Assembly (NCBI RefSeq): GCF_040939785.1
Contig: NZ_CP162553.1
Location: 5,413,001-5,477,000, forward strand
Source: Bradyrhizobium lupini
GTDB taxonomy: Bacteria; Pseudomonadota; Alphaproteobacteria; Rhizobiales; Xanthobacteraceae
DNA: 64,000 bases
Reading direction: 5' to 3'
Below are positions 1 through 64,000 of the stretch, one piece after another. Numbering within the stretch: position 1 is the first letter of the stretch; the number at the start of each line of letters is the position of its first letter. Under the pieces are notes generated by a model, which worked only from the letters and a program-made list of their open reading frames with translations, ran no database searches and was not told where the DNA came from. A program made the translations under genes and the position numbers.

Positions 1-1377
1 GAAGTCCCGACGGTCGAGAATGGCGGCCTCTCGGCCGACGGCCTGACCTGGAAGATCAAGCTCCGCAGCGACGTGAAATGGCACGACGGCACGCCGTTCA
101 CGGCCGAGGACGTGAAGTTCTCGCTTGAGCTGATCAACAACCCCGATTTTCGCGCGCGCAGCCGCGTCGGCCATAGTCTCGTCAAGGACATCAAGATCGT
201 CGCGCCCGACGAGATTCACTGGCGCATGGAAGCTCCCTATTCGCCCTATATGTCGATCCTGGGATCGCTGACCTTCATCGTGCCCAAGCACATCCTGGAG
301 AAGGTGACCGATCCGAACGCCTCGCCGTTCCACAATGCGCCTGTCGGCACCGGACCGTTCCGCTGGGGCGAGCGCGTGCCGGGCGACCACATTCAGTTGA
401 ATGCCCATACCGGCTATCACGCCAAGGGACCCTACGTTGAGCGCGTGGTGTTCAAATACATTCCAGACCTGACCGTGCTCTACACCCAGTTCCGCACCGG
501 CCAGGTCGATTACACCGGCCTGCAAGGCATTCTGCCGAACTTCGTGCAGGAAGCGAAGACGCTGAAGGGCTGCAAGATCTTCGTCTCATCCACGTCGTCG
601 GTGGAGCACATCGCGCCCAATCTGGAGTTCGGCGCGTTGGCGGACCGCACGGTGCGCGAGGCGCTGTATCTCGCGATCAACAAGCAGGCGATCATCGACG
701 CGCTGAACTACGGCTTGCCGACGCAGACCGAAAGTTTCGTGCCGCAACAGGCCTGGTCGTTCCAGCAGGGACTGCCGCAGCACAAATACGATCCGGCCAA
801 GGCCAACACGCTGCTCGATGCGGCCGGTTGGGTCCGCGGCGCCGGCGGCGTGCGCGAGAAAGGCGGCGTCAAGCTCGAATTCACCAATTCAACGACGTCG
901 GGCAATGCGGTGCGTGAGCAGACCCAGCAGCTGCTGATCCAGGACTGGCGCGCGATCGGTGCCGCGATGCGCGTCAACAACATGCCGGCCGCCGTGATCT
1001 GGGGCGACTTCTGGCAGCAATCGAAATTCAATTCGGTGATCGTGGGAGTGAATTTCATGCTCGGCAGCGACCCCGACGTGACGCCCCGCTTCGGCTCCGG
1101 CGCCATTCCTGCCAAAGGTGGCCGCGGCTACAACACCTATCAGTATCGCAACCCGGAGGCGGATCGGCTTCTCGCCGAAGGTGCCAAGCAGTTCGATCTG
1201 GCGCAGCGCAAGACGACCTATGGCGCTCTGCAAAAGCTCATCCGCGACGACCTCGCGATCCTGCCCCTGTTCCAGGGCTTCATCGCCGAAGGTGTGAAGG
1301 AAGGGCTGCAAGGCTTCCGTCCCAACATCAACATGTCGATCAACTGCTGGAACATTCGCGAATGGTATTGGGCCTGA
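1..1377 (+). CDS. ABC transporter substrate-binding protein, family 5 (5' end outside window)
   Basis: This is the periplasmic solute receptor of a peptide/opine/nickel-type ABC importer. The frame is open from base 1, so the signal peptide and N-terminal lobe are missing. The visible part starts with a segment ending LRSDVKWHDGTPFTAEDVKF, the classic SBP_bac_5 signature (WHDGTPFTAEDV). Further on come GTGPF and a C-terminal NCWNIREWYWA. The stop at 1375-1377 is followed 27 bases later by the permease start, so it heads the operon that runs to 7439. The FAD oxidoreductase in the operon suggests an amino-acid- or opine-like ligand, which is inference; the ligand cannot be read from sequence. 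Family assignment is secure. Confidence 0.93.
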   Translation, partial: EVPTVENGGLSADGLTWKIKLRSDVKWHDGTPFTAEDVKFSLELINNPDFRARSRVGHSLVKDIKIVAPDEIHWRMEAPYSPYMSILGSLTFIVPKHILEKVTDPNASPFHNAPVGTGPFRWGERVPGDHIQLNAHTGYHAKGPYVERVVFKYIPDLTVLYTQFRTGQVDYTGLQGILPNFVQEAKTLKGCKIFVSSTSSVEHIAPNLEFGALADRTVREALYLAINKQAIIDALNYGLPTQTESFVPQQAWSFQQGLPQHKYDPAKANTLLDAAGWVRGAGGVREKGGVKLEFTNSTTSGNAVREQTQQLLIQDWRAIGAAMRVNNMPAAVIWGDFWQQSKFNSVIVGVNFMLGSDPDVTPRFGSGAIPAKGGRGYNTYQYRNPEADRLLAEGAKQFDLAQRKTTYGALQKLIRDDLAILPLFQGFIAEGVKEGLQGFRPNINMSINCWNIREWYWA

Positions 1378-1404
1378 TGGTTCAGGCGCGCGAGATCGCC
1401 TGAG

Positions 1405-2356
1405 ATGGCCCGTTACGTCGCCAATCGCCTGGCGCAGGCGATCATGCTGCTGGTGATCGTGTCCGCGATCGGCTTCGCCATCCTGCATCTGGCGCCCGGC
1501 GGTCCGCTCTCGCAATTCGCGGCGTCCGCGCAGATGACGCAGGAGGATCTCGACCGCGTCACGCGGCAGCTCGGCCTCGATCGTTCGCTGCCGATCCAGT
1601 ATCTCGATTGGTTCGGCCGGATGCTGAGGGGCGATTGGGGCCGCTCGTATCGTGACGGCGAGGCGGTGCTGGCGGTGATCTCGTCGCATCTCGGCGCCAC
1701 GCTGGAACTGATGGCGACTGCGACCATCATCGCGGTGCTGCTCGGCTGCTGGATTGGCGTGCTCGGTGCGCTGCGCCGCTATTCGCTGTTCGATTCGCTC
1801 GCAACCGTCGGCGCCATGATCGCATTGTCGATCCCGACCTTCTGGTTCGGCCTCGTCACCATCTATGTGTTCTCGGTGAAGCTCGGCTGGCTGCCGGCCG
1901 GGAACCGGCAGACCGTCGGCGACGGCTCCCTGCTCGATCTGCTCCATCATCTCATTGCGCCGGCGCTGGTGCTGGCGCTGGTGGAGACCGCGATGTGGGG
2001 CCGCTTCATGCGCTCCGCGATGCTCGAAGTCATCAATCAGGACTACATTCGCACCGCGCGCGCCAAGGGCATGCCGGAATGGCAGAATCCTTACGGTTCA
2101 CGCCTTGCGGAACGCGTTGCTGCCGATGATCACGGTGGGCGGCCTTCAGTTTCCGACGCTGCTCGGTGGTGCGCTGGTCGCCGAGACCGTGTTCACCTGG
2201 CCCGGCATGGGCCGGCTGTTCCTCGATTCCATCGGATATCGCGACTATCCCGTGGTTATGGGCATTCTGATGTTCTCGGCGATCATGGTGCTGATTGGGT
2301 CGCTGCTGGCCGACATCCTCTATGCCGTCGTCGATCCGCGCATCCGGGTGGGCTAG
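1405..2356 (+). pseudogene. DppB-type ABC transporter permease, interrupted by a +1 frameshift
   Basis: This is the first inner-membrane permease of the peptide-type importer. The N-terminal part (MARYVANRLAQAIMLLVIVS...) and the region up to ARAKGMPEWQ are in one frame. The EAA-loop continuation (TVHALRNALLPM) and the last helices to PRIRVG are in the next frame, ending at the TAG 2354-2356. Removing one A from the AA at 2086-2087 gives ...GMPEWQILTVHALRN..., an uninterrupted family-typical protein of about 316 residues. Without that correction the first frame runs on through the downstream permease as a 609-codon fusion whose residues about 228-318 look like nonsense. Real lesion and sequencing error cannot be told apart here. 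Confidence 0.85.
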
Positions 2357-2358
2357 GG

Positions 2359-3234
2359 ATGACGACCGTAGACTTGTCCAGCGCTCAACCCGCACCCGGC
2401 CAGGCCGCGTGGCGGCGATTTCGTCGGCACCGGCTTGCGCTTGCAGGCGCGGTGATCATTCTCGCCCTTGTTCTCGGTTCGGCATTCGGCCCGTACCTCC
2501 TGCCGTTCGACGACACCTACATCGATATCATGAAGCGGTTCGCACCGCCGCTGTCGGGCGCGCACATCCTCGGCACCGACGAACTCGGCCGCGACGTGCT
2601 GGCGCGGCTGATGATGGGCGCGCGCGTCTCGCTGTCGATCGGCTTCGTCGCGATGGTGATGGCGATGGCGGTGGGCATCGTCGTCGGGGCCTTCGCCGGC
2701 TTCTATGGCGGCGTGGTCGGCGCGGTGCTGATGCGGCTCGTCGATGCCATGCTCTGCTTTCCGACCATCTTCCTGCTGCTTGCGCTCGCGGCGCTCATCG
2801 AGCCCGGCTTCGTCACCACCACCGTGCTGATCGCGGCAACTGCCTGGATGTGGGTGGCCCGCGTCGTCGAGGCCCAGGTGCGCTCGCTGCGGGAACGCGA
2901 GTTTGCGGTAGCTGCACTCGCGTTCGGCTCGTCGAACCTGCGGATCATGTTCCGCGAACTGGTGCCCAATGCGATCGCGCCCATCGTGGTGGCGGCGACG
3001 TTGAACGTCGCCAAGGCGATCCTGTTGGAATCCTATCTCAGCTATCTCGGTTACGGCATCCAGCCGCCGGCCGCGAGCCTCGGCAACATGCTCAACAATG
3101 CGCAGATCTATCTCACCAGCGCGCCCTGGCTCGCGATTGCGCCCGGCCTCGCCATCACGCTGGCGGTGACGAGCTTCAACTTTCTCGGCGACGGCCTGCG
3201 CGATGCGCTCGATCCGCGAATGAACATCCCATGA
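2359..3234 (+). CDS. DppC-type ABC transporter permease
   Basis: Second inner-membrane permease of the same importer, 291 residues. The ATG lies 2 bases after the stop of the preceding permease gene, so translation is probably coupled. Visible marks are an N-terminal helix (LALAGAVIILALVLGSAFG), the DppC-typical HILGTDELGRDVLARLMMGAR segment, about five further helices, and the EAA loop around EFAVAALAFGSSNLRIMFRE ahead of LVPNAIAPIVV. The C-terminus NFLGDGLRDALDPR is the standard ending for this family. It pairs with the B-permease and the fused ATPase at 5571-7439. Confidence 0.93.
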   Translation: MTTVDLSSAQPAPGQAAWRRFRRHRLALAGAVIILALVLGSAFGPYLLPFDDTYIDIMKRFAPPLSGAHILGTDELGRDVLARLMMGARVSLSIGFVAMVMAMAVGIVVGAFAGFYGGVVGAVLMRLVDAMLCFPTIFLLLALAALIEPGFVTTTVLIAATAWMWVARVVEAQVRSLREREFAVAALAFGSSNLRIMFRELVPNAIAPIVVAATLNVAKAILLESYLSYLGYGIQPPAASLGNMLNNAQIYLTSAPWLAIAPGLAITLAVTSFNFLGDGLRDALDPRMNIP

Positions 3235-3292
3235 TCTGCAAACTAGCGATGAGCAAGCTTGCTCCGATCGAACTGAATATCTGGAGTGTCCC

Positions 3293-4621
3293 ATGTCCCC
3301 GCCGCTCACCCGTATAAACAGCGACGAGCACCTGCCGGCGCAGGTGGATGTCGTCGTCATCGGAGGCGGCGTCATCGGCGTCTCCGCGGCCTATCACCTC
3401 GCGAAGAAGGGCCTCTCCGTTGCCCTGGTCGAGAAGGGCCATGTCGGCGGCGAGCAGTCGAGCCGCAATTGGGGCTGGTGCCGCCAGCAGGGCCGCGCGC
3501 GCGAGGAGATCCCGCTGGCTCGCGAGGCGCTGCGCCTGTGGGAAGACATGCAGAACGACGCCGGCGTCGATGCCGGCTTCCGCCGTACCGGTGTGCTGTT
3601 CCTGACCAAGAGCAAGGACGAACTCGCCAGCTGGGAGCGATGGGCCGCAACGGCGCGCGAGATGCAGGTCCACTCCACGGTCCTGACGCCGGCGGAGGTC
3701 GCCGAGCGCCTGCCCGGCAATTCCGAGACATGGGTCGGCGGATTGCACACGCCGAGCGACGGGCGCGCCGAGCCCTCGATGGCCGTGCCGGCCCTTGCGA
3801 CCGCCGCGCGAAAACACGGCGTCACCATTCATCAGGGCTGCGCCGCGCGTGGGTTGGAGACGCAGGGCGGACGGGTGAGCGCCGTCGTCACCGAGAAGGG
3901 CACCATTCGCACGCAATCGGTGCTGCTGTCCGGCGGCGCCTGGTCGTCGCTGTTCTGCCGCCGCCACGGCATCGAGCTGCCGATCGGCCTTGTCAACGCC
4001 ACCGCGTGCCGGACCACGCCGGGGCCGGAGATCACCTCCGGCGCGCTCGGCACCGATTTCTATTGCATCCGCCGCCGGCTCGACGGCGGCTTTACCCTGG
4101 CGCTGCGCAATCGCGGCACGGTCGAACTGTCGCCCGATCTGTTCCGCTACGCGCGGACCTTCTGGCCGACCTATCTGCATCGCAAGAACGGGTTGAAACT
4201 GTCGTTCGGCAAGTCCTTCTTCGACCAGCTCATGCGCGGCACGAGCTGGAGCTTGGACAAGCCGTCGCCATTCGAGACCGAGCGCGTGCGCGATCCCGCG
4301 CCTGACATGTCGCTGGTCAATGCCGCGCTGGCTTCGCTGATCAAGTCGAACCCGGAGCTGAAAAAGATCGAGATCGCGGAAGCCTGGGGCGGCACGATCG
4401 ACTGCACGCCGGATACCATTCCGGTCATCTCGCCGGTCGATGCCATGCCCGGCTTCTTCCTTGCCACCGGCTTCTCCGGCCACGGCTTTGGCATCGGTCC
4501 TGCGGCCGGCAAGCTCGCGGCGGACATCGTGACGGGCGCGACGCCGCTGGTCGATCCCGCGGCCTACAGCCACAAGCGCCTGATCGACGGCCGCCGGCTC
4601 GCGCCGGTCAGCCCGTTCTGA
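3293..4621 (+). CDS. FAD-dependent oxidoreductase, DAO (amine/amino-acid oxidase) family
   Basis: Flavoenzyme of 442 residues predicted to oxidise an amine or secondary amino acid. The N-terminal Rossmann motif VVVIGGGVIGVSAAYHLA (residues about 20-37) and the following E of VEKGHVGGEQSS bind FAD. The C-terminal FLATGFSGHGFGIGPAAGKL is the second DAO-family FAD segment. It lies 58 bases after the C-permease and 13 bases before the dehydrogenase, inside the transporter operon, so it probably acts on the imported compound. Substrate is unknown; sarcosine-, opine- and D-amino-acid-type enzymes all share this fold. No transmembrane segment is seen, so a cytoplasmic location is expected. Confidence 0.9.
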   Translation: MSPPLTRINSDEHLPAQVDVVVIGGGVIGVSAAYHLAKKGLSVALVEKGHVGGEQSSRNWGWCRQQGRAREEIPLAREALRLWEDMQNDAGVDAGFRRTGVLFLTKSKDELASWERWAATAREMQVHSTVLTPAEVAERLPGNSETWVGGLHTPSDGRAEPSMAVPALATAARKHGVTIHQGCAARGLETQGGRVSAVVTEKGTIRTQSVLLSGGAWSSLFCRRHGIELPIGLVNATACRTTPGPEITSGALGTDFYCIRRRLDGGFTLALRNRGTVELSPDLFRYARTFWPTYLHRKNGLKLSFGKSFFDQLMRGTSWSLDKPSPFETERVRDPAPDMSLVNAALASLIKSNPELKKIEIAEAWGGTIDCTPDTIPVISPVDAMPGFFLATGFSGHGFGIGPAAGKLAADIVTGATPLVDPAAYSHKRLIDGRRLAPVSPF

Positions 4622-4634
4622 GAGTTTTGGCGGC

Positions 4635-5561
4635 ATGACGGTTCTCTACAAGGCCAACATGGTTCGGGGCGCTGAATGGGCGGGCTTCTTCGCCGAGCGC
4701 GCGCCCGATGTGCCATTCCGGCTCTGGCCCGACATCGGCGATCCCGCCGACATCCGCTATCTCGTGGCGTGGGTGCCGCCGGACGACATCGCGACGACTT
4801 TCCCTAATCTCGAACTCGTTTTCTCGGTCGGTGCGGGTGTGGACCAGTTCGACCCGTCAATAGTTCCGCCGCACATTCCGCTGGTGCGCATGCTTGAGCC
4901 CGGTATCGCCGAGACGATGGTCGAATACGTCACCATGGCTGTGCTCGCGCTGCATCGCGATCTCCTGCACTTCATTGCTCAGCAGAAGGCGCAGGTCTGG
5001 CGCGAGATCCGGATCACGCCGGCCAAACGTCGTCGCGTCGGCGTGATCGGTCTCGGCCAACTCGGCCAGGCCGTGCTCGAACGCCTCACGGCGTTCGGCT
5101 TTCCGCTTCTCGGCTGGAATCGCTCGCCGCGCGAGATCGAGGGCGTCACGAGTTACGCGGGCATGGAGACGTTGCCGGATTTCCTTGCTCAGACCGACAT
5201 TCTCGTCTGCCTGCTGCCTTTGACCGACGAGACCCGCGGCATCCTGAATGCGGACTTGTTCGCGCGCCTGCCGCGCGGCGCGTCGCTCGTCAATGTCGGG
5301 CGTGGCCCGCATCTGGTCGAAGCCGACCTTCTCGCGGCGCTCGACAGCGGCGCGTTGTCGGGTGCTGTCCTCGATGTCGCCGAGCCGGAGCCGCTGCCTG
5401 CGGGTCACCCTTTCTGGAGCCACCCGCGCATCCTGGTCACGCCGCACAATGCCAGCATGACGACGCCGGATACGGCGGTCGATTTCGTGCTGGATGTGAT
5501 TGCGCGCCACCGCCGCGGTGAAGAATTGCCGGGGCGTGTCGATCGTAGTCGTGGCTATTAG
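4635..5561 (+). CDS. D-isomer-specific 2-hydroxyacid dehydrogenase (glyoxylate/hydroxypyruvate reductase A type)
   Basis: NAD(P)H-dependent reductase of 2-oxoacids such as glyoxylate or hydroxypyruvate, 308 residues. The dinucleotide site VGVIGLGQLGQAV lies near residue 136. The catalytic triad of the family is visible: Arg in VNVGRGPHLVEADLL, Glu in DVAEPEPLPAGHPFW and His in ILVTPHNASMT. Its short, divergent N-terminal domain (FSVGAGVDQF) matches the GhrA subgroup rather than PdxB or SerA. It is 13 bases downstream of the oxidoreductase and 9 bases upstream of the ATPase gene, so it may reduce the oxoacid released by that enzyme; this coupling is inference. Confidence 0.88.
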   Translation: MTVLYKANMVRGAEWAGFFAERAPDVPFRLWPDIGDPADIRYLVAWVPPDDIATTFPNLELVFSVGAGVDQFDPSIVPPHIPLVRMLEPGIAETMVEYVTMAVLALHRDLLHFIAQQKAQVWREIRITPAKRRRVGVIGLGQLGQAVLERLTAFGFPLLGWNRSPREIEGVTSYAGMETLPDFLAQTDILVCLLPLTDETRGILNADLFARLPRGASLVNVGRGPHLVEADLLAALDSGALSGAVLDVAEPEPLPAGHPFWSHPRILVTPHNASMTTPDTAVDFVLDVIARHRRGEELPGRVDRSRGY

Positions 5562-5570
5562 GACACTGGC

Positions 5571-7439
5571 ATGAGCATGGGCGCAAGCGGAGCTGATCAA
5601 ATCGCTGCCAACGCGCAGTCGCCGGTGCTGTCGGTTTCCGGCCTGACGACGTCCTTCCTGCGTGAGCGGCAATGGATTCCCGTCGTCTGCGACGTGTCGT
5701 TCGATATTGCCTCGCGGGAAACCGTGGCGATCGTCGGCGAGTCCGGTTCGGGCAAGAGCGTCACTGCGCTCTCGATCATGCGGCTCATTCCGAAGGAGAA
5801 CGGCCGGGTCGAAGGCAGCGTCCGGCTTGCCGGTCGCGACCTGCTGACGCTGCCCGAAGCGAGCATGAAGGATGTTCGTGGCAACGAAATCGCCATGATC
5901 TTCCAGGAGCCGATGACGAGCCTCAATCCGGTGCTGACCATCGGCTTCCAGATTGCGGAAGCACTGATCCAGCACCGCGGCCTGTCGCGCGCGGCGGCGG
6001 AGGTCGAGACCATATGCCTGCTCGACCGCGTGCGGATACCTGCGGCGAAATCGCGCTTCCACGAGCATCCGCATCGCTTCTCCGGCGGCATGCGCCAGCG
6101 CGTAATGATCGCGATGGCGCTGGCCTGCAAGCCGAGGCTGCTGATCGCAGACGAGCCGACCACCGCGCTCGACGTCACGATCCAGGCCCAGATCCTAGAG
6201 CTTCTGAAGGAGCTTCAGCAGGAAGAGGAGATGTCGATCCTCTTCATCACCCACGACATGGGGGTGGTGGCCGAGATCGCGGACCGCACCGTGGTGATGT
6301 ATGGCGGCCAGGCAGTGGAAACCGATGCGACCGCGCGCATCTTTGCTTCACCCTCGCATCCTTATACCCGCTCGCTGCTCGCGGCCGTGCCACGCCTCGG
6401 CTCGATGGACGGGCGGACGCGGCCGATGCGTTTTCCGACCGTCGACAAGGTGACGGGGACCTCTGACGAGCCGGCGGAGACGCCCGATACGGTCTCGATT
6501 GCCGAGCGACCGCTGCTCGAGGTCTCCAACCTCACGACGCGCTTTCCAATCCGCTCGGGCCTGTTCGGCAAGGTCTCGGGCCGCGTCCATGCGGTCGAGA
6601 ACATCTCCTTCACCTTGCGCGCCGGGGAGACGCTGGCGCTGGTCGGCGAATCCGGCTGCGGCAAGTCGACGACGGGCCGCTCCATTCTCAAGTTGACGGA
6701 GCCGGACAGCGGCACCGTTCTGGTGGACGGGCAGGATGTGCTGGCGATGAATGCCCGCACCTTGCGTGACTTTCGCAAGCAGATGCAGATCGTGTTCCAG
6801 GATCCGTTCGCGAGCCTCAACCCGCGCATGTCGGTGGGAACGGCGATTGCGGCCCCATTGCTCGCCAACGGGCTCGTCACGGCGTCGCAGGCACGGGAGA
6901 AGGTCGCCGACCTGCTTGTCCGCGTTGGTCTCACCGCCGACATGGCCGCGCGCTTTCCGCACGAATTCTCCGGTGGCCAGCGCCAGCGCATCTGCATTGC
7001 CCGCGCGCTCGCGCTCGGACCGAAGCTGATCGTCGCGGACGAAGCGGTCTCGGCGCTCGACGTTTCGGTCAAGGCGCAGGTCGTCAATCTGATGCTGGAC
7101 CTTCAGGCCAGCATGGGACTTGCCTATCTCTTCATTTCCCACGATATCGCGGTGGTCGAGCGCATGAGCCATCGCGTCGCGGTGATGTATCTCGGCGAGA
7201 TCGTCGAAACCGGTCCACGCGCGGCCCTGTTCGGAAATCCGCAGCATCCCTATACGAAGAAGCTGATGGGGGCCGTGCCGGTGCCCGATCCAGCGCGCCG
7301 CGGCACCAGGCGCGAGGCCACGAATGACGAGATCAGAAGCCCGGTGCGCGCGCCCGATTACCAGCCGCCCGTGCGTCAATATCGTGAGGTGTCGCCGGGC
7401 CATGTCGTCCAGCTCTGGGGCGAGGAATGGTCCAACTGA
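5571..7439 (+). CDS. Fused double ATP-binding protein of peptide-type ABC transporter (DppD-DppF fusion)
   Basis: Cytoplasmic energy module of the importer, 622 residues with two complete nucleotide-binding domains. The first has Walker A GESGSGKS at residues 56-63, signature RFSGGMRQRV and Walker B LLIADEPTTALD. The second has Walker A GESGCGKS at 359-366, signature EFSGGQRQRI and LIVADEAVSALD. Each domain ends with the oligopeptide-transporter C-terminal segment (SHPYTRSLLAAVP and QHPYTKKLMGAVP). One polypeptide therefore replaces the usual DppD/DppF pair, as often seen in rhizobia. It ends the operon: the next gene starts 270 bases away. Confidence 0.94.
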   Translation: MSMGASGADQIAANAQSPVLSVSGLTTSFLRERQWIPVVCDVSFDIASRETVAIVGESGSGKSVTALSIMRLIPKENGRVEGSVRLAGRDLLTLPEASMKDVRGNEIAMIFQEPMTSLNPVLTIGFQIAEALIQHRGLSRAAAEVETICLLDRVRIPAAKSRFHEHPHRFSGGMRQRVMIAMALACKPRLLIADEPTTALDVTIQAQILELLKELQQEEEMSILFITHDMGVVAEIADRTVVMYGGQAVETDATARIFASPSHPYTRSLLAAVPRLGSMDGRTRPMRFPTVDKVTGTSDEPAETPDTVSIAERPLLEVSNLTTRFPIRSGLFGKVSGRVHAVENISFTLRAGETLALVGESGCGKSTTGRSILKLTEPDSGTVLVDGQDVLAMNARTLRDFRKQMQIVFQDPFASLNPRMSVGTAIAAPLLANGLVTASQAREKVADLLVRVGLTADMAARFPHEFSGGQRQRICIARALALGPKLIVADEAVSALDVSVKAQVVNLMLDLQASMGLAYLFISHDIAVVERMSHRVAVMYLGEIVETGPRAALFGNPQHPYTKKLMGAVPVPDPARRGTRREATNDEIRSPVRAPDYQPPVRQYREVSPGHVVQLWGEEWSN

Positions 7440-7709
7440 CGTGCGCAGGCCACAAATCATTTCCAAAATGCACGATGAAGTCGCCCCGCGATCTGCCGGG
7501 CAGGTCAACGGTGGTGTCCTTCGCGACGCCAGGCCGGTGACATCACGCTGAAATCACAATGAAATCATCGCGGCACGGCCCGGTGCGACGGCCGGCCGCG
7601 CCAGCTTCGTGTTATGCGCTGCAGCTGGACCGTCGGCCGGCGATCTCCGATAATGTGCGGATCTCGGGAAGGCCGGCGAAGACGTGCCTTTACGGATGGA
7701 TTTACTAGA

Positions 7710-8636
7710 ATGACACACGCAGGCGTCTACGGGCAGAGGCTCGGGCAGGGCCTTCGCTCCAAGCAAGCACCGGTCCTGATCACGCGTTCGCTGCACAGCG
7801 CCGAGCTCGCGGTCACCGAAGTCCGCAACGACGATCCGACACCGGATATTTCCGGCTCGCTGGCTGCGGAAGATGCCTATCTCCTCAGCCTGAAACTCCG
7901 CGACTATCCGGATTGCGAATGCTGGGAGGAGGGCCGCTGTGTCACCAAGGCGGATGTTCGCGCAGGTGCGACCTATCTGTACGACCTCAAGCGTGACCCG
8001 CGCTATGTGATCGACAAGCCGTTTCACTCGCTCTTCTTCTATTTGCCGCGCTCTGCGCTCAACAGCGTTGCCAGGCAACCGGGCGGGCCGCGCGTAGGCG
8101 AGCTCAGCTACGAGCCCGGTGTCGGTCATGACGACGAGGTCGTTCGACATGTCGGTGCCTCGTTGCGGCAAGGACTGTGTCGGCCCGACGAGACCAACCA
8201 GCTTTTCGTCGATCACATGATGCTCGCGCTCACCGCCCATGTCGCCCAGACCTATGGTGGGCTGAAGCCGGCCGCAGAACCGAGCCGCGGCGGTCTTGCG
8301 CCATGGCAGGTGAAGCGTGCATGTGACCGGCTCGATTCCGATCTCTCGGGCAAGATCGCGCTACAGCTGATCGCGACCGAGCTTGGGCTGTCAGTCAGCC
8401 ACTTCTCACGCGCGTTCCGGATCTCCACCGGCCTGCCGCCGCATCAATGGCTGCTCCAGCAGCGCGTCAAGGCGGCCAAGCAACTGATGGCAGTCCGCGA
8501 CCTGCCGTTGTCCGAGATTGCCATCTCGGCCGGATTTGCCAATCAGAGCCATTTCACGCGGGTGTTCTCGTCCATCGTCGGCGTCAGTCCGGGCGCGTGG
8601 CGCCGCGAAACGGATGGCGGACGGGACAAGACTTGA
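7710..8636 (+). CDS. AraC family transcriptional regulator
   Basis: DNA-binding regulator of about 308 residues. The C-terminal third holds the double helix-turn-helix (KIALQLIATELGLSVSHFSR, then LPLSEIAISAGFANQSHFTR, then FSSIVGVSPGAWRRE), the standard AraC/XylS layout. The N-terminal 200 residues are an unassigned sensing domain. I chose the ATG at 7710 (MTHAGVYGQRL) over an upstream non-ATG start because the frame before it lacks plausible protein sequence. It lies 270 bases after the ABC operon and converges on the catalase-like gene with 3 bases between stops. Its targets cannot be told from this sequence. Confidence 0.88.
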   Translation: MTHAGVYGQRLGQGLRSKQAPVLITRSLHSAELAVTEVRNDDPTPDISGSLAAEDAYLLSLKLRDYPDCECWEEGRCVTKADVRAGATYLYDLKRDPRYVIDKPFHSLFFYLPRSALNSVARQPGGPRVGELSYEPGVGHDDEVVRHVGASLRQGLCRPDETNQLFVDHMMLALTAHVAQTYGGLKPAAEPSRGGLAPWQVKRACDRLDSDLSGKIALQLIATELGLSVSHFSRAFRISTGLPPHQWLLQQRVKAAKQLMAVRDLPLSEIAISAGFANQSHFTRVFSSIVGVSPGAWRRETDGGRDKT

Positions 8637-8639
8637 ATT

Positions 8640-9566
8640 TTACCGGCGCTTTGCCAGCGAGATCGTGTAGGCCGTGCGGCGCGCCGCAAAGATCTCGTCC
8701 GGCGGATGGCCGATGCCGTCGGCAAGATTGACCGGATTGAAGATGGAGCCGTCGCAGGCCTCGTTGGCCTCGAGGCTGGTGATGACGATCGTCCCCAGCC
8801 GCACCTGCTCACGGTTGTCCTCGTCCGGCCATCGCAGGGTCACGTCCATGGTGGGATCGCCGGGACGGTCGAGCAAGGCCATCACGTTGAATCGGACGTC
8901 GCCGGCTACGATCCTCCGCGCGAGATCGTCATGCAGGAAATCGGCCGACTTCGCCCTCGCTTCGTCCTCGCTCAAGGTGACGTCGCCGCCGACCGGCGAG
9001 ACCTTGAACTTGATGAAGCGGGTCTCATCCTTCGCGTTCGTCGCGGGAAAGGAGTGCACGCCCCAATAGGTCGTGCCGGCAAAGCTGCCGGGCAGCCGGC
9101 GTGCCGCGACGTAATTCGCCTGGTTCAGTGTTTCAGGATTGGCCGCCGAAAAGGCCCGGACCTTCTCGATGTCGGGCTTGCCGTCCGCACCCGGAATGCG
9201 CGCCTCGAGGAAGGCGAGCATCTGGTCGAGCGTCCGTGCAAAATGCACCGGAGCGGTTTCCGTCAGGATGTCCGAGCGATGGGCGTCGTCGCCCAGCCTG
9301 AAGCTGAAGCCGCGCAGCACGAGGTTGTTGGTGTCGGTCACCCCGGGATTGCCGCCGCCGACGGAGAAGCGCGCCAGCACGCGCGACGGTTTTGTGAAGC
9401 TCAGCGATCGCGTAATCTCTGCCGCGCGGTCGGACGGGGCATAGGTCCCGCGCACACAACGACCCTTGGCGAAGCTCGAGCGCACCTTCGGCGGATTGCC
9501 TGCGACCGCCTTCAATGCATCGACGACCGCGGCGGGTGTTGCAGCGGGGGTGGGAAGTTCGGACAT
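8640..9566 (-). CDS. Catalase-like (SrpA/catalase-related peroxidase) haem protein
   Basis: Small clade of the catalase superfamily, 308 residues against about 480-500 for full catalases; no tetramerisation arms or C-terminal domain. Recognisable segments are SFTKPSRVLARFSVGGGNPGVTD, VLRGFSFRLG, the YWGVHSFPATN region and the C-terminal DEIFAARRTAYTIS, where an RxxxY pattern could supply the proximal haem tyrosine. The position of the distal His in true catalases (HAKG) reads FAKG here (Phe32). Catalase activity is therefore doubtful, and a peroxidase-like or other haem role is possible. No signal peptide is visible. Family assignment is firm, reaction uncertain. Confidence 0.85.
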   Translation of the reverse strand: MSELPTPAATPAAVVDALKAVAGNPPKVRSSFAKGRCVRGTYAPSDRAAEITRSLSFTKPSRVLARFSVGGGNPGVTDTNNLVLRGFSFRLGDDAHRSDILTETAPVHFARTLDQMLAFLEARIPGADGKPDIEKVRAFSAANPETLNQANYVAARRLPGSFAGTTYWGVHSFPATNAKDETRFIKFKVSPVGGDVTLSEDEARAKSADFLHDDLARRIVAGDVRFNVMALLDRPGDPTMDVTLRWPDEDNREQVRLGTIVITSLEANEACDGSIFNPVNLADGIGHPPDEIFAARRTAYTISLAKRR

Positions 9567-10128
9567 GGCTTGGCCTCCGGCAAAAGCGGCATGTCCGTGT
9601 GTTAGGGCTGGCGGAGCGCCGGCGTCTTTCCTAAAGCCGCGCTGCCTTGTCCGATCCTGCTGATTGCTTGCTCGCGCTTCAGGAATTCACGTGCACGAAA
9701 CACGGTATGAGGGGATAGATCTGATGTCGGCGAGACGCGGGACAACTTGTTTACTGATTCAGCTCCCGTGCTCCCGGGTCTCGCGACGATGCAGACTTGT
9801 CCTCCGGAAATTGTGATCGGATAGAGCGACGGGGAACCGCGTTATGTGAACCGTCTCATATTTCATCACTCTCTTTCGAGCTATCACTCCCGCAAGAAAT
9901 TGCCGCACCCGGACCTAACTGACCGACACGGGTGAGATGCAATGCCTGCGTAGCCGCGTGCTCGCAGCTTTGGATTGGCTCTCGTCTTGCTCACGAGCAA
10001 GCCAGCCCCATCACTCAGCACAGATTTTTCAGAAATTGGAATCAAGGCAATCGCAAAACGCGTCCACGAGGCTGCCTCTATTCGGGGTCGGCCGGTAGGC
10101 CGCTACTTACCTAAGAAGGAGACCCCCA
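9567..10128. other. Intergenic stretch with a phaZ 3' remnant
   Basis: This 562-base stretch lies between the divergent catalase-like gene and the membrane-protein gene. Apart from the phaZ-end remnant at 9683-9722 I see no convincing coding frame, no tRNA and no clear terminator. Base composition falls to visibly lower GC after about 9720, as in the following gene. A strong ribosome binding site (AAGGAGAC, 10115-10122) closes it. The promoter of the gene at 10129 should lie here but I could not assign one. Confidence 0.5.
9683..9722 (-). repeat. Displaced copy of the phaZ 3' end (left direct repeat of a 4.7-kb insertion)
   Basis: The 18 bases GAATTCACGTGCACGAAA (9683-9700) recur exactly at 14422-14439, the last codons of phaZ. 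The next 22 bases match at 14 positions, including the shared TAGATCT end. Read on the minus strand, this copy encodes IYPL-three residues-FVHVNS-stop, against IYPLLRDFVHVNS-stop in phaZ. It is thus a degenerate duplicate of the gene end in the same orientation. Such a pair bracketing a segment is the usual trace of integration into a gene's 3' end; no integrase is present. Confidence 0.65.
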
Positions 10129-10644
10129 ATGAAAATTAGTGATGCAGTTTCCAGCGCATTTTCCCTAACGAGGGGCTCCGGCAATCTTCGGATCGCTCGT
10201 TCCGGTCTGATCAGGTCGGCCCATCTTCTTGAAAGAATTGGGCTCGCAGCCGTTGGGGCCTCCTGTGGCCTCTATGTGGGTGCGACCCTGTTGCGTGAGA
10301 AAGGCGGACTGTTTGAAAGCGGCTGGATCGTGCTGATAACGATGCTCTACGGAGCTCTCAGCTATTATGTCGGAATTGATTTGTCTCGCAGTGTCGCGCG
10401 GAAGTCGATCTCAAGCAACTCGGAAGAGTGGAATGGTTCCGAGTCGGCTGAGATCATGAGTGCGGCTGGAACGTTCGGCGCCGCGATTGCCGCAACTCTG
10501 TCCGTCAGCATCCTTGTCCTTGATCAAAACCCAGCCAATGGCCTGATAACCTTTGTTGCCGGCTGTTGGGTGGTTGGTTCCTCGCTCCAAGTTGCGGCGG
10601 GCATGATGGCTCGCAACTACGAAGCGCGCATGGACAAGCAATGA
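10129..10644 (+). CDS. Hypothetical four-helix membrane protein
   Basis: I do not recognise this family. The 171-residue product has a polar N-terminal 30 residues and then four hydrophobic stretches at about 33-55, 63-82, 109-130 and 136-157, with a Ser/Glu-rich loop (SISSNSEEWNGSESAE) between the second and third. It looks like an inner-membrane protein with no enzymatic motif. The start is supported by AAGGAGAC seven bases before the ATG. Base composition is less GC-rich than the neighbours, and it lies inside the segment bounded by the two phaZ-end repeats, both consistent with acquisition by transfer. It precedes the cyclase gene by 307 bases on the same strand. Confidence 0.75.
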   Translation: MKISDAVSSAFSLTRGSGNLRIARSGLIRSAHLLERIGLAAVGASCGLYVGATLLREKGGLFESGWIVLITMLYGALSYYVGIDLSRSVARKSISSNSEEWNGSESAEIMSAAGTFGAAIAATLSVSILVLDQNPANGLITFVAGCWVVGSSLQVAAGMMARNYEARMDKQ

Positions 10645-10951
10645 AGGAATTGTGCTCACGCAAGAACGTCTGCTTGGCGTCATGACGAGTGCACAAGCCG
10701 CAGTGTTGGATTCGATTTCAGGTCCGGAGTGAGTAGTGACCACTCATCGCAACCTCTGTCGTCCAACGCTGCGGGAAGACGATTTTTGGTAGCGCAGTCG
10801 TTCGCATCGGGCGGCGACCCGGCTTGGAAGCCGTGTCGGTACTGAGTAACCTAAATTATCGCACAACAAACAGACGTGCCATCATGGCGGTGTTGGGATA
10901 TCGTCGCCGCGCCGTGGTCCAAAATCCTGCTAACCGCCAACCACACGATCG
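10645..10951. other. Intergenic stretch upstream of the cyclase gene
   Basis: These 307 bases contain no coding frame I can support. The sequence is moderately AT-rich around 10840-10880 (CCTAAATTATCGCAC), where the promoter of the following gene may lie, but no matched -35/-10 pair is clear. Confidence 0.4.
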
Positions 10952-13900
10952 GTGGAGCCAATGCAGATTGCGGAGTGGCTCGAGAAACTGGGGCTTGGGC
11001 AATACGCAGAGCGTTTTGCCCAGAATGGAATCGACGTGGGCGTCCTCCCCGAACTGATGGACGAGGACTTTGAAAAGCTCGGAGTCCTGCTAGGCCATCG
11101 CCGCAAAATGCTGCGTGCTATTGCCGACCTCGATCCAGCCGCGTTGATCGCATCGCCGACCCCTCCTCAGGATGCCGAGCGGCGCCACCTCACCGTTATG
11201 TTTTGCGATCTGGTCGGCTCGACCGCGCTCTCGGCGCGTCTCGATCCCGAGGATATGTGGGAAGTGATCCGGGCCTACCGCGCCGCCTGCGCGAGCGTCA
11301 TTGCCGCTTATGACGGCAGGATAGCCAGGTTCGTTGGCGACGGAATACTCGTCTATTTCGGCTATCCTCGCGCGCATGAGGATGATGCGGAGCGCGCAGT
11401 ACGAGCTGCCCTCGACACTATCTCCGCAATTGGGCAGCTCAAAACGGGCGCCGACGAACGGGTTGAACTGCGCATCGCAATTGCGACAGGGCTTGTGGTG
11501 GTCGGTGACCTCATCAGTGGAGATGCATCAGAGGAGCAGGCAACCGTCGGCGACACACTAAACCTCGCCGCTCGGCTCCAGAGCCTGGCGGAACCGGGCG
11601 CGGTCGTCGTTGCTTCGTCGACGCGCCGGCTGCTTGGTGATCTCTTCACGTTTCGCAATCTCGGCCGCCGTGAGGTCAAGGGGATAGCCGAACCAATCGC
11701 AGTCTGGGCGGTGGAGGGGGCGATCGCATCCGAGAGTCGCTTCGAGGCGGTCCGCGCGGTACGCTCGATCGGTTTTGTCGGCCGCAGGGACGAGATCGAG
11801 TTCACTCTCTCGCGCCAGCGGCTGGCATGGCAGGGGCAGGGCCAGATGGTATTGATTTCTGGCGAAGCGGGCATCGGCAAGTCGCGCATTGTCGCAACCC
11901 TGTCCGAAAGCCCCTCGTTGGGGGCGCACCGCCGGGTGCGATATCAGTGTTCGCCCTACCATACCAACAGTGTGCTCCATCCCTTTGTCGCGCAGCTCGA
12001 GCGCGCCGCCGGCATCCGGTCGCACGACACGCCTGGGCAAAAGCTCGACAAGCTCGAGGCAATGCTGTCGCTTGGAACACAGCAGGTCGCCCAAGCGACA
12101 CCGCTCATTGCGGCTCTCCTTTCGATTCCCACCGGCGACCATTGTCCGCCGCTGGCTTTGAGCCCGGCGCAGCAGCGGCGACAGACATTTGCCGCCCTTC
12201 TGGATCAGCTTGAGGGGTTGGCGCGAGAGCAACCCCTGCTGATTATCTGCGAGGATATGCATTGGGCCGATGCCACGACACTTGAACTGTTCGATCTCGC
12301 GGTCGATCGTATCAGAGGACTGCCGATACTCGTGCTCATGACATCCCGGCCAGAGTTCGAGCCCTCCTGGTCGGGCCTTGCCAACGTCAGTCTGTTGCGG
12401 CTCGACCGACTCGATCGGCGGGACTCGCGCGCGCTGGTCGAACAGGTGGCCGTTGGTCGCCAGCTGCCACGCGAGATGATGAAGCAGATCATCGATAGGA
12501 CGGATGGCATCCCACTATTCGTCGAGGAATTGACCAAGATGGTGCTGGAGTCCGGGCTACTCGTCGAAGATGCCGGGCGCTATCGTCTCGATAATCCGCT
12601 CCCGCCGCTCGCTATTCCCGCGACGCTGCAGGATTCGCTGATGGCGCGGCTTGACCGGCTGGCCCCCGTCAAGGAGTTAGCGCAGATAGGCGCCGCCATC
12701 GGTCGCGACTTTTCATACGCGCTGCTGAGATATGTGGCGGGACGCGATGATCTGACGCTGAGCGCTGCGCTAGCGCAACTCGAAGAGGCCGAACTGCTGG
12801 TGCGTCGCGGGGCTCCGCCCGAAGCAAACTATAGTTTCAAGCACGCCCTCGTTCAGGAAGCGGCCTACGAGAGCCTGCTCAAGAGCAAACGGCAGGTGCT
12901 TCACAAGCGCATCGGCGATGTCCTGCGCGAGAAGTTTCCAGTCGTCGCCGAGACTGAGCCGGAAGTTCTGGCACACCACTTCACTGAGGCGGGGCTGAGC
13001 GAGGTCGCCCTCGAATGGTGGCGCAAGGCGGGCCTGCAGGCGCTGAAACGCTCCGCTTATTCCGAGGCGATTGCACATCTCGGCAAGGCGATTGCCATCG
13101 CCGATGACCTGCCCGATGAGCACGACCGGATGATGGGTAGGCTACATCTTCAAATCGCATATGGCCGTGCATTACGGGGCAGCCTCGGGCACAGCGCTCC
13201 CGAAACGGTCGCCGCATGGACGCGCGCCCGACAGTTCGCAGCCGACATCAATGATCCGGTTGAACTTGCGCCGGTCCATTCGGGTCTCTTCAATGCCTGC
13301 CTGACACACGGCGAACTCGCGCCGATGCAGGCGCTGGTGGATGCCATCGTGAACGCCGCTGACCGGCGACCGGCCTCACCGGTGGCCGCCGTCGTTGCAC
13401 ATTGGACGGGCGGGGTTACCTGCTGGTTCGGGGGCGACTACTTGAACGCGAGAGTACATCTTGAGAAGGCACTAGAGATCTATGGTGACGAGCCGGATCC
13501 CGCGACGTTCAGGGGCTCGGCGCTGGATCTCCCATTCGTGATCATGAGGTTCCTTGCCCTGGTGCTTTGGCCGCTTGGCAGGATCGCCCGCGCACGCCGC
13601 CTCGCCGCGGAAGCGATAAGTGCTTCCGGAGAAAAACGGGCGCTTTCTCAGGCCAATGCGCTTGTTCATCGAGCTGTGTTCGACGGACTATGCGGGGGCA
13701 TGTTGCAGCAAACAGAGACGATCCTGGCGCTTGGTCTCGCTCGCGACCACACGATGCCGCTGTATGTGGCCGCCGGCACCTACCTGAATGGCCTGGCCAA
13801 GTGGCGCGCCGGCGACGGAATGGCCGGGCTAACGGAAATGCGTCGCGGCTGGACCTTGCTGCACGAGAATGACTGCTACCTCTGTGAGCCGTTTTGGGGG

Positions 13901-14290
13901 ATGCATGTCGCCATGGCGGATGCAGAGTCGGGCCAACTCGAAAACGGGCTGGAAATCTTGAGCGGATTGATCGCATGGGCGGGGCAATCCGGTCAGCATT
14001 GGCTTGATGCCGAGCTGCATCGCGTCTACGGGGAGCTTTTGTTGCGTCATGATCCTTCGGACCTAGCCAGGGCCGAAACTGCGCTAAGCCGAGCGCTTGA
14101 AATCGCACGGCACCAACGGGTGAAGACTTTCGAGCTGCGCAGCGCCATTGGACTTGCACGCCTGCATAAGACAAATGGCGGAGCGGGCGCGGTATCCGAG
14201 GTGCTCGCTCCCGTGCTCGCTGAATTCGATGCGGAGCGCAATCTTCCCGAAGTCGTTGAAGCCAGAGAGCTGCTCAAGCAAGTGCATTAG
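10952..14290 (+). CDS. SAM domain - class III adenylate/guanylate cyclase - AAA ATPase - TPR regulator
   Basis: Large cytoplasmic signalling protein of 1112 residues. Residues 1-66 form a SAM domain (IAEWLEKLGLGQYAERFAQN). Residues about 78-255 are a class III nucleotide cyclase: metal aspartates D86 (MFCDLVGST) and D130 (RFVGDGILVYFG), and the transition-state pair N204/R208 in TLNLAARLQ, so it should be active. A STAND-like AAA module follows, with Walker A GEAGIGKS at 304-311 and Walker B LLIICEDMHWAD. The remaining 500 residues are helical TPR-like repeats. The first codon is GTG; the in-frame ATG at 10961 (MQIAEW) is a good alternative. It lies in the segment bounded by phaZ-end repeats. 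Its signal and targets are unknown. Confidence 0.9.
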   Translation: MEPMQIAEWLEKLGLGQYAERFAQNGIDVGVLPELMDEDFEKLGVLLGHRRKMLRAIADLDPAALIASPTPPQDAERRHLTVMFCDLVGSTALSARLDPEDMWEVIRAYRAACASVIAAYDGRIARFVGDGILVYFGYPRAHEDDAERAVRAALDTISAIGQLKTGADERVELRIAIATGLVVVGDLISGDASEEQATVGDTLNLAARLQSLAEPGAVVVASSTRRLLGDLFTFRNLGRREVKGIAEPIAVWAVEGAIASESRFEAVRAVRSIGFVGRRDEIEFTLSRQRLAWQGQGQMVLISGEAGIGKSRIVATLSESPSLGAHRRVRYQCSPYHTNSVLHPFVAQLERAAGIRSHDTPGQKLDKLEAMLSLGTQQVAQATPLIAALLSIPTGDHCPPLALSPAQQRRQTFAALLDQLEGLAREQPLLIICEDMHWADATTLELFDLAVDRIRGLPILVLMTSRPEFEPSWSGLANVSLLRLDRLDRRDSRALVEQVAVGRQLPREMMKQIIDRTDGIPLFVEELTKMVLESGLLVEDAGRYRLDNPLPPLAIPATLQDSLMARLDRLAPVKELAQIGAAIGRDFSYALLRYVAGRDDLTLSAALAQLEEAELLVRRGAPPEANYSFKHALVQEAAYESLLKSKRQVLHKRIGDVLREKFPVVAETEPEVLAHHFTEAGLSEVALEWWRKAGLQALKRSAYSEAIAHLGKAIAIADDLPDEHDRMMGRLHLQIAYGRALRGSLGHSAPETVAAWTRARQFAADINDPVELAPVHSGLFNACLTHGELAPMQALVDAIVNAADRRPASPVAAVVAHWTGGVTCWFGGDYLNARVHLEKALEIYGDEPDPATFRGSALDLPFVIMRFLALVLWPLGRIARARRLAAEAISASGEKRALSQANALVHRAVFDGLCGGMLQQTETILALGLARDHTMPLYVAAGTYLNGLAKWRAGDGMAGLTEMRRGWTLLHENDCYLCEPFWGMHVAMADAESGQLENGLEILSGLIAWAGQSGQHWLDAELHRVYGELLLRHDPSDLARAETALSRALEIARHQRVKTFELRSAIGLARLHKTNGGAGAVSEVLAPVLAEFDAERNLPEVVEARELLKQVH

Positions 14291-14417
14291 GCACGTGCGG
14301 TTTGTTTAGCTAGCCGTTTGGTCAGGAGAGACGTCTCGATCCTGACCCATCTCCGGTCGCCTCACTGCAATTGCGCGTTGAGGTTCGCACGTGACGTACG
14401 GGCCAGGGGCTGACGGG

Positions 14418-15641
14418 TTACGAATTCACGTGCACGAAATCCCGCAAGAGCGGGTAGATCTCGTTGTTCCAGCGTTTGCCCGAGAACACGCCGTAATGGC
14501 CGACGCCGGCCTGCATGTGGTGGACGCGGCGGTAGGCGCGTACGCCGGTGCAGAGGTCTTGCGCGGCCAGCGTCTGGCCGATCGAGCAGATGTCGTCCTT
14601 CTCGCCCTCGACCGTCATCAGCCCCATGCGGCTGACGGCCTTGGTGTTCACCGGACGTCCCCGATGCATCAGCTTGCCCTGGGGCAGAAGATGCTCCTGG
14701 AACACGTCTCGCACGGTCTCGATGTAGAATTCCGCGGGCAGGTCCATCACGGCGAAATATTCGTCGTAGAAGGTCTTGATGCTGGCCGCCTTCTCCTTCT
14801 CGCCCTTGGCGATGTGATCGGCGAGATCGATGTGCTGCTTGATATGGCGCTCGAGATTCATCGAGACGAAGGCGGTGAGCTGCACGAAGCCGGGATAGAC
14901 TTTCCGCAGGGCACCGCGGCACTGCATCGGCACGTAGTTGATCAGGTTCTGCTCGAACCAGTCGATTGGCCTGCTCTTGGCGAATTCGTTGACCCTCGTC
15001 GGCTGGATGCGCGTGTCGATCGGGCCGGCCATCAGCGTCAGCGTCGCCGGCCGCGAAGGATGGTTGCCCTCGCACATGATCGCGGCGGCCGCGAGCGCGG
15101 AGACCGAGGGCTGGCAGATCGCGACCATATGCGGGCGGGGGCCTAATTGGCCGAGGAAGTCGATGAGATGCTCGGTGTAGTCGTCGAGCCCGAAACGGCC
15201 CTCGCTGCGGGGAATGTCGCGTGGATTGTGCCAGTCGGTGATGTAGACGTCGTGATCCTGCAGCAGCGTCTTCACGGTGCCGCGCAGCAGCGTCGAAAAA
15301 TGGCCGGACATCGGCGCCACCAGGAGCATGCGCGGCTGCTCGCCCACGCCTTCCTTCTTGAAACGCAGCAGCGAGCCGAACGGGGTCGCGTACGCGATCT
15401 CCTCGGTTACGGCGACCTCGCGATTGCCGACCATGACGCTGTCGATGCCGTAGGCGGGGCGGTGATAGGTGAGGGTGGAGCGGGAGATCAACTCCAGCGC
15501 GGCCGACAGCCGGCCGACGACCTGATCCGATAAGCCCTGCGGCACCAGATTGAGGAATTTGAGTGCGGACGAAGCCCCCGACCGCCACGGCGCCGTCAGG
15601 TCCATATGGTTCTGAAAGGCCTGATAATACATCGACATCAT
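14418..15641 (-). CDS. phaZ: Intracellular poly(3-hydroxybutyrate) depolymerase
   Basis: Hydrolyses stored PHB granules to 3-hydroxybutyrate in the cytoplasm. The protein has 407 residues, with the family's N-terminal MYYQAFQNHMDLTAPWR and the modified lipase box AICQPSVSAL, in which Cys176 replaces the serine nucleophile, as in characterised intracellular PhaZ enzymes. Further conserved segments are YITDWHNPRDIP, MAGPIDTRIQPT and the C-terminal GVGHYGVFSGKRW. I took the ATG at 15641, preceded by AGGTGG, rather than the extension to 15689. Its 3' end is duplicated at 9683-9722. It diverges from the GST gene at 15812. Confidence 0.93.
   Translation of the reverse strand: MMSMYYQAFQNHMDLTAPWRSGASSALKFLNLVPQGLSDQVVGRLSAALELISRSTLTYHRPAYGIDSVMVGNREVAVTEEIAYATPFGSLLRFKKEGVGEQPRMLLVAPMSGHFSTLLRGTVKTLLQDHDVYITDWHNPRDIPRSEGRFGLDDYTEHLIDFLGQLGPRPHMVAICQPSVSALAAAAIMCEGNHPSRPATLTLMAGPIDTRIQPTRVNEFAKSRPIDWFEQNLINYVPMQCRGALRKVYPGFVQLTAFVSMNLERHIKQHIDLADHIAKGEKEKAASIKTFYDEYFAVMDLPAEFYIETVRDVFQEHLLPQGKLMHRGRPVNTKAVSRMGLMTVEGEKDDICSIGQTLAAQDLCTGVRAYRRVHHMQAGVGHYGVFSGKRWNNEIYPLLRDFVHVNS
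14422..14461 (-). repeat. Right direct repeat: functional phaZ 3' end
   Basis: Partner of the repeat at 9683-9722. It overlaps the last codons of phaZ (IYPLLRDFVHVNS) and begins two bases after its stop codon. The distance between the two copies is 4,739 bases. The intact reading frame here, with the degenerate copy on the far side, fits an element that restored the target gene on entry. Confidence 0.6.
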
Positions 15642-15811
15642 ACTGAAACGCCCACCTGTCCCCGTGCTGCTATGCAATATCGGAGCCAAACCGGAGATGG
15701 GCCGTCCTCAAGATTGGCACGTCGCTTGCTGCTCTTTTGGCGGGAAGCACAGGCGGTGCGCACTCCCGCAGTCCAGGCGGGGTGCAAGTCTTAGGCGTGA
15801 GGGAAGGCCAT

Positions 15812-16468
15812 ATGGCGAAGGCGACACTGACCATCAGCAGCAAGAACTATTCGTCCTGGTCGCTGCGTGGCTGGCTGCTGACGAAATTTTCCGGGCTCGA
15901 TTTCGAGGAGATCGTCACCGCGCCGGACGACGCGTCGGCGCGTGCCGAAATCCTGCTGTTGTCGTCGTCGATCCTGGTGCCGTGCCTGCGGCACGACGGC
16001 GCGATCGTCTGGGATACGCTGGCGATCGCCGAATATCTCAACGAGGCGATGCCGGATGCCGGGCTGCTGCCCGCCGATCGCGTTCAGCGCGCGCATTGCC
16101 GCTCGATCTGCGGCGAAATCCATTCCGGCTTCACCACCTTGCGCGCCTCGCTGCCGGTCAATCTGAAGGGGCACTTCCCCGGCTTCAAGATCTGGTCGCG
16201 CGCGCAGGCCGACATCGATCGCGTCTGGGCGATCTGGCGCGACTGCCTGGACAAATCGGGCGGGCCCTTCCTGTTCGGCGAGACCCGCACCATGGCTGAC
16301 GCGATGTACGCCCCGGTGGTGACGCGCTTCGTGACCTATAACGTCAAGCTCGAGCCACAGCTGCAGGCCTATGCCGATACCATCATGGCCATGCCGGAGA
16401 TGAAGGAATGGATCGCGGCGGCACGGGATGAGCCGGCCGAGATCGAGGAGCTCGAGGTTGAATATTAG
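15812..16468 (+). CDS. Glutathione S-transferase family protein
   Basis: Cytosolic GST-fold protein of 218 residues. The N-terminal thioredoxin-like half starts KATLTISSKNYSSWSLRGWLL, with a Ser-rich loop where the catalytic Ser/Cys of GSTs sits, and carries the cis-proline segment ILVPCLRHDGAIVWDTLAIAEYL. The C-terminal half is helical and contains FLFGETRTMADAMYAPVVTRF, the conserved N-capping/hydrophobic-staple region. The ATG at 15812 has GGGAAGG eight bases upstream and begins where homology-like sequence begins. Substrate unknown. Confidence 0.9.
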   Translation: MAKATLTISSKNYSSWSLRGWLLTKFSGLDFEEIVTAPDDASARAEILLLSSSILVPCLRHDGAIVWDTLAIAEYLNEAMPDAGLLPADRVQRAHCRSICGEIHSGFTTLRASLPVNLKGHFPGFKIWSRAQADIDRVWAIWRDCLDKSGGPFLFGETRTMADAMYAPVVTRFVTYNVKLEPQLQAYADTIMAMPEMKEWIAAARDEPAEIEELEVEY

Positions 16469-16680
16469 GCAGGCCGGGTGCCATCTGCCTGTTTTGGGAG
16501 CGAGCATCCAACCGCCGCACCCCGCGCCATGTCACTAAAGCCGCTAACTTTTGACGCCCGTGGTGGGCCGGGCCGCTCACGCGCTGTGCAGATATTGTAT
16601 GCGCGCGCTGGCCGGTTGCGACATCTAGCCGTGAACAGGCGCGTACGGGGCGCTACGGCTGATTCGGACGTGATTCGTTC

Positions 16681-16716
16681 GGGCCGCGTTCCGAAGGTTA
16701 AGCCGGGACGCGGCCC
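16681..16716. terminator. Hairpin between convergent genes
   Basis: GGGCCGCGTTCC at 16681-16692 pairs with GGGACGCGGCCC at 16705-16716 (one non-pairing position plus one G-U) around a 12-base loop. It lies between the GST gene and the convergent small gene at 16745-16969, where a bidirectional terminator is expected. The following bases GTTGCATTTT give only a weak U tract on the plus strand. Confidence 0.4.
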
Positions 16717-16744
16717 CGTTGCATTTTGAGACAGAAATCAGTGC

Positions 16745-16969
16745 TCAGGCCACGCCCGAATGCTTCATGCGCGGGACGCGCCAGCCGATGACGGTTGCTT
16801 CAACTGCGACGCCGGCCGCGTGGTTCTGCCAGCGTCCCTCGATATAGCGGCAGGCGAACGGCAGCTGATACGTTCCGCTGTGGTCCTCGCACAGCACTTC
16901 GACTGCAAGGCCGGGCGGCGGTTCTCCGGCGCCGTCGAATTCCGCCAGTCGTCTGTCGCGCGTTGCCAT
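16745..16969 (-). CDS. Conserved small hypothetical protein
   Basis: A 74-residue soluble protein starting MATRDRRLAEFDGAGEPPPG and containing LCEDHSGTYQLPFACRYIEG and WRVPRMKHSG near the end. The start is well supported by AAGGGGAG ten bases before the ATG. I do not recognise a domain; two Cys and several aromatic residues suggest a small compact fold. The frame is also open upstream, but that sequence looks like antisense noise. It converges with the GST gene. Confidence 0.7.
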   Translation of the reverse strand: MATRDRRLAEFDGAGEPPPGLAVEVLCEDHSGTYQLPFACRYIEGRWQNHAAGVAVEATVIGWRVPRMKHSGVA

Positions 16970-17152
16970 CAAAAAACTCCCCTTAAACAAAGCCGCGGAA
17001 AGAGTGCCCATTTCCTCCGCGTGCAGATCATCGCTCCCCGTGCGAGGGAACAGCCGCAAGCTCAACGCGAGAATGCGGTGCGAGTGTGGTAGCCTCGACA
17101 GGCTGCGTGCAAAAAGCGCACATTGCCGTGATTGATTTGACGAGGAACCTGT

Positions 17153-17509
17153 ATGCTGCTTCGAAGCGCCGGCGTTTGTTTCGCGATGTTGCTGCTCGCT
17201 ACGCTGGCGATTGTGCCGGTCCGCGCGCAGGACGTGCCCGGTATCGAGATCTGCACCGTCGAGAAGACCATGGAGCGCCGCACCAGCTGCCTCCAGAGCA
17301 ACGTCGACTTCCTCCAGAAGACGGTCACCAAGCTCAACCTCGATCACCAGCAGAAGCTGGACGCCGCGGCTCGCCAGATCGATGCGTTGAAGACGACCGT
17401 GGCCGGCTTGCAGAAGATGCTCGGCGATCTCCAGGCCACGCAGGCGAAGACCGCGGAGGATGTGAAGAAGAAACAGGATGCGCCGCCGCCGAAGGATGCG
17501 GCGAAATAG
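17153..17509 (+). CDS. Exported coiled-coil hypothetical protein
   Basis: A 118-residue protein with a clear signal peptide (MLLRSAGVCFAMLLLATLAIVPVRAQ, cleavage expected after VRA). The mature part has a short Cys-containing head (GIEICTVEKTMERRTSCLQS) and then a heptad-like stretch (FLQKTVTKLNLDHQQKLDAA to LQATQAKTAEDVKKK) predicted to form a coiled coil, with a Pro/Lys tail. It is probably periplasmic, with the two Cys able to form a disulfide. No family is recognised. It converges with the enolase-superfamily gene, with 9 bases between stops. Confidence 0.8.
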   Translation: MLLRSAGVCFAMLLLATLAIVPVRAQDVPGIEICTVEKTMERRTSCLQSNVDFLQKTVTKLNLDHQQKLDAAARQIDALKTTVAGLQKMLGDLQATQAKTAEDVKKKQDAPPPKDAAK

Positions 17510-17518
17510 GCGCCGCGC

Positions 17519-18622
17519 TCAGGCGACGCGATATCGCTCCATGACGCTGCGGTCGGGCTCATAGCCGAGCCCAGGTCCGGTCGGCACCGCGACATGGCCG
17601 GTGGCATCGACATCGGCGCGGCCGCCCCAGAGGCAGGCCTCGCGCTTCAGGTAAAACATCTCGACCAACCCGTCGTCGCGCCCCGCCAGGAGATGCAAGG
17701 TCGCCAGCAGGCCGGGGCCGAAATACGGGGAGTGCGGAACGATCTTGACGCCTTGCCGATCCGCGAGCGCCGCAACCTTCAGAAATTCCGTGATGCCGCC
17801 GACCTTGATCACCGACGGCTGGGCGTGGCTGACCGCGCCCGCCTCCATCATCTGGCGGAATTGATATTCCGTGCAGGCGTTCTCGCCGGCGGCGACGCCG
17901 AGCCCGCCCTTGCTGCGGACCTCGGCGAGCGCCGTAAAATCCTCCGGCGGCCAGACCGGCTCCTCCAGGAACATCGGCTGCGCGTCATGGCATGTCCTGG
18001 CGAATGCGATCGCCTGCTCGCCCGAGAGCGGACAGTTCATGTCCACCATCAGCGGAATGCCGGGCCCGATCGCCGCGCGCGCGGCAAACACCGCCGGCGC
18101 CGTGGTCTCGTGCAGCTTGATGGCGCCATAGCCGAGCGCCAGCGCCTTCTTGCATTCGGCGGCGATGTTGTCGGGCGAACCGATCCGCAACAGGCTCGCA
18201 TAGGCCGGAATGGCCGGGCGCCTGGTGCCGCCGAGCAGGCGGTGCAGCGGCACGCCCTCGATCTTGGCGGCGAGGTCCCACAGCGCGATGTCGAGCCCGG
18301 AGATCGCGAACATGGTGATGCCGTAACGCCCGAAGAGATGCAGATTGCGCTGGATCTGCTCCATCACCGCGGGGATGCCGGCGGCATCGGGAACCTCCAG
18401 CCCACGGGCTTGTGGTGCGATCATTTCCTCGACGGCACTGCGCGTGGTGCGGGGACAGACATAAGCGAAGGCATCGCCCCAGCCGGTCAGCCCGGCGTCG
18501 GTGGTGACCTCGAGGATCACCATGTCGAGGGCAGTGATGGCGGAGGCGCCCTGACGGAAGTTCGCGACACCAGCGTCATAGGGGATGCGGATATGGTGCG
18601 CCCGCACATCGGTGATTTTCAT
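17519..18622 (-). CDS. Enolase superfamily (mandelate racemase/muconate lactonizing enzyme) protein
   Basis: Barrel enzyme of 367 residues that abstracts the alpha-proton of a carboxylate substrate. Mg2+ ligands are visible as D194 (MVDMNCP), E220 or E221 (FLEEPVWPPEDF) and E247 (AAGENAC). Candidate acid/bases are K169 in IKLHE (the usual KxK reads KLH), K273 in VIKVGG and H297 in VPHSPYFG. The N-terminal capping domain covers residues 1-120. Dehydratase, racemase or cycloisomerase cannot be separated from sequence alone. It is divergent from the AraC gene at 18800, which could regulate it. Confidence 0.9.
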   Translation of the reverse strand: MKITDVRAHHIRIPYDAGVANFRQGASAITALDMVILEVTTDAGLTGWGDAFAYVCPRTTRSAVEEMIAPQARGLEVPDAAGIPAVMEQIQRNLHLFGRYGITMFAISGLDIALWDLAAKIEGVPLHRLLGGTRRPAIPAYASLLRIGSPDNIAAECKKALALGYGAIKLHETTAPAVFAARAAIGPGIPLMVDMNCPLSGEQAIAFARTCHDAQPMFLEEPVWPPEDFTALAEVRSKGGLGVAAGENACTEYQFRQMMEAGAVSHAQPSVIKVGGITEFLKVAALADRQGVKIVPHSPYFGPGLLATLHLLAGRDDGLVEMFYLKREACLWGGRADVDATGHVAVPTGPGLGYEPDRSVMERYRVA

Positions 18623-18799
18623 GACGCGGTTCCTCCTGCTTTCTTGTGAGCGGTTTCAAGGACGTCCCGAGTGTAGCCATGAATGCCCGGACGTTGCCAG
18701 TGGCTGTTCCGGCGTTATCCTCCTGCGGGACCGCAACGCCGATCAAGCGAAACCCGCGGACTTCCGTGCATCATGGTCGCGCTTCGAACGAGAAACGCC

Positions 18800-19633
18800 A
18801 TGAACCCAGCCCAGCGCGCGCTCTGGTATGTCGAGAGCCATCTGGTCGAGCCGATGACGCTCGACGAGATCGCTGCGATATCGGGCGTGTCGCGGTTCCA
18901 CATCGTGCGCGCGTTTGCCGTAGCCACCGGCCTGCCGGTGATGCGGTACGTGCGCGCGCGGCGGCTGAGCGAAGCGGCGCGCAGTCTTGCGAAAGGCGCG
19001 CCGGACATCCTGTCGCTGGCGCTGGAGGCCGATTACGGCTCGCACGAAGCATTCACCCGCGCGTTCCGCGACCAGTTCGGCACCACGCCCGAAGCGGTGC
19101 GCGCCGCGCAATGCACCGGCCATCTCAAGCTTCAGGAGCCGATCCTCATGGATTCAACCATCTCGGACAAACTCGCCAACCCGCGCTTCGAAACCACAAA
19201 GGCCTTCCTCGTCGCAGGCATCAGCGAGCGCATCTCCTGCGACAACGGCGCGGCCATTCCTGGACTGTGGCAGCGCTTCCACCAGGAGGTCGCCGACATT
19301 CCCGCGCGCGTTGGACCGGTCGCCTATGGCGTCTGCTGCAACGGCGACGATGCCGGCAATTTCGACTACATTGCCGGCGTCGAGGTCGCCGATTTCTCCG
19401 AACTGCCGCGCCCCTTCGGCCGTATCCGCATCCCCGAGCAGCGCTATGCGGTGTTCACCCACACCGACCACGTCGCCTCGATCAGGCGCACCGTCAACGC
19501 GATCTGGAATCAGTGGCTGCCGGCCTCCGGCCTGAAGGCTGCCGATGCGCCGAACTTCGAGCGCTACGACGAGAAATTCGATCCCGCCACCGGCAATGGC
19601 GGCCTGGAGATTTGGATACCCGTGCGAGATTAG
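18800..19633 (+). CDS. AraC family regulator with GyrI-like ligand-binding domain
   Basis: A 277-residue regulator with the reversed layout of the Rob/SoxS-plus-GyrI group. The N-terminal 100 residues carry the two helix-turn-helix motifs (MTLDEIAAISGVSRFHIVRAF and ILSLALEADYGSHEAFTRAF, ending FGTTPEAVRAA). The C-terminal half is a GyrI/BmrR-type domain (AYGVCCNGDDAGNFDYIAGVE, then YAVFTHTDHVASIRRTVNAI, ending GGLEIWIPVRD) that binds small hydrophobic ligands in known relatives. I chose ATG 18800; another in-frame ATG at 18773 is possible. It is divergent from the enolase-superfamily gene. Confidence 0.9.
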   Translation: MNPAQRALWYVESHLVEPMTLDEIAAISGVSRFHIVRAFAVATGLPVMRYVRARRLSEAARSLAKGAPDILSLALEADYGSHEAFTRAFRDQFGTTPEAVRAAQCTGHLKLQEPILMDSTISDKLANPRFETTKAFLVAGISERISCDNGAAIPGLWQRFHQEVADIPARVGPVAYGVCCNGDDAGNFDYIAGVEVADFSELPRPFGRIRIPEQRYAVFTHTDHVASIRRTVNAIWNQWLPASGLKAADAPNFERYDEKFDPATGNGGLEIWIPVRD

Positions 19634-19768
19634 CGCGCAACGCTGGCATACCATCCGGCTTGCTTGGCAAGCCCCGGTGACTTTGTCATAACCGCAGGCA
19701 ATCTTGCGTGTGGGGCCCGTGCCGGACATCCCGCGCAAGTCATAACAAGCAGCCGGGAGGGTCCCCAC

Positions 19769-20695
19769 ATGTCCAACGTCCGCGTTCTCGCCACCGACCT
19801 CGAATTTCCCGAAGGGCCGGTCGTGATGCCGGACGGCTCGGTCGTGCTGGTGGAAATCCGCGGCCAGCGCCTGACCCGAATCCATCCCGACGGGCGCAAG
19901 GAGGTCGTCGCGAAGATCCCGGGCGGCCCGAACGGCGCAGCCCTCGGCCCCGACGGCAAGATCTACATCTGCAACAATGGCGGCTTCTCCTGGATCCCGA
20001 CCCGCAACATGATCATGCCGGGTCCGCAGCCCGACGGCTATCTCGGCGGCTCGATCCAGCGCGTCGATCTGCAATCCGGCCAGATCGAAACCGTCGTGAC
20101 CAGATGCGGCGAGCACGATCTGCGCGGGCCGAACGATCTGGTGTTCGACAAGCAGGGCGGCCTCTGGTTCTCCGATCTCGGCAAGCGCCGCGCGCGCGAG
20201 ATGGACGTCGGCGGCATGTACTATCTCAAGCCCGGCATGAAGGAGATCGTCGAGGTCGTCCACGGCGTGTTGCCGGCGAACGGCATCGGCCTCTCGCCGG
20301 ACGAGACCACCGTCTACATCGCGGAGACGCCGACGGGCCGGCTCTGGGCCTACGAGCTCTCCGCGCCCGGCACGCTCAAGCCGCGCGACGCGATCTATCG
20401 CGGCGAGCGGGGCAAACCGATCTGCGGCCTCGGCGGCTACCAGATGTTCGATTCGCTGGCGGTCGAAGCCAACGGCAATGTCTGCGTCGCCACCCTCGTC
20501 TCCGGCTGCATCTCGGTGATCGCGCCCGATGGCACGCTGGTCGAGCAGATCCCGACCGGCGACCGCGTCACCACCAACATCGCCTTCGGCGGCCCCGAGC
20601 TGAAGACCGCCTACATCACCCTCTCCGGCAAGGGCGAGCTGATCGCCATGGACTGGCCGCGCAGTGGTTTGCCGTTGAATTTCCTTAACAAGTAA
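19769..20695 (+). CDS. SMP-30/gluconolactonase family protein
   Basis: Six-bladed beta-propeller lactonase-like enzyme of 308 residues. Repeated blade strands include EFPEGPVVMPDGSVVLVEIR, GGPNGAALGPDGKIYICNNGG, GPNDLVFDKQGGLWFSDLGK and ANGIGLSPDETTVYIAETPT. The acidic and Asn residues in these segments (first-blade Glu, GPND, ANGI) match the divalent-metal site of SMP-30 proteins. GGGAGG before ATG 19769 supports this start. No signal peptide is seen. It probably hydrolyses a sugar lactone; the substrate is not determinable. Confidence 0.9.
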   Translation: MSNVRVLATDLEFPEGPVVMPDGSVVLVEIRGQRLTRIHPDGRKEVVAKIPGGPNGAALGPDGKIYICNNGGFSWIPTRNMIMPGPQPDGYLGGSIQRVDLQSGQIETVVTRCGEHDLRGPNDLVFDKQGGLWFSDLGKRRAREMDVGGMYYLKPGMKEIVEVVHGVLPANGIGLSPDETTVYIAETPTGRLWAYELSAPGTLKPRDAIYRGERGKPICGLGGYQMFDSLAVEANGNVCVATLVSGCISVIAPDGTLVEQIPTGDRVTTNIAFGGPELKTAYITLSGKGELIAMDWPRSGLPLNFLNK

Positions 20696-20711
20696 ACGGT
20701 GCTAGTGACCA

Positions 20712-20794
20712 TCATTGCAACCGAAGCGAAGCAATCCAGGAATGCGTCCGCGGTGACAGTCTGGATTGCTTCGTCGCTTCGCTCCTCGCAATGA
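20712..20794. repeat. Inverted hairpin repeat, type I
   Basis: TCATTGCAACCGAAGCGAAG leads into CAATCCAG, and the inverted counterpart CTGGATTGCTTCG...CTCGCAATGA closes the element, forming one long imperfect hairpin of 83 bases. The same element recurs at 23232-23309. It fills the gap between the lactonase gene and the GNAT gene. Confidence 0.75.
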
Positions 20795-20812
20795 CAAAGG
20801 AGAGAGTTTCAA

Positions 20813-21406
20813 ATGCCCTGGCCTGATCCCATCACCCTGCGCGGACAGCATGCCGCTCTGGAGCCGCTGTCGCATCAGCACCGCGAGGGGCTGAGCGAGG
20901 CCGTGAAGGATGGTGAGCTCTCCACCATCTGGTACACCGCAATCCCGACGCCGGACAACATGGGCAAGGAAATCGACCGCCGGCTCGGTCTTCAGGCCGC
21001 CAGCTCGATGCTCCCCTTCACCGTATTCGATGGCAGCGGCAAGATCGTGGGCATGACGACCTACATGAACATCGATGCGGCCAACCGCCGCGTCGAGATC
21101 GGCTCGACCTGGTATGGTAAGAGCGCGCAACGCGGCCCGCTCAACACGCAGTGCAAATTGCTGCTGCTCACCCACGCCTTCGAAACCCTGGACTGCATCG
21201 CGGTGGAATTCCGCACCCACTTCTTCAATCACCAGAGCCGCCGCGCCATCGAGCGCCTGGGCGCCAAGCAGGACGGCATCCTGCGCAGCCACCAGGTCGC
21301 GCCGAACGGCACGCTACGCGACACCGTGGTCTACAGCATCACCGCGGCCGAATGGCCTACGGTGCGAACGCATTTGAATTATCAACTCAACGACAAGCCG
21401 CGCTAG
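20813..21406 (+). CDS. GNAT family N-acetyltransferase
   Basis: Acetyl-CoA-dependent acetyltransferase of 197 residues, closest in style to the RimJ/RimL group. Strand 4 reads VGMTTYMNIDAANRRVEIGS, followed by WYGKSAQRGPLNTQCKLLLL in place of the usual pyrophosphate-binding loop, and then NHQSRRAIERLGAKQDGILR, the standard motif B of this subgroup. It starts 18 bases after the type I repeat and ends 16 bases before the GMC oxidoreductase, so the two are probably cotranscribed. Acceptor substrate unknown. Confidence 0.9.
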   Translation: MPWPDPITLRGQHAALEPLSHQHREGLSEAVKDGELSTIWYTAIPTPDNMGKEIDRRLGLQAASSMLPFTVFDGSGKIVGMTTYMNIDAANRRVEIGSTWYGKSAQRGPLNTQCKLLLLTHAFETLDCIAVEFRTHFFNHQSRRAIERLGAKQDGILRSHQVAPNGTLRDTVVYSITAAEWPTVRTHLNYQLNDKPR

Positions 21407-21422
21407 AGGCGGCCGAGGCACC

Positions 21423-23069
21423 ATGGACAGATTTGATTATGTGATCGTCGGCGCGGGCTCCGCCGGTTGCGTGCTCACCAGCCGGCTGAGCGAAAACCCT
21501 GCGACCAGCGTTTGCGTGCTCGAGGCCGGCCCGAGCGACTGGCATCCCTACATCCATCTGCCGGCCGGCTTCATCAAGACCTTCCACATGAAGAGCATCA
21601 ACTGGGCCTACCAGCAGGAGGTCGGACCCTGGACCGGCGGCCGCAGCATCTACGCGCCGCGCGGCAAGACGCTCGGCGGTTCGTCCTCGATCAACGGCCA
21701 CATCTACAACCGCGGCCAGCGCATGGATTTCGACACCTGGGCGCAGATGGGCAATCGCGGCTGGGGCTATGCCGACGTGCTGCCCTACTTCCGGCGGCTG
21801 GAGAAGCGGGTCGGCGAGGGCGAGGACATTTATCGCGGCCGCGAAGGCAATCTCACCGTCACCACCATGAACTGGCGCGATCCGCTTTGCGAAGCCTTCA
21901 TGGAAGGCGCGGTGAGCCTCGGCATTCCGCGCAACCCCGACTACAACGGCAAGACCCAGGAAGGCGTCTCCTATTGCCAGCGCACCATCGACAAGGGCTT
22001 GCGCGTCTCCGGCGCCACCGCTTTCCTCAAGCCCGCGATGAAGCGGCCGAACGTGCATGTCCGCACCCACGCGCATGCGACCGAGATCATCTTCGAGGGC
22101 AAGCGCGCCGTCGGCGTGCGCTACATGAAGGGCGGTCATGGCGGCACGCCGGTCGAGGTCCGCGCCAACAAGGAAGTGATCCTCTCCGGCGGCACCTATA
22201 ATTCGCCGCAGCTGCTCCAGTTGTCCGGCATCGGCTCACCGGATCTGTTGCAGGCCCACGGCATCGCCGTGCGTCACGCGCTTCCGGTCGGCGAAGGCCT
22301 GCAAGATCACTACGCCCCGCGCACGGTCGCGCGCGTCAAGGACATCAGGACCATCAACGAGCTCCGCCGCGGCTGGCGTCTCTGGGTCGAGGCGATGAAA
22401 TGGGCGACCGCGCGCAAAGGCCTGCTGTCGCTGTCGCCGACCATGGTCTACTGCTTCTGGCACTCCGGCGAGAGTGCGGAGAGCTCCGACCTCCAGCTCA
22501 CCTTCACACCGGCGAGCTACAAGGAAGGCGTGCAGGGCCAGCTCGAGGACGAGCCCGGCATGACGGTGGCGTCCTGGCAGCAGCGCCCCGAGAGCCGCGG
22601 CTATGTCCGCATCCGCTCGGCAGATCCGTTTGCGCCGCCGATCATCCAGACCAACTATCTTGACGCCGAGCTCGACCGCCGGGTCATCGTCGGCGGCATG
22701 AAGCTCGCGCGCAGGCTTTTGAAGAGCGCGCCGCTGTCGCCCTATTACGCCTACGAGGATTTCCCCGGACCCAACGTCAATACCGACGACGAGTTTTTGG
22801 CGGCCGCCACCGAGCGCGGCACCACCACCTTCCACCCCGGCTGCACCTGCCGCATGGGCCCGGCGGATTCCACCTGGGCGGTGGTCGACGATCAGCTCCG
22901 CGTTCACGGGTTGCAAGGTCTCCGCGTCATCGATGCCTCCGTGATGCCGCGCATGATCTCGGCGAACCTCAATGCCTCAACCATGATGATCGCCGACCGC
23001 GCCTCGGACTTGATCCGCGGCAAGAAGCCGATGGAAGCCGCGCGCGTGCCGGATGCGGCGGTGGCGTAG
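21423..23069 (+). CDS. GMC family FAD oxidoreductase (choline dehydrogenase-like)
   Basis: Alcohol-oxidising flavoenzyme of 548 residues. The N-terminal FAD motif is YVIVGAGSAGCVLTSRLSE (from residue 6), followed by the GMC signature 1 around PRGKTLGGSSSINGHIYNRG and signature 2 GTYNSPQLLQLSGIG. The C-terminal catalytic region has TTFHPGCTCRMG (active-site His) and ISANLNASTMMIADRASDLI. No signal peptide. It probably oxidises a primary alcohol or polyol; choline itself is only one option. Confidence 0.92.
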   Translation: MDRFDYVIVGAGSAGCVLTSRLSENPATSVCVLEAGPSDWHPYIHLPAGFIKTFHMKSINWAYQQEVGPWTGGRSIYAPRGKTLGGSSSINGHIYNRGQRMDFDTWAQMGNRGWGYADVLPYFRRLEKRVGEGEDIYRGREGNLTVTTMNWRDPLCEAFMEGAVSLGIPRNPDYNGKTQEGVSYCQRTIDKGLRVSGATAFLKPAMKRPNVHVRTHAHATEIIFEGKRAVGVRYMKGGHGGTPVEVRANKEVILSGGTYNSPQLLQLSGIGSPDLLQAHGIAVRHALPVGEGLQDHYAPRTVARVKDIRTINELRRGWRLWVEAMKWATARKGLLSLSPTMVYCFWHSGESAESSDLQLTFTPASYKEGVQGQLEDEPGMTVASWQQRPESRGYVRIRSADPFAPPIIQTNYLDAELDRRVIVGGMKLARRLLKSAPLSPYYAYEDFPGPNVNTDDEFLAAATERGTTTFHPGCTCRMGPADSTWAVVDDQLRVHGLQGLRVIDASVMPRMISANLNASTMMIADRASDLIRGKKPMEAARVPDAAVA

Positions 23070-23077
23070 CAAGGTCT

Positions 23078-23163
23078 CGTGCTCCGGACGCAGCGCTGCG
23101 CTTCCCCGGCGATGCGAAGCATCGTCCGGTGCAGCTGTGCGCTGCAGAGCCGGAGGCCCATCT
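23078..23163. repeat. GC-rich palindromic intergenic repeat
   Basis: Contains CTCGTGCTCCGGACGCAGCG with the inner inverted pair GCGATGCGAAGCATCG and the outer CGGAG matches near 23150. It resembles a repeat widespread in Bradyrhizobium intergenic DNA, from recall. Only this copy is seen in the window. Confidence 0.4.
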
Positions 23164-23231
23164 CACGCGACCTTGGTCGCCCCTCGCGATTTGAAGCGCG
23201 AGTTGGAGAGGGCGATGCTCACCCTTGCTCC

Positions 23232-23309
23232 GTCATCGCGAGCGCAGCGATGCAATCCAGGATCTTTCCGCGGAGGCAGCCTGGATTGCTTCGCTGCGCT
23301 CGCAATGAC
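23232..23309. repeat. Inverted hairpin repeat, type I, second copy
   Basis: GTCATCGCGAGCGCAGCGAT-GCAATCCAG is mirrored by CTGGATTGCTTCGCTGCGCT-CGCAATGAC, giving a near-perfect hairpin. Same family as 20712-20794. Together with the repeats at 23078-23163 and 23340-23441 it occupies most of the 408-base gap between the GMC and MoxR genes, which otherwise holds nothing I can support. Confidence 0.8.
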
Positions 23310-23339
23310 GAGGTGGAGAGAGTGCGCCACACTCTCGGT

Positions 23340-23441
23340 GTCATCGCCCGGTTTGACCTGGCGATCCAGTATTCCAGAGGCGGTTATGATTGATTCGAGA
23401 AGCCGCGGCGTACTGGATTCCCCGCCTTCGCGGGGAATGAC
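23340..23441. repeat. Two-hairpin repeat, type II (copy 1)
   Basis: Begins GTCATCGCCCGG, carries CCAGTATTCCAGAGGCGG and CCGCGGCGTACTGGAT in the middle, and ends CCCCGCCTTCGCGGGGAATGAC. Each end can fold into its own hairpin, and the two half-elements are mutually inverted. Other copies lie at 26231, 45157, 52437 and 53987. Confidence 0.8.
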
Positions 23442-23477
23442 ACCGGAAGGTGGGGCGGCAGCGGAGTGCGCTCGAAC

Positions 23478-24320
23478 CTACACTTCCCTCCGGCTCAGGA
23501 ACGCCAATCGCTCGAACAGATGCACGTCCTGCTCGTTCTTGAGCAGCGCACCGTGCAGTGGTGGGATCAGCTTGCGCGGGTCGCGCTCGCGCAACTGCTC
23601 GACGCTCATGTCTTCGTTGAGCAGCAGTTTGAGCCAGTCCAGAAGCTCTGAGGTGGAGGGCTTCTTCTTCAACCCGGGCACTTCGCGGACCTCGAAGAAG
23701 ATGCGCAGGGCTTCCTCGACCAGCCGCTTCTTGATGCCGGGGAAGTGGACGTCGACGATCCGGGTCATGGTGTCTGCATCGGGGAACTTGATGTAATGGA
23801 AGAAGCAGCGGCGCAGGAACGCGTCCGGCAGCTCCTTCTCGTTGTTGGAGGTGATCATCATGATCGGGCGCTGCTTGGCCTTGATCGTCTCGCCGGTCTC
23901 GTAGACGTGGAATTCCATGCGGTCGAGCTCGAGCAGGAGATCATTTGGGAATTCGATGTCGGCCTTGTCGATCTCGTCGATCAGCAGCACCGGGCGCTGC
24001 TCGGCGGTGAAGGCATCCCACAGCTTGCCGCGCTTGATGTAGTTCTTGATGTCGGACACGCGGGCATCGCCAAGCTGGCTGTCGCGAAGGCGCGATACCG
24101 CGTCGTATTCATAGAGGCCTTGCTGTGCCTTGGTGGTGGACTTGATGTGCCAGGTCAGAAGCGGGGCGTTCAGCGCCTTCGCCACTTCCTCCGCCAGCAC
24201 CGTCTTGCCGGTGCCGGGCTCGCCCTTGATGAGCAGCGGGCGCTCCAGCACGATCGAGGCATTGACCGCGACCTTGAGATCGTCGGTCGCAACATAGTCC
24301 TTGGTGCCGGTAAATTTCAT
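23478..24320 (-). CDS. MoxR family AAA+ ATPase
   Basis: AAA+ chaperone-like ATPase of 280 residues. Walker A GEPGTGKT at 33-40, Walker B PVLLIDEIDKAD, sensor 1 MMITSNNEKELPDAFLRRC including the Arg finger region, and the MoxR-specific insert around WHIKSTTKAQQGLYEYDAV. I used the ATG at 24320 (MKFTGTKDYV). MoxR proteins usually work with a VWA-domain partner to insert cofactors or remodel a complex. The VWA gene at 24569 is divergent from it, 248 bases away, making it the obvious partner. Confidence 0.93.
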   Translation of the reverse strand: MKFTGTKDYVATDDLKVAVNASIVLERPLLIKGEPGTGKTVLAEEVAKALNAPLLTWHIKSTTKAQQGLYEYDAVSRLRDSQLGDARVSDIKNYIKRGKLWDAFTAEQRPVLLIDEIDKADIEFPNDLLLELDRMEFHVYETGETIKAKQRPIMMITSNNEKELPDAFLRRCFFHYIKFPDADTMTRIVDVHFPGIKKRLVEEALRIFFEVREVPGLKKKPSTSELLDWLKLLLNEDMSVEQLRERDPRKLIPPLHGALLKNEQDVHLFERLAFLSRREV

Positions 24321-24568
24321 CGCGCGTCCTTGTTGGTCGTCGTCCCAGGAATTGCCAGTTCCATGGCCCTGGTCCAACAAACGGAACGGCCGCGCGTGGC
24401 GGCCGTTCCTGGTTCGGTCAGGCTTTCAGACCCGTTTTATCAGCGAAAGGATGACGAGCACAATCGCTCCGCCAATCCCGCCTGGCGGACAATCCTGCCC
24501 AGAGCTCGTCGGGTGGGGTCTCCGAGGCGCCCCTTGACGCCGACAATCCAAAGGGCAATCTGTCACCC

Positions 24569-25744
24569 ATGTTCCTGCAATTCTTCACTTCTCTGCGCGA
24601 TGCGCAGGTCCCCGTGACGCTGCGCGAATACCTCACGCTGATGGAGGCGCTCGACGCCGACCTCGCGGACTACTCGGTCGAGAACTTCTACTATCTCTCG
24701 CGCACCTCCCTGGTGAAGGACGAGCGCAACCTCGACAAGTTCGACCGCGTCTTCGGCACCGTCTTCAAGGGGCTGGAAAGCCTGCTCGACGCCATGGAGG
24801 GAGCCGAGATCCCCGAGGAGTGGCTGAAGAAGCTCGCCGAGAAATACCTGACCGACGAAGAGAAGAAGCAGATCGAGGCCATGGGCTGGGACAAGCTCAT
24901 GGAGACCCTGAAGAAGCGTCTCGAGGAGCAGAAGGGCCGTCATCAGGGCGGCTCGAAGTGGATCGGCACCGCCGGCACCTCGCCGTTCGGCGCTCATGGT
25001 TACAATCCCGAAGGCATTCGCATCGGCCAGGACAAGAACCGCAACAACCGCGCCGTCAAGGTGTGGGACAAGCGCGAGTTCAAGGATCTGGACGGCAATG
25101 TCGAGCTCGGCATCCGCAACATCAAGGTGGCATTGCGCCGCCTGCGCAAATTCGCGCGCACCGGCGCGCCGGATGAACTCGATCTCGACACCACCATCCG
25201 CGAGACCGCCAATCACGGCTATCTCGACGTGCACATGCGGCCCGAGCGCCGCAACGCGGTGAAGCTGCTAGTGTTCTTCGACATCGGCGGCTCGATGGAC
25301 GCGCATATCGAGCAGGTCGAGGAGTTGTTCTCGGCGGCGAAGAGCGAGTTCAAGCACATGGAGTATTTCTACTTCCACAATTGCCTCTATGAAGGCGTGT
25401 GGAAGCAGAACAAGCGGCGCTTTACCGACCGCACCCCGACCTGGGACGTGCTGCACAAATACCCGCACGATTACAAGATCGTGTTCGTCGGCGACGCCTC
25501 GATGTCGCCCTACGAGATCATGGTGCCCGGCGGCTCGGTCGAGCACGTCAACGAGGAGCCCGGCTCGGTCTGGCTCGACCGCATCATCCGTACCTATCCG
25601 CATTCGGTGTGGCTGAACCCCGTGCAACAGAAGCACTGGGACTATTCGGAATCCACCACCATCATCAAACGCATTTTTGCCAACCGCATGTATCCGATCA
25701 CGATCGAGGGACTTGAAGGTGCGATGAAGGAATTAACGCACTAG
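24569..25744 (+). CDS. VWA domain-containing protein (CoxE-like), MoxR partner
   Basis: A 391-residue cytosolic protein. The N-terminal 230 residues are charged and helical (KKLAEKYLTDEEKKQIEAMG); the C-terminal 160 residues form a von Willebrand A domain. The first metal-site (MIDAS) motif reads FFDIGGSMD (residues 237-244), so the first serine of DxSxS is replaced by Gly while the second remains; a later Asp is in IVFVGDASMSPYEI. Divergent pairing with the MoxR gene points to a MoxR-VWA chaperone unit; the client is not visible here. The two rhodanese genes downstream on the same strand may be cotranscribed. Confidence 0.9.
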   Translation: MFLQFFTSLRDAQVPVTLREYLTLMEALDADLADYSVENFYYLSRTSLVKDERNLDKFDRVFGTVFKGLESLLDAMEGAEIPEEWLKKLAEKYLTDEEKKQIEAMGWDKLMETLKKRLEEQKGRHQGGSKWIGTAGTSPFGAHGYNPEGIRIGQDKNRNNRAVKVWDKREFKDLDGNVELGIRNIKVALRRLRKFARTGAPDELDLDTTIRETANHGYLDVHMRPERRNAVKLLVFFDIGGSMDAHIEQVEELFSAAKSEFKHMEYFYFHNCLYEGVWKQNKRRFTDRTPTWDVLHKYPHDYKIVFVGDASMSPYEIMVPGGSVEHVNEEPGSVWLDRIIRTYPHSVWLNPVQQKHWDYSESTTIIKRIFANRMYPITIEGLEGAMKELTH

Positions 25745-25786
25745 CTCGCGCTCCGCGCCGGGAATGACTACAAGAGGGAGAACCAC

Positions 25787-26200
25787 GTGCCCCAGACCAT
25801 CACCCGTGGCATCAAGGCGCTGATCGACGAGGCCAATGCCGAGATCGAGACGCTCACCGCCAAAGACGCCATCGAGATCTCCAAGAACGGCGACGTCGTC
25901 ATCGTCGACATCCGCGATCCCCGCGAGATCGAGCGCGACGGCCGCATCCCCGGCGCGTTCGCCTGCACCCGCGGCATGCTCGAATTCTGGATCGATCCGC
26001 AGAGCCCTTATGCCAAGCCGGTGTTCCAGGAGGACAAGAAGTTCGTCTTCCATTGCGCCGGCGGCTTGCGCTCTGCGCTCGCCGCCAAGACTGCGCAGGA
26101 CATGGGCCTCAAGCCCGTCGCCCACATCGCGGGCGGCTACGCCGCCTGGCGCGACGCCGGCGGGCCGACCCAACAGTGGGAGCCGAAGAAGAAGGGGTGA
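25787..26200 (+). CDS. Rhodanese-like single-domain sulfurtransferase
   Basis: A 137-residue protein with one rhodanese domain. VVIVDIRDPREIERDGRIPGA is the CH2A-type element, and the active-site loop is FHCAGGLRS with the persulfide-forming Cys90. The end GGYAAWRDAGGP is typical. It lies 42 bases after the VWA gene on the same strand. It transfers sulfane sulfur to an unknown acceptor. Confidence 0.9.
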   Translation: MPQTITRGIKALIDEANAEIETLTAKDAIEISKNGDVVIVDIRDPREIERDGRIPGAFACTRGMLEFWIDPQSPYAKPVFQEDKKFVFHCAGGLRSALAAKTAQDMGLKPVAHIAGGYAAWRDAGGPTQQWEPKKKG

Positions 26201-26230
26201 GGGTGCTGCGCTGCCGCTCCAATCTCCGGC

Positions 26231-26351
26231 GTCATTCCCCGCGAAAGCGGGGAATCCAGTACGCCGCGGCCTCTCGGCTCAATTACAATCGCCTCTGGAA
26301 TACTGGATCGCCCGGTCCTAGTGCGCAATTGCGCACTGGCCGGGCGATGAC
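26231..26351. repeat. Two-hairpin repeat, type II (copy 2, with nested palindrome)
   Basis: GTCATTCCCCGCGAAAGCGG starts the element. CCAGTACGCCGCGG and GGAATACTGGATCGCCCGGT lie inside, and CCGGGCGATGAC closes it. The loop of the right hairpin contains CTA plus GTGCGCAATTGCGCAC (26321-26336), a perfect palindrome absent from copies 1 and 3. It separates the small rhodanese gene from sseA. Confidence 0.85.
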
Positions 26352-26422
26352 AGCGGAGTTGGATGCGCACTGCTTCAACCTCGCTCACGTTGCGCTCGCG
26401 CGGAATAATAGAAAGATCTCGC

Positions 26423-27274
26423 ATGCCCACCGATCCCCTCGTCTCTACCGAATGGCTCGCCGCCCACATCAATGACGCCAACGTCAAGGTGCTCGACGCC
26501 AGCTTCAAGCTGCCGGGTGTGCTGCCATTGCCGAAGGACGATTATCTCGCCGCGCATCTGCCGGGCGCGGTGTTCTTCGACGTCGATGCGATCTCGGACC
26601 ATTCCAACCCGCTGCCGCACATGTATCCGAGTGCCGAGCAGTTCGGCCGCGACGTCGGTCATCTCGGCATCTCCAATGCCGACACCGTCGTGATCTATGA
26701 TGCCGGCGGCTGGGTCGCTGCTCCCCGCGCGTGGTGGATGTTCCTGGCTTTCGGGCACGGCAATGTGCGCATCCTCAATGGCGGCCTGAAGAAGTGGCGC
26801 GCCGAGGGGCGTCCGGTCGAGAGTGGCGAGGCGAAGCCGAAGCCTGCGACGTTCACGGCCAGCTACGATTCAAAACGCGTGCGCAGCATGCAGCAATTGA
26901 TCGCCAACGTCGAAAGCCGTGCCGAGCAGGTGATCGACGCGCGCGCCGCCGACCGGTTCGAGGGCCGGGCGCCGGAGCCGCGCGCAGGCATCCGCTCCGG
27001 CCATATCCCGGGCGCGCGCAACGTGCCCTACAATCTCCTGTTCGACGCCGCGACCGGCACGATGAAGCCGCTTGATGATCTCCGCGCTGCCTTTACCAAC
27101 GCCGGCGTCAGGCTCGATGCGCCGATCGTGACGAGCTGCGGCTCCGGGGTCTCCGCCGGCGTGCTGACATTGGCGCTCTATCGCCTCGGCATCACCGACA
27201 CCGCGCTCTACGATGGCTCATGGTCGGAATGGGGCCAGGAAAAGGGACCGCCGATCGCAACCGGGCCGGCGTAA
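26423..27274 (+). CDS. sseA: 3-mercaptopyruvate/thiosulfate sulfurtransferase, two rhodanese domains
   Basis: A 283-residue tandem rhodanese. The inactive first domain spans about 1-140 (VKVLDASFKLPG, AHLPGAVFFDVDAISD), and the second carries the catalytic loop SCGSGVSAGV, the CGSGVT-like sequence typical of mercaptopyruvate sulfurtransferases rather than thiosulfate rhodaneses. ATG 26423 (MPTDPLVST) is preferred to the upstream extension, which runs into the repeat. Its 3' end overlaps the convergent hypothetical gene by 57 bases. Confidence 0.9.
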   Translation: MPTDPLVSTEWLAAHINDANVKVLDASFKLPGVLPLPKDDYLAAHLPGAVFFDVDAISDHSNPLPHMYPSAEQFGRDVGHLGISNADTVVIYDAGGWVAAPRAWWMFLAFGHGNVRILNGGLKKWRAEGRPVESGEAKPKPATFTASYDSKRVRSMQQLIANVESRAEQVIDARAADRFEGRAPEPRAGIRSGHIPGARNVPYNLLFDAATGTMKPLDDLRAAFTNAGVRLDAPIVTSCGSGVSAGVLTLALYRLGITDTALYDGSWSEWGQEKGPPIATGPA

Positions 27275-28120
27275 CCCTACTCGACGTGCGCGCGCGGTCG
27301 TCGTTGCGGCGAGCGTGGGTTGCGGTTGTCCGAACGGATCGAGTTGCTGAACCGGCGGCGGCGCGCGCCGGACAATGCGGCGGCGCTTCTTGACGCGATG
27401 CGCCCGCGGCTTGGTCGCCTTGCTCTCCGGCGACCTGCTGTCGGCCTTAGAGCCGGCCTTGGCCTTCGCCGGCGGACCCTCCCAGGCCGTGGTCGCCGGG
27501 TCGTTCAATGCGGCGAACTTCGCGCTCGCCATGTCGAACCTGGACGAAGCCGAGGCTCCGCTGGGGGCGGCAGGTGTTGGTTTGCTCGCGAGAGCGATCG
27601 CAACGGGCTTGGCCTCGGCGATGGATGCGCTGGCGTCGGCCGGAGTAAGCGTGTTGCTTGAGGCCTGCACCGCGGCGTCCGTCGTCGTCTCGGCCTTGGT
27701 CTCCGCATTGGCCGGTTCGGCCGGGACGTCAGCCGGAGGTGCAACGACCTGCGGCTGACCGTCGGTCTCAGTAGTCAGCGCGACCACTTGTTCGGGCTCG
27801 CTCATCGGCAGTGCGATGGTCGGGACTTGATCGCGCAGCGACGGCGTCGGATCGGTGGCCGCTTCCGGCTCGACGCGGAGGACCGCGAGCACCGGCTGGG
27901 CCGGCTCGGGAGCTTGTGCAAACACCTGCTCCTGCGGGCCGTTCCGCCAGGAGGGGTTGCTGACATACTGCTCGTGGCTCGCCCGCAGCAGCGCGGCGGC
28001 GCCCAGGCCGAATACCAGGATGGAGGCTGACAGCAGGATCGCGGCAAACAGGAAGCGAAAGCCGGGAAGCATCGAGGGATTGCGAATTTCCGCCCCGGCG
28101 GTGAAGTGGCCAGGGCCCAT
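27218..28120 (-). CDS. Hypothetical membrane-anchored protein with Ala/Pro-rich domain
   Basis: About 300 residues. One strong transmembrane helix near the N-terminus (FRFLFAAILLSASILVFGLGAAALL) is followed by a long low-complexity Ala/Pro/Thr/Glu-rich region and a basic stretch (KATKPRAHRVKKRRRIVRRA) near the end. It is probably anchored in the inner membrane with a disordered periplasmic part. Start is uncertain: ATG 28120 (MGPGHF) and ATG 28072 (MLPGFR) are both possible. The last 19 codons overlap sseA and look unusual (VGLRRPGCDRRSLF), so the natural end may differ. Confidence 0.65.
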   Translation of the reverse strand: MGPGHFTAGAEIRNPSMLPGFRFLFAAILLSASILVFGLGAAALLRASHEQYVSNPSWRNGPQEQVFAQAPEPAQPVLAVLRVEPEAATDPTPSLRDQVPTIALPMSEPEQVVALTTETDGQPQVVAPPADVPAEPANAETKAETTTDAAVQASSNTLTPADASASIAEAKPVAIALASKPTPAAPSGASASSRFDMASAKFAALNDPATTAWEGPPAKAKAGSKADSRSPESKATKPRAHRVKKRRRIVRRAPPPVQQLDPFGQPQPTLAATTTARARRVGLRRPGCDRRSLFLAPFRP

Positions 28121-28439
28121 GAGCCATCTGAACGCGGTGACGGTACTGCTTGCCGCGTTCGCCACGCGGGGATCGAAGCTCAAAGCGGAGGCGAATCAGG
28201 CTGATCTCGAACATACCGCAACGATTCCGCGCCGTTCCCTAAAAAACGGAGCCGGCGACTCCGGCGATCTCGGGCGTGGGCTGATTTTCGCCCCGTGATG
28301 CAAGGAGGCAACGGTAGTCTTGCGGATCACAAATCGGCAAATCAGGCACAAATCCGCCTGTAATGTCTTGAATGTGCCGCTATCTTCCGTCATCTGGCCG
28401 TTAACGGTCCGGACGGGGCCCGGGGACTATACAAGAGCG
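28121..28439. other. Divergent intergenic region
   Basis: These 319 bases lie between the hypothetical membrane-protein gene and the L,D-transpeptidase gene, which point away from each other. I see no coding frame, repeat or clear promoter box; GACGGGGCCCGGGGACTATA just before 28440 could include a weak -10 but is not convincing. Confidence 0.35.
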
Positions 28440-29634
28440 ATGATGATCAAACATTTTCTGACGATATGCGCTGCCGCAACAGTCGCTGCGGCGGGAACCT
28501 CGCTCGCACAGGCCCAGAGCTATCCGGTCCAGCAGGCGCCGAGCTATGGCGCGCCGCCGGCCGAATATCGGCCCGGCGACCGCGCGCCGAGTTTCGACGC
28601 GCTCGACGATGAAGATGACGCGATGCCGCAGGCAGCGCTGCCGCCGCCCGGTCCGGATCCGCGTTACGGCCGTCCGTCCGGCGCTCCCCCGGTGTATTCC
28701 GCCGCGCCGCCGCAGGGTCCGGTGATGTCGCCCGATGATCCCCGTTATGGCCGTCCCGCAGGTGCCCCCGTCTACTCGGCCGCGCCGCCGCAGGGTCCCG
28801 TGACGTCGCCCGACGACCCGCGCTACGGCCGCCCTGCCGGCCCGCCCGCGGTGATCTACGCCGATCGTCCGGCTCAGGCGCCCGGCAGTGATGGCCTGCG
28901 TCCGCCCGAGGCGGTCGGTGGTCCCGCCGCGACCGGAACGGTCCAGGCTGGGCAGCCGCCCGTTGGTGCCGACGGTCGGCCGATGGCGATCGCCTCGCTG
29001 CCGCCCGAGGAGCAGCCTGACGCTGCTCCGGCGCAGCTGCCGCAGAACCTGCGCCGTCAGGAGGTCTCGCTGGCGACCAAGGAGCCGGCCGGAACACTCA
29101 TCGTCGATACCCCAAATACCTACCTCTATTACGTGCTGGGCAACGGCCGCGCGATCCGCTACGGCGTCCGCGTTGGCCGGGACGGCTTCACCTGGACCGG
29201 CGTGCAGAAGATCACCCGCAAGGCCGAGTGGCCGGATTGGCATCCGCCGACCGAGATGATCGAGCGCCAGCCCTATCTGCCGCGTTTCATGGCCGGCGGT
29301 CCCGGCAATCCGCTCGGCGCCCGTGCGATGTATCTCGGCTCGACCGTCTACCGCATCCACGGCACCAACCAGCCCCTCGACGATCGGCAAGTTCGTGTCG
29401 TCCGGCTGCATCGGCATGCTGAACGAGGACGTCTCCGACTTGTTCGATCGCGTCAAGGTCGGCACCCGCGTGGTCGTGATGCCGGGTGGTCCGCCGCCGG
29501 GAACGGCGACCGCATCCGCCGCGCCCATGCCCGGCACTGCCGGCCCCGCACCAATGGCCGCGCAGGCCGGCCCGGTCGGAGGCACCCAGCCGACAGTGGT
29601 GCCGCCGCTGCCCGCGCCCGTCACCGTGCGCTGA
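28440..29634 (+). pseudogene. L,D-transpeptidase (YkuD) lipo/periplasmic protein, frameshifted before the active-site cysteine
   Basis: Peptidoglycan 3-3 cross-linking enzyme. The first frame encodes a signal peptide (MMIKHFLTICAAATVAAAGT...AQA), a Pro-rich region with three copies of a 26-27-residue repeat (DPRYGRP at 28656, 28737 and 28815), and the YkuD domain up to YRIHGTNQP. The next frame supplies STIGKFVSSGCIGMLNEDVS with the catalytic Cys, through to the stop at 29634. Deleting one C from CCCC at 29373-29376 joins them as HGTNQPSTIGKF. Uncorrected, the protein loses its nucleophile and gains a 90-residue nonsense tail. Confidence 0.85.
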
Positions 29635-29790
29635 ATCGGCTTCGCAAGAATTGATCTGATGACGGCGCATGGCCTTCGGTCACGCGCCGTCATCATTTGA
29701 CGCATGCGTGCAGGTCGCACTTGCGCATACTTGAACGGCTCCGCACCTCGATTACGTCCGGGAGGATTGCAACGAATTGAGGAGCACAGG

Positions 29791-30760
29791 ATGCGCATCT
29801 TTGTTGCGGGCGCGACCGGCGCGGTCGGTCAGTATCTTGTTCCGGCGCTGGTCGCCGCGGGTCATTCGGTGATCGGCACGACACGGAGTGCGGCAAAAAC
29901 AGACCTTGTACGGCGATTGGGTGCGGAGCCGGTCGTTGCCGACGGTCTCGATGCCGACAGCATGCGCGCTGCGGTGATTGCGGCAAAGCCCAACGCCGTC
30001 ATCCACCAGATGACAGATCTCGCGGCCGCCACGGACCTCCGGCATTTCGATCGGGCTTTCAAGCGAACCAACGAGCTCCGCACCCGCGGAACCGACATTC
30101 TGCTCAACGCCGCGCGCGAGGCCGGCGCCAAGCGCTTCATCGCGCAAAGCTTCTGCGGCTGGACCTTCAGTCGCGCCGGCGGAACGGTGAAGATCGAGAC
30201 CGATGAACTCGACTCGAATCCACCGCGAGAGCTGCGACGCACGCTCGAGGCAATCCGCTATCTGGAGCAGAATCATCACCGCTTCGACGAAGCCGGAGGG
30301 CATCGTGCTGCGCTATGGATTCTTCTATGGACCCGGCACCGGCACGCTCTCGCCGGCGATGATCGACCAGCTGCGCCACCGGCGTGTGCCGGTGATCGGT
30401 GACGGCGGCGGCACGTGGTCGTTCATTCACACCGAAGATGCAGCCTCTGCCACGCTCGCCGCGCTTGAACGCGGACGCACCGGCAGCATCTACAATATCG
30501 TCGACGATCATCCGGCGCCGGTGAAGGATTGGTTGCCCGCGCTGGCCGAACTCCTCGGTGCCAAGCCGCCGCGTCACATCCCCGCCTGGCTCGGGCGCCT
30601 GCTTGCGGGCGAGCATATGGTTGCGATGATGACGGAGGTGCGTGGAGCCTCCAACGGCAAGGCCAAGCGCGAGCTCGGTTGGCTGCCGGCGCATGCCTCC
30701 TGGCGCGACGGCTTTGCCGATGCGGCACGGCAGCCCACCAGCCAGCGCTCGGCGGCCTGA
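29791..30760 (+). pseudogene. NAD-dependent epimerase/dehydratase family protein, frameshifted
   Basis: Extended SDR protein. The N-terminal half (MRIFVAGATGAVGQYLVPAL, with the GxxGxxG nucleotide motif, then AQSFCGWTFS) is in one frame up to AIRYLEQ. The C-terminal half (ITASTKPEGIVLRYGFFYGP through WSFIHTEDAASATLAAL and YNIVDDHPAPVKDW) is in the next. One A removed from AA at 30271-30272 (context GCAGAATC) restores YLEQIITAS and a product of about 322 residues. The ATG at 29791 has GAGGAG upstream. Neighbours give no hint of pathway. Confidence 0.83.
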
Positions 30761-30766
30761 GGCATA

Positions 30767-31729
30767 TCAGGCCAGCTTGCGCGGCAGCTCACCGCCCTTG
30801 GTGAAAGCGTCGATCGCCTCGACCATCTGGCCGTAATGGATGCGCAAGCCGTCCGCGGTGGCGTAGCCGAGATGCGGCGTCAGGACGAGATTGTCGAGCT
30901 TGCGGAAGGGATGGTCCGTCGGCAACGGCTCGACCGAGAACACGTCGATGCCGGCGCCTGCAATCCTCTTCTGCTGCAACGCCTCGAGCAGTGCCTGCTC
31001 GTCCACGATCGGCCCGCGCGCGGTGTTGACGAGGAAGGCCGTCGGTTTCATCCGCGCCAGATCGGAAGCCCCGACCAGCCCGCGCGAGCGCTCGCTCAGC
31101 ACCACATGGATGCTGACGATATCGGCCTTGGTGAACAGCTCCTCCTTGGTGGCATAGCCGACCCCGACGTCCTTGCACTTCTCCGGGGTCAGGTTCGGGC
31201 TCCAGGCGATCACGTTCATGCCGAACGCCTTCGCGATATCAGCCATCTTGCTGCCGAGCTTGCCGAGCCCGACGACGCCGAGCGTCAATCCCTCGATCTC
31301 GACGCCGGCAAAGGCCTGCCAGGGCTCGCCCGCATGCATGCGCGCGTTCTCGCGGCCGATGCCGCGGGTCAGTTCCAGGATCAGGCCCATGGTGAGGGGC
31401 GCGGTCGGATCGCGCGAATATTGCGTGCCGCCGATCGTGACGCCCCGCGCCTTGGCGGCCTCCATGTCGATCGAGGCGTTGCGCATGCCTGACGTCAGCA
31501 GGAGCTTCAGCTTCGGCAGGCTTTCGAACAGGCTCTTGGGGAACGCGGTGCGCTCGCGCATCGCGCAGACGATCTCGAAATCGGCCAGCGCGCTCGCCGC
31601 GGCCTGCTCGGAGACGAAGGGATGGCTGAACACGGTGACGTCGATGCGGTCGGACAGGCTTTGCCAATCGGCGACGTCGAGGGCGAGGTTGAAATAGTCG
31701 TCGAGAATTGCACAGCGCAGCCGCGTCAT
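30767..31729 (-). CDS. D-2-hydroxyacid dehydrogenase family protein
   Basis: NAD-dependent oxidoreductase of 320 residues in the PGDH/formate dehydrogenase-like family. LGVVGLGKLGSKMADIAKAF (from about residue 146) is the NAD-binding fold. The catalytic Arg is in VNTARGPIVDEQAL, Glu in VFSVEPLPTDHPF and His in LTPHLGYAT. The sequence MRERTAFPKSLFESLPKLKL in the substrate domain is common in this group. It converges on the epimerase with only 6 bases between stops. Substrate unknown. Confidence 0.9.
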   Translation of the reverse strand: MTRLRCAILDDYFNLALDVADWQSLSDRIDVTVFSHPFVSEQAAASALADFEIVCAMRERTAFPKSLFESLPKLKLLLTSGMRNASIDMEAAKARGVTIGGTQYSRDPTAPLTMGLILELTRGIGRENARMHAGEPWQAFAGVEIEGLTLGVVGLGKLGSKMADIAKAFGMNVIAWSPNLTPEKCKDVGVGYATKEELFTKADIVSIHVVLSERSRGLVGASDLARMKPTAFLVNTARGPIVDEQALLEALQQKRIAGAGIDVFSVEPLPTDHPFRKLDNLVLTPHLGYATADGLRIHYGQMVEAIDAFTKGGELPRKLA

Positions 31730-31833
31730 CAGCGTTCTTCCATGGCGAGAGGTGGAACCAGGCCATGGTTGCGCGCAATCAGGACCGTGCGCAAGCCGTG
31801 CGCGTCTTCAAAAATCCGACAGGTGATAAAGGC

Positions 31834-32049
31834 TCAGAGGTCGCGGGGCTTGAGCCGGAACGGCGCATTCATGCCGTGCTTGGCGCGCCAGGCCGGGCCG
31901 GGGCCGCGCATGTAATGCAGTTCGGGCCGGTAGGGGTTGAAAGCGGTGGCAAAGAAGCGCTTCCAGAAGCCCTTGATCTCCGAGGCAAATGCGGAGGCGC
32001 TGCCGGCTTCCGCCGGAACGGGAAGGGAGTTGGTCTCGATCATGGCCAT
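31834..32049 (-). CDS. Small conserved hypothetical protein
   Basis: A 71-residue protein beginning [16 protein letters not shown], then [20 protein letters not shown], and ending in a basic tail ([20 protein letters not shown]). No transmembrane segment or enzyme motif. I do not know a function; similar short proteins are recalled from Bradyrhizobium genomes. The second ATG (32043) is an alternative start. It is divergent from ettA, 232 bases away. Confidence 0.65.
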
Positions 32050-32281
32050 GACGCTGTCTCGCTGTGCTCCCGTTCATTCTGAGCGGGTGGCGCTGTTTCC
32101 GCGCGAAACCGAGCTTTGGCCTGATTTATTAAAAGATGGTTTCAATTGTCCGGATCGGCGGCGGGATGGTGTCCGTCCCGTATTCATCCGTGGTGAACGG
32201 AGGGAAAACATTGCCCTTTCGGGGCGGGATCGCTACATCGGCGGCAAGCAAATTTCCTCAAATCGAAGGTTTTCGGGACCG

Positions 32282-33931
32282 ATGGCGCGCCAGTTCATCT
32301 ATTTCATGCAGGGCCTGACCAAGAGCTACCCGACCCGGAAGGTGCTCGATAACATCCATCTGAGCTTCTATCCGGACGCCAAGATCGGCGTGCTCGGTGT
32401 CAACGGCTCGGGCAAGTCGACGCTGCTCAAAATCATGGCCGGCCTCGACAAGGAGTACAACGGCGAGGCCTGGGTCGCCCAGGGCGCCCGCGTCGGCTAT
32501 CTCGAGCAGGAGCCGCATCTCGATCCGGCATTGAGCGTGCGCGAGAACGTCATGCTGGGCGTCGCCAAGCAGAAGGCCATCCTCGATCGCTACAACGAGC
32601 TGGCGATGAACTACTCCGAGGAGACCGCCGACGAGATGACCAAGCTGCAGGACGAGATCGAGGCCCAGGGCCTCTGGGATCTCGACAGCAAGGTCGACCA
32701 GGCCATGGACGCGCTGCGCTGTCCGCCCGACGATGCCGACGTGTCGAAACTCTCCGGCGGTGAGCGCCGCCGCGTCGCGTTGTGCAAGCTGCTGCTCGAC
32801 CAGCCTGAGTTGTTGCTGCTGGACGAACCGACCAACCATCTCGACGCGGAATCGGTGTCGTGGCTGGAAGGCCATCTGCGCAACTATCCCGGCGCGATCC
32901 TGATCGTCACCCATGACCGCTACTTCCTCGACAACGTCACGAGCTGGATTCTCGAGCTCGATCGCGGCAAGGGCATTCCCTACGAGGGCAATTACTCGTC
33001 CTGGCTGCAGCAGAAACAGAAGCGGCTCGAGCAGGAGGGCCGCGAGGACGCTGCGCATCAGAAGACGCTGGCCCGCGAGCAGGAATGGATCGCGTCCTCG
33101 CCGAAAGCGCGCCAGGCCAAATCCAAGGCGCGCTATCAGCGCTATGACGAACTGCTGAAACAGGCGAGCGAAAAGCAGACACAGACCGCGCAGATCACGA
33201 TTCCCGTGGCCGAGCGACTGGGTCAGAACGTGGTCGACTTCGAAGGGCTCAGCAAAGGTTTCGGCGATCGCATGCTGATCGACGATCTCACTTTCAAGCT
33301 GCCGCCCGGCGGTATCGTCGGCGTGATCGGCGCCAACGGCGCCGGCAAGACCACGCTGTTCAGGATGATCACCAAGCAGGAAGAGCCGGACAAGGGCACC
33401 ATCACGATCGGCGAGAGCGTTCATCTCGGTTACGTCGATCAGTCCCGCGACGCGCTCGATGGCAGCAAGAATGTGTGGGAGGAGATCTCCGGCGGCAACG
33501 AGCTGATCCTGCTCGGCAAGAGGGAAGTCAATTCACGCGGCTATTGTTCGTCGTTCAACTTCAAGGGCGCCGACCAGCAGAAGAAAGTCGGCGCGCTCTC
33601 CGGCGGTGAACGCAACCGCGTGCACCTTGCGAAAATGCTGAAATCCGGCGCCAACGTTCTGCTGCTCGACGAGCCGACCAACGACCTCGACGTCGACACC
33701 CTGCGTGCGCTCGAAGAGGCGCTGGAGGATTTCGCCGGCTGCGCCGTCATCATCAGCCATGATCGCTGGTTCCTCGACCGCATCGCGACCCACATCCTGG
33801 CCTTCGAAGGCGACAGCCATGTCGAATGGTTCGAGGGCAACTTCCAGGACTACGAGAAGGACAAGATGCGCCGGCTCGGCCAGGACAGCATCATCCCGCA
33901 CCGCGTGAAGTACAAGAAGCTGACGCGGTGA
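32282..33931 (+). CDS. ettA: Energy-dependent translational throttle protein EttA (ABC-F ATPase)
   Basis: Ribosome-binding ABC-F protein of 549 residues that gates the first elongation steps according to ATP/ADP. Two ATPase domains: Walker [10 protein letters not shown] and GANGAGKTT, signatures [12 protein letters not shown] and [12 protein letters not shown], Walker [13 protein letters not shown] and [12 protein letters not shown]. The EttA-specific arm and linker are present ([20 protein letters not shown], then [20 protein letters not shown]). The chosen ATG ([14 protein letters not shown]) matches the usual family N-terminus; the frame runs further upstream but without family sequence. 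Confidence 0.95.
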
Positions 33932-33938
33932 TCTCAAA

Positions 33939-35166
33939 ATGATGCGGCGGGTGCTGATAGCTGCGGTGATCGCTATCACCTGCAGCCTGTCGCCCGCCGG
34001 CGCTGCCGACGCCGCCTTCGCGCAGTTCATCGCCTCGCTGTGGCCGGAGGCGGAGGCCGCCGGCGTGTCGCGCGCGACGTTCGAGCGAGAGACGCGCGGG
34101 CTCGAGCCGGACTACAAGCTGCCGGATCTGATCCTGCCGGGGCGTCCCGCAACGGGGGCGCCGTCACAGGCCGAGTTCGTGCAGGTGCCGGCCGACTATG
34201 TCAGGGAAGCCTCGATCGCGCGGCTTGCGGGCGAGGGGCAGCGGTTGCTGCAAAAATATCGCCCCGCGCTGACCGAGATCGAGAAAAAACTCCGGCGTGC
34301 CTGCTACCGTGATGCTGGCGATCTGGGGCCGCGAGACCGACTATGGCCGCTATACGCTGCCTTACGATCTCGTCCGCGTGCTGGCGACGCAGGCCTATGT
34401 CGGCCGCCGCAAGGACAGCTATCGCAACGAGTTCATCCTCTCGCTGAAAATTCTCGGTGACGGCGTAGTGACACGCAAGGACATGCGCTCGTCCTGGGCC
34501 GGTGCGACCGGGCTCACGCAATTCCTGCCGTCCGAATATTACAAGCATGGCGTCGATTTCGACCGCGACGGCCGCATCGACATCTGGCACTCGGTGCCGG
34601 ATGCGCTGGCCTCCGCCGCGCAGCAGCTCGTCAACAAGGGCTGGCAGAGCGGTGTACGCTGGGCCTACGAGGTGCAGGCACCGGCCAAAGTCGATTGCAC
34701 CGCCGGCGTGCCCGAGGTGACGAAGCCGATCGGCCAATGGCTGCGCGAAGGCTTTGTACCGGTGCGTGGACAAAAGCTCACTGCCGCCGAGCAGGCACAG
34801 CCGGCGTCCCTGCTGCAGCCTGAAGGCATCTACGGCCCGTCCTTCCTGACCACGAAGAACTACTTCGTGATCAAGGAATACAATTTTTCCGACCTCTACG
34901 TGCTGTTCGTCGGACATCTCGCCGACCGCATGACGAGCCCGCAACCGTTCGCGACCCCATGGTCTGCCTCGAAGCAATTGCGGACCAAGGACGTCGAGGC
35001 GATGCAGCGGGGGCTCACGCACGTCGGGCTCTACAAGGACAAGATCGACGGCAAGGCGGGCATGCAGACGCGCGCTGCGCTCGGCGCCTACCAGAAGTCG
35101 GCAGGCCTCAAGGTCGATTGCTGGCCGAGCGAAGAGGTGCTGCGCTCGATCCAGGCGGCGCGATAG
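33939..35166 (+). pseudogene. MltB-type lytic murein transglycosylase with peptidoglycan-binding domain, frameshifted
   Basis: Cell-wall lyase. A signal peptide (MMRRVLIAAVIAITCSLSPA...) and the first 115 residues are in one frame, to LTEIEKK. The next frame continues SGVPATVMLAIWGRETDYGR (SLT_2 core with the catalytic Glu), SWAGATGLTQFLPSEYYK and a C-terminal PG_binding_1 domain (QRGLTHVGLYKDKIDGKAG). Deleting one A from AAAAAA at 34284-34289 restores EIEKNSGVPATVM and about 408 residues. It starts 7 bases after ettA, so it may be cotranscribed with it. Confidence 0.85.
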
Positions 35167-35190
35167 GCGCAGGGCTGGCTAAAGAAAAAA

Positions 35191-35217
35191 AGCCCGGCCG
35201 AGGTGCTCGGCCGGGCT
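35191..35217 (-). terminator. Rho-independent terminator
   Basis: AGCCCGGCCGAG pairs perfectly with CTCGGCCGGGCT around a 3-base loop. On the minus strand it is followed by an unbroken T tract (the A run 35184-35190 on the plus strand), so it terminates the gene at 35253-35537. It may also serve the convergent transglycosylase gene. Confidence 0.88.
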
Positions 35218-35252
35218 TCGATCGCGGCGCTCATGAACGCCATGCGGTCAGA

Positions 35253-35537
35253 TCAGTAGCAAACGCGAACCGGGCGGACGGTCCAACCGTAGCCATCCCA
35301 GTAGCGCTGGCGCTGCCAGTAGCAGGGCGGGGGCGGCGGGCCGGGCTCGGCCACATAAACCGGTCCACCATAGGCGGGACGGCTCGATGCGATGGCGCCG
35401 CCGACGATCGCGCCGCCGATCAGGCCGGCTGCGATGCCGACGCCGACCCCGTCATGGGCCTGGGCGGACGGCGTGGCGGTCACCAGCGAACCGGCGATCG
35501 TCGCAACCGTGAGGGCGGCAACTAAAGTCTTCTTCAT
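35253..35537 (-). CDS. Small exported Gly/aromatic-rich protein
   Basis: A 94-residue protein with a signal peptide (MKKTLVAALTVATIAGSLVT...AQA), a glycine-rich hydrophobic stretch (GVGVGIAAGLIGGAIVGGAI) of glycine-zipper type and a C-terminal block CYWQRQRYWDGYGWTVRPVR followed by VCY. The two Cys about 21 residues apart could form a disulfide. It is a paralogue of the gene at 35749. Likely periplasmic or outer-membrane associated; function unknown. Confidence 0.82.
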   Translation of the reverse strand: MKKTLVAALTVATIAGSLVTATPSAQAHDGVGVGIAAGLIGGAIVGGAIASSRPAYGGPVYVAEPGPPPPPCYWQRQRYWDGYGWTVRPVRVCY

Positions 35538-35748
35538 ACTCTTGGCTCTCCTGAGAGATGGATGCTCCTTGTTAGGAGCGCCCGGGGTTCAAAGGTTCAC
35601 GCAGACTCTGATGGAATTGGCCTTGCAGCTAGGAAGCGCGCAAATGGTCAATCCGCGGTAAACGCACACGGAGCTGTGACGAGAAAAAGCGGTCTTTTTC
35701 AGGCCCCTAAATGAACGGCGCATCTGGAATGAGCCGGTTGGGGCGACT

Positions 35749-36081
35749 TCAGCCACAGACTCTGGCGCGGCGGACGCGCCAGGCATAACCGTCCCAGAAG
35801 CGCTGCTTCTGCCAGACGCAGCCGTTGCCGTAATAGTCGTCCGCGACGTAGCCCGGGCCCGGCGCATAGTAGCGCGGCGGATAGTATCCGGGACCATATG
35901 CGTAGCCCGGGCCAGGGCCTGGACCGTAATAATACGGAGAGGCCAGCGCCCCACCGACAATGGCGCCGCCGATGATTCCGGCTGCCACACCCGCGGCGAC
36001 GCCGCGTTGCGCCTGGGCTGGTGTAATGGCGCTAAGGGCCACAGCGGCGACGGCAGCAATTGCCAGGAGCGACTTCTTCAT
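35749..36081 (-). CDS. Small exported Gly/Tyr-rich protein, paralogue of the neighbouring gene
   Basis: A 110-residue protein: signal peptide (MKKSLLAIAAVAAVALSAIT), the same glycine-zipper segment (GVAAGIIGGAIVGGALAS), a Tyr/Pro/Gly-rich middle (YYGPGPGPGYAYGPGYYPPR) missing in its neighbour, and the shared C-terminal block CVWQKQRFWDGYAWRVRRAR plus VCG. ATG 36081 is chosen because it starts the signal peptide. The shared head and tail show tandem duplication followed by divergence of the middle. Confidence 0.82.
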   Translation of the reverse strand: MKKSLLAIAAVAAVALSAITPAQAQRGVAAGVAAGIIGGAIVGGALASPYYYGPGPGPGYAYGPGYYPPRYYAPGPGYVADDYYGNGCVWQKQRFWDGYAWRVRRARVCG

Positions 36082-36214
36082 TGGCTGACCTTTCGAGCAA
36101 ACACGCGGGAACTCTTTGAGGGTAAAGTTCCATACTTCGTTTGAATGATCAATGAACGGCACCTTTGCCGGGGCGACCAATCGGTAAGGACCGCAGCCCA
36201 GCCAGGGGAGGGCG

Positions 36215-36502
36215 ATGATGGGTAACGCGATGATAAATGCATTGATCGCTGCCGGGATCGTCTCCGCGATCGGCTACGGCTGGATCACCCATCTCCAGAA
36301 CCGCGGCCAGCGGCGCTCCCGCGCCGGGGCCAGCGGCAATAGCGGTGGCGACACCTCCGCGGGCACGAGCGACGGCTTCTCATTGGGGAGCTGGTTTTCC
36401 AGCGATAGTTCCAGCAGCTCGACCGACGGCGGCAGCTGTTCCAGCAGCGATGGCGGCAGTAGTGGCGGATATTGCGGGGGCGGCGATGGTGGAGGCGACT
36501 AG
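36215..36502 (+). CDS. Membrane-anchored Ser/Gly-rich hypothetical protein
   Basis: A 95-residue protein with one N-terminal hydrophobic helix (MINALIAAGIVSAIGYGWIT), a basic patch (QNRGQRRSRAG) and a C-terminal low-complexity part dominated by Ser, Gly, Asp and Cys (SSDSSSSSTDGGSCSSSDGG). The ATG has GGGGAG five bases upstream. The tail may be disordered; its two Cys have no clear motif. No function can be assigned. Confidence 0.6.
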   Translation: MMGNAMINALIAAGIVSAIGYGWITHLQNRGQRRSRAGASGNSGGDTSAGTSDGFSLGSWFSSDSSSSSTDGGSCSSSDGGSSGGYCGGGDGGGD

Positions 36503-36537
36503 ATCTGCCGCAATCTTGATCCAGAGCAAGGCCCTGT

Positions 36538-36554
36538 TTTAGAGCCGTTCTAGG
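36538..36554. promoter_or_regulatory. Probable Irr box (ICE) upstream of bfd, imperfect
   Basis: TTTAGAGCCGTTCTAGG has the 7-3-7 layout of the perfect palindrome before bfr, with mismatches in both arms. It lies 110 bases before the bfd start, consistent with iron control by Irr as described for Bradyrhizobium iron genes. Confidence 0.45.
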
Positions 36555-36663
36555 CTGTTTGCGGGCTAGTTTGGAATAGCTTCAAATTCCGCTTTTTCCT
36601 TTTGCATCCGGCCGGCCCCTTAAATATCGATGATGGCGCATCACCAAAGGGCCTGCCGCTTCC

Positions 36664-36936
36664 ATGATCGTTTGTTCCTGTAACGTGCTGAGCGATGACG
36701 ACATCCGCGCCGCCGTCGCCGAGTCCGACGACGCCGTGCGCCATGCCAAGCAGGTCTATGGATGTCTCGGCTGTAGCGCCGAATGCGGCCGCTGCGCCCG
36801 GACGATCAAGACCATTATCGATGAAGCGCTCGGCCCCTGTGCCTCGTCCTGCTGCTCCGGCTGCCCGCACAACCACACTGTGGCTGCCAATGACGAGACG
36901 GCCCAGCCGGCCGAGTTCGCCCTCGCGGCCTGCTGA
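36664..36936 (+). CDS. bfd: Bacterioferritin-associated ferredoxin
   Basis: [2Fe-2S] protein of 90 residues that delivers electrons to bacterioferritin to release stored iron. The Bfd cysteine pattern is visible: C4 and C6 (MIVCSCN), then C41 and C44 (AECGRCARTI). An extra Cys-rich tail (CASSCCSGCPHNH) follows the core, longer than the E. coli protein of about 64 residues, and could bind additional metal. It sits 133 bases upstream of bfr on the same strand with its own upstream box. Confidence 0.9.
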   Translation: MIVCSCNVLSDDDIRAAVAESDDAVRHAKQVYGCLGCSAECGRCARTIKTIIDEALGPCASSCCSGCPHNHTVAANDETAQPAEFALAAC

Positions 36937-37009
36937 AATCTTCCGCAACCGTTACTGAGCTTTTCCCCGGCTGCGTCTCCGTAGCCGGTTGCCCCAGTCT
37001 TCAAACTCA

Positions 37010-37026
37010 TTTAGAAGCGTTCTAAA
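37010..37026. promoter_or_regulatory. Irr box (ICE) upstream of bfr, perfect palindrome
   Basis: TTTAGAAGCGTTCTAAA is a perfect 7-3-7 palindrome 43 bases before the bfr start. It matches the iron control element bound by the haem-responsive regulator Irr in Rhizobiales. A TTGCCC at 36989 places the box over the likely -10 region, so repression under iron limitation is expected; the promoter placement is inference. Confidence 0.8.
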
Positions 37027-37069
37027 TTCGGTTTACGGCCGATTTGGACTGCAAGAGCTGGAGTGAACC

Positions 37070-37558
37070 ATGCAGGGCGACGCAAAAGTTATCGACTATC
37101 TCAACAAGGCGCTGCGTCACGAGCTGACTGCGATCAACCAGTACTGGCTGCACTACCGGTTCCTCGACAATTGGGGCCTGCGGGACATGTCCAAGGTCTG
37201 GCGCAAGGAGTCCATCGAGGAGATGGAGCACGCCGATAAGCTCACCGAGCGAATCCTGTTCTTCGACGGCTTCCCGAACATGCAGGTGCTCGATCCCTTG
37301 CGCATCGGCCAGAACGTCAAGGAGATCATCGAGTGCGATCTCGCCGCCGAGATGAGCGCGCGGGCGCTCTATCAGGAAGCGGCGACCTACTGCCACAGCG
37401 TCAAGGACTACGTGACGCGTGATCTGTTCGAGAAGCTGATGAGCGACGAGGAGCACCACATCGACTTCCTCGAGACCCAGCTCGACCTGATCGGCCGCAT
37501 CGGCCTCGAACTCTACACCCAGAAGCACGTTGGCGGGCTCGAGGGGGACGGGCATTAG
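37070..37558 (+). CDS. bfr: Bacterioferritin
   Basis: Haem-containing ferritin of 162 residues that stores iron in a 24-mer shell. The diiron ferroxidase ligands are all present: E18, E51, H54, E94, E127 and H130. Met52 (EEMEH) is the axial haem ligand shared between subunits. Length equals the usual family size. Paired with bfd upstream and preceded by a perfect Irr box, so it forms an iron storage and release unit regulated by haem status. Confidence 0.96.
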   Translation: MQGDAKVIDYLNKALRHELTAINQYWLHYRFLDNWGLRDMSKVWRKESIEEMEHADKLTERILFFDGFPNMQVLDPLRIGQNVKEIIECDLAAEMSARALYQEAATYCHSVKDYVTRDLFEKLMSDEEHHIDFLETQLDLIGRIGLELYTQKHVGGLEGDGH

Positions 37559-37591
37559 TTCGGCGCGTTAGCGATGGCACAACTCCGTATC

Positions 37592-37619
37592 GGCCTGATG
37601 CGCGATTCCGCACCAGGCC
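37592..37619. terminator. Hairpin between convergent genes bfr and flavin-binding gene
   Basis: GGCCTGATGCG (37592-37602) pairs with CGCACCAGGCC (37609-37619) except for one A-C mismatch. No T tract follows on either strand. It is placed where a bidirectional terminator is expected. Confidence 0.4.
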
Positions 37620-37641
37620 GGGACGACAGCCTGGACGCCAG

Positions 37642-38280
37642 CTACAACTGCGTCTTGTAGAGCTCTTCCACGATCTCCTGACTCTGCGGCTCACCAAGGC
37701 CGGTCTGCTCGTGGACCACCTCGACGATGCTCGGCATCACCGAGCGCGGCACCTTCTCGGACGACCAAAGCTTCGAGCGCATCAGTGCCTTGCCGCAGTG
37801 GAAATAGACTTCGCTGACGGCGACGTTCAGCACCGCGCGCGGCGACTTGCCAAACTCCACCATCGAGGCGAGCAGGTCCGGATCGGCGGACAGCGAGCCG
37901 CGGCCGCCGACGCGCAGCGTCTCGTCGATGCCGGGGACGAAGAACAACAGATGCACGAAGCCCGAGCCCTCGACGACATTTCGAAAACTGTCGATCCGGT
38001 TGTTGCCGGAGCGATCAGGCATCAGCAGCTGGTTGGGGCCGGCGACGTGGACGAAGCCAACGCCGCCGCCGCGTGGTGAGGCATCGACGCTGCCGTCCGC
38101 TCCCGATGTCGCGAGCACGCAGAACGGCGACATCTCGATGAATTTCTTCGCATGCGTGTCGATTGCGGGGCGCGCTTTCGCGATCACGCGCGGGCTCGGC
38201 TGGGCATAGATGGTGGCGAGGTCTTCGGCGCAAAGATCAGTCACGAAGGTCTCCCTGGTGGAATGCCCCGAGAATATCAT
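37642..38280 (-). CDS. Pyridoxamine 5'-phosphate oxidase family (FMN-binding split barrel) protein
   Basis: A 212-residue flavin- or F420-type split-barrel protein. Characteristic segments are IEMSPFCVLATSGADGSVDA, SPRGGGVGFVHVAG, LLMPDRSGNNRIDSFRNVVE and HLLFFVPGIDETLRVGGRGS. This is the MSMEG_1061-like subgroup rather than the PdxH enzyme of vitamin B6 synthesis. The start may be the GTG 12 codons further in (VTDLCAEDL), since the first residues look unlike the family. Reaction unknown. Confidence 0.85.
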   Translation of the reverse strand: MIFSGHSTRETFVTDLCAEDLATIYAQPSPRVIAKARPAIDTHAKKFIEMSPFCVLATSGADGSVDASPRGGGVGFVHVAGPNQLLMPDRSGNNRIDSFRNVVEGSGFVHLLFFVPGIDETLRVGGRGSLSADPDLLASMVEFGKSPRAVLNVAVSEVYFHCGKALMRSKLWSSEKVPRSVMPSIVEVVHEQTGLGEPQSQEIVEELYKTQL

Positions 38281-38295
38281 CTCTCGGCCCGATCG

Positions 38296-38506
38296 CTATC
38301 CCCCTTTGTCACGCCGCCGCGTCCAGTCGATCACGCCAGCGCAGTTCAGAGCCCACCAGATCAGGACTGGCTGCAGCGCCAGCCGCGGCCCGTGATAGAG
38401 CCAGCTGTTGGGGATGGGTGGAAGGTCGATGCCCTCCAGGACCTGCTTGATGCTTGCCGCCCACACGCAAGGCGGATAGAGCGCGAGCTCGCGTTCTGTC
38501 GTTCAC
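38296..38506 (-). pseudogene. Candidate small Trp-rich protein gene, one base out of frame near its start
   Basis: The frame before the TAG at 38296-38298 reads ERELALYPPCVWAASIKQ, then VLEGIDLPPIPNSWLYHGPR, LALQPVLIWWALNCAGVIDW and TRRRDKGG. This looks like real protein (five Trp, a hydrophobic segment, basic end) but has no start codon in frame; it is opened by a TGA at 38505. A GTG at 38506 in the adjacent frame (VNDR) joins it if one A of AA (TT at 38494-38495 on the plus strand, minus context CAGAACG) is removed, giving about 69 residues. I do not recognise a family. Confidence 0.35.
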
Positions 38507-38551
38507 AGGAGCTATCGGCCGAGCTAGCACGCGCCGCGTCGAGGGATCGCG

Positions 38552-38896
38552 CTACACCGCATCCGCCGGCACGAAGCAACTGATGATGATGGCGCCGCGG
38601 TGACGGACGTACCACACCACGGCCTGGCCGACCGGATTGCCGCGGTCGCGGATGATGGCGCGCTCGGGCACCTCCATCCATTGTCCCTCGATCGGCACCC
38701 AATAGGCACCGCTGCGCACGTCGTACTCCGTGCGATGGCCGTCGGAGACGTCACAGCAGGGCACGCCGTTCGGTGCGATCACGCTCTTGAACCAGGCGCG
38801 GATGTCGGGCGGGACGTGATCATATTGCCCGTTGTCGAACGCGAACGCGGCGCCCGTCAGTGCGGCCAGCCAAACGCACAGTGCGAGCCTGTGCAT
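38552..38896 (-). CDS. Exported hypothetical protein
   Basis: A 114-residue protein with a signal peptide (MHRLALCVWLAALTGAAFAF, cleavage near AFA). The mature part contains YDHVPPDIRAWFKSVIAPNG, PCCDVSDGHRTEYDVRSGAY and WVPIEGQWMEVPERAIIRDR, ending IISCFVPADAV. An adjacent Cys pair and a third Cys near the end suggest a disulfide-stabilised periplasmic fold. No function is known to me. Confidence 0.82.
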   Translation of the reverse strand: MHRLALCVWLAALTGAAFAFDNGQYDHVPPDIRAWFKSVIAPNGVPCCDVSDGHRTEYDVRSGAYWVPIEGQWMEVPERAIIRDRGNPVGQAVVWYVRHRGAIIISCFVPADAV

Positions 38897-39041
38897 GCGA
38901 TCCTCCTCATCGCGTGTCGTGCCGTTGGCGCGCGATTATCCCGCGCGTCGATTCGGACATCGACGCAATTAAGCCCGAGCCGTCAGCGTAATGCATGCTC
39001 AAATAATATGCGGGCTAGACGGCCGTTGATGCGATGCAAAA

Positions 39042-40133
39042 TCAGCGGCGCGCAGATTCGATCGTTTGCTGCGGCGCGGCTTGCAGAAATTGCTGGACCT
39101 GCTCGCTGTAGAATTTGGCGTTTCCGGTGGTGCCGTGGCCGCGCGTCTCGGTGCTTGCCGGAATGAGATACAGTTTGCTGTTCTTGACCCGCGTCATCGC
39201 AGCGTCCGTGATGCCGGTCTCAGGCGGGTTGCGTTCGTCGTCGGCTGAATTGATCAGCAGCAGCGGCGCTTCGATGGCCTCCAGCTTCTCGCCGGCATTG
39301 TAGTTATGCGAAGACTCCCACTGGTAGACGAAGTCGTTGGCATCTGCCGTGATCGGCATGGCCAGCCGCTCGTCGACGATCTTGTCGGCCTTCGCCGCCG
39401 TCGGCGCCTGCGATTGATAGGCCAGCGTTCCACCGATGCTCGCGATGCCGTAGGCGGTGATGGCGTATTTCATCATGCGCGGCTGGCTGGTGTAATTCCC
39501 GCCGTTGTAGTCGGGGTCGCTGCGGATGGTGTCGAGCATGATCCGCCGCAGCATCCAGTTTCGGGATGCCATCTCGGTCGGCTGCGAGGCCATCGGGATC
39601 AGCGCGTCCATCGCCTTCGGATATTTCTCGCCCCACAACCAGGTGTGCATGCCGCCCATCGAATTGCCGATGACGAGCCGCAGATGCTTGACCCCGAGCC
39701 CTTCCGTCACCAGGCGATACTGAGCTTCGACCATGTCGTCGTAATCGTATTTCGGGAAGCTCGTCTTCATCCCGTCGGACGGTTTTGACGATTTGCCATG
39801 GCCGATGTTGTCGGGGATGATGATGTAATATTTGGAGGCATCCAGTGGCTGCCCCGCGCCGAACAGCTCGCCGCCGAAGGCCGGCGACAGCATGCTCGCG
39901 CCCGAGCCGCCGGTGCCGTGCAGCACAAGGACCGGCTGGCCGCTCGGCTCCCCCACGGTGGTGTAGTGCAGCTTCAGCTCCGGCATGGTCTCGCCGGTGT
40001 GGAACTTGAAATCCTTGGCGATCCAGTCGCCCTGCTTCGGCGCCGGATAATCGGCCGCCCATGCGGACGTCGAGATGGCCGCCAACGAGACGGACAACAG
40101 GATGGCTGACAGCGCCGCGCAGGAAGCTTTCAT
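39042..40133 (-). CDS. Exported alpha/beta hydrolase, homoserine O-acetyltransferase-like
   Basis: A 363-residue protein with a signal peptide (MKASCAALSAILLSVSLAAI...AWA), so it acts in the periplasm, unlike cytoplasmic MetX. The nucleophile elbow is VIGNSMGGMHTW, the oxyanion region VLVLHGTGGSGASML, and the late segment LLLINSADDERNPPETGI and AST-ETRGHGTTG supply the acid and His. MetX-like sequences include IIPDNIGHGKSSKPSDG. An ester hydrolase role is more likely than methionine synthesis. The ATG at 40133 begins the signal peptide. Confidence 0.88.
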   Translation of the reverse strand: MKASCAALSAILLSVSLAAISTSAWAADYPAPKQGDWIAKDFKFHTGETMPELKLHYTTVGEPSGQPVLVLHGTGGSGASMLSPAFGGELFGAGQPLDASKYYIIIPDNIGHGKSSKPSDGMKTSFPKYDYDDMVEAQYRLVTEGLGVKHLRLVIGNSMGGMHTWLWGEKYPKAMDALIPMASQPTEMASRNWMLRRIMLDTIRSDPDYNGGNYTSQPRMMKYAITAYGIASIGGTLAYQSQAPTAAKADKIVDERLAMPITADANDFVYQWESSHNYNAGEKLEAIEAPLLLINSADDERNPPETGITDAAMTRVKNSKLYLIPASTETRGHGTTGNAKFYSEQVQQFLQAAPQQTIESARR

Positions 40134-40259
40134 GTCTATTTCCCCCGTGCGGCTCTGGTCGGCGGCCGCGTTGCGGCGGAACTTAGCAGAACTGTGCGGA
40201 AGGATGTAGGATTTCGTTTTCGCCGGTCGTCCTTTGGGGGAAAGGTCAGGAGAGACTGC

Positions 40260-40526
40260 ATGTGCCGCAACATCAAGACGCTGTTCAACTTCGAGCCGGA
40301 GGCGACCGAGGATGAGATCCACGCCAGCGCGCTCCAGTTCGTTCGAAAACTGTCCGGCTTCAACAAGCCGTCGCAGGCCAACGAGGCGGCCTTCGATCGT
40401 GCGGTGGCGGAGGTCTCGGAGGCTGCGCGAAAACTCCTGACGTCGCTGCACACCCATGCGCCGGCGCGTGATCGTGAGGTCGAAGCGGAAAAGGCCAAGG
40501 AACGTTCGCGGCTGCGGTTCGGTTAG
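40260..40526 (+). CDS. DUF2277 family protein
   Basis: An 88-residue cytosolic protein. MCRNIKTLFNFEPEATEDEI at the start, FVRKLSGFNKPSQANEAAFD in the middle and LLTSLHTHAPARDREVEAEK near the end are the hallmark of DUF2277, an uncharacterised helical family found in many bacteria. AGGAGA precedes the ATG at good spacing. It is divergent from the exported hydrolase gene. Confidence 0.88.
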   Translation: MCRNIKTLFNFEPEATEDEIHASALQFVRKLSGFNKPSQANEAAFDRAVAEVSEAARKLLTSLHTHAPARDREVEAEKAKERSRLRFG

Positions 40527-40622
40527 GCGGCTCGAAGGTCCGTTCCGTGACCTGCCTCACGGTGACAACGGTCTCAGCGCGCGATGATGTTCGCCGGGCT
40601 TTTGACACCCCGGAGCACGACC

Positions 40623-40838
40623 ATGAGCCGCCCCCTTCTTCCGCTGAAAGCAGGTGCCATCGTTTTCACGTTGCTGTGGACCGCGTGGATGACGTGGTGG
40701 AGCGGCTCGTTCTCGAGCGCGAACGTCGTGATCCTGGCCTTGTGCGGCGCAGCGGTCGGCTATCTCTGGTACCGCGCCATGCGCTGGCAGTTCGAGCGCA
40801 TGGGCATGCTGCCGCGACGCGAGAATGGGACGAAATAG
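40623..40838 (+). CDS. Small two-helix membrane protein
   Basis: A 71-residue protein with two hydrophobic stretches (AGAIVFTLLWTAWMTWWSGS and VVILALCGAAVGYLWYRAMR) and a short basic tail (RWQFERMGMLPRRENGTK). The ATG at 40623 follows GAGCACGACC; an extension to 40584 is open but less protein-like. Unknown function; predicted inner-membrane hairpin with both ends cytoplasmic. Confidence 0.7.
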   Translation: MSRPLLPLKAGAIVFTLLWTAWMTWWSGSFSSANVVILALCGAAVGYLWYRAMRWQFERMGMLPRRENGTK

Positions 40839-40847
40839 ATTCGTCCG

Positions 40848-41363
40848 TCAGTCCTTGTGGCCGTGCTTCTTCTTTTTCTTCTTCTTCCTGTGATCGCCTT
40901 CGCTGTCCTCGTCTTCGTCATCGAGGGGCGCGTCGTCGGTCTCCTGCACCGCGGCTTCCAGCGCCTCGCGCTCGGCAGCCTCATGCTCGCGCTGGCGGCG
41001 GCGTTCGTCCCAGGCGTCGAACAGCTGATCGAGCCACGGCAGCACCTGTTCGATCGACGGCAACTGGCCGGGCGGACCGGCCTCGCCGCGCGGGCCCTGC
41101 GGCCCCGCCGGCCCCTGCGGTCCGACAGGTCCCTGTGCACCGGCCGCCCCGCGCGGGCCGGCTTCGCCCTGCTTGCCTTGCGGACCGGGCTTGCCCAGCG
41201 GTCCAGGCTTTCCGATCGGGCTCGGCTTGCCCTGCGGACCTGGCTTGCCACGCGCGCCATCGGGCCCGCGCTTGCCTGGATGACCCTGCGGTCCCGGCCG
41301 CCCCGGTTCGCCCTGCCGTCCGCGCGGTCCCTGAGGTCCCTGCCGTTTTTGTTCGTCTGCCAC
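40848..41363 (-). CDS. Collagen-like repeat protein
   Basis: A 171-residue protein whose residues about 9-101 are 31 consecutive triplets of G-X-Y type ([20 protein letters not shown]...), with one interruption where Gly is replaced by Ser (SPI). Many triplets have Lys, Arg or Pro in the Y position, favouring a triple helix. A helical acidic region follows ([20 protein letters not shown]) and the end is a Lys/His run ([14 protein letters not shown]). No signal peptide is visible. Bacterial collagen-like proteins usually trimerise; where this one acts is unclear. Confidence 0.88.
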
Positions 41364-41474
41364 GCCGCTGCTCCCTTGACCGGAAGCAAGTAATTAGCGG
41401 CGTTTGACGACAGCAGCAATTCCACTCGGACAGCGCGCCGGCTGGATCAACATCAATCGGCGGCACGTCGCGCG

Positions 41475-41729
41475 CTAGTCGTGATAGGCCGGCACCTCGA
41501 TGCCGGAGGCGGCGTAGAGCCTGATTTTGTTGCGCAACGTGCGCACCGAGAGGCCGAGCACGCGCGAGGCGCGCGTGCGATTGCCGTCGCAGCGGGCGAG
41601 CGTCTGCAGCACGAGCTCACGCTCGACCTCGTCGACGGTCGCGCCGATCAGCAGCGGAACGATCTGGTTCGGTGAAAGGACATACGCGCCCGGTTCGGAC
41701 GCAGCGACATGAACAGTGGTCATCGACAC
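41475..41729 (-). CDS. Fis-type helix-turn-helix protein
   Basis: An 84-residue protein with a C-terminal Fis/NtrC-type DNA-binding helix-turn-helix (VERELVLQTLARCDGNRTRA, SRVLGLSVRTLRNKIRLYAA). No receiver or ATPase domain is present, so it is a stand-alone DNA-binding protein resembling the C-terminus of FlbD/NtrC regulators. ATG 41723 (MTTVHVAASE) is an equally good start. Targets unknown. Confidence 0.85.
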   Translation of the reverse strand: MSMTTVHVAASEPGAYVLSPNQIVPLLIGATVDEVERELVLQTLARCDGNRTRASRVLGLSVRTLRNKIRLYAASGIEVPAYHD

Positions 41730-41939
41730 ACTCCCCGATCAACGCCGCTTCCGTCTTTGGAAGCGGATCGAGAACAAACGACCCCCAAGCCGTAGATCTA
41801 CGGTGGGCGGGTTTGGTTAACGAAACGTTAACCGCGGGCGATCGCACGAATTGACCTTGGGAATGCCGCCGCACCGCCGCGATTGGCACGGATTGCATAT
41901 TCCTGCGAGCATACCCCGCAAAGCAGGCATCCCTCCCGC

Positions 41940-42707
41940 TCACACCGTCCGGTATCCGCCATCCACCATCACGATCGTTCCCGTGACGTAGGCCGACATG
42001 TCCGACGCAAGGAAGATCGCGGGACCCACGATGTCCTCGGGCTTGCCGGTGCGCGCCAGCGGGGTGTGATCGACGAAAGCCTGCACCAGCGCCGGATTGG
42101 TCGCACGCACATTGGCGTTGATGTTAGTCTCGATGAAGCCCGGCCCGATTGCATTGACGCGCACGCCCTCCTTGCCGAGCTCGACCGCGAGCGCCTTGGT
42201 GAAGCCGAGCACGCCGTGTTTCGAGGTGGTGTAGGCCGCCGAGCTCGGCGTGCGCAGATGCACGAAGGACTGGATCGATCCGATATTGACGATGCGGCCC
42301 TTGGCTGCTCGCAAGGGCGCGAGGAACGCCTGCGTCATGTTGAAGACGCCGTTGAGGTTGAGCGAGATGATGTCATTCCAATCCTTCGCCACCGTCTCGG
42401 TATCGGCGGTGAAGGCGTTGCGGCGGGTGATGCCGGCATTGTTGACGAGGATCGAGACCTGCCCGACCTTGTCGGCGACTTGCCTGGCGAGCGCGAAGCA
42501 GTCGTCGCGTTTGGTGACGTCGAGTGCAAAGCTCTCGGCCTTGCCGCCGGACTTGCGGATCCCCTCGGCGGCTTCCGCGACCGTGTCGGCGTTGACGTCG
42601 AGCAGCACCACTTGCGCGCCCTCGCGGGCGTAGCCGGAAGCGATGGCCCGGCCGATGCCCGAACCGGCGCCCGTGATGACGGCGATATGGTTTGCGAGCA
42701 ATGCCAT
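41940..42707 (-). CDS. Short-chain dehydrogenase/reductase
   Basis: NAD(P)-dependent SDR of 255 residues. Cofactor motif ITGAGSGIGRAIASGYAREG, NNAG motif at ILVNNAGITRR, and catalytic Ser in NIGSIQSF, Tyr and Lys in AAYTTSKHGVLGF. The C-terminus YVTGTIVMVDGGYRTV is typical of classical SDRs such as 3-oxoacyl-ACP or sugar dehydrogenases. Asp in VVLLDVNAD at the end of strand 2 favours NAD(H). Substrate unknown. Confidence 0.92.
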   Translation of the reverse strand: MALLANHIAVITGAGSGIGRAIASGYAREGAQVVLLDVNADTVAEAAEGIRKSGGKAESFALDVTKRDDCFALARQVADKVGQVSILVNNAGITRRNAFTADTETVAKDWNDIISLNLNGVFNMTQAFLAPLRAAKGRIVNIGSIQSFVHLRTPSSAAYTTSKHGVLGFTKALAVELGKEGVRVNAIGPGFIETNINANVRATNPALVQAFVDHTPLARTGKPEDIVGPAIFLASDMSAYVTGTIVMVDGGYRTV

Positions 42708-42818
42708 GACAATTTCCTCCCGATTTCTTTTCGAAGTTTCATGAAAGGCTAACTCGAAATTAAGGGGTCGGAAACGGCGCCCTTGGCATACTGATCTTGA
42801 TTGCTAAACGTTGCGCGC

Positions 42819-43304
42819 ATGATGGAACGGCTCGAATCCTGGAAACTCGCACTCGAACGCCTGCGGTCGGCGGACGGCGCCGGTTGGGCCGAGGCGGGCC
42901 GGCTGGCGGCCGAGATCGCGCGGATGAGCACCGATACCATGCTGCGTCAGGCTGCCGAGCAGGCGCTTCCGGTGCTGCGCCAGGCCGTGGACAATGACGA
43001 TCACAGCGTCACGCTGGCGGCCCGGCGCCGTCTCGGCGTGGTGCTCGATGTCGTTCACGACCTGACCGCGCCGCGCTTCGGGCGCCGCAATGCTGCGCCG
43101 AAAAAATTGTCCAGCGAAGATCGCGCCCGCAAGGTGCTCGGCCTGCCGCTCGCGGTGCAGCTCACCTGCGAGGACATCAATCAGGCCTATCGCCGCGCCG
43201 CCAAGGGCATGCACCCCGACCGGGGCGGCAGCGCGGAAGCCTTCATCGACCTCGCCGCCGCGCGCGATATCCTGATCCATCCCCGCGCGTACAAGGACGC
43301 GTGA
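42819..43304 (+). CDS. J-domain (DnaJ-like) protein
   Basis: A 161-residue protein with an N-terminal helical region (MMERLESWKLALERLRSADG ... LRQAAEQALPVLRQAVDNDD) and a C-terminal J domain in which KGMHPDRGGSAEAFIDLAAA carries the HPD tripeptide needed to stimulate Hsp70 ATPase. It lacks the Gly/Phe and zinc regions of DnaJ, so it is a type III J protein. The ATG pair at 42819/42822 is preferred to a TTG at 42801. Its client is unknown. Confidence 0.85.
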   Translation: MMERLESWKLALERLRSADGAGWAEAGRLAAEIARMSTDTMLRQAAEQALPVLRQAVDNDDHSVTLAARRRLGVVLDVVHDLTAPRFGRRNAAPKKLSSEDRARKVLGLPLAVQLTCEDINQAYRRAAKGMHPDRGGSAEAFIDLAAARDILIHPRAYKDA

Positions 43305-43322
43305 GGGCTCATGTGCTATCCT

Positions 43323-43354
43323 GTAGCCCGGATGAGCGAAGCGACATCCGGGAC
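43323..43354. repeat. REP element, left flank of RAYT gene
   Basis: GTAGCCCGGATGAGCGAAGC-GACATCCGGGAC folds into a hairpin (CCGGATG against CATCCGG) with the conserved GTAGC foot of REPs linked to RAYT transposases. It ends 11 bases before the RAYT start codon. Confidence 0.85.
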
Positions 43355-43365
43355 GGGTCTAGCCC

Positions 43366-43908
43366 ATGGTTTTGTATCGCAGAAATTTTCTTCCCGGCGG
43401 CACCTACTTTTTCACTGTAGCGCTCTTCGACCGCAGATCGACCATTTTGATTGAAAACGTTGGCGCCCTGCGTGATGCCTTCCGGGCCGCTCGCAGGGAG
43501 CGCCCGTTCGAGGTCGATGCGATCGTGATCCTTCCGGACCATTTGCATGTCGTCATGAGCCTCCCGCCGCATGACGCCGATTTCGCGGGACGTTGGCGAA
43601 GGATCAAGGGGCATTTCAGCAGCGCACTACTGCATGCGGGTATCGACGTAGCCCGCCACTCCAATGGAGAATTGGCTCTGTGGCAACGACGCTACTGGGA
43701 GCACACGGTTCGCGACGAAGATGATTTCGCCCGCCACGTGGATTACATTCACTTCAACCCCGTCAAGCATCGCTACGTCCAGCGCGTTTGTGATTGGCCG
43801 CATTCGTCCGTTCACCGATATGCGCGGGCGGGATTGCTCTCGGAAGACTGGGCGGGCGATGCCGGCGAAAGTGGGATTGCTTTCGGTGAGCGAGCCGAGG
43901 GAGGCTGA
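43366..43908 (+). CDS. REP-associated tyrosine transposase (RAYT)
   Basis: A 180-residue single-strand endonuclease/transposase of the Y1-HUH type related to IS200/IS605 TnpA. The HUH motif is H59-L-H61 (ILPDHLHVVMSLP). The catalytic tyrosine is Y127 in HVDYIHFNPVKHRYV, the diagnostic YxxxNPxKH block. It is flanked on both sides by REP hairpins (43323-43354 and 43918-43947) in opposite orientation, forming a REP-RAYT-REP unit. Such enzymes are single-copy and domesticated, and are thought to spread the REPs. Two composite REPs (47399, 49773) lie nearby. Confidence 0.93.
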   Translation: MVLYRRNFLPGGTYFFTVALFDRRSTILIENVGALRDAFRAARRERPFEVDAIVILPDHLHVVMSLPPHDADFAGRWRRIKGHFSSALLHAGIDVARHSNGELALWQRRYWEHTVRDEDDFARHVDYIHFNPVKHRYVQRVCDWPHSSVHRYARAGLLSEDWAGDAGESGIAFGERAEGG

Positions 43909-43917
43909 CCGGGAATT

Positions 43918-43947
43918 CCCGGATATCGCTTCGCTCATCCGGGCTAC
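43918..43947. repeat. REP element, right flank of RAYT gene
   Basis: CCCGGATATCGCTTCGCTCA-TCCGGGCTAC is the inverted counterpart of the left REP, ending in GCTAC, the complement of the GTAGC foot. It begins 10 bases after the RAYT stop. Confidence 0.85.
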
Positions 43948-44082
43948 GGACGTCAGACTTGGAGTCGGACGCTGGTGCGCCCCGGACAAGATGTGAGTGG
44001 GTCCGCCAACCGGCCAGGTTCAAAGCGTGTGCGCGGAAAATGCGTGACGTCGGCCGAAAAACCGGTGGTCCGTCCAAAAGAA

Positions 44083-44114
44083 AAAGGGCGGACCGCTTGC
44101 GCGATCCGCCCTTT
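44083..44114 (-). terminator. Rho-independent terminator
   Basis: AAAGGGCGGA (44083-44092) pairs with TCCGCCCTTT (44105-44114). On the minus strand the hairpin is followed by TTCTTTT from the A-rich stretch 44076-44082. It terminates the exported-protein gene at 44139-44399. Confidence 0.85.
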
Positions 44115-44138
44115 GAAATCCGGTCTGTCGCCTCACGC

Positions 44139-44399
44139 CTAGAGCGTGCAGCGGCGCTCCGCGCGCAGCTTGATCTGGAGCTCCGAGGCGGCCGTGAAGG
44201 TCGGGAGCGGCTTGCTGACGACCTTGTAGGTCGACACGCCCCACTGGAACGGCTTGTACTTGAGGTCCTCGTTCCAGACCTGGCAAATGCCGGTGTTGTC
44301 CCAGCGGATCACGTAATAGCCGACTGCCGCAGAGGCCGGCACGGCGAACACGGAGGTGGCGATGCCGGCAACGGCACAAAGGGCGAGAACGCGACGCAT
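44139..44399 (-). CDS. Exported hypothetical protein
   Basis: An 86-residue protein with a signal peptide (MRRVLALCAVAGIATSVFAV...ASA). The mature part is short: VGYYVIRWDNTGICQVWNED, LKYKPFQWGVSTYKVVSKPL, ending LRAERRCTL. Two Cys (in ICQVW and RCTL) could pair. The ATG at 44399 is picked because it begins the signal sequence. Unknown function; a clear terminator follows it. Confidence 0.8.
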   Translation of the reverse strand: MRRVLALCAVAGIATSVFAVPASAAVGYYVIRWDNTGICQVWNEDLKYKPFQWGVSTYKVVSKPLPTFTAASELQIKLRAERRCTL

Positions 44400-44550
44400 G
44401 AAATATCTCCTGATGGGAACGTGAGAGGAAACTGGTGCGGCAAATCCGCGTGGCTGGCAAGCGGGGCGGCGACCGTTCACGGATATGTCAGCCGTTGGTC
44501 GGCTGTTCGGACGACCCTTATCCCTTGACTATCGCCTGACGATCACACGT

Positions 44551-44937
44551 CTAACTCTTGGCCAGCGACGCCACCGCCTCGATCTCGATCAGCATCTTCG
44601 GATCGGGCAGTGCGTGGACCACGCAGGTGGTGCGGGCAGGGTAAGGCGGCGGGCCGAAGGCGCCGGCATAGAGCGCGTTCATGGCGGCCACGTCGGAGGC
44701 GCGGGTCAGCAGCACGTTGACCTTGACGAGATCGCGGATCTCGGCGCCGGCCTCCGCCAGCACGCGCTTGATGTTGATGGCGACATTGGCGAACTGCGCC
44801 TCGAAGCCGTCAGGCAGCGCGCCGTTCGCGTCGAAGCCGGGAATGCCGGAGACGAACAGGAGATCGCCTGCGCGCGTGGCAAAGGACAGCGGCGGCGCCT
44901 TGACGTGCGGCGGGGGCGCGAAATGCTGGATCGGCAT
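44551..44937 (-). CDS. RidA family protein (enamine/imine deaminase)
   Basis: A 128-residue trimeric RidA/YjgF-fold protein that hydrolyses reactive enamines made by PLP enzymes, in active members. LLFVSGIPGFDANG, FANVAINIKRVLAEAG and VKVNVLLTRASDVAAMNALY follow the family pattern. The key Arg is in PPYPARTTCVVHALPDP, and the Glu of LIEIEAVA completes the site, so it may be active. ATG 44937 (MPIQHFAPPP) is preferred to an upstream extension. Confidence 0.9.
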   Translation of the reverse strand: MPIQHFAPPPHVKAPPLSFATRAGDLLFVSGIPGFDANGALPDGFEAQFANVAINIKRVLAEAGAEIRDLVKVNVLLTRASDVAAMNALYAGAFGPPPYPARTTCVVHALPDPKMLIEIEAVASLAKS

Positions 44938-45382
44938 GGCATCACCTCGGATGGAGGGCTGGAAGCGCAAGCGTAGCGGCAGCTCGGGGCGCCTCCAACA
45001 AAAAACGCGAAAACAACCCCATGCACAGTAGACATCCAGCAGGAATCATTGAGCTTTCTTCACTTCGGGAAAAACAAAATAATCGTTGCCCCGTCGGGCA
45101 AAACAGGGGCAGAATGGCATGAGGCGGGTGAGCGTCTTGTCGCGCCAAACTCCGCCGTCATGCCCCGGCTCGACCGGGGCATCCAGTACGCCGCGGTTTT
45201 CGGTCCACCATCGCTCTCTCTGGAATACTGGATCGCCCGGTTAAACCGGGCGATGACAGTTGAGTGTGTTGCTACAGACCGTGACTCACGCCGATCCCAT
45301 CATGTTGCCGCCCCGATCCATCGGATAGATTCCGCGCGTTCGATTCGTTTCCCTCCTTGAAGAATAGCCCCCGGAGACTCCC
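44938..45382. other. Intergenic stretch with a type II repeat
   Basis: This 445-base region between the divergent RidA gene and the EipA-like gene holds the repeat at 45157-45257. Outside it I see no gene; the AT-rich part around 45050-45090 (ACTTCGGGAAAAACAAAATA) might carry a promoter but has no clear boxes. Confidence 0.4.
45157..45257. repeat. Two-hairpin repeat, type II (copy 3)
   Basis: GTCATGCCCCGGCTCGACCG-GGGCATCCAGTACGCCGCGG at the left, and GGAATACTGGATCGCCCGGT-TAAACCGGGCGATGAC at the right. Both hairpin loops are short (CTCGA and TTAA), that is, without the nested palindrome seen in copies 2, 4 and 5. Confidence 0.85.
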
Positions 45383-45817
45383 ATGAAGTTCGCATCCACC
45401 CTCCGCGCCGCGCTGGTCGGCATTGCCGCGCTCGCCGGCCTCTCGACCTCGGCGCTGGCCGACGGCGGCACCGTGGTGCTGACGATCTACAAGGCGGGCT
45501 GGATCATCGGTGGCTCCGGCGGCTCGGGTGTGATGAACTTCCGCGGCCGCGCCTATTCGCTTTCGACCGGCGGTCTCGACTACGGCCTCGTCTTCGGCGG
45601 CTCCAAGACCGTGTTGCGCGGCCGCGTCTCCAACATCAACCGGCCCTCCGACATCGCCGGCGTCTATGGCGCCGCCGGTGCGGGCATCGCGGTGGGCCGC
45701 GGCGCGCGTGCGATCGTGCTGACCAACCAGAAGGGCGCCGTGCTCGAGCTGTCCGGCACGCAGGTCGGCCTGATGGCGAATGCGGACCTGAGCGGGCTTG
45801 CGATCACGCTGCGGTAA
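45383..45817 (+). CDS. Exported DUF1134/EipA-like envelope protein
   Basis: A 144-residue protein with a signal peptide (MKFASTLRAALVGIAALAGL...ALA). The mature domain contains IYKAGWIIGGSGGSGVMNFR, YGLVFGGSKTVLRGRVSNIN and GVYGAAGAGIAVGRGARAIV, ending GTQVGLMANADLSGLAITLR, which resembles the DUF1134 (EipA) family of periplasmic envelope-integrity proteins in alphaproteobacteria. Assignment rests on recalled family sequence, so it is moderate. GGAGACTCCC precedes the ATG. Confidence 0.7.
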   Translation: MKFASTLRAALVGIAALAGLSTSALADGGTVVLTIYKAGWIIGGSGGSGVMNFRGRAYSLSTGGLDYGLVFGGSKTVLRGRVSNINRPSDIAGVYGAAGAGIAVGRGARAIVLTNQKGAVLELSGTQVGLMANADLSGLAITLR

Positions 45818-45934
45818 GGCCGATGTCGTAGGGGGAAATGGGGCGCAAGCGCCGCGCCCACCATCTCTTCCCGACAATTCCGGCCGGGGTCGTTATACTC
45901 ACGATCCCAGTGACCTCGGCAAGATGGGGATCCC

Positions 45935-46663
45935 ATGGCGAGAAAGTTGGACGGCAAGGTGGCGGCCGTGACCGGGGCTGTGTCGGGCATCGGATTGGCC
46001 AGCACCGAGGCGATGCTGGCCGCCGGCGCGCGCGTGGTGATGGTCGACCGCGATGAGGCCGCGCTGAAGGCGCTCCGCGACAAGCACGGCGACGCGGTGA
46101 TCCCGCTGCTCATCGATCTGCTGGACCCAAAAGACTGTGCAACGCTGCTGCCGCGCGTTCTGGAGCAGGCCGGCCAGCTCGATATCCTGCATGCGAATGC
46201 CGGGACGTATATCGGTGGCGATCTGGTCGATGCCGACACCATGGCGATCGACCGGATGCTGAACCTGAATGTCAACGTCGTGATGAAGAACGTGCACGAC
46301 GTGCTGCCGCACATGATCGCGCGCGGGACCGGCGACATCATCGTCACGAGCTCGCTGGCGGCGCATTTTCCCACGCCATGGGAGCCGGTCTATGCGTCGT
46401 CCAAATGGGCGGTGAACTGCTTCGTCCAGACGGTGCGGCGCCAGGTCTTCAAGCACGGCATCCGCGTCGGCTCGATTTCGCCCGGTCCGGTCGTGACCTC
46501 GCTGCTCGCGGACTGGCCGCCGGAGAAGCTGAAGGAAGCCAGGGACTCGGGAAGCCTGCTGGAGGCCGGCGACGTGGCTGAGGTCGTGATGTTCATGCTG
46601 ACGCGGCCGCGCGGCATGACCATCCGCGACGTTGTGATGCTGCCGACCAATTTCGATCTTTAG
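45935..46663 (+). CDS. SDR family oxidoreductase
   Basis: A 242-residue classical SDR. Cofactor loop VTGAVSGIGLASTEAMLAAG, Asp in VVMVDRDEAAL favouring NAD(H), ANAG in ILHANAGTYIGG, catalytic Ser in VTSSLAAHF and Tyr/Lys in PVYASSKWAVNCF. The C-terminus (MTIRDVVMLPTNFDL) resembles the ribitol/sorbitol dehydrogenase group. Its stop overlaps the stop of the convergent GST gene by 4 bases. Confidence 0.9.
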   Translation: MARKLDGKVAAVTGAVSGIGLASTEAMLAAGARVVMVDRDEAALKALRDKHGDAVIPLLIDLLDPKDCATLLPRVLEQAGQLDILHANAGTYIGGDLVDADTMAIDRMLNLNVNVVMKNVHDVLPHMIARGTGDIIVTSSLAAHFPTPWEPVYASSKWAVNCFVQTVRRQVFKHGIRVGSISPGPVVTSLLADWPPEKLKEARDSGSLLEAGDVAEVVMFMLTRPRGMTIRDVVMLPTNFDL

Positions 46664-47310
46664 GGCGCCAAGCGTGCCCCGGTGAACACCGCCAATTGCG
46701 CCTCGAATGCCCGCCTGAAAGCGGGCCGTGCTTCGCCGCGGGCGACGTAGGCGGCGATTTCTGGATATTCGTCCAGCAGGCCCGACGCGTTCAACCGGCG
46801 CAGCACCGTCACCATCATGAGATCGCCGGCGCTGAACGCACCGTCGAGCCAGTCGGCATCGCCGAGGCGGCGGGACAAGTCCCCGAGCTTGACACGGACG
46901 CGGTCCTGCAGCATCGGCAGTCGCTCCGCGTACCAGCTCTTGTCGCGCTCGAACAGCATGGCCATGCCGAGCTCGACGATCGGCGGCTCCAGCGTGCTCA
47001 GCGCGGCAAACATCCACGCGATCGCGCGGGCGCGGGCGTGCGGCTCGGTCGGCAGCAGCCCAGCATGGCGGTCGGCGATATGGAGCACGATGGCGCCGGA
47101 CTCGAACAAGGCGAGATCGCCGTCCTCATAGGTCGGAATCTGCCCGAACGGATGTAGCGCGAGATGCGCGGGCGCTTTCATGTCCGCGAACGAAACCAGA
47201 CGCACATCGTAAGGCGCGGCGACCTCTTCGAGCGCCCAACGCACCCGCATGTCGCGGGCCTGTCCCTTGCCGCGGTCGGGCGAGCTTTCGAAGGCGGTAA
47301 TGGTGGGCAT
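46660..47310 (-). CDS. Glutathione S-transferase family protein
   Basis: A 216-residue GST-fold protein. The N-terminal domain begins MPTITAFESSPDRGKGQARD and includes HPFGQIPTYEDGDLALFESG with the cis-Pro and the ES pair that binds the glutathione gamma-glutamyl group. The C-terminal domain contains WLDGAFSAGDLMMVTVLRRL, the conserved Asp motif. ATG 47310 is preferred because the upstream extension runs toward a REP. Substrate unknown. Confidence 0.9.
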   Translation of the reverse strand: MPTITAFESSPDRGKGQARDMRVRWALEEVAAPYDVRLVSFADMKAPAHLALHPFGQIPTYEDGDLALFESGAIVLHIADRHAGLLPTEPHARARAIAWMFAALSTLEPPIVELGMAMLFERDKSWYAERLPMLQDRVRVKLGDLSRRLGDADWLDGAFSAGDLMMVTVLRRLNASGLLDEYPEIAAYVARGEARPAFRRAFEAQLAVFTGARLAP

Positions 47311-47398
47311 GTAGGGGCTCCGGGGTTGATCGCGTATTGCGTTCGGAGGACGAATGGAATGAGTGGATTCCGACAGGTTAATGCGTTTTCGTGGACCC

Positions 47399-47472
47399 GT
47401 AGCCCGCACGAGCGATAGCGATCTGCGGGGCAGCTGCCGGCCCCGGATGTCGCTGTCGCTCATCCGGGCTAC
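47399..47472. repeat. Composite REP (two inverted units)
   Basis: GTAGCCCGCACGAGCGATAG at the left and CCCCGGATGTCGCTGTCGCT-CATCCGGGCTAC at the right form an inverted pair (BIME-like) of the same family as the REPs at the RAYT gene. It lies between the GST and VOC genes. Confidence 0.75.
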
Positions 47473-47573
47473 AAGAAAATCCCGCGGCCACTGTCGGATC
47501 GTTGCCTCCTGCCTCGTCCTTGGAACATCGGCGCGCCGCCGCGCGCCCGGCCGAGGCGAAAGGATACACGTTC

Positions 47574-48011
47574 ATGACCTCCATCACGCCGTTTCTCTGG
47601 TTCGACAACAACGTGCCGGAGGCCGTCGCCTTCTACAAATCGGTGTTTCCCAATGCCAAGGTTGAGACCGTCAGCGACTTCATGGCGGTGTTCGAGCTCG
47701 AAGGCCAGCGCTTCAACGCGCTCAACGGGGGCCCGCAATACAAGTTCAACGAGGCGGTGTCGTTCTTCATCAGCGTGGAGACGCAGGCGGAAGTCGATTA
47801 TTTCTGGGACAGGCTCATCGCCGACGGCGGCGAAGAATCCCGCTGCGGCTGGCTGAAGGACAAGTTCGGGCTGTCCTGGCAGGTGATCCCATCAGCGCTC
47901 GGCCGCTACCTCGGCGACTCCGACCGCAGCAAGGCGAACCGGGTCATGCAGGCGATGATGCAGATGAGAAAGATCGTGATTGCGGATCTGGATAGGGCGT
48001 ATGCGGGGTGA
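47574..48011 (+). CDS. VOC family protein (PhnB/3-demethylubiquinone methyltransferase-like fold)
   Basis: A 145-residue protein of the vicinal-oxygen-chelate superfamily. TSITPFLWFDNNVPEAVAFY is the hallmark start of the PhnB-like group, followed by FMAVFELEGQRFNALNGGPQ, YKFNEAVSFFISVETQAEVD and CGWLKDKFGLSWQVIPSALG. These proteins are usually annotated by fold rather than reaction. ATG 47574 begins exactly at the conserved N-terminus. Confidence 0.88.
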   Translation: MTSITPFLWFDNNVPEAVAFYKSVFPNAKVETVSDFMAVFELEGQRFNALNGGPQYKFNEAVSFFISVETQAEVDYFWDRLIADGGEESRCGWLKDKFGLSWQVIPSALGRYLGDSDRSKANRVMQAMMQMRKIVIADLDRAYAG

Positions 48012-48043
48012 ACTTGTCGCGGGATGCGTTGCCAAATCGGCAG

Positions 48044-48072
48044 TGTCGTCCCGGCGAAGGCCGGGACCCATA
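48044..48072. repeat. Hairpin repeat, type III, left part (split by IS30)
   Basis: GTCGTCCCGGCGAAGGCCGG-GACCCATA at 48045-48072 is a hairpin arm whose inverted counterpart CCCGGCCTTCGCCGGGACGAC lies at 49191-49211, on the far side of the IS30 element. Confidence 0.6.
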
Positions 48073-48155
48073 CCGCGGAATCCATCGATTACGAATGGTC
48101 GCTGTACCGGACCTCGACTCCCCGCCAAACCACTCCCTGGGGTTATGGGTCCCCT

Positions 48156-49185
48156 GAGTTCACAAACGAAGTGCAACACTTCCATCTGGAGGTGTTGCCA
48201 TGGGGCGGACTTACAAACAGCTCTCCCTTGACGATCGATGCGAGATTGCCCGCCTTTCGGCCAATGGCGGCTCGGTCGGGAAGTCGCGGCAGCTTTGGAT
48301 CGGCCGCCATCAACGATCTCTCGGGAGCTGAGGCGGAACCGTGGCAGGCAAGTCGGCTACAAGCCAAGCTATGCTCAGCAGCAGACCCGGGCGCGGCGCT
48401 GGAAGGGCTCTCGCCTCGAGCGGGACGCCAGCTTGCGCCGCGAGGTCTTGGCAGGCTTGAGCCGCGGTTGGTCACCCGAACAGGTCGCAGGCAGGCTGGC
48501 CCGGGAACGTGGCCGTAGGGTGATCTCCTACGAGAGCATCTACCGCTTCATCTACGCCCAGATCACACGCACGACGGACTTCACCTGGCGGCGCTATCTG
48601 CCTCGAGGCAAGAGCAAGCGAGGCCACCGCGGCAAACGAGGCGGGAGCCCCGCAAGCTTCATCGAAGGCCGTGTTTCGCTGGCAGAACGGCCTGCCGAGG
48701 TCGCCGATCGCAAAGTCCCGGGCCACTGGGAAGCCGATCTGATGATGTTCTCCAAATACCGGCAGGCCATCCTGGCCGTCCACGAGCGAACCTCGCGCCT
48801 GCTGCTCGCCGTTCCCATCGAACGCAAGTTCGCCGCCGGTATCGCTAGCCATCTCGTACGCCTGTTCAAAGCCGTACCGGAGGCACTGCGCCGTACCGTC
48901 ACCTTCGACAACGGCACCGAGTTCGCCGCCCACCTTTCCTTGCAGAGCCTCTTGATGAAGACCTTCTTCTGCGACCCGCACGCGCCGTGGCAAAAGGGCG
49001 GCATCGAGAACGCCATCGGCCGCTTGCGCCGCTTCATCCCCCGAAAGACCGACCTCGAAAAGCTCCCAACCAGGCGCTTCCGTCAGTCCATTGCCGCCTA
49101 CAACAACACCCCGCGCAAATGCCTTGACTTCAGAACCCCGGCAGAGGCCTTCTCCTCTCAACTGTTGCACTTCGAGTGTGAATCC
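48156..49185 (+). mobile_element. IS30 family insertion sequence
   Basis: Insertion sequence of about 1,030 bases with 26-base imperfect terminal inverted repeats: left at 48156-48181 (core CGAAGTGCAACA) and right at 49160-49185 (core TGTTGCACTTCG in the form TGTTGCACTTCGAG). One IS30-type transposase frame fills it. The flanks CCCC-T and ACC-TCCCGG leave a target duplication of at most 2-3 bases, as expected for IS30. It lies inside a type III hairpin repeat. Confidence 0.85.
48200..49185 (+). pseudogene. IS30 family transposase, frameshifted near the N-terminus
   Basis: The true start is ATG 48200 (MGRTYKQLSLDDRCEIARLS, the IS30 N-terminal motif) nine bases after GGAGG. After SANGGSV the frame must slip by -1 (one base missing near 48277, GGTC-GGGAAG) to continue REVAAALDRPPSTISRELRR and the DDE domain (HWEADLMMF, TFDNGTEFAAH, KGGIENAIGRLRR), which is complete. 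The frame contains no stop within the element; it runs through the right inverted repeat into flanking DNA as far as 49776. As written, translation from 48200 ends after 44 codons. Confidence 0.8.
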
Positions 49186-49242
49186 ACCTCCCGGCCTTCG
49201 CCGGGACGACGCCCGAGGGTGGAGCGCTATCGCAAATTCACG

Positions 49243-49755
49243 CTACGCCGCAATCCACGCCGCAAGCTCGCGCCACGGCTGCAGCGTCCAATGCCCGGAT
49301 GCCGCGCCGGACGGCGAGGGCAGCACGAACATTTCGGGCAAACTCTCATCCCGCTGCTGCCGCCCCAACGCAATCGCTGCCGACGGCCTGCTGTAAAACA
49401 AGCTCGCCGCCTTCTTGCTCGTGAACGCAATCGTCCTCGGGCGAAACTTCTCGATCTTGGCCCTGAACCCCGGCACGTCGATCGTCTCAGCCGCGATCTG
49501 GTGATCCATCCCGGCGCCCGACTTGGAGAGATCGGTGAAGCCGATCCCGAGCTCAAGCAAGCTTGCAAACTCGCTCGGTTGATAGCGCCGCGGCGTGATC
49601 CCGGCCTCATGGATCGCGCGCCAGAAGCGGTTGCCGGGATGGGCGTAGTAGTGCCCGAGCTTGGCCGACCGCGTGCTGGCGGCGGTGCCGACGAAGACGA
49701 GACGGAGGTTGGGAAGGAGTTGGTCGGGGAGGCGGTGGGGGAATGTATCGGGCAC
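49243..49755 (-). CDS. Mismatch-specific DNA glycosylase (Mug/TDG-like uracil-DNA glycosylase superfamily)
   Basis: Base-excision repair enzyme of about 170 residues. LRLVFVGTAASTRSAKLGHY occupies motif 1, where Mug has GINPG, so the catalytic Asn is replaced. GNRFWRAIHEAGITPRRYQP and TDLSKSGAGMDHQI follow as in Mug, and motif 2 is FVLPSPSGAASGHW. The start is uncertain: a REP at 49773-49842 overlaps the upstream frame, so I used the GTG at 49755 (PDTFPHRL follows). Substrate may differ from Mug because of motif 1. Confidence 0.8.
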   Translation of the reverse strand: MPDTFPHRLPDQLLPNLRLVFVGTAASTRSAKLGHYYAHPGNRFWRAIHEAGITPRRYQPSEFASLLELGIGFTDLSKSGAGMDHQIAAETIDVPGFRAKIEKFRPRTIAFTSKKAASLFYSRPSAAIALGRQQRDESLPEMFVLPSPSGAASGHWTLQPWRELAAWIAA

Positions 49756-49772
49756 GTCAATTATCCGCGGCT

Positions 49773-49842
49773 GTAGCCCGCATGAGCGGAGCGATATGCG
49801 GGATGGCAAAGACCCGGATGTCGCTGCGCTCATCCGGGCTAC
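49773..49842. repeat. Composite REP (two inverted units)
   Basis: GTAGCCCGCATGAGCGGAGC and, inverted, CCCGGATGTCGCTGCGCTCA-TCCGGGCTAC, of the RAYT-linked REP family. It begins 18 bases before the presumed start of the glycosylase gene and may have displaced its original start region. Confidence 0.8.
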
Positions 49843-49973
49843 GCTTGCTGGCGTTAGTCCGATTTACGCGTCACACGCAACGCCCGAGCCGCTTCTAGTT
49901 CATAAATTCCGTCGGTGCAGTGTCCTGTCAAAAGATCGAGGCTGAATGATATCCAAGAGTCTCCAATGGGAGA

Positions 49974-50438
49974 TCATGCCTCGCCGGTGAGCATGGTTTC
50001 TTGAACATTTATCTTGCGGAAGCCATCCCACGAAATCTGCGGACTATTCCATCGCAAATTATCTGACCGAACCGCGCTGAAATCGACCGACCCTTGGAAA
50101 ACGACTAATCCAAGAGCCGGTACGCCAATTGCACGCGCAGTGTCACTTGCAATGCGATCTCGAATGGCGTGGTGTTCCGGATCGATAATGCAAGTATCGC
50201 CGCGAGCGACAACGATCACGTCCCTTCCGTTGGGATGATCGAGCACAGTGGTGTAATCGAAGATGCCTCCCACGAAATTGCCGATCCATGGATCGGAATC
50301 GTTGGGATAGAAGCGAACTACCAAACCTTCCCGAAATTCGCGCTCACCGCGCGCGGTTAAAGAGATGGCCGGAGGTCCGTACGGTGGTAGTCCTGGTAGT
50401 ATTTCAAACCGCATGGGCTGTTCGTATTGCGTTTCCAA
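49974..50438 (-). CDS. Hypothetical protein
   Basis: A 154-residue soluble protein: METQYEQPMRFEILPGLPPY at the start, FREGLVVRFYPNDSDPWIGN, FVGGIFDYTTVLDHPNGRDV, IIDPEHHAIRDRIASDTARA, and PQISWDGFRKINVQETMLTG near the end. It has no signal peptide, helix bundle or catalytic motif I recognise. Codon use is less GC-biased than in the thi genes. The style (compact, acidic, isolated) recalls immunity or phage-derived proteins, but that is a guess. ATG 50414 (MRFEIL) is another start. Confidence 0.65.
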   Translation of the reverse strand: METQYEQPMRFEILPGLPPYGPPAISLTARGEREFREGLVVRFYPNDSDPWIGNFVGGIFDYTTVLDHPNGRDVIVVARGDTCIIDPEHHAIRDRIASDTARAIGVPALGLVVFQGSVDFSAVRSDNLRWNSPQISWDGFRKINVQETMLTGEA

Positions 50439-50484
50439 CTTTGGGGGCGACGACCGTCGCCCCCAGAATTCGCACGGGCGCCCC

Positions 50485-52554
<2,070 letters not shown>

Positions 52555-52585
52555 AGTGGCGTGCGGGGTGAGAGAGTGAGGCGCA

Positions 52586-53194
52586 TCACGCCGCCTCCGC
52601 GGACAGGCCGAGCCATTGCCGCACCCGCGCATCCGGGTCGGCATTCTGGGTGACGTCGCTGACGACGGCGATGGAATCCGCGCCCGCGGCAAAGATCTCC
52701 GCGGCGTGCTCGAACTTGATGCCGCCGATCGCGACCAGCGGGATATTGCCGATGCGCTTCTTCCATTCCGTGATCTTCGGAATGCCCTGCGGCTCGAAGC
52801 GCATCGACTTCAAGGTGGTGAAGAAGATCGGGCCCAGCGCAACATAATCGGGCTCGGCGGCGAGCGCGGTGTCCAGCTCACCCTCGTCATGGGTGGAAAC
52901 GCCGAGCGACAGCCCGGCCTCGCGGATGGCAGCGAGGTCGGCGTCGGCCAAATCCTCCTGGCCGAGATGCAGATATTTCGCCCCGGCGACGATCGCGGCA
53001 CGCCAATAGTCGTTGACGACGAGCTTGGCTTGCGTGTCCGCGGTGATCGCCAGCGCATCGGTGACCATCTGCAGCGATTGCGAATCGTCGAGATCTTTCG
53101 CGCGCAGCTGGATGGTGCCGACGCCGAGCCTGGTCAGGCGCTCGACCCAGGCGAGGCTGTCGACGACGGGATAAAAGCGATCAGGATACGGCAT
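52586..53194 (-). CDS. thiE: Thiamine phosphate synthase
   Basis: Joins HMP-PP and thiazole phosphate to give thiamine phosphate. The 202-residue TIM barrel shows [68 protein letters not shown] and [14 protein letters not shown]. In the standard enzyme the second block reads VND-h-A, consistent here. ATG 53194 (MPYPDRFYP) is chosen. Its start overlaps the end of thiG by 14 bases, so the two are translationally coupled. Confidence 0.94.
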
Positions 53195-53963
53195 GCCAAA
53201 AAGGTGTCCCAACGACAGGGGTGGAGGGGGAGGCGAAATCGCGGGCGTTCATCAGCCCGGCTTCGTAAGCGGTGCGGCCGGCCTCGATGCCGAGGCGGAA
53301 GGCGTTGGCCATCGCGACGGGATCGGCGGCTTTGGCGATGGCGGTGTTGAGCAGCACGGCGTCGTAGCCGAGCTCCAGCGCCTGCGCCGCATGCGAGGGC
53401 GCGCCGATGCCGGCGTCGACCACCAGCGTGATATCGGGCAGCCGCTCGCGCATCAGCTTGAGCGCGTCGCGGTTGGTGATGCCTTTCGCGCTGCCGATCG
53501 GCGCAGCCCACGGCATCACCACCTTGCAGCCGGCATCGACCAGGCGGTTGGCGACCGAAAGATCCTCTGTGCAATAGGGGAACACCTCGAAGCCGTCCTT
53601 GATCAAAATGGCGGCGGCTTCGACCAGTCCAACGACATCGGGCTGCAGCGTGTCGTTGTCGGCGATGACTTCGAGCTTGATCCAGCTCGTGCCGAATAGT
53701 TCGCGCGCGAGCTTGGCCGTCGTCACCGCCTCGCGCACGCTGCGGCAGCCGGCGGTGTTCGGCAGCACCGTGACGTCGAGCTCGCGGATCAGATTCCAGA
53801 ACGCGTCCCCAGTCTTGCCGCCGGCGGATTCGCGCCGCAGCGACACCGTGACGATGTTCGAGCCCGAGGCGCGGATCGCCGACTGCATGATCGCAGGCGA
53901 GGGATAGAGCGCGCTGCCGATCAGGAGGCGGGAGGGGAAGGTTTTGCCGTAGAAGGTCACCAT
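53181..53963 (-). CDS. thiG: Thiazole synthase
   Basis: Forms the thiazole ring from DXP, dehydroglycine and ThiS thiocarboxylate, in 260 residues. The Schiff-base lysine K96 is in [49 protein letters not shown] and [20 protein letters not shown] are family-typical. ATG 53963 (MVTFYGKTF). A type II repeat separates it from thiS. ThiO upstream would supply dehydroglycine, so this operon uses the aerobic glycine oxidase route. Confidence 0.96.
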
Positions 53964-53986
53964 GGGGTGTCTCTCCAAATGACACT

Positions 53987-54107
53987 GTCATCCCCGCCTA
54001 GTGCGCAAATTGCGCACGGGGGGCGGGGATCCAGTATTCCAGAGGCGGTGCGGTTAGAACCGAGACGCCGCGGCGTACTGGATCGCCCGGTCGAGCCGGG
54101 CGATGAC
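53987..54107. repeat. Two-hairpin repeat, type II (copy 5, nested palindrome in left loop)
   Basis: GTCATCCCCGC...GGCGGGGATCCAGTATTCC at the left and GCGTACTGGATCGCCCGGTC-GAGCCGGGCGATGAC at the right. The left loop holds CTA plus GTGCGCAAATTGCGCAC (54001-54017), the palindrome with one extra A. It lies in the thiS-thiG spacer. Confidence 0.88.
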
Positions 54108-54135
54108 AGCGGAGTGTACGGCGAGCGCATCCCCG

Positions 54136-54333
54136 TCACCCTCCCTGCCGCGGCGTGATGATCTCGATCTCGTCGCCGGCCTTCAGCGCCGTCTCGGCCC
54201 AGCGGCTCTTCGGCACGACGTCGTAGTTCAGCGCGATCGCGAAATGGGTGCCCTCGTAGTCGAGCTCGCTGAGCAGCGCGTCGACGCTGGCCGAATTGAT
54301 CTCGCGCTGCTCGCCGTTCACGGTCACGCGCAT
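54136..54333 (-). CDS. thiS: Sulfur carrier protein ThiS
   Basis: Ubiquitin-fold sulfur carrier of 65 residues ending in IITPRQGG; the C-terminal Gly-Gly is adenylated and thiocarboxylated before donating sulfur to ThiG. The start MRVTVNGEQREINSASVDAL has the usual beta-grasp pattern. Its first codons overlap the end of thiO by 10 bases, indicating coupled translation. Confidence 0.95.
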   Translation of the reverse strand: MRVTVNGEQREINSASVDALLSELDYEGTHFAIALNYDVVPKSRWAETALKAGDEIEIITPRQGG

Positions 54334-55349
54334 TGCATCACCTCATTGTCGATCTGGCCGCGCTCGACAAAGCCAAGCGTCAGCTCGGCCAGCGCCGGGG
54401 CGATCAGGAAGCCGTGACGGTAGAGGCCGTTCACGCTGATCGTGTTGCCGCGAATGCCGATGCCCGGCAGATTGTCGGGAAAAGCGGGGCGCAGGCCGGA
54501 GCCGAATTCGACGATGCGGGCCTCGCCGAAGGCGGGATGCACGGCATAGGCCGCGCCCAACAGCTCCAGCGCCGAGCGGACGCTGACGCCGGTGTCCTCG
54601 GCCTCGATCGAGGTCGCGCCGAGCATGAACAGATTGTCCTCGCGCGGGATCACATAGAGCGGCCAGCGCGGATGGATCAGCCGCACCGGCCGCGCAAGCT
54701 GCACCTCGCTGGTCTCGATCAGGATCATCTCGCCCTTGACGCCGCGCAAGCCAGACTGCTCGTCGCGCGCAGCAAGGCCGCGGCAGTCGATCACGATGCC
54801 TTTAGGATCAAGTTTTGCGAGTTCGGCCGGGGCGACATCGCTTTCGAATTTGATGGTGCCGCCGGCGGCGCGGATGCGCTCGTGCAGTTTCGGCAGCACG
54901 CGGCGCGGCTCGACATGACCCTCGGTCGGGAAGAACAACGCGTCGCGGAAGCGGCCTTCGAGCGACGGCTCGAGCTCGGCAAGGCCGGCGGCATCGAGCC
55001 GGCGATGGCCTTCGGTCATCCGGGCGAAACGTTCGAAATCGTTGCGCTCGCGCGGGTGGGCAACGACCAGCGAACCGTTGAAAGGCGTGTCGGGCAATTC
55101 GCGCCGCCAGATGTCGAGCGAGCGCAGGCCGAGGCGGCTGATGATGGGTTCGGAAACTTCCGCCTCGCAATAGGGCGCGAGCATGCCGCCGGCCCAATGG
55201 CTGGTGGCGTCGGTCATGTCGGCGTCACCGCGCTCGTGCAAGGTGACGGCGTGGCCGGCCTGCGCGAACAGCAAGGCCTGCCAGGCGCCAGCAATGCCCG
55301 CGCCGATGATGGATACCGGGGAATCCGGTCGCTTGCTCGTCTGCAACAT
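54324..55349 (-). CDS. thiO: Glycine oxidase ThiO
   Basis: FAD enzyme of 341 residues producing dehydroglycine for the thiazole ring. VSIIGAGIAGAWQALLFAQA is the FAD-binding fold; SHWAGGMLAPYCEAEVSEPI is diagnostic for ThiO; VIDCRGLAARDEQSGLRGVK and SGLRPAFPDNLPGIG follow. It is the first gene after the TPP riboswitch, whose 3' stem ends 5 bases before this ATG. First step of the thi operon thiO-S-G-E-C. Confidence 0.94.
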   Translation of the reverse strand: MLQTSKRPDSPVSIIGAGIAGAWQALLFAQAGHAVTLHERGDADMTDATSHWAGGMLAPYCEAEVSEPIISRLGLRSLDIWRRELPDTPFNGSLVVAHPRERNDFERFARMTEGHRRLDAAGLAELEPSLEGRFRDALFFPTEGHVEPRRVLPKLHERIRAAGGTIKFESDVAPAELAKLDPKGIVIDCRGLAARDEQSGLRGVKGEMILIETSEVQLARPVRLIHPRWPLYVIPREDNLFMLGATSIEAEDTGVSVRSALELLGAAYAVHPAFGEARIVEFGSGLRPAFPDNLPGIGIRGNTISVNGLYRHGFLIAPALAELTLGFVERGQIDNEVMQCA

Positions 55350-55354
55350 CCCTG

Positions 55355-55457
55355 TCCCTTCGCCGGCATGACCCGGATCAGGTTCAAAGGGTCACCGCGG
55401 TCCTGGGCGGATTTGCCCATTTAGCGGTATCTCAGCTCCTCCTCGGAGCACCCCTCG
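55355..55457 (-). promoter_or_regulatory. TPP (THI box) riboswitch
   Basis: Read on the minus strand this contains the THI-box consensus: GGGGTGCTCC, CTGAGATACCGC, then ACCCTTTGAACCTGATCCGG and GTCATGCCGGCGAAGGGA. Both TPP-binding cores, CTGAGA and ACCTGATCTGG-like, are intact. The 3' P1 strand (GAAGGGA) lies immediately before ACAGGG and the thiO ATG, so TPP binding would hide the ribosome binding site. This fits translational control, as usual in Gram-negative bacteria. Confidence 0.95.
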
Positions 55458-55467
55458 GAACGGCTCT

Positions 55468-55496
55468 AATGTATGCCAGTAGGACTGGGTGGTCAA
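55468..55496 (-). promoter_or_regulatory. Sigma-70-type promoter of the thi operon
   Basis: On the minus strand, TTGACC (55496-55491) and TACATT (55473-55468) are separated by exactly 17 bases. The expected transcription start, about 55461, is at the 5' end of the riboswitch, which supports the assignment. Confidence 0.75.
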
Positions 55497-55517
55497 CGCG
55501 CTTGGCGGGAACCGGGC

Positions 55518-56066
55518 TTACCTGGGCGCCTGTGCCCGGGCGTTGCGGACGCGCTGGGCGAGCTTGCGGTGCGGCGCGGCGCCGAATATCGGCTGCGGAT
55601 TGCCGTTCGGCTCAAGCCAAGGGGAGCCCATATTGGCCTCGCTCGTATTGGCGACCTGCACGGCCTCCTGCCGTTGCCGCTTTGCGGCGTAGTAATAGCC
55701 GCCGGCGAAATAACGCACGGCGCGGGCGTGATCGCCATTGGCGGCGTGATAGGCGCCGGCGAGATATTTCACAGCATAGGTGAGATTGGTGTTGGGATCG
55801 CGCAGGCCGGCGGCGTCGCCGGTGTAGCCGACCCCGCGGGCGGTCGCGAGCTTGATCTGCATCAGCCCGATGGTGCCGCCATGGCCGACCAGGCCGGGCT
55901 GGTAGCGGCTCTCGCGCATGATGACGCGATGCACCAGCGCCTCCGGCACACCGTTGGCGCGCGCATGGGCCGCGACCATCTCGGCGTACTCCGTCTGGCC
56001 CGCGAATGCGGCCTGCGGCAACGTCAGTCCGGCCGCGAGCAGCGCGGCAACATGTAAAATTTTCAT
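55518..56066 (-). CDS. Exported lytic transglycosylase (SLT domain)
   Basis: A 182-residue protein with a signal peptide (MKILHVAALLAAGLTLPQAA, cleavage near AFA) and a small SLT (goose lysozyme-like) domain: LVHRVIMRESRYQPGLVGHG carries the catalytic Glu, followed by GTIGLMQIKLATARGVGY and NLTYAVKYLAGAYHAANGDH. The C-terminal 40 residues are basic and unstructured. It cleaves peptidoglycan in the periplasm. It is upstream of and convergent with nothing; the thi promoter lies just beyond its stop. Confidence 0.9.
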   Translation of the reverse strand: MKILHVAALLAAGLTLPQAAFAGQTEYAEMVAAHARANGVPEALVHRVIMRESRYQPGLVGHGGTIGLMQIKLATARGVGYTGDAAGLRDPNTNLTYAVKYLAGAYHAANGDHARAVRYFAGGYYYAAKRQRQEAVQVANTSEANMGSPWLEPNGNPQPIFGAAPHRKLAQRVRNARAQAPR

Positions 56067-56301
56067 CAAATGTTCCTCGGCACCGCTCACCTGCGCCCGC
56101 TCGCGTTAGGCCCCGCGAACGCGGCGATGATGTGGCGAAACGCCTCCGATTACGTTTTTGCAGCGCAGAGCCGTCATTCGGACGCAAGGCCGGCGTAGGG
56201 CTTGTCATGCAGACGAAGCCGTCATTCGCGACAGCGGGCCTGTCTATTCGCGTGTGGGCCCGAAAGCGAGTAAGAGAGCGGCGCAAATCGGGAGAGGTGC
56301 C

Positions 56302-56517
56302 ATGACAAAAGAAAACGTGGTGAAGGCACACATCGGCGACATTCCCAGGCAAAATCCCTGTGCGCAATGCGGCGCGCCGATCCCCCAACCTGATTGGATC
56401 GAGGCGGGCGACGGACGCATCTCCTATCTTTGGACATGCCGTGCTTGCAATTATCGCTTCGAGGCGGTTGCGATTTTTGATGAGGGAGCCGTCGCGCACC
56501 CGCCGCTTGCGGCCTGA
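56302..56517 (+). CDS. Small zinc-ribbon-like hypothetical protein
   Basis: A 71-residue protein with two Cys pairs, CAQCGAPIPQPDW and WTCRACNYRF, spaced as in a zinc ribbon. The ATG at 56302 follows GGAGAGG at proper spacing. No further domain. It may bind Zn and act in nucleic-acid or protein contacts; function unknown. Confidence 0.75.
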   Translation: MTKENVVKAHIGDIPRQNPCAQCGAPIPQPDWIEAGDGRISYLWTCRACNYRFEAVAIFDEGAVAHPPLAA

Positions 56518-56531
56518 GGTTTAGTCTTCGG

Positions 56532-56596
56532 GCATGATCTTTTCGGAAAACCGCTGCACACTTTGCGCTGGCGCGGCCCTTCGGGTCCGGATCATG
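56532..56596. repeat. Palindromic GATC-containing intergenic repeat
   Basis: GCATGATCTTTTCGGAAAAC at the left and GGTCCGGATCATG at the right are the ends of a palindrome I recall as common in Bradyrhizobium genomes. The centre (CTTTGCGCTGGCGCGGCCCT) departs from the usual form. Only copy seen in this window. Confidence 0.5.
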
Positions 56597-56598
56597 GC

Positions 56599-56724
56599 TT
56601 AAGCCGCAAGCTGCGGCTGCTGCCGTACCGGCAATTGCATCCGCACGATCAGCCCATGCGGCTCCCGGTCGTGCAGCGACAGCTCGCCGCCGTGGGCGAT
56701 CGCGATCGCGCGCGCCGCATGAAT
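56599..56724 (-). pseudogene. C-terminal remnant of a sensor histidine kinase
   Basis: The 41 codons before the TAA at 56599-56601 read IHAARAIAIAHGGELSLHDR, EPHGLIVRMQLPVRQQPQLA, a good match to the G2 box and final strand of a histidine-kinase ATPase domain (AIAxAHGGxLxLxxxxxxGLxVxxxLP). A stop codon lies just upstream at 56725-56727 and no N-terminal part is present. It is a decayed gene end. Confidence 0.6.
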
Positions 56725-56827
56725 TTATCGACGAAATCGTGCGCTGCGAAATGTTCCTGAGTGACTTAGGAACAATTGAACGCAGCCCAGATGCTCGCGC
56801 AGCACGCGACGAAATTGCAGCACGCGC

Positions 56828-56852
56828 GGAACTGGGACTGATCCGAGCTGTT
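56828..56852 (+). promoter_or_regulatory. EcfG-type (general stress) promoter before the PRC-barrel gene
   Basis: GGAAC (56828-56832) is followed after 17 bases by GTT (56850-56852), close to the GGAAC-N16/17-cGTT consensus of the alphaproteobacterial general-stress sigma factor EcfG. A start near 56860 would leave a short leader of about 30 bases to the ATG at 56890. PRC-barrel proteins are frequent members of this regulon. Confidence 0.55.
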
Positions 56853-56889
56853 TTCTCCGCACAAGTTTTCTGCTGAAGGAGAGGACAAT

Positions 56890-57435
56890 ATGTTGATGAA
56901 ATCGATCGCGGCCGGTCTTGCCGGTACCGCACTGCTCGCAACCGTTGCGTTCGCGCAAAATCCGACCGCCACCACCGACAAGGCGCCGGCTGCCGCGGCG
57001 ACGACGACCGCCACGACCGCGTCGGGACAGTGGCGTACGTCCAAGATGGACGGCATCAAGGTCTATAACGACGCCAATGAGAACATCGGCTCGATCAACG
57101 ATCTGCTGATGGACAAGAGCGGTAACATCAAGATCGCTGTGATCGGCGTCGGCGGCTTCCTCGGCCTGGGCGAGCATCTGGTTGCGGTGCCCTTTGAGAA
57201 GCTGAAATTCGTCAACGAGGCGGTTGCCTACACCGGCGCTGCCGGGAACAACCCGAACAGCGCAGCCAACCGGCCCGCGGCGACTACCACGACGGGTGCC
57301 GCGACCGGCACCGACAACAAGCCCGCGACGACAACGACGGCCACGTCCGCGTCGAAATGGTATCCGGACCACGCCGTGTTCAATGCGAGCAAGGACGAGC
57401 TGAAGAACATGCCCGAGTTCAAATACTCGGAGTAA
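56890..57435 (+). CDS. Exported PRC-barrel domain protein
   Basis: A 181-residue protein with a signal peptide (MLMKSIAAGLAGTALLATVA, cleavage near AFA). A PRC-barrel domain follows low-complexity Ala/Thr: QWRTSKMDGIKVYNDANENI, GSINDLLMDKSGNIKIAVIG and VGGFLGLGEHLVAVPFEKLK. A second Ala/Thr linker leads to a short C-terminal segment (WYPDHAVFNASKDELKNMPE). GGAGAGG lies 7 bases upstream. Periplasmic; probably a stress-induced protein given the EcfG-like promoter. Confidence 0.9.
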   Translation: MLMKSIAAGLAGTALLATVAFAQNPTATTDKAPAAAATTTATTASGQWRTSKMDGIKVYNDANENIGSINDLLMDKSGNIKIAVIGVGGFLGLGEHLVAVPFEKLKFVNEAVAYTGAAGNNPNSAANRPAATTTTGAATGTDNKPATTTTATSASKWYPDHAVFNASKDELKNMPEFKYSE

Positions 57436-57458
57436 CGCGGCTCTGAACGGCTAAACGA

Positions 57459-57486
57459 AGCGCGCCCGGTTTTTGCCGGGCGCGCT
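57459..57486. terminator. Hairpin between convergent genes
   Basis: AGCGCGCCCGG pairs perfectly with CCGGGCGCGCT around TTTTTG. It lies between the PRC-barrel gene and the convergent binding-protein gene. No T tract follows, so efficiency as an intrinsic terminator is uncertain. Confidence 0.55.
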
Positions 57487-57536
57487 GTCGTGCTCTTCCC
57501 AACCTCTCCCCGCAAGCGGGAAGAGGGAGAAGAACT

Positions 57537-58748
57537 TCAGTGCGTCACCAGCGGGCAGCCGCCCTTGTCGAGCGGACGGAAGGCCTCGTCGCCGGGCACG
57601 GTGGCGATCAGCTTGTAGAGGTCCCACTCGCCCTTGGAGTCCTCGGGCTTCTTGACCTCGAAAAGATACATGTCGTGGACCATGCGGCCGTCGATGCGGA
57701 TCTTGCCGTTCTTGGCGAAGAAGTCGTCGACCGGTGTCTTGCGCATCTGCTCCATCACCTTCGGTGCCTCGTCGGTCTTGATGGCGTCGATCGCCTTCAG
57801 GTAATGCATGGTCGCGGAATAGAGCCCCGCCTGGATCATGGTCGGCATGTGACCGACTTTCTCGTTGAAGCGCTTGGAGAAGGCGCGCGTCTCCTCGTTG
57901 GTGTCCCAGTAGAACGCGTCGGTGATGATGAGGCCTTGCGTCGACTTGATGCCGAGCGAATGAACGTCGGTGATCTCCATGAGCAAGGCGATCATCTTCT
58001 GGCCGCCCTCCGTCAGGCCGAACTCGGCCGCCTGTTTCAGCGCATTGGTGGTGTCGCCGCCGGCATTGGCCAGTGCGACCACCTTGGCCTTGGAGGCCTG
58101 GGCCTGGAGCAGGAAGGAGGAGAAGTCCGACGAGTTGAGCGGATGGCGGACCTCGCCGAGCACCTTGCCGCCGCTCTCCTTGACGACGTTGGCGGCGTCG
58201 CGCTGCAGCGCCATGCCGAAGGCGTAGTCGGCGGTGACGAAGAACCAGGTGTCCTCGCCGCGCTTGACCATCGCCTTGCCGGCGACGTTCGACAGCGCAT
58301 AGGTGTCGTAGGTCCAGTGCACCGTGTTGGGCGAGCAGGCGACGCCCGTGATATCGGATGAGCCGCCGCCGGAATTGATGTGGATCTTGTTCTTCTCGCG
58401 CGTCAACGCCGAGATCGGCAGCGCCACCGACGAGGTCGGCACGTCGAAGATCGCGTCGACCTTGTCGTTGTCGTACCAGTTGCGGGCGATGTTGACGCCG
58501 ACGTCGGGCTTGTTCTGGTGATCGGCGGAGACCACCTGCACGGGCTTGCCCGCGACTTTGGCACCGTAATCGGCGACCGCCATCTCCACGGCGGCGAGCG
58601 AGCCCTTGCCGGTCGCGTCCGCATAGAGGCTCGACATGTCCGTGAGCACGCCGATCTTGACGACGTCGTCGGAAATCTGCGCCTGGGCGGCGCCTGACGT
58701 GGCGGCGAGCGCGAGACCGGCCGCGATCGCGGCGATGAGCTTTTGCAT
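57537..58748 (-). CDS. ABC transporter substrate-binding protein (branched-chain amino-acid type)
   Basis: Periplasmic receptor of 403 residues in the Leu/Ile/Val-type family. Signal peptide MQKLIAAIAAGLALAATSGA; mature part opens with ISDDVVKIGVLTDMSSLYAD, and SADHQNKPDVGVNIARNWYD and FVTADYAFGMALQRDAANVV are family segments. The mature domain binds an amide, amino acid or aromatic-acid ligand; not identifiable here. No permease or ATPase gene is adjacent, so it is an orphan receptor serving a transporter encoded elsewhere. Confidence 0.93.
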   Translation of the reverse strand: MQKLIAAIAAGLALAATSGAAQAQISDDVVKIGVLTDMSSLYADATGKGSLAAVEMAVADYGAKVAGKPVQVVSADHQNKPDVGVNIARNWYDNDKVDAIFDVPTSSVALPISALTREKNKIHINSGGGSSDITGVACSPNTVHWTYDTYALSNVAGKAMVKRGEDTWFFVTADYAFGMALQRDAANVVKESGGKVLGEVRHPLNSSDFSSFLLQAQASKAKVVALANAGGDTTNALKQAAEFGLTEGGQKMIALLMEITDVHSLGIKSTQGLIITDAFYWDTNEETRAFSKRFNEKVGHMPTMIQAGLYSATMHYLKAIDAIKTDEAPKVMEQMRKTPVDDFFAKNGKIRIDGRMVHDMYLFEVKKPEDSKGEWDLYKLIATVPGDEAFRPLDKGGCPLVTH

Positions 58749-58905
58749 TTTGTTTCTCCCTCAGCGTTGTTGTTTGGGTTTTGTTGCGGGGACCGTTCTA
58801 ACGACAATCGGTCCCCGGAGCAAAGCCCGAGAATGCGCGAGGAGGGTTGAGAAATAAGCAGGGCGCGGCAGTGTTTTCACCCTCTCCCCGGGAGAAGGAA
58901 GAAGC

Positions 58906-59736
58906 TCACGCGCTGCTGCCCTTGAGCCGTTCGTTGCGCCGGCGCAGGCCTTCCAGGGTGGCGAGCAGGATGACCGAGACCGTCGTCAGGATCACCGCTG
59001 CCGCCGTGATGGTCGGGCTGATGTTCTCGCGGATGCCGCTGAACATCTCGCGCGGCAGGGTGCGCTGCTCGGGACCTGCCATGAACAGCACGATCACCAC
59101 CTCATCGAAGCTGGTCGCGAAGGCGAACAGGGCCCCCGATGCCACGCCGGGCAGGATCAGCGGCAGGATCACTCGGCGGAAGGCGTCAAGCGGCGAGGCA
59201 CCGAGCGAGGCGGCAGCGCGGGCCAGATTGGTGTCGAAGCTCTGCAGCGTCGCGCCGACCGTGATGACGACGAAGGGCGTCGCCAGCGCGGTGTGGGCCA
59301 GGATCAAGCCGAGATAGCTGCCGGTCAATCCGATCGGCGCGAAGAAGAAATAGAGACCGACCGCGGTGATGACCCCGGGCACGACGACCGGCGACAGCAC
59401 GAAGGCCAGCACGAGCGGCTTGAACCGGCTCTTCCACTGCGCCAGCCCTAACGCCGCCAGCGTGCCGAGCACCATCGACAGCAGGGTCGAGGCGACACCG
59501 ATGATCATGCTGTTCTTCAGCGAATTCATCCAGCGCGGCGAATTGATGAAGTCGTCGTACCAGCGCAGCGAGAGGCCCGGCAGCGGATAGGTGAGGTACG
59601 AGCCCGAGCTGAACGACAGCGGCATGATCGCAAGGATCGGCGCAATCAGGAAGATGAACACCAGCGTGGAGATCACGATGGTCGCGGTCCACGCAATGCG
59701 CTGACTCGGCGTGCGGATGGAGGAATTGTCGCTCAA
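58906..59736 (-). CDS. PotC-type ABC transporter permease
   Basis: Inner-membrane permease of 276 residues of a spermidine/putrescine-type importer. About six helices, beginning ATIVISTLVFIFLIAPILAI, and the EAA loop DTNLARAAASLGASPLDAFR-RVILPLILPG are visible. The predicted start is TTG 59736 (MSDNSSIRT), whose bases overlap the TGA of the upstream permease (sequence AATTGAG), giving stop-start coupling. Last gene of the operon. Confidence 0.88.
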   Translation of the reverse strand: MSDNSSIRTPSQRIAWTATIVISTLVFIFLIAPILAIMPLSFSSGSYLTYPLPGLSLRWYDDFINSPRWMNSLKNSMIIGVASTLLSMVLGTLAALGLAQWKSRFKPLVLAFVLSPVVVPGVITAVGLYFFFAPIGLTGSYLGLILAHTALATPFVVITVGATLQSFDTNLARAAASLGASPLDAFRRVILPLILPGVASGALFAFATSFDEVVIVLFMAGPEQRTLPREMFSGIRENISPTITAAAVILTTVSVILLATLEGLRRRNERLKGSSA

Positions 59737-60996
59737 TTCTTCATCCCTCCCGTGACCTGCTGTCCCTGCACCAGCTTTCCGTAGACGAGCGCGAGCAGAA
59801 TAGTGGCGAGCAGCAGCACCGCACCCAGTGCCGAAGCAAGGCCCCAATTGGCCGTCTCGGTCGTGTAGAGCGCGATGAAGTAGCTGATCATTTGATCGGC
59901 GGCGCCCCCCGACGAGTGCCGGCGTGATGTAATAGCCGAGCGCCAGGATGAAGACGAGCAGGCTTCCCGCGCCGATGCCCGGCAGCGTCTGAGGCAGGTA
60001 GATCCGCAGGAAGGCGGTGAGGGGTGGTGCACCGAGCGAGGCGGCGGCACGCATGTAAGCAGGCGAGATCGCCTTCATGCTGCTGTACAGCGGCAGGATC
60101 ATGAACGGCAGGAGAACGTGGGTCATGGCCACGCAGACACCAAAGCGGTTGTAGATCAGGCGCAACGGCTCGTCGATGATGCCAAGCCAGAGCAGGCTGT
60201 CGTTCACGACGCCTTTGCTCTGCAACAGAACGATCCAGGCGCAGGTGCGGACCAGCAGCGACGTCCAGAACGGCAGCAGGACGAAGATCATCAGCAAATT
60301 CGACCGGCCGGGCGGCAGCGCGGCCAGCAAGTAGGCGACCGGAAAGCCAAGGATCAGGCACAGCACCGTGACACTGAGGCTGATGAGGAAGGTGCGGACG
60401 AAAACGTCGCGGTAGATGGCCTGATCCGGCGGGGCTGCGACGATCGCGCCGTCCACGTTCCGCGTCAGATCGAGCGCCGACAAAAGATAGAAGCCGGTCA
60501 CGGGGCCACTGGCGTCCTTGATCGTGGTCCAGGTGGCGCGTTCGCGCCAGGCCGGGTTGATCTTGCCCAGCGTCTCCCTCGCCGTGCCGGGCTCGGGCGC
60601 AGTCTTCAGATTGCGTGCGGTGCTGGTCAGGATCGTGCGGAAGCCGTTCAGTGCGTAGTTGAGCCGCTTGGCCGCAATCGCAATGGTGCCGGAATCGCGC
60701 GCCGCCATGATGTCGCCCGCCAGCGCCGCGTAGGCCTTTTCGTCCGGCAGATCCCTGCCGTCCCAACTGGCGAGAGCCGCGATGGTCTGAGGCAGAACCA
60801 GACGCACCTCGCGGTCATCGACGGCACGCCACAGCATGCCGGCGATGGGCCCAGCGAAGGTGAAGAGCAGGAAGACGAGAAGCGGCAGAACCAGCGCCAA
60901 TGCTTTGACCTGGCGTGCTCGCTCCGCCCGCCGCAATCGGCGCTTGAGCGGCACCTCGGTCGGGCCATGGGCGCCGGTCAAGAGCGCATCCGTCAT
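59733..60996 (-). pseudogene. PotB-type ABC transporter permease, frameshifted near the C-terminus
   Basis: Inner-membrane permease with a long periplasmic insert (about residues 66-200) between the first and second helices. The first frame runs to FILALGYYITPALVGG; the next frame continues AADQMISYFIALYTTETANW, GLASALGAVLLLATILLALV and ends GGMKN. One C too many in CCCCCC at 59905-59910 (G run on the coding strand) explains the break. Without correction the first frame stays open through the whole of the next permease (696 codons). Confidence 0.85.
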
Positions 60997-61028
60997 TGGC
61001 TAACCTTGGGTCGAGCTTTGTGGGGACG

Positions 61029-62078
61029 CTATTTCGCGGCCCATTTGTTGAAGCGCTCGGTCAGGCGGTCGATGTTCTCGAGCCAGAAGGCAACATTGAT
61101 CTCGACCGCATTCTTGATGTTGTCAGGCGCTGTCGGCAGGTCCTTCAGAACAGCAGGCGCGAGCAGGGCAGCTGCGTCCTTGTTCGAGGTGCCATAAGCA
61201 ATGTTCTCCGACAGTTTCGACTGGTTCTCAGCCTTGCCGACGAAGTCCAGGAACTTGTAGGCCGCGTCCTTGTTCGGGCTGCCTTTCAGGATCACCCAAG
61301 TGTCGAGGGTGAAGAGCGCTCCGTCCCAGACCATGCCAAAATTCTTCTTCTCGTTCTTGTTCGCGGTGTCGATGCGGCCATTGTAGACCGAGGTCATTGC
61401 CACCTCGCCGGAGGCGAGCAATTGCGGCGGCTGAGCGCCGGCCTTCCACCAGACGATGTCGCCCTTGATGGTGTCCAGCTTCTTGAACGCGCGCTCGACG
61501 CCCTCGTCGGTCGCCAGCACCTTGTAGACGTCCTTTGGCGCGACGCCGTCGGCCATGAGGGCGATCTCCAGCGTGGTCTTCGGCCCCTGACGCAGGGCAC
61601 GCTTGCCCGGGATCTTCTTGGTGTCGAAGAAGTCGGCCCAGCCCTTCGGGGCCTCCTTCAACTTGTCCTTGTCGTAGCCGAGAACGAAATCGTAGAGGAT
61701 GGCGCCGACGCCGCAAGGATTGACCGACGGTGGGATATAGGCGGCCTCGCCGCCGATCTTCGAATAGTCGAGCTTTTCGAACAGGCCTTCCTCGCAGCCA
61801 ACCGCCAGCTCGTCGCTCTCGACCTGGACGACGTCCCAGGTGGCGGCACCACCCTGCACCTTGGCGCGCAACACGCCGACGCCGCCGTCCCAGGACTCGT
61901 CATTCAAGGGAACACCGGTCGCTTTCTTGAACGGCTCGAAATAGACCTTCTTCTGGGCATCCTGATAGGCGCCGCCCCACGACACAACGGTGAGGTCACG
62001 CGCCTGCGCGACCGTGGCCAGCGTCGCGCTGGCAGTGAATGCCGCGGCCAAACCCAGAATAATCTTGCGCTTCAGCAT
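61029..62078 (-). CDS. ABC transporter substrate-binding protein (spermidine/putrescine PotD type)
   Basis: Periplasmic receptor of 349 residues. Signal peptide MLKRKIILGLAAAFTASATL...AQA; mature part with DLTVVSWGGAYQDAQKKVYF, the family start (LTVVSWGGAYQ), then TWDVVQVESDELAVGCEEGL and NPCGVGAILYDFVLGYDKDK. ATG 62078 begins the signal peptide. It lies between potA-like and potB-like genes in the same operon, so it is the receptor for that transporter. Polyamine or another small amine/carboxylate ligand is possible. Confidence 0.93.
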   Translation of the reverse strand: MLKRKIILGLAAAFTASATLATVAQARDLTVVSWGGAYQDAQKKVYFEPFKKATGVPLNDESWDGGVGVLRAKVQGGAATWDVVQVESDELAVGCEEGLFEKLDYSKIGGEAAYIPPSVNPCGVGAILYDFVLGYDKDKLKEAPKGWADFFDTKKIPGKRALRQGPKTTLEIALMADGVAPKDVYKVLATDEGVERAFKKLDTIKGDIVWWKAGAQPPQLLASGEVAMTSVYNGRIDTANKNEKKNFGMVWDGALFTLDTWVILKGSPNKDAAYKFLDFVGKAENQSKLSENIAYGTSNKDAAALLAPAVLKDLPTAPDNIKNAVEINVAFWLENIDRLTERFNKWAAK

Positions 62079-62158
62079 GGTCTTTGTTCCTTCTTCACGT
62101 GACGTTGAGCTTGGTTGGTCCAGGTCCGCCCGCCTTGGAGCGATGCTGCATGGTTGGA

Positions 62159-63298
62159 TCAGACGGGATCGAGGGCCAGGCAATCCTCCGGGCGGAAGGT
62201 GATGAACACGTCATCGCCAGGTCTCAGGCTGCCAGCTGTAAGGCTGCCAGCTCTCAGGCTGTCATGCGTGCCCGGCTGAAGCTTGACCATGAATTCCCTG
62301 TTGTCGGCGACGTCGAGCACGGCCAGCGCGTGGTCGCCGAGATAGATGGTGTTCTGCACCCTGGCCGGCAGTCGGTTCGGTTCGTCGCCGGAGGTGCCAT
62401 CCGGGATGATGGCGATCCGCTCCGGCCGCACCGACAGCGAGGTCGATGCGCCGGCGCCTGATACGTTGACCGCTCGTGCGGTCACGGCGCCGCCGCCCGC
62501 CAGCGCAACGCGGCAATATTCCTTTTCAAGCATCTCGACGGTGCCGGACAGCACATTGTTCTCGCCGATGAAATGGGCGACGAAGCTGTTCACCGGATGC
62601 TCATACAGCGCGTCGGGCCTGTCGATCTGCTGCACGATGCCGTCGTTGAATACGGCGATGCGATCCGACATGGTGAGCGCTTCACTTTGATCGTGGGTGA
62701 CGTAGACGACGGTGATGCCCATCGTCTCGTGCAGTTGCTTGATCTCCAGTTGCATCTGCTCCCGCAGGCGCTTGTCCAGGGCGCCCAGCGGCTCGTCCAT
62801 CAGCACGAGTTGCGGATTGAAAACAAGGGCGCGGGCCAGCGCCACGCGCTGCTGTTGACCGCCGGACAGCTGCCCGGGCCGCCGCTGCGCCAGAGTTTCC
62901 ATCTTGATCATGCGCAATGCCGCTTTGACACGATCCTGCGCTTCGGCCTTGTTCGTGTTGCGAACGGAGAGCGGGAAGGCGATATTCTCCGCAATCGTCA
63001 GGTGCGGAAACAGGGCATAATTCTGGAACACCATGCCGATGTCGCGCTTGTGTGCCGGCACGTTCTTGATCGGTCGGTCCGCGAGGAAGATCTCGCCATG
63101 GGTCGGAACCTCGAAACCCGCCAGCATCATCAGGGTGGTCGTCTTGCCCGAGCCCGACGGACCAAGCAGGGTGACGAACTCGCCCTTCCTGATGTCGAGA
63201 TCGAGGTTTTTCACCACGAGGTGCTCGCCATCATAGGTCTTCTGAATGCCGGAAAAGCGCACCAGCGCCGGCGCAGGCGTAACCATGCCGGCTTCCAT
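62159..63298 (-). CDS. ABC transporter ATP-binding protein (PotA type)
   Basis: Cytoplasmic ATPase of 379 residues and first gene of the operon. Walker A GPSGSGKTT, signature LSGGQQQRVALARAL, Walker B LVLMDEPLGALDKRL, H-loop YVTHDQSEAL. The C-terminal 120 residues form a TOBE domain (RPERIAIIPDG, VQNTIYLGDH). Near the end, DSLRAGSLTAGSLRPGDDVF contains a 15-base in-frame tandem duplication (62224-62268, about three units). Preceding ATG options at 63298 and 63286 (MVTPAPALV). Confidence 0.94.
   Translation of the reverse strand: MEAGMVTPAPALVRFSGIQKTYDGEHLVVKNLDLDIRKGEFVTLLGPSGSGKTTTLMMLAGFEVPTHGEIFLADRPIKNVPAHKRDIGMVFQNYALFPHLTIAENIAFPLSVRNTNKAEAQDRVKAALRMIKMETLAQRRPGQLSGGQQQRVALARALVFNPQLVLMDEPLGALDKRLREQMQLEIKQLHETMGITVVYVTHDQSEALTMSDRIAVFNDGIVQQIDRPDALYEHPVNSFVAHFIGENNVLSGTVEMLEKEYCRVALAGGGAVTARAVNVSGAGASTSLSVRPERIAIIPDGTSGDEPNRLPARVQNTIYLGDHALAVLDVADNREFMVKLQPGTHDSLRAGSLTAGSLRPGDDVFITFRPEDCLALDPV
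62224..62268. repeat. Short 15-base tandem repeat within the PotA-type gene
   Basis: Three adjacent 15-base units: TCAGGCTGCCAGCTG, TAAGGCTGCCAGCTC and TCAGGCTGTCATGCG. The unit length keeps the frame. The units encode variants of SLRAG/SLTAG in the TOBE domain. Confidence 0.7.
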
Positions 63299-63433
63299 GT
63301 CGTCCTCGCGTTGTCAGCCACAGTGCTGTCAGCACCCCGTCCCCGGGGTGCGAGGAACAGCTTAGCATCGTCCGACCAGATTGCCAGCGGCGCAAGCGAC
63401 TGCGCGCACGGACCCGTCGGGAAAAGGGGCGCG

Positions 63434-64000
63434 CTACATCCCCGACAGCTTCGTCACGGATACATTCAGCGAGCCCCCGGCTTCCGCGATCACGCGCAGC
63501 GTCTTGGAGTCGAAGGCGATGTCGGCGAGGCTCAGGCTGTCGATCTTCGCTTCGACCTTGATGCCATCCTCGTTCTTCTGATAGTCGGCGATCGCGGCGG
63601 CGATCTTCTCGCGTGCGTTGGCGGCAATCGGCTTCAGATCGACCGTCGCTTTCTGCACCAGCGCCTGCTGCATCTGCGGCACCACCGCGCGCGCCGCGGC
63701 ACCCAGCAGGCCGAAGGCCGCCTCGGATTCCACGGCGAGCTGGATGTCGGCGAGCCGCAGCGTCTGCTGCGCCTGGTCGAGCATCGGCCGGCCCCAGATG
63801 TGCACGGTCGCTTCGGCGCCGAGACCAAGCCAGCTCTTCTTCTCCTTGGCGCGCACCAGCAGCGAGATCAGGAGGCGCTCGCCCGACGGGATCACGTTGA
63901 CGCTCTTGACGGTGACATCGACCGGGCCGGAGCCGTCCTCGGGATAGGTGTGGCCGACCATCTGCGCCGCGATGAGCTTGTTGATCTCGGTGAAGGGCAC
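63434..64000 (-). CDS. DUF4403 family protein (5' part outside window)
   Basis: C-terminal 188 residues of a longer protein running in from the right edge. The visible part begins PFTEINKLIAAQMVGHTYPE, then GSGPVDVTVKSVNVIPSGER, LISLLVRAKEKKSWLGLGAE and ends GGSLNVSVTKLSGM. This matches the repeated beta-strand style of DUF4403, found in periplasmic or outer-membrane-associated proteins of alphaproteobacteria. The GTG at the edge is probably an internal codon. Function unknown. Confidence 0.75.
   Translation of the reverse strand: MPFTEINKLIAAQMVGHTYPEDGSGPVDVTVKSVNVIPSGERLLISLLVRAKEKKSWLGLGAEATVHIWGRPMLDQAQQTLRLADIQLAVESEAAFGLLGAAARAVVPQMQQALVQKATVDLKPIAANAREKIAAAIADYQKNEDGIKVEAKIDSLSLADIAFDSKTLRVIAEAGGSLNVSVTKLSGM

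Follow-up and report, generated by a model that had tools for sequence, protein, structure and literature searches.

One-base frameshifts in a Bradyrhizobium lupini chromosome assembly and their probable origin in consensus error

The genes of a one-contig Bradyrhizobium genome (7,826,318 bases, ~7.83 Mb) are broken in many places by one-base changes which, in our view, are very probably consensus errors distributed over the whole chromosome and left in an assembly of insufficiently polished data from a single, probably long-read, technology. The genes of the living strain are most likely intact, and the frameshifts of the window, that is, the whole stretch of 64,000 bases analysed here (bases 5413001-5477000), are almost certainly not a real feature of the strain. 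The breaks are one-base, private and of both signs, they affect both single-copy core genes and dispensable ones, and the assemblies of congeners are without them. Both the single contig and the type of error point to long reads.

The comparison set consisted of named Bradyrhizobium loci (L numbers) and twelve congener genomes (G numbers, the genome of the window being G000). All the named relatives belong to Bradyrhizobium, B. canariense BTA-1 being the closest one across the central region (95.1% DNA identity). The counts of relatives given for the window sites refer to loci, not strains, and L053 and G011 are apparently one assembly, so some of these counts hold a duplicate. For the survey of reading frames in the window genes, 80 named loci, five congeners and the window itself (86 sequences) were considered, of which only the matching ones were counted for each gene.

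Broken genes in the window

It had originally been predicted that five genes of the window each carry exactly one extra base. These genes and the positions of their breaks are the following:

1405..2356, plus strand: DppB/OppB-type ABC permease gene, one base longer than in relatives, break at 2084-2087 (CAGAATC); limits approximate, derived from open reading frames (ORFs)
28368..29634, plus strand: L,D-transpeptidase gene, break at 29373-29376, in a C run one base longer than in relatives
29704..30760, plus strand: NAD-dependent epimerase/reductase gene, break at 30269-30272 (CAGAATC)
33939..35166, plus strand: MltB-type lytic transglycosylase gene, break at 34284-34289 (A run)
59733..60996, minus strand: PotB/PotH-type ABC permease gene, break at 59905-59910 (C run); limits approximate

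The comparison with relatives bears the prediction out for all five. The window has one base more than every aligning relative in the DppB/OppB-type permease (3/3, site 2086), the L,D-transpeptidase (83/83, site 29373), the transglycosylase (85/85, site 34286) and the PotB/PotH-type permease (5/5, site 59907), while in the epimerase (site 30271) it is net +1 against 14 of 15 relatives, the remaining one differing by +2. Gene lengths in related strains, which had been suggested as a check, agree with this, as the relatives have the genes in a single frame and the changes of the window are private at 5/5 sites. For instance, the L,D-transpeptidase has a single frame in 76 sequences, while four copies that run off contig ends are partial and two are broken, that of the window and, at another position in the gene, that of L091; the epimerase has a single frame in 14 relatives and broken in the window and in L090, with two partial copies; and the transglycosylase is in a single frame in 84 relatives and broken at a different position in L071, the window having been tallied as partial in this last survey because the filter failed to pair its two pieces. 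The domain matches are divided in the same manner: the Pfam Epimerase match falls into two halves, one per frame, and the SLT_2 match of the transglycosylase into two pieces in two frames. Whole counterparts of both broken permease genes are found in G011, namely an Opp/Dpp permease (L009:9079-10029) for 1405..2356 and a PotB/PotH-like protein (L012:11052-12371) for 59733..60996.

The codon phase of the substitutions also jumps by one at 5/5 sites, with one main phase on each side. Downstream of each break, the substitutions still fall at the third positions of codons read in the shifted frame, and the presence of third-position substitutions on both sides indicates that the genes of the window were under purifying selection until the break. 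This test is blind to breaks in genes that carry few substitutions.

The claim that every extra base lies in a run of identical bases survives only in part. It holds for the C runs at 29373 and 59905 and the A run at 34284 but not at 2084 and 30269, where the relatives have C-GCATC or C-GAAGC and the window has CAGAATC, the extra A being aligned between the C and the G and not within an AA run. Runs of six A or six C are slippery-type sequences, and the A6 and C6 runs of the window could thus be thought to serve programmed frameshifting, with the full proteins obtained by recoding. Two of the five sites, however, have no run, and this explanation, to which we give practically no credence, was rejected because relatives hold the same genes in one frame.

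Two further positions of the window were considered in relation to the prediction and to the comparison with relatives:

38152..38583, plus strand: ORF of a claimed sixth case; no frame break found
28206, no strand: non-coding site with one extra C within GATTC; indel called in 77/77 relative groups

The sixth break, placed near 38494, is not supported, as the sole relative that aligns there (B. canariense BTA-1, L029) has equal length; the ORF matched no Pfam or NCBIfam family. At 28206, the window is net +1 against 66 of the 77 relative groups, and codon phase is absent. As a separate observation, the window is one base short at 41745 and 41391 (against 74/75 and 61/69 relative groups, respectively). 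Both sites are probably non-coding and lie either at the margin of, or immediately beyond, a small minus-strand ORF that, judging by its translation, is of the Fis helix-turn-helix type.

Breaks along the chromosome

The original prediction also held that the window contains more breaks than normal decay would give, and this is supported by the wider comparison. Over 200 kb in four genomes (155-165 kb aligned), where a break was accepted if at least two other genomes supported it, 12 breaks were counted here and 0, 0 and 2 in G011, G008 and G005, one of the two in G005 being a 22-base insertion. Before the support filter, the same 200 kb gave 16 clusters here and 8, 4 and 12 in the three congeners. 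If the congener mean of 0.67 is taken as the true rate, about 19 out of 20 breaks are in excess. We infer from this that the five of the window include one or two real breaks at most, and perhaps not a single one. Of all the breaks, a small number may be real.

This rate bears on a more ordinary explanation, in which some of the five genes would be true recent pseudogenes of a strain whose assembly is otherwise affected by errors too. Transporters, L,D-transpeptidases and transglycosylases are often redundant, and the breaks in L091, L090 and L071 are single breaks in the same families. Against it, the rate of the congeners predicts well below one real break in five genes, and there are no signs of decay past the breaks. 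An excess of in-frame stops was sought and is absent: there are 10 here and 16 in G011, and most of them are in short ORFs or close to where an ORF starts; decay was rejected on this count, and we regard it as unlikely.

A pairwise comparison with G011 likewise sets this genome apart. Across 355,285 aligned columns, 23 breaks were assigned to this genome and 8 to G011, with 9 undecided, and 21 of the 23 are one-base. These 21, together with the epimerase and one break from the comparison of four genomes, make up a set of 23 one-base coding breaks over 460 kb, which comprises 12 insertions and 11 deletions. The prediction that all the changes are +1 is therefore right for the five named genes (5/5) but not for the surrounding 460 kb, where the 18 flanking breaks comprise 7 insertions and 11 deletions, a weak difference from the window (Fisher p = 0.037).

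Looser counts separate the genomes less. Private one-base indels, coding or not, number 25 here over 200 kb against 10, 22 and 13, and 12 here over a 60 kb region against 13 and 8, so that, on indels of any kind, this genome is not clearly an outlier; the total consists mostly of real non-coding evolution, and the excess is in conserved coding sequence. In a looser protein test with tblastn, 17 genes of this genome came out as broken, against 9, 13 and 7 in congeners; when all three other genomes were required to be intact, the figures became 10 rows (two of them in one gene) against 1, 0 and 2. In a 60 kb rpoB region, an ORF-based count flagged 4/39 and 5/39 genes here and 2/51 and 2/41 in congeners. 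The tblastn and the 60 kb ORF-based counts are noisy owing to over-long ORF starts and spurious ORFs. A further count, of genes in which 60 or more consecutive bases are shifted (64 here, 50 in G011), was set aside because it reflects largely these same artefacts.

CheckM completeness is 96.81 here, while it is 99-100 in 11 of the 12 congeners and 93 in one, which fits the verdict of consensus error. Extrapolated from 12 breaks per ~160 kb aligned, the number of falsely broken genes may reach several hundred, and the assembly is an unsafe basis for claims of a mutator lineage, of pseudogenes or of lost functions.

Core and mismatch-repair genes

The genes rpoC, replicative dnaE and ftsZ are indispensable, and these three, out of five core genes, are split here, while rpoB and ileS are open. 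The sole copy of rpoC consists of a 1223-aa frame followed by a 435-aa frame, whereas in 12/12 congeners it is a single frame, the second match being continuous in frame with the first; at its break (G000:C1:7051357, L196), there is one base fewer than in G008 and G011. The pieces of dnaE, covering residues 1-285 and 295-1022, are in two frames separated by a one-base change (G000:C1:7515060, L195), the gene being a single frame in 3/3 congeners; the genome also has a second gene, of polC type (1215 aa). The only match to ftsZ is a 394-aa frame, compared with 625-627 aa in G005, G008, G009 and G011, and its break (G000:C1:5536560, L198) removes the alphaproteobacterial C-terminal extension seen in the intact protein of G011. 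G005 and G009 also have a second, shorter copy of ftsZ.

A cell with these three genes split could hardly live, and consensus error explains the breaks. The original prediction, which had preferred such an error to an indel-prone lineage, is thus upheld: rpoC, dnaE and ftsZ are broken by one base in the same way as the genes of the window and are whole in the congeners tested. Two supports of its reasoning nevertheless fail, as some of the changes outside the window are deletions and not every change lies in a run.

A lineage with impaired mismatch repair or replication fidelity, accumulating real one-base indels in living cells, would account for changes of both signs in many genes and for the runs at 29373, 34284 and 59905. 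However, many break sites are outside runs, in-frame stops are not in excess, and cells in which single-copy rpoC, ftsZ and dnaE are split would not be expected to survive. In addition, mutS (916 aa) and mutL (644 aa) are open. Given the state of these repair genes and the splits in the three core genes, the mutator lineage was rejected, and we consider it highly improbable.

Separately, two weak matches to the ileS profile (G000:C1:7615304-7615435 and 7825536-7825958) have frames shorter than similar matches in congeners (342 vs 599 aa in one case, 216 aa with one stop in the other) and are possibly further split synthetase genes.

Sequence context and reported assembly errors

A recurrent context, CAGAATC, had been noted at two sites of the window. 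It recurs outside it, while a third context that had been named, CAGAACG, falls together with the unsupported sixth site. In fact, 4 of the 23 one-base breaks fall in one and the same 8-mer, GCAGAATC, where the additional A separates C from G: those at window positions 2084 (5415084) and 30269 (5443269), the one at 5286725 and that of ftsZ at 5536560. The 8-mer has 12 copies in the 460 kb on both strands (9 plus, 3 minus, break sites included), and the chance of finding 4 of 23 breaks in it is p = 1.7e-11; outside the window, where the idea of the motif did not arise, 2 of 18 breaks are in it (p = 6.6e-6). GCAGAATC holds a GANTC (CcrM) site, and an extra C within GATTCG is found twice, at 5316499 in a LysR-type gene and at the conserved non-coding window site 28206.

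The genome encodes a CcrM candidate, an open 377-aa frame with a RAMA domain whose best NCBIfam match is CcrM (608.7 bits, the cut-off of the model being 830). Part of the errors may cluster at GANTC because CcrM presumably methylates its adenine. In B. diazoefficiens, for which PMC4840208 gives values from culture, 99.77% of GANTC sites are methylated. Among the coding breaks, 3 of 22 are at most one base from a GANTC in the sequence of G011 (background 1.05%, p = 0.0015), as are 4 of 450 other one-base indels. When private one-base indels of all kinds are taken, only 1/25 and 0/12 are near GANTC, which speaks against a general rule. GCGAATC occurs 7.0 times per 100 kb here against 11.1 in G011 (460 kb), while in a spread sample the value is 12.2, which is not lower, and k-mer counts gave no consistent sign that CGAATC has been lost wholesale.

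The four breaks that share an 8-mer hint at motif-linked miscalling at GANTC, and a link with methylation seems plausible. It is conceivable, albeit somewhat short of probable, that some errors are sequence-specific and affect a few per cent of the GANTC sites methylated by CcrM, where an A added between C and G would turn CGAATC into CAGAATC and an added C would turn GATTCG into GATCTCG; the methylome would in this way write false frameshifts, that of ftsZ included.

Comparable errors have been described. The work on Kastor (PMC12007338) deals with gene-fragmenting indel errors in long-read assemblies, and the cases it presents resemble ours in that one-base breaks, seen against relatives, occur across a contiguous bacterial assembly, core genes included. 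Unlike in those cases, the errors here are not mainly homopolymer shortenings, and long-read technology is only presumed; the departure from the usual shortening speaks against a plain reading as consensus error. Methylation is among the error sources named in PMC11649196, which also describes a 2.56 Mb assembly whose CDS count went up through 798 differences, and PMC12392509 ties GANTC to two potential errors in assemblies of Brucella from nanopore reads. The few GANTC-adjacent coding breaks found here may be set beside the latter, with the difference that our recurrent change is an extra A before GAATC and that the methylation of the strain is presumed. Bradyrhizobium assemblies from nanopore reads alone appear in PMC11237496 and, as there, we have a closed one-contig chromosome, which in that report came from one long-read technology and here probably did.

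All four insertions in GCAGAATC are on the plus strand, too few for judging strand bias, and other genomes that bear CcrM can easily be screened for the context.
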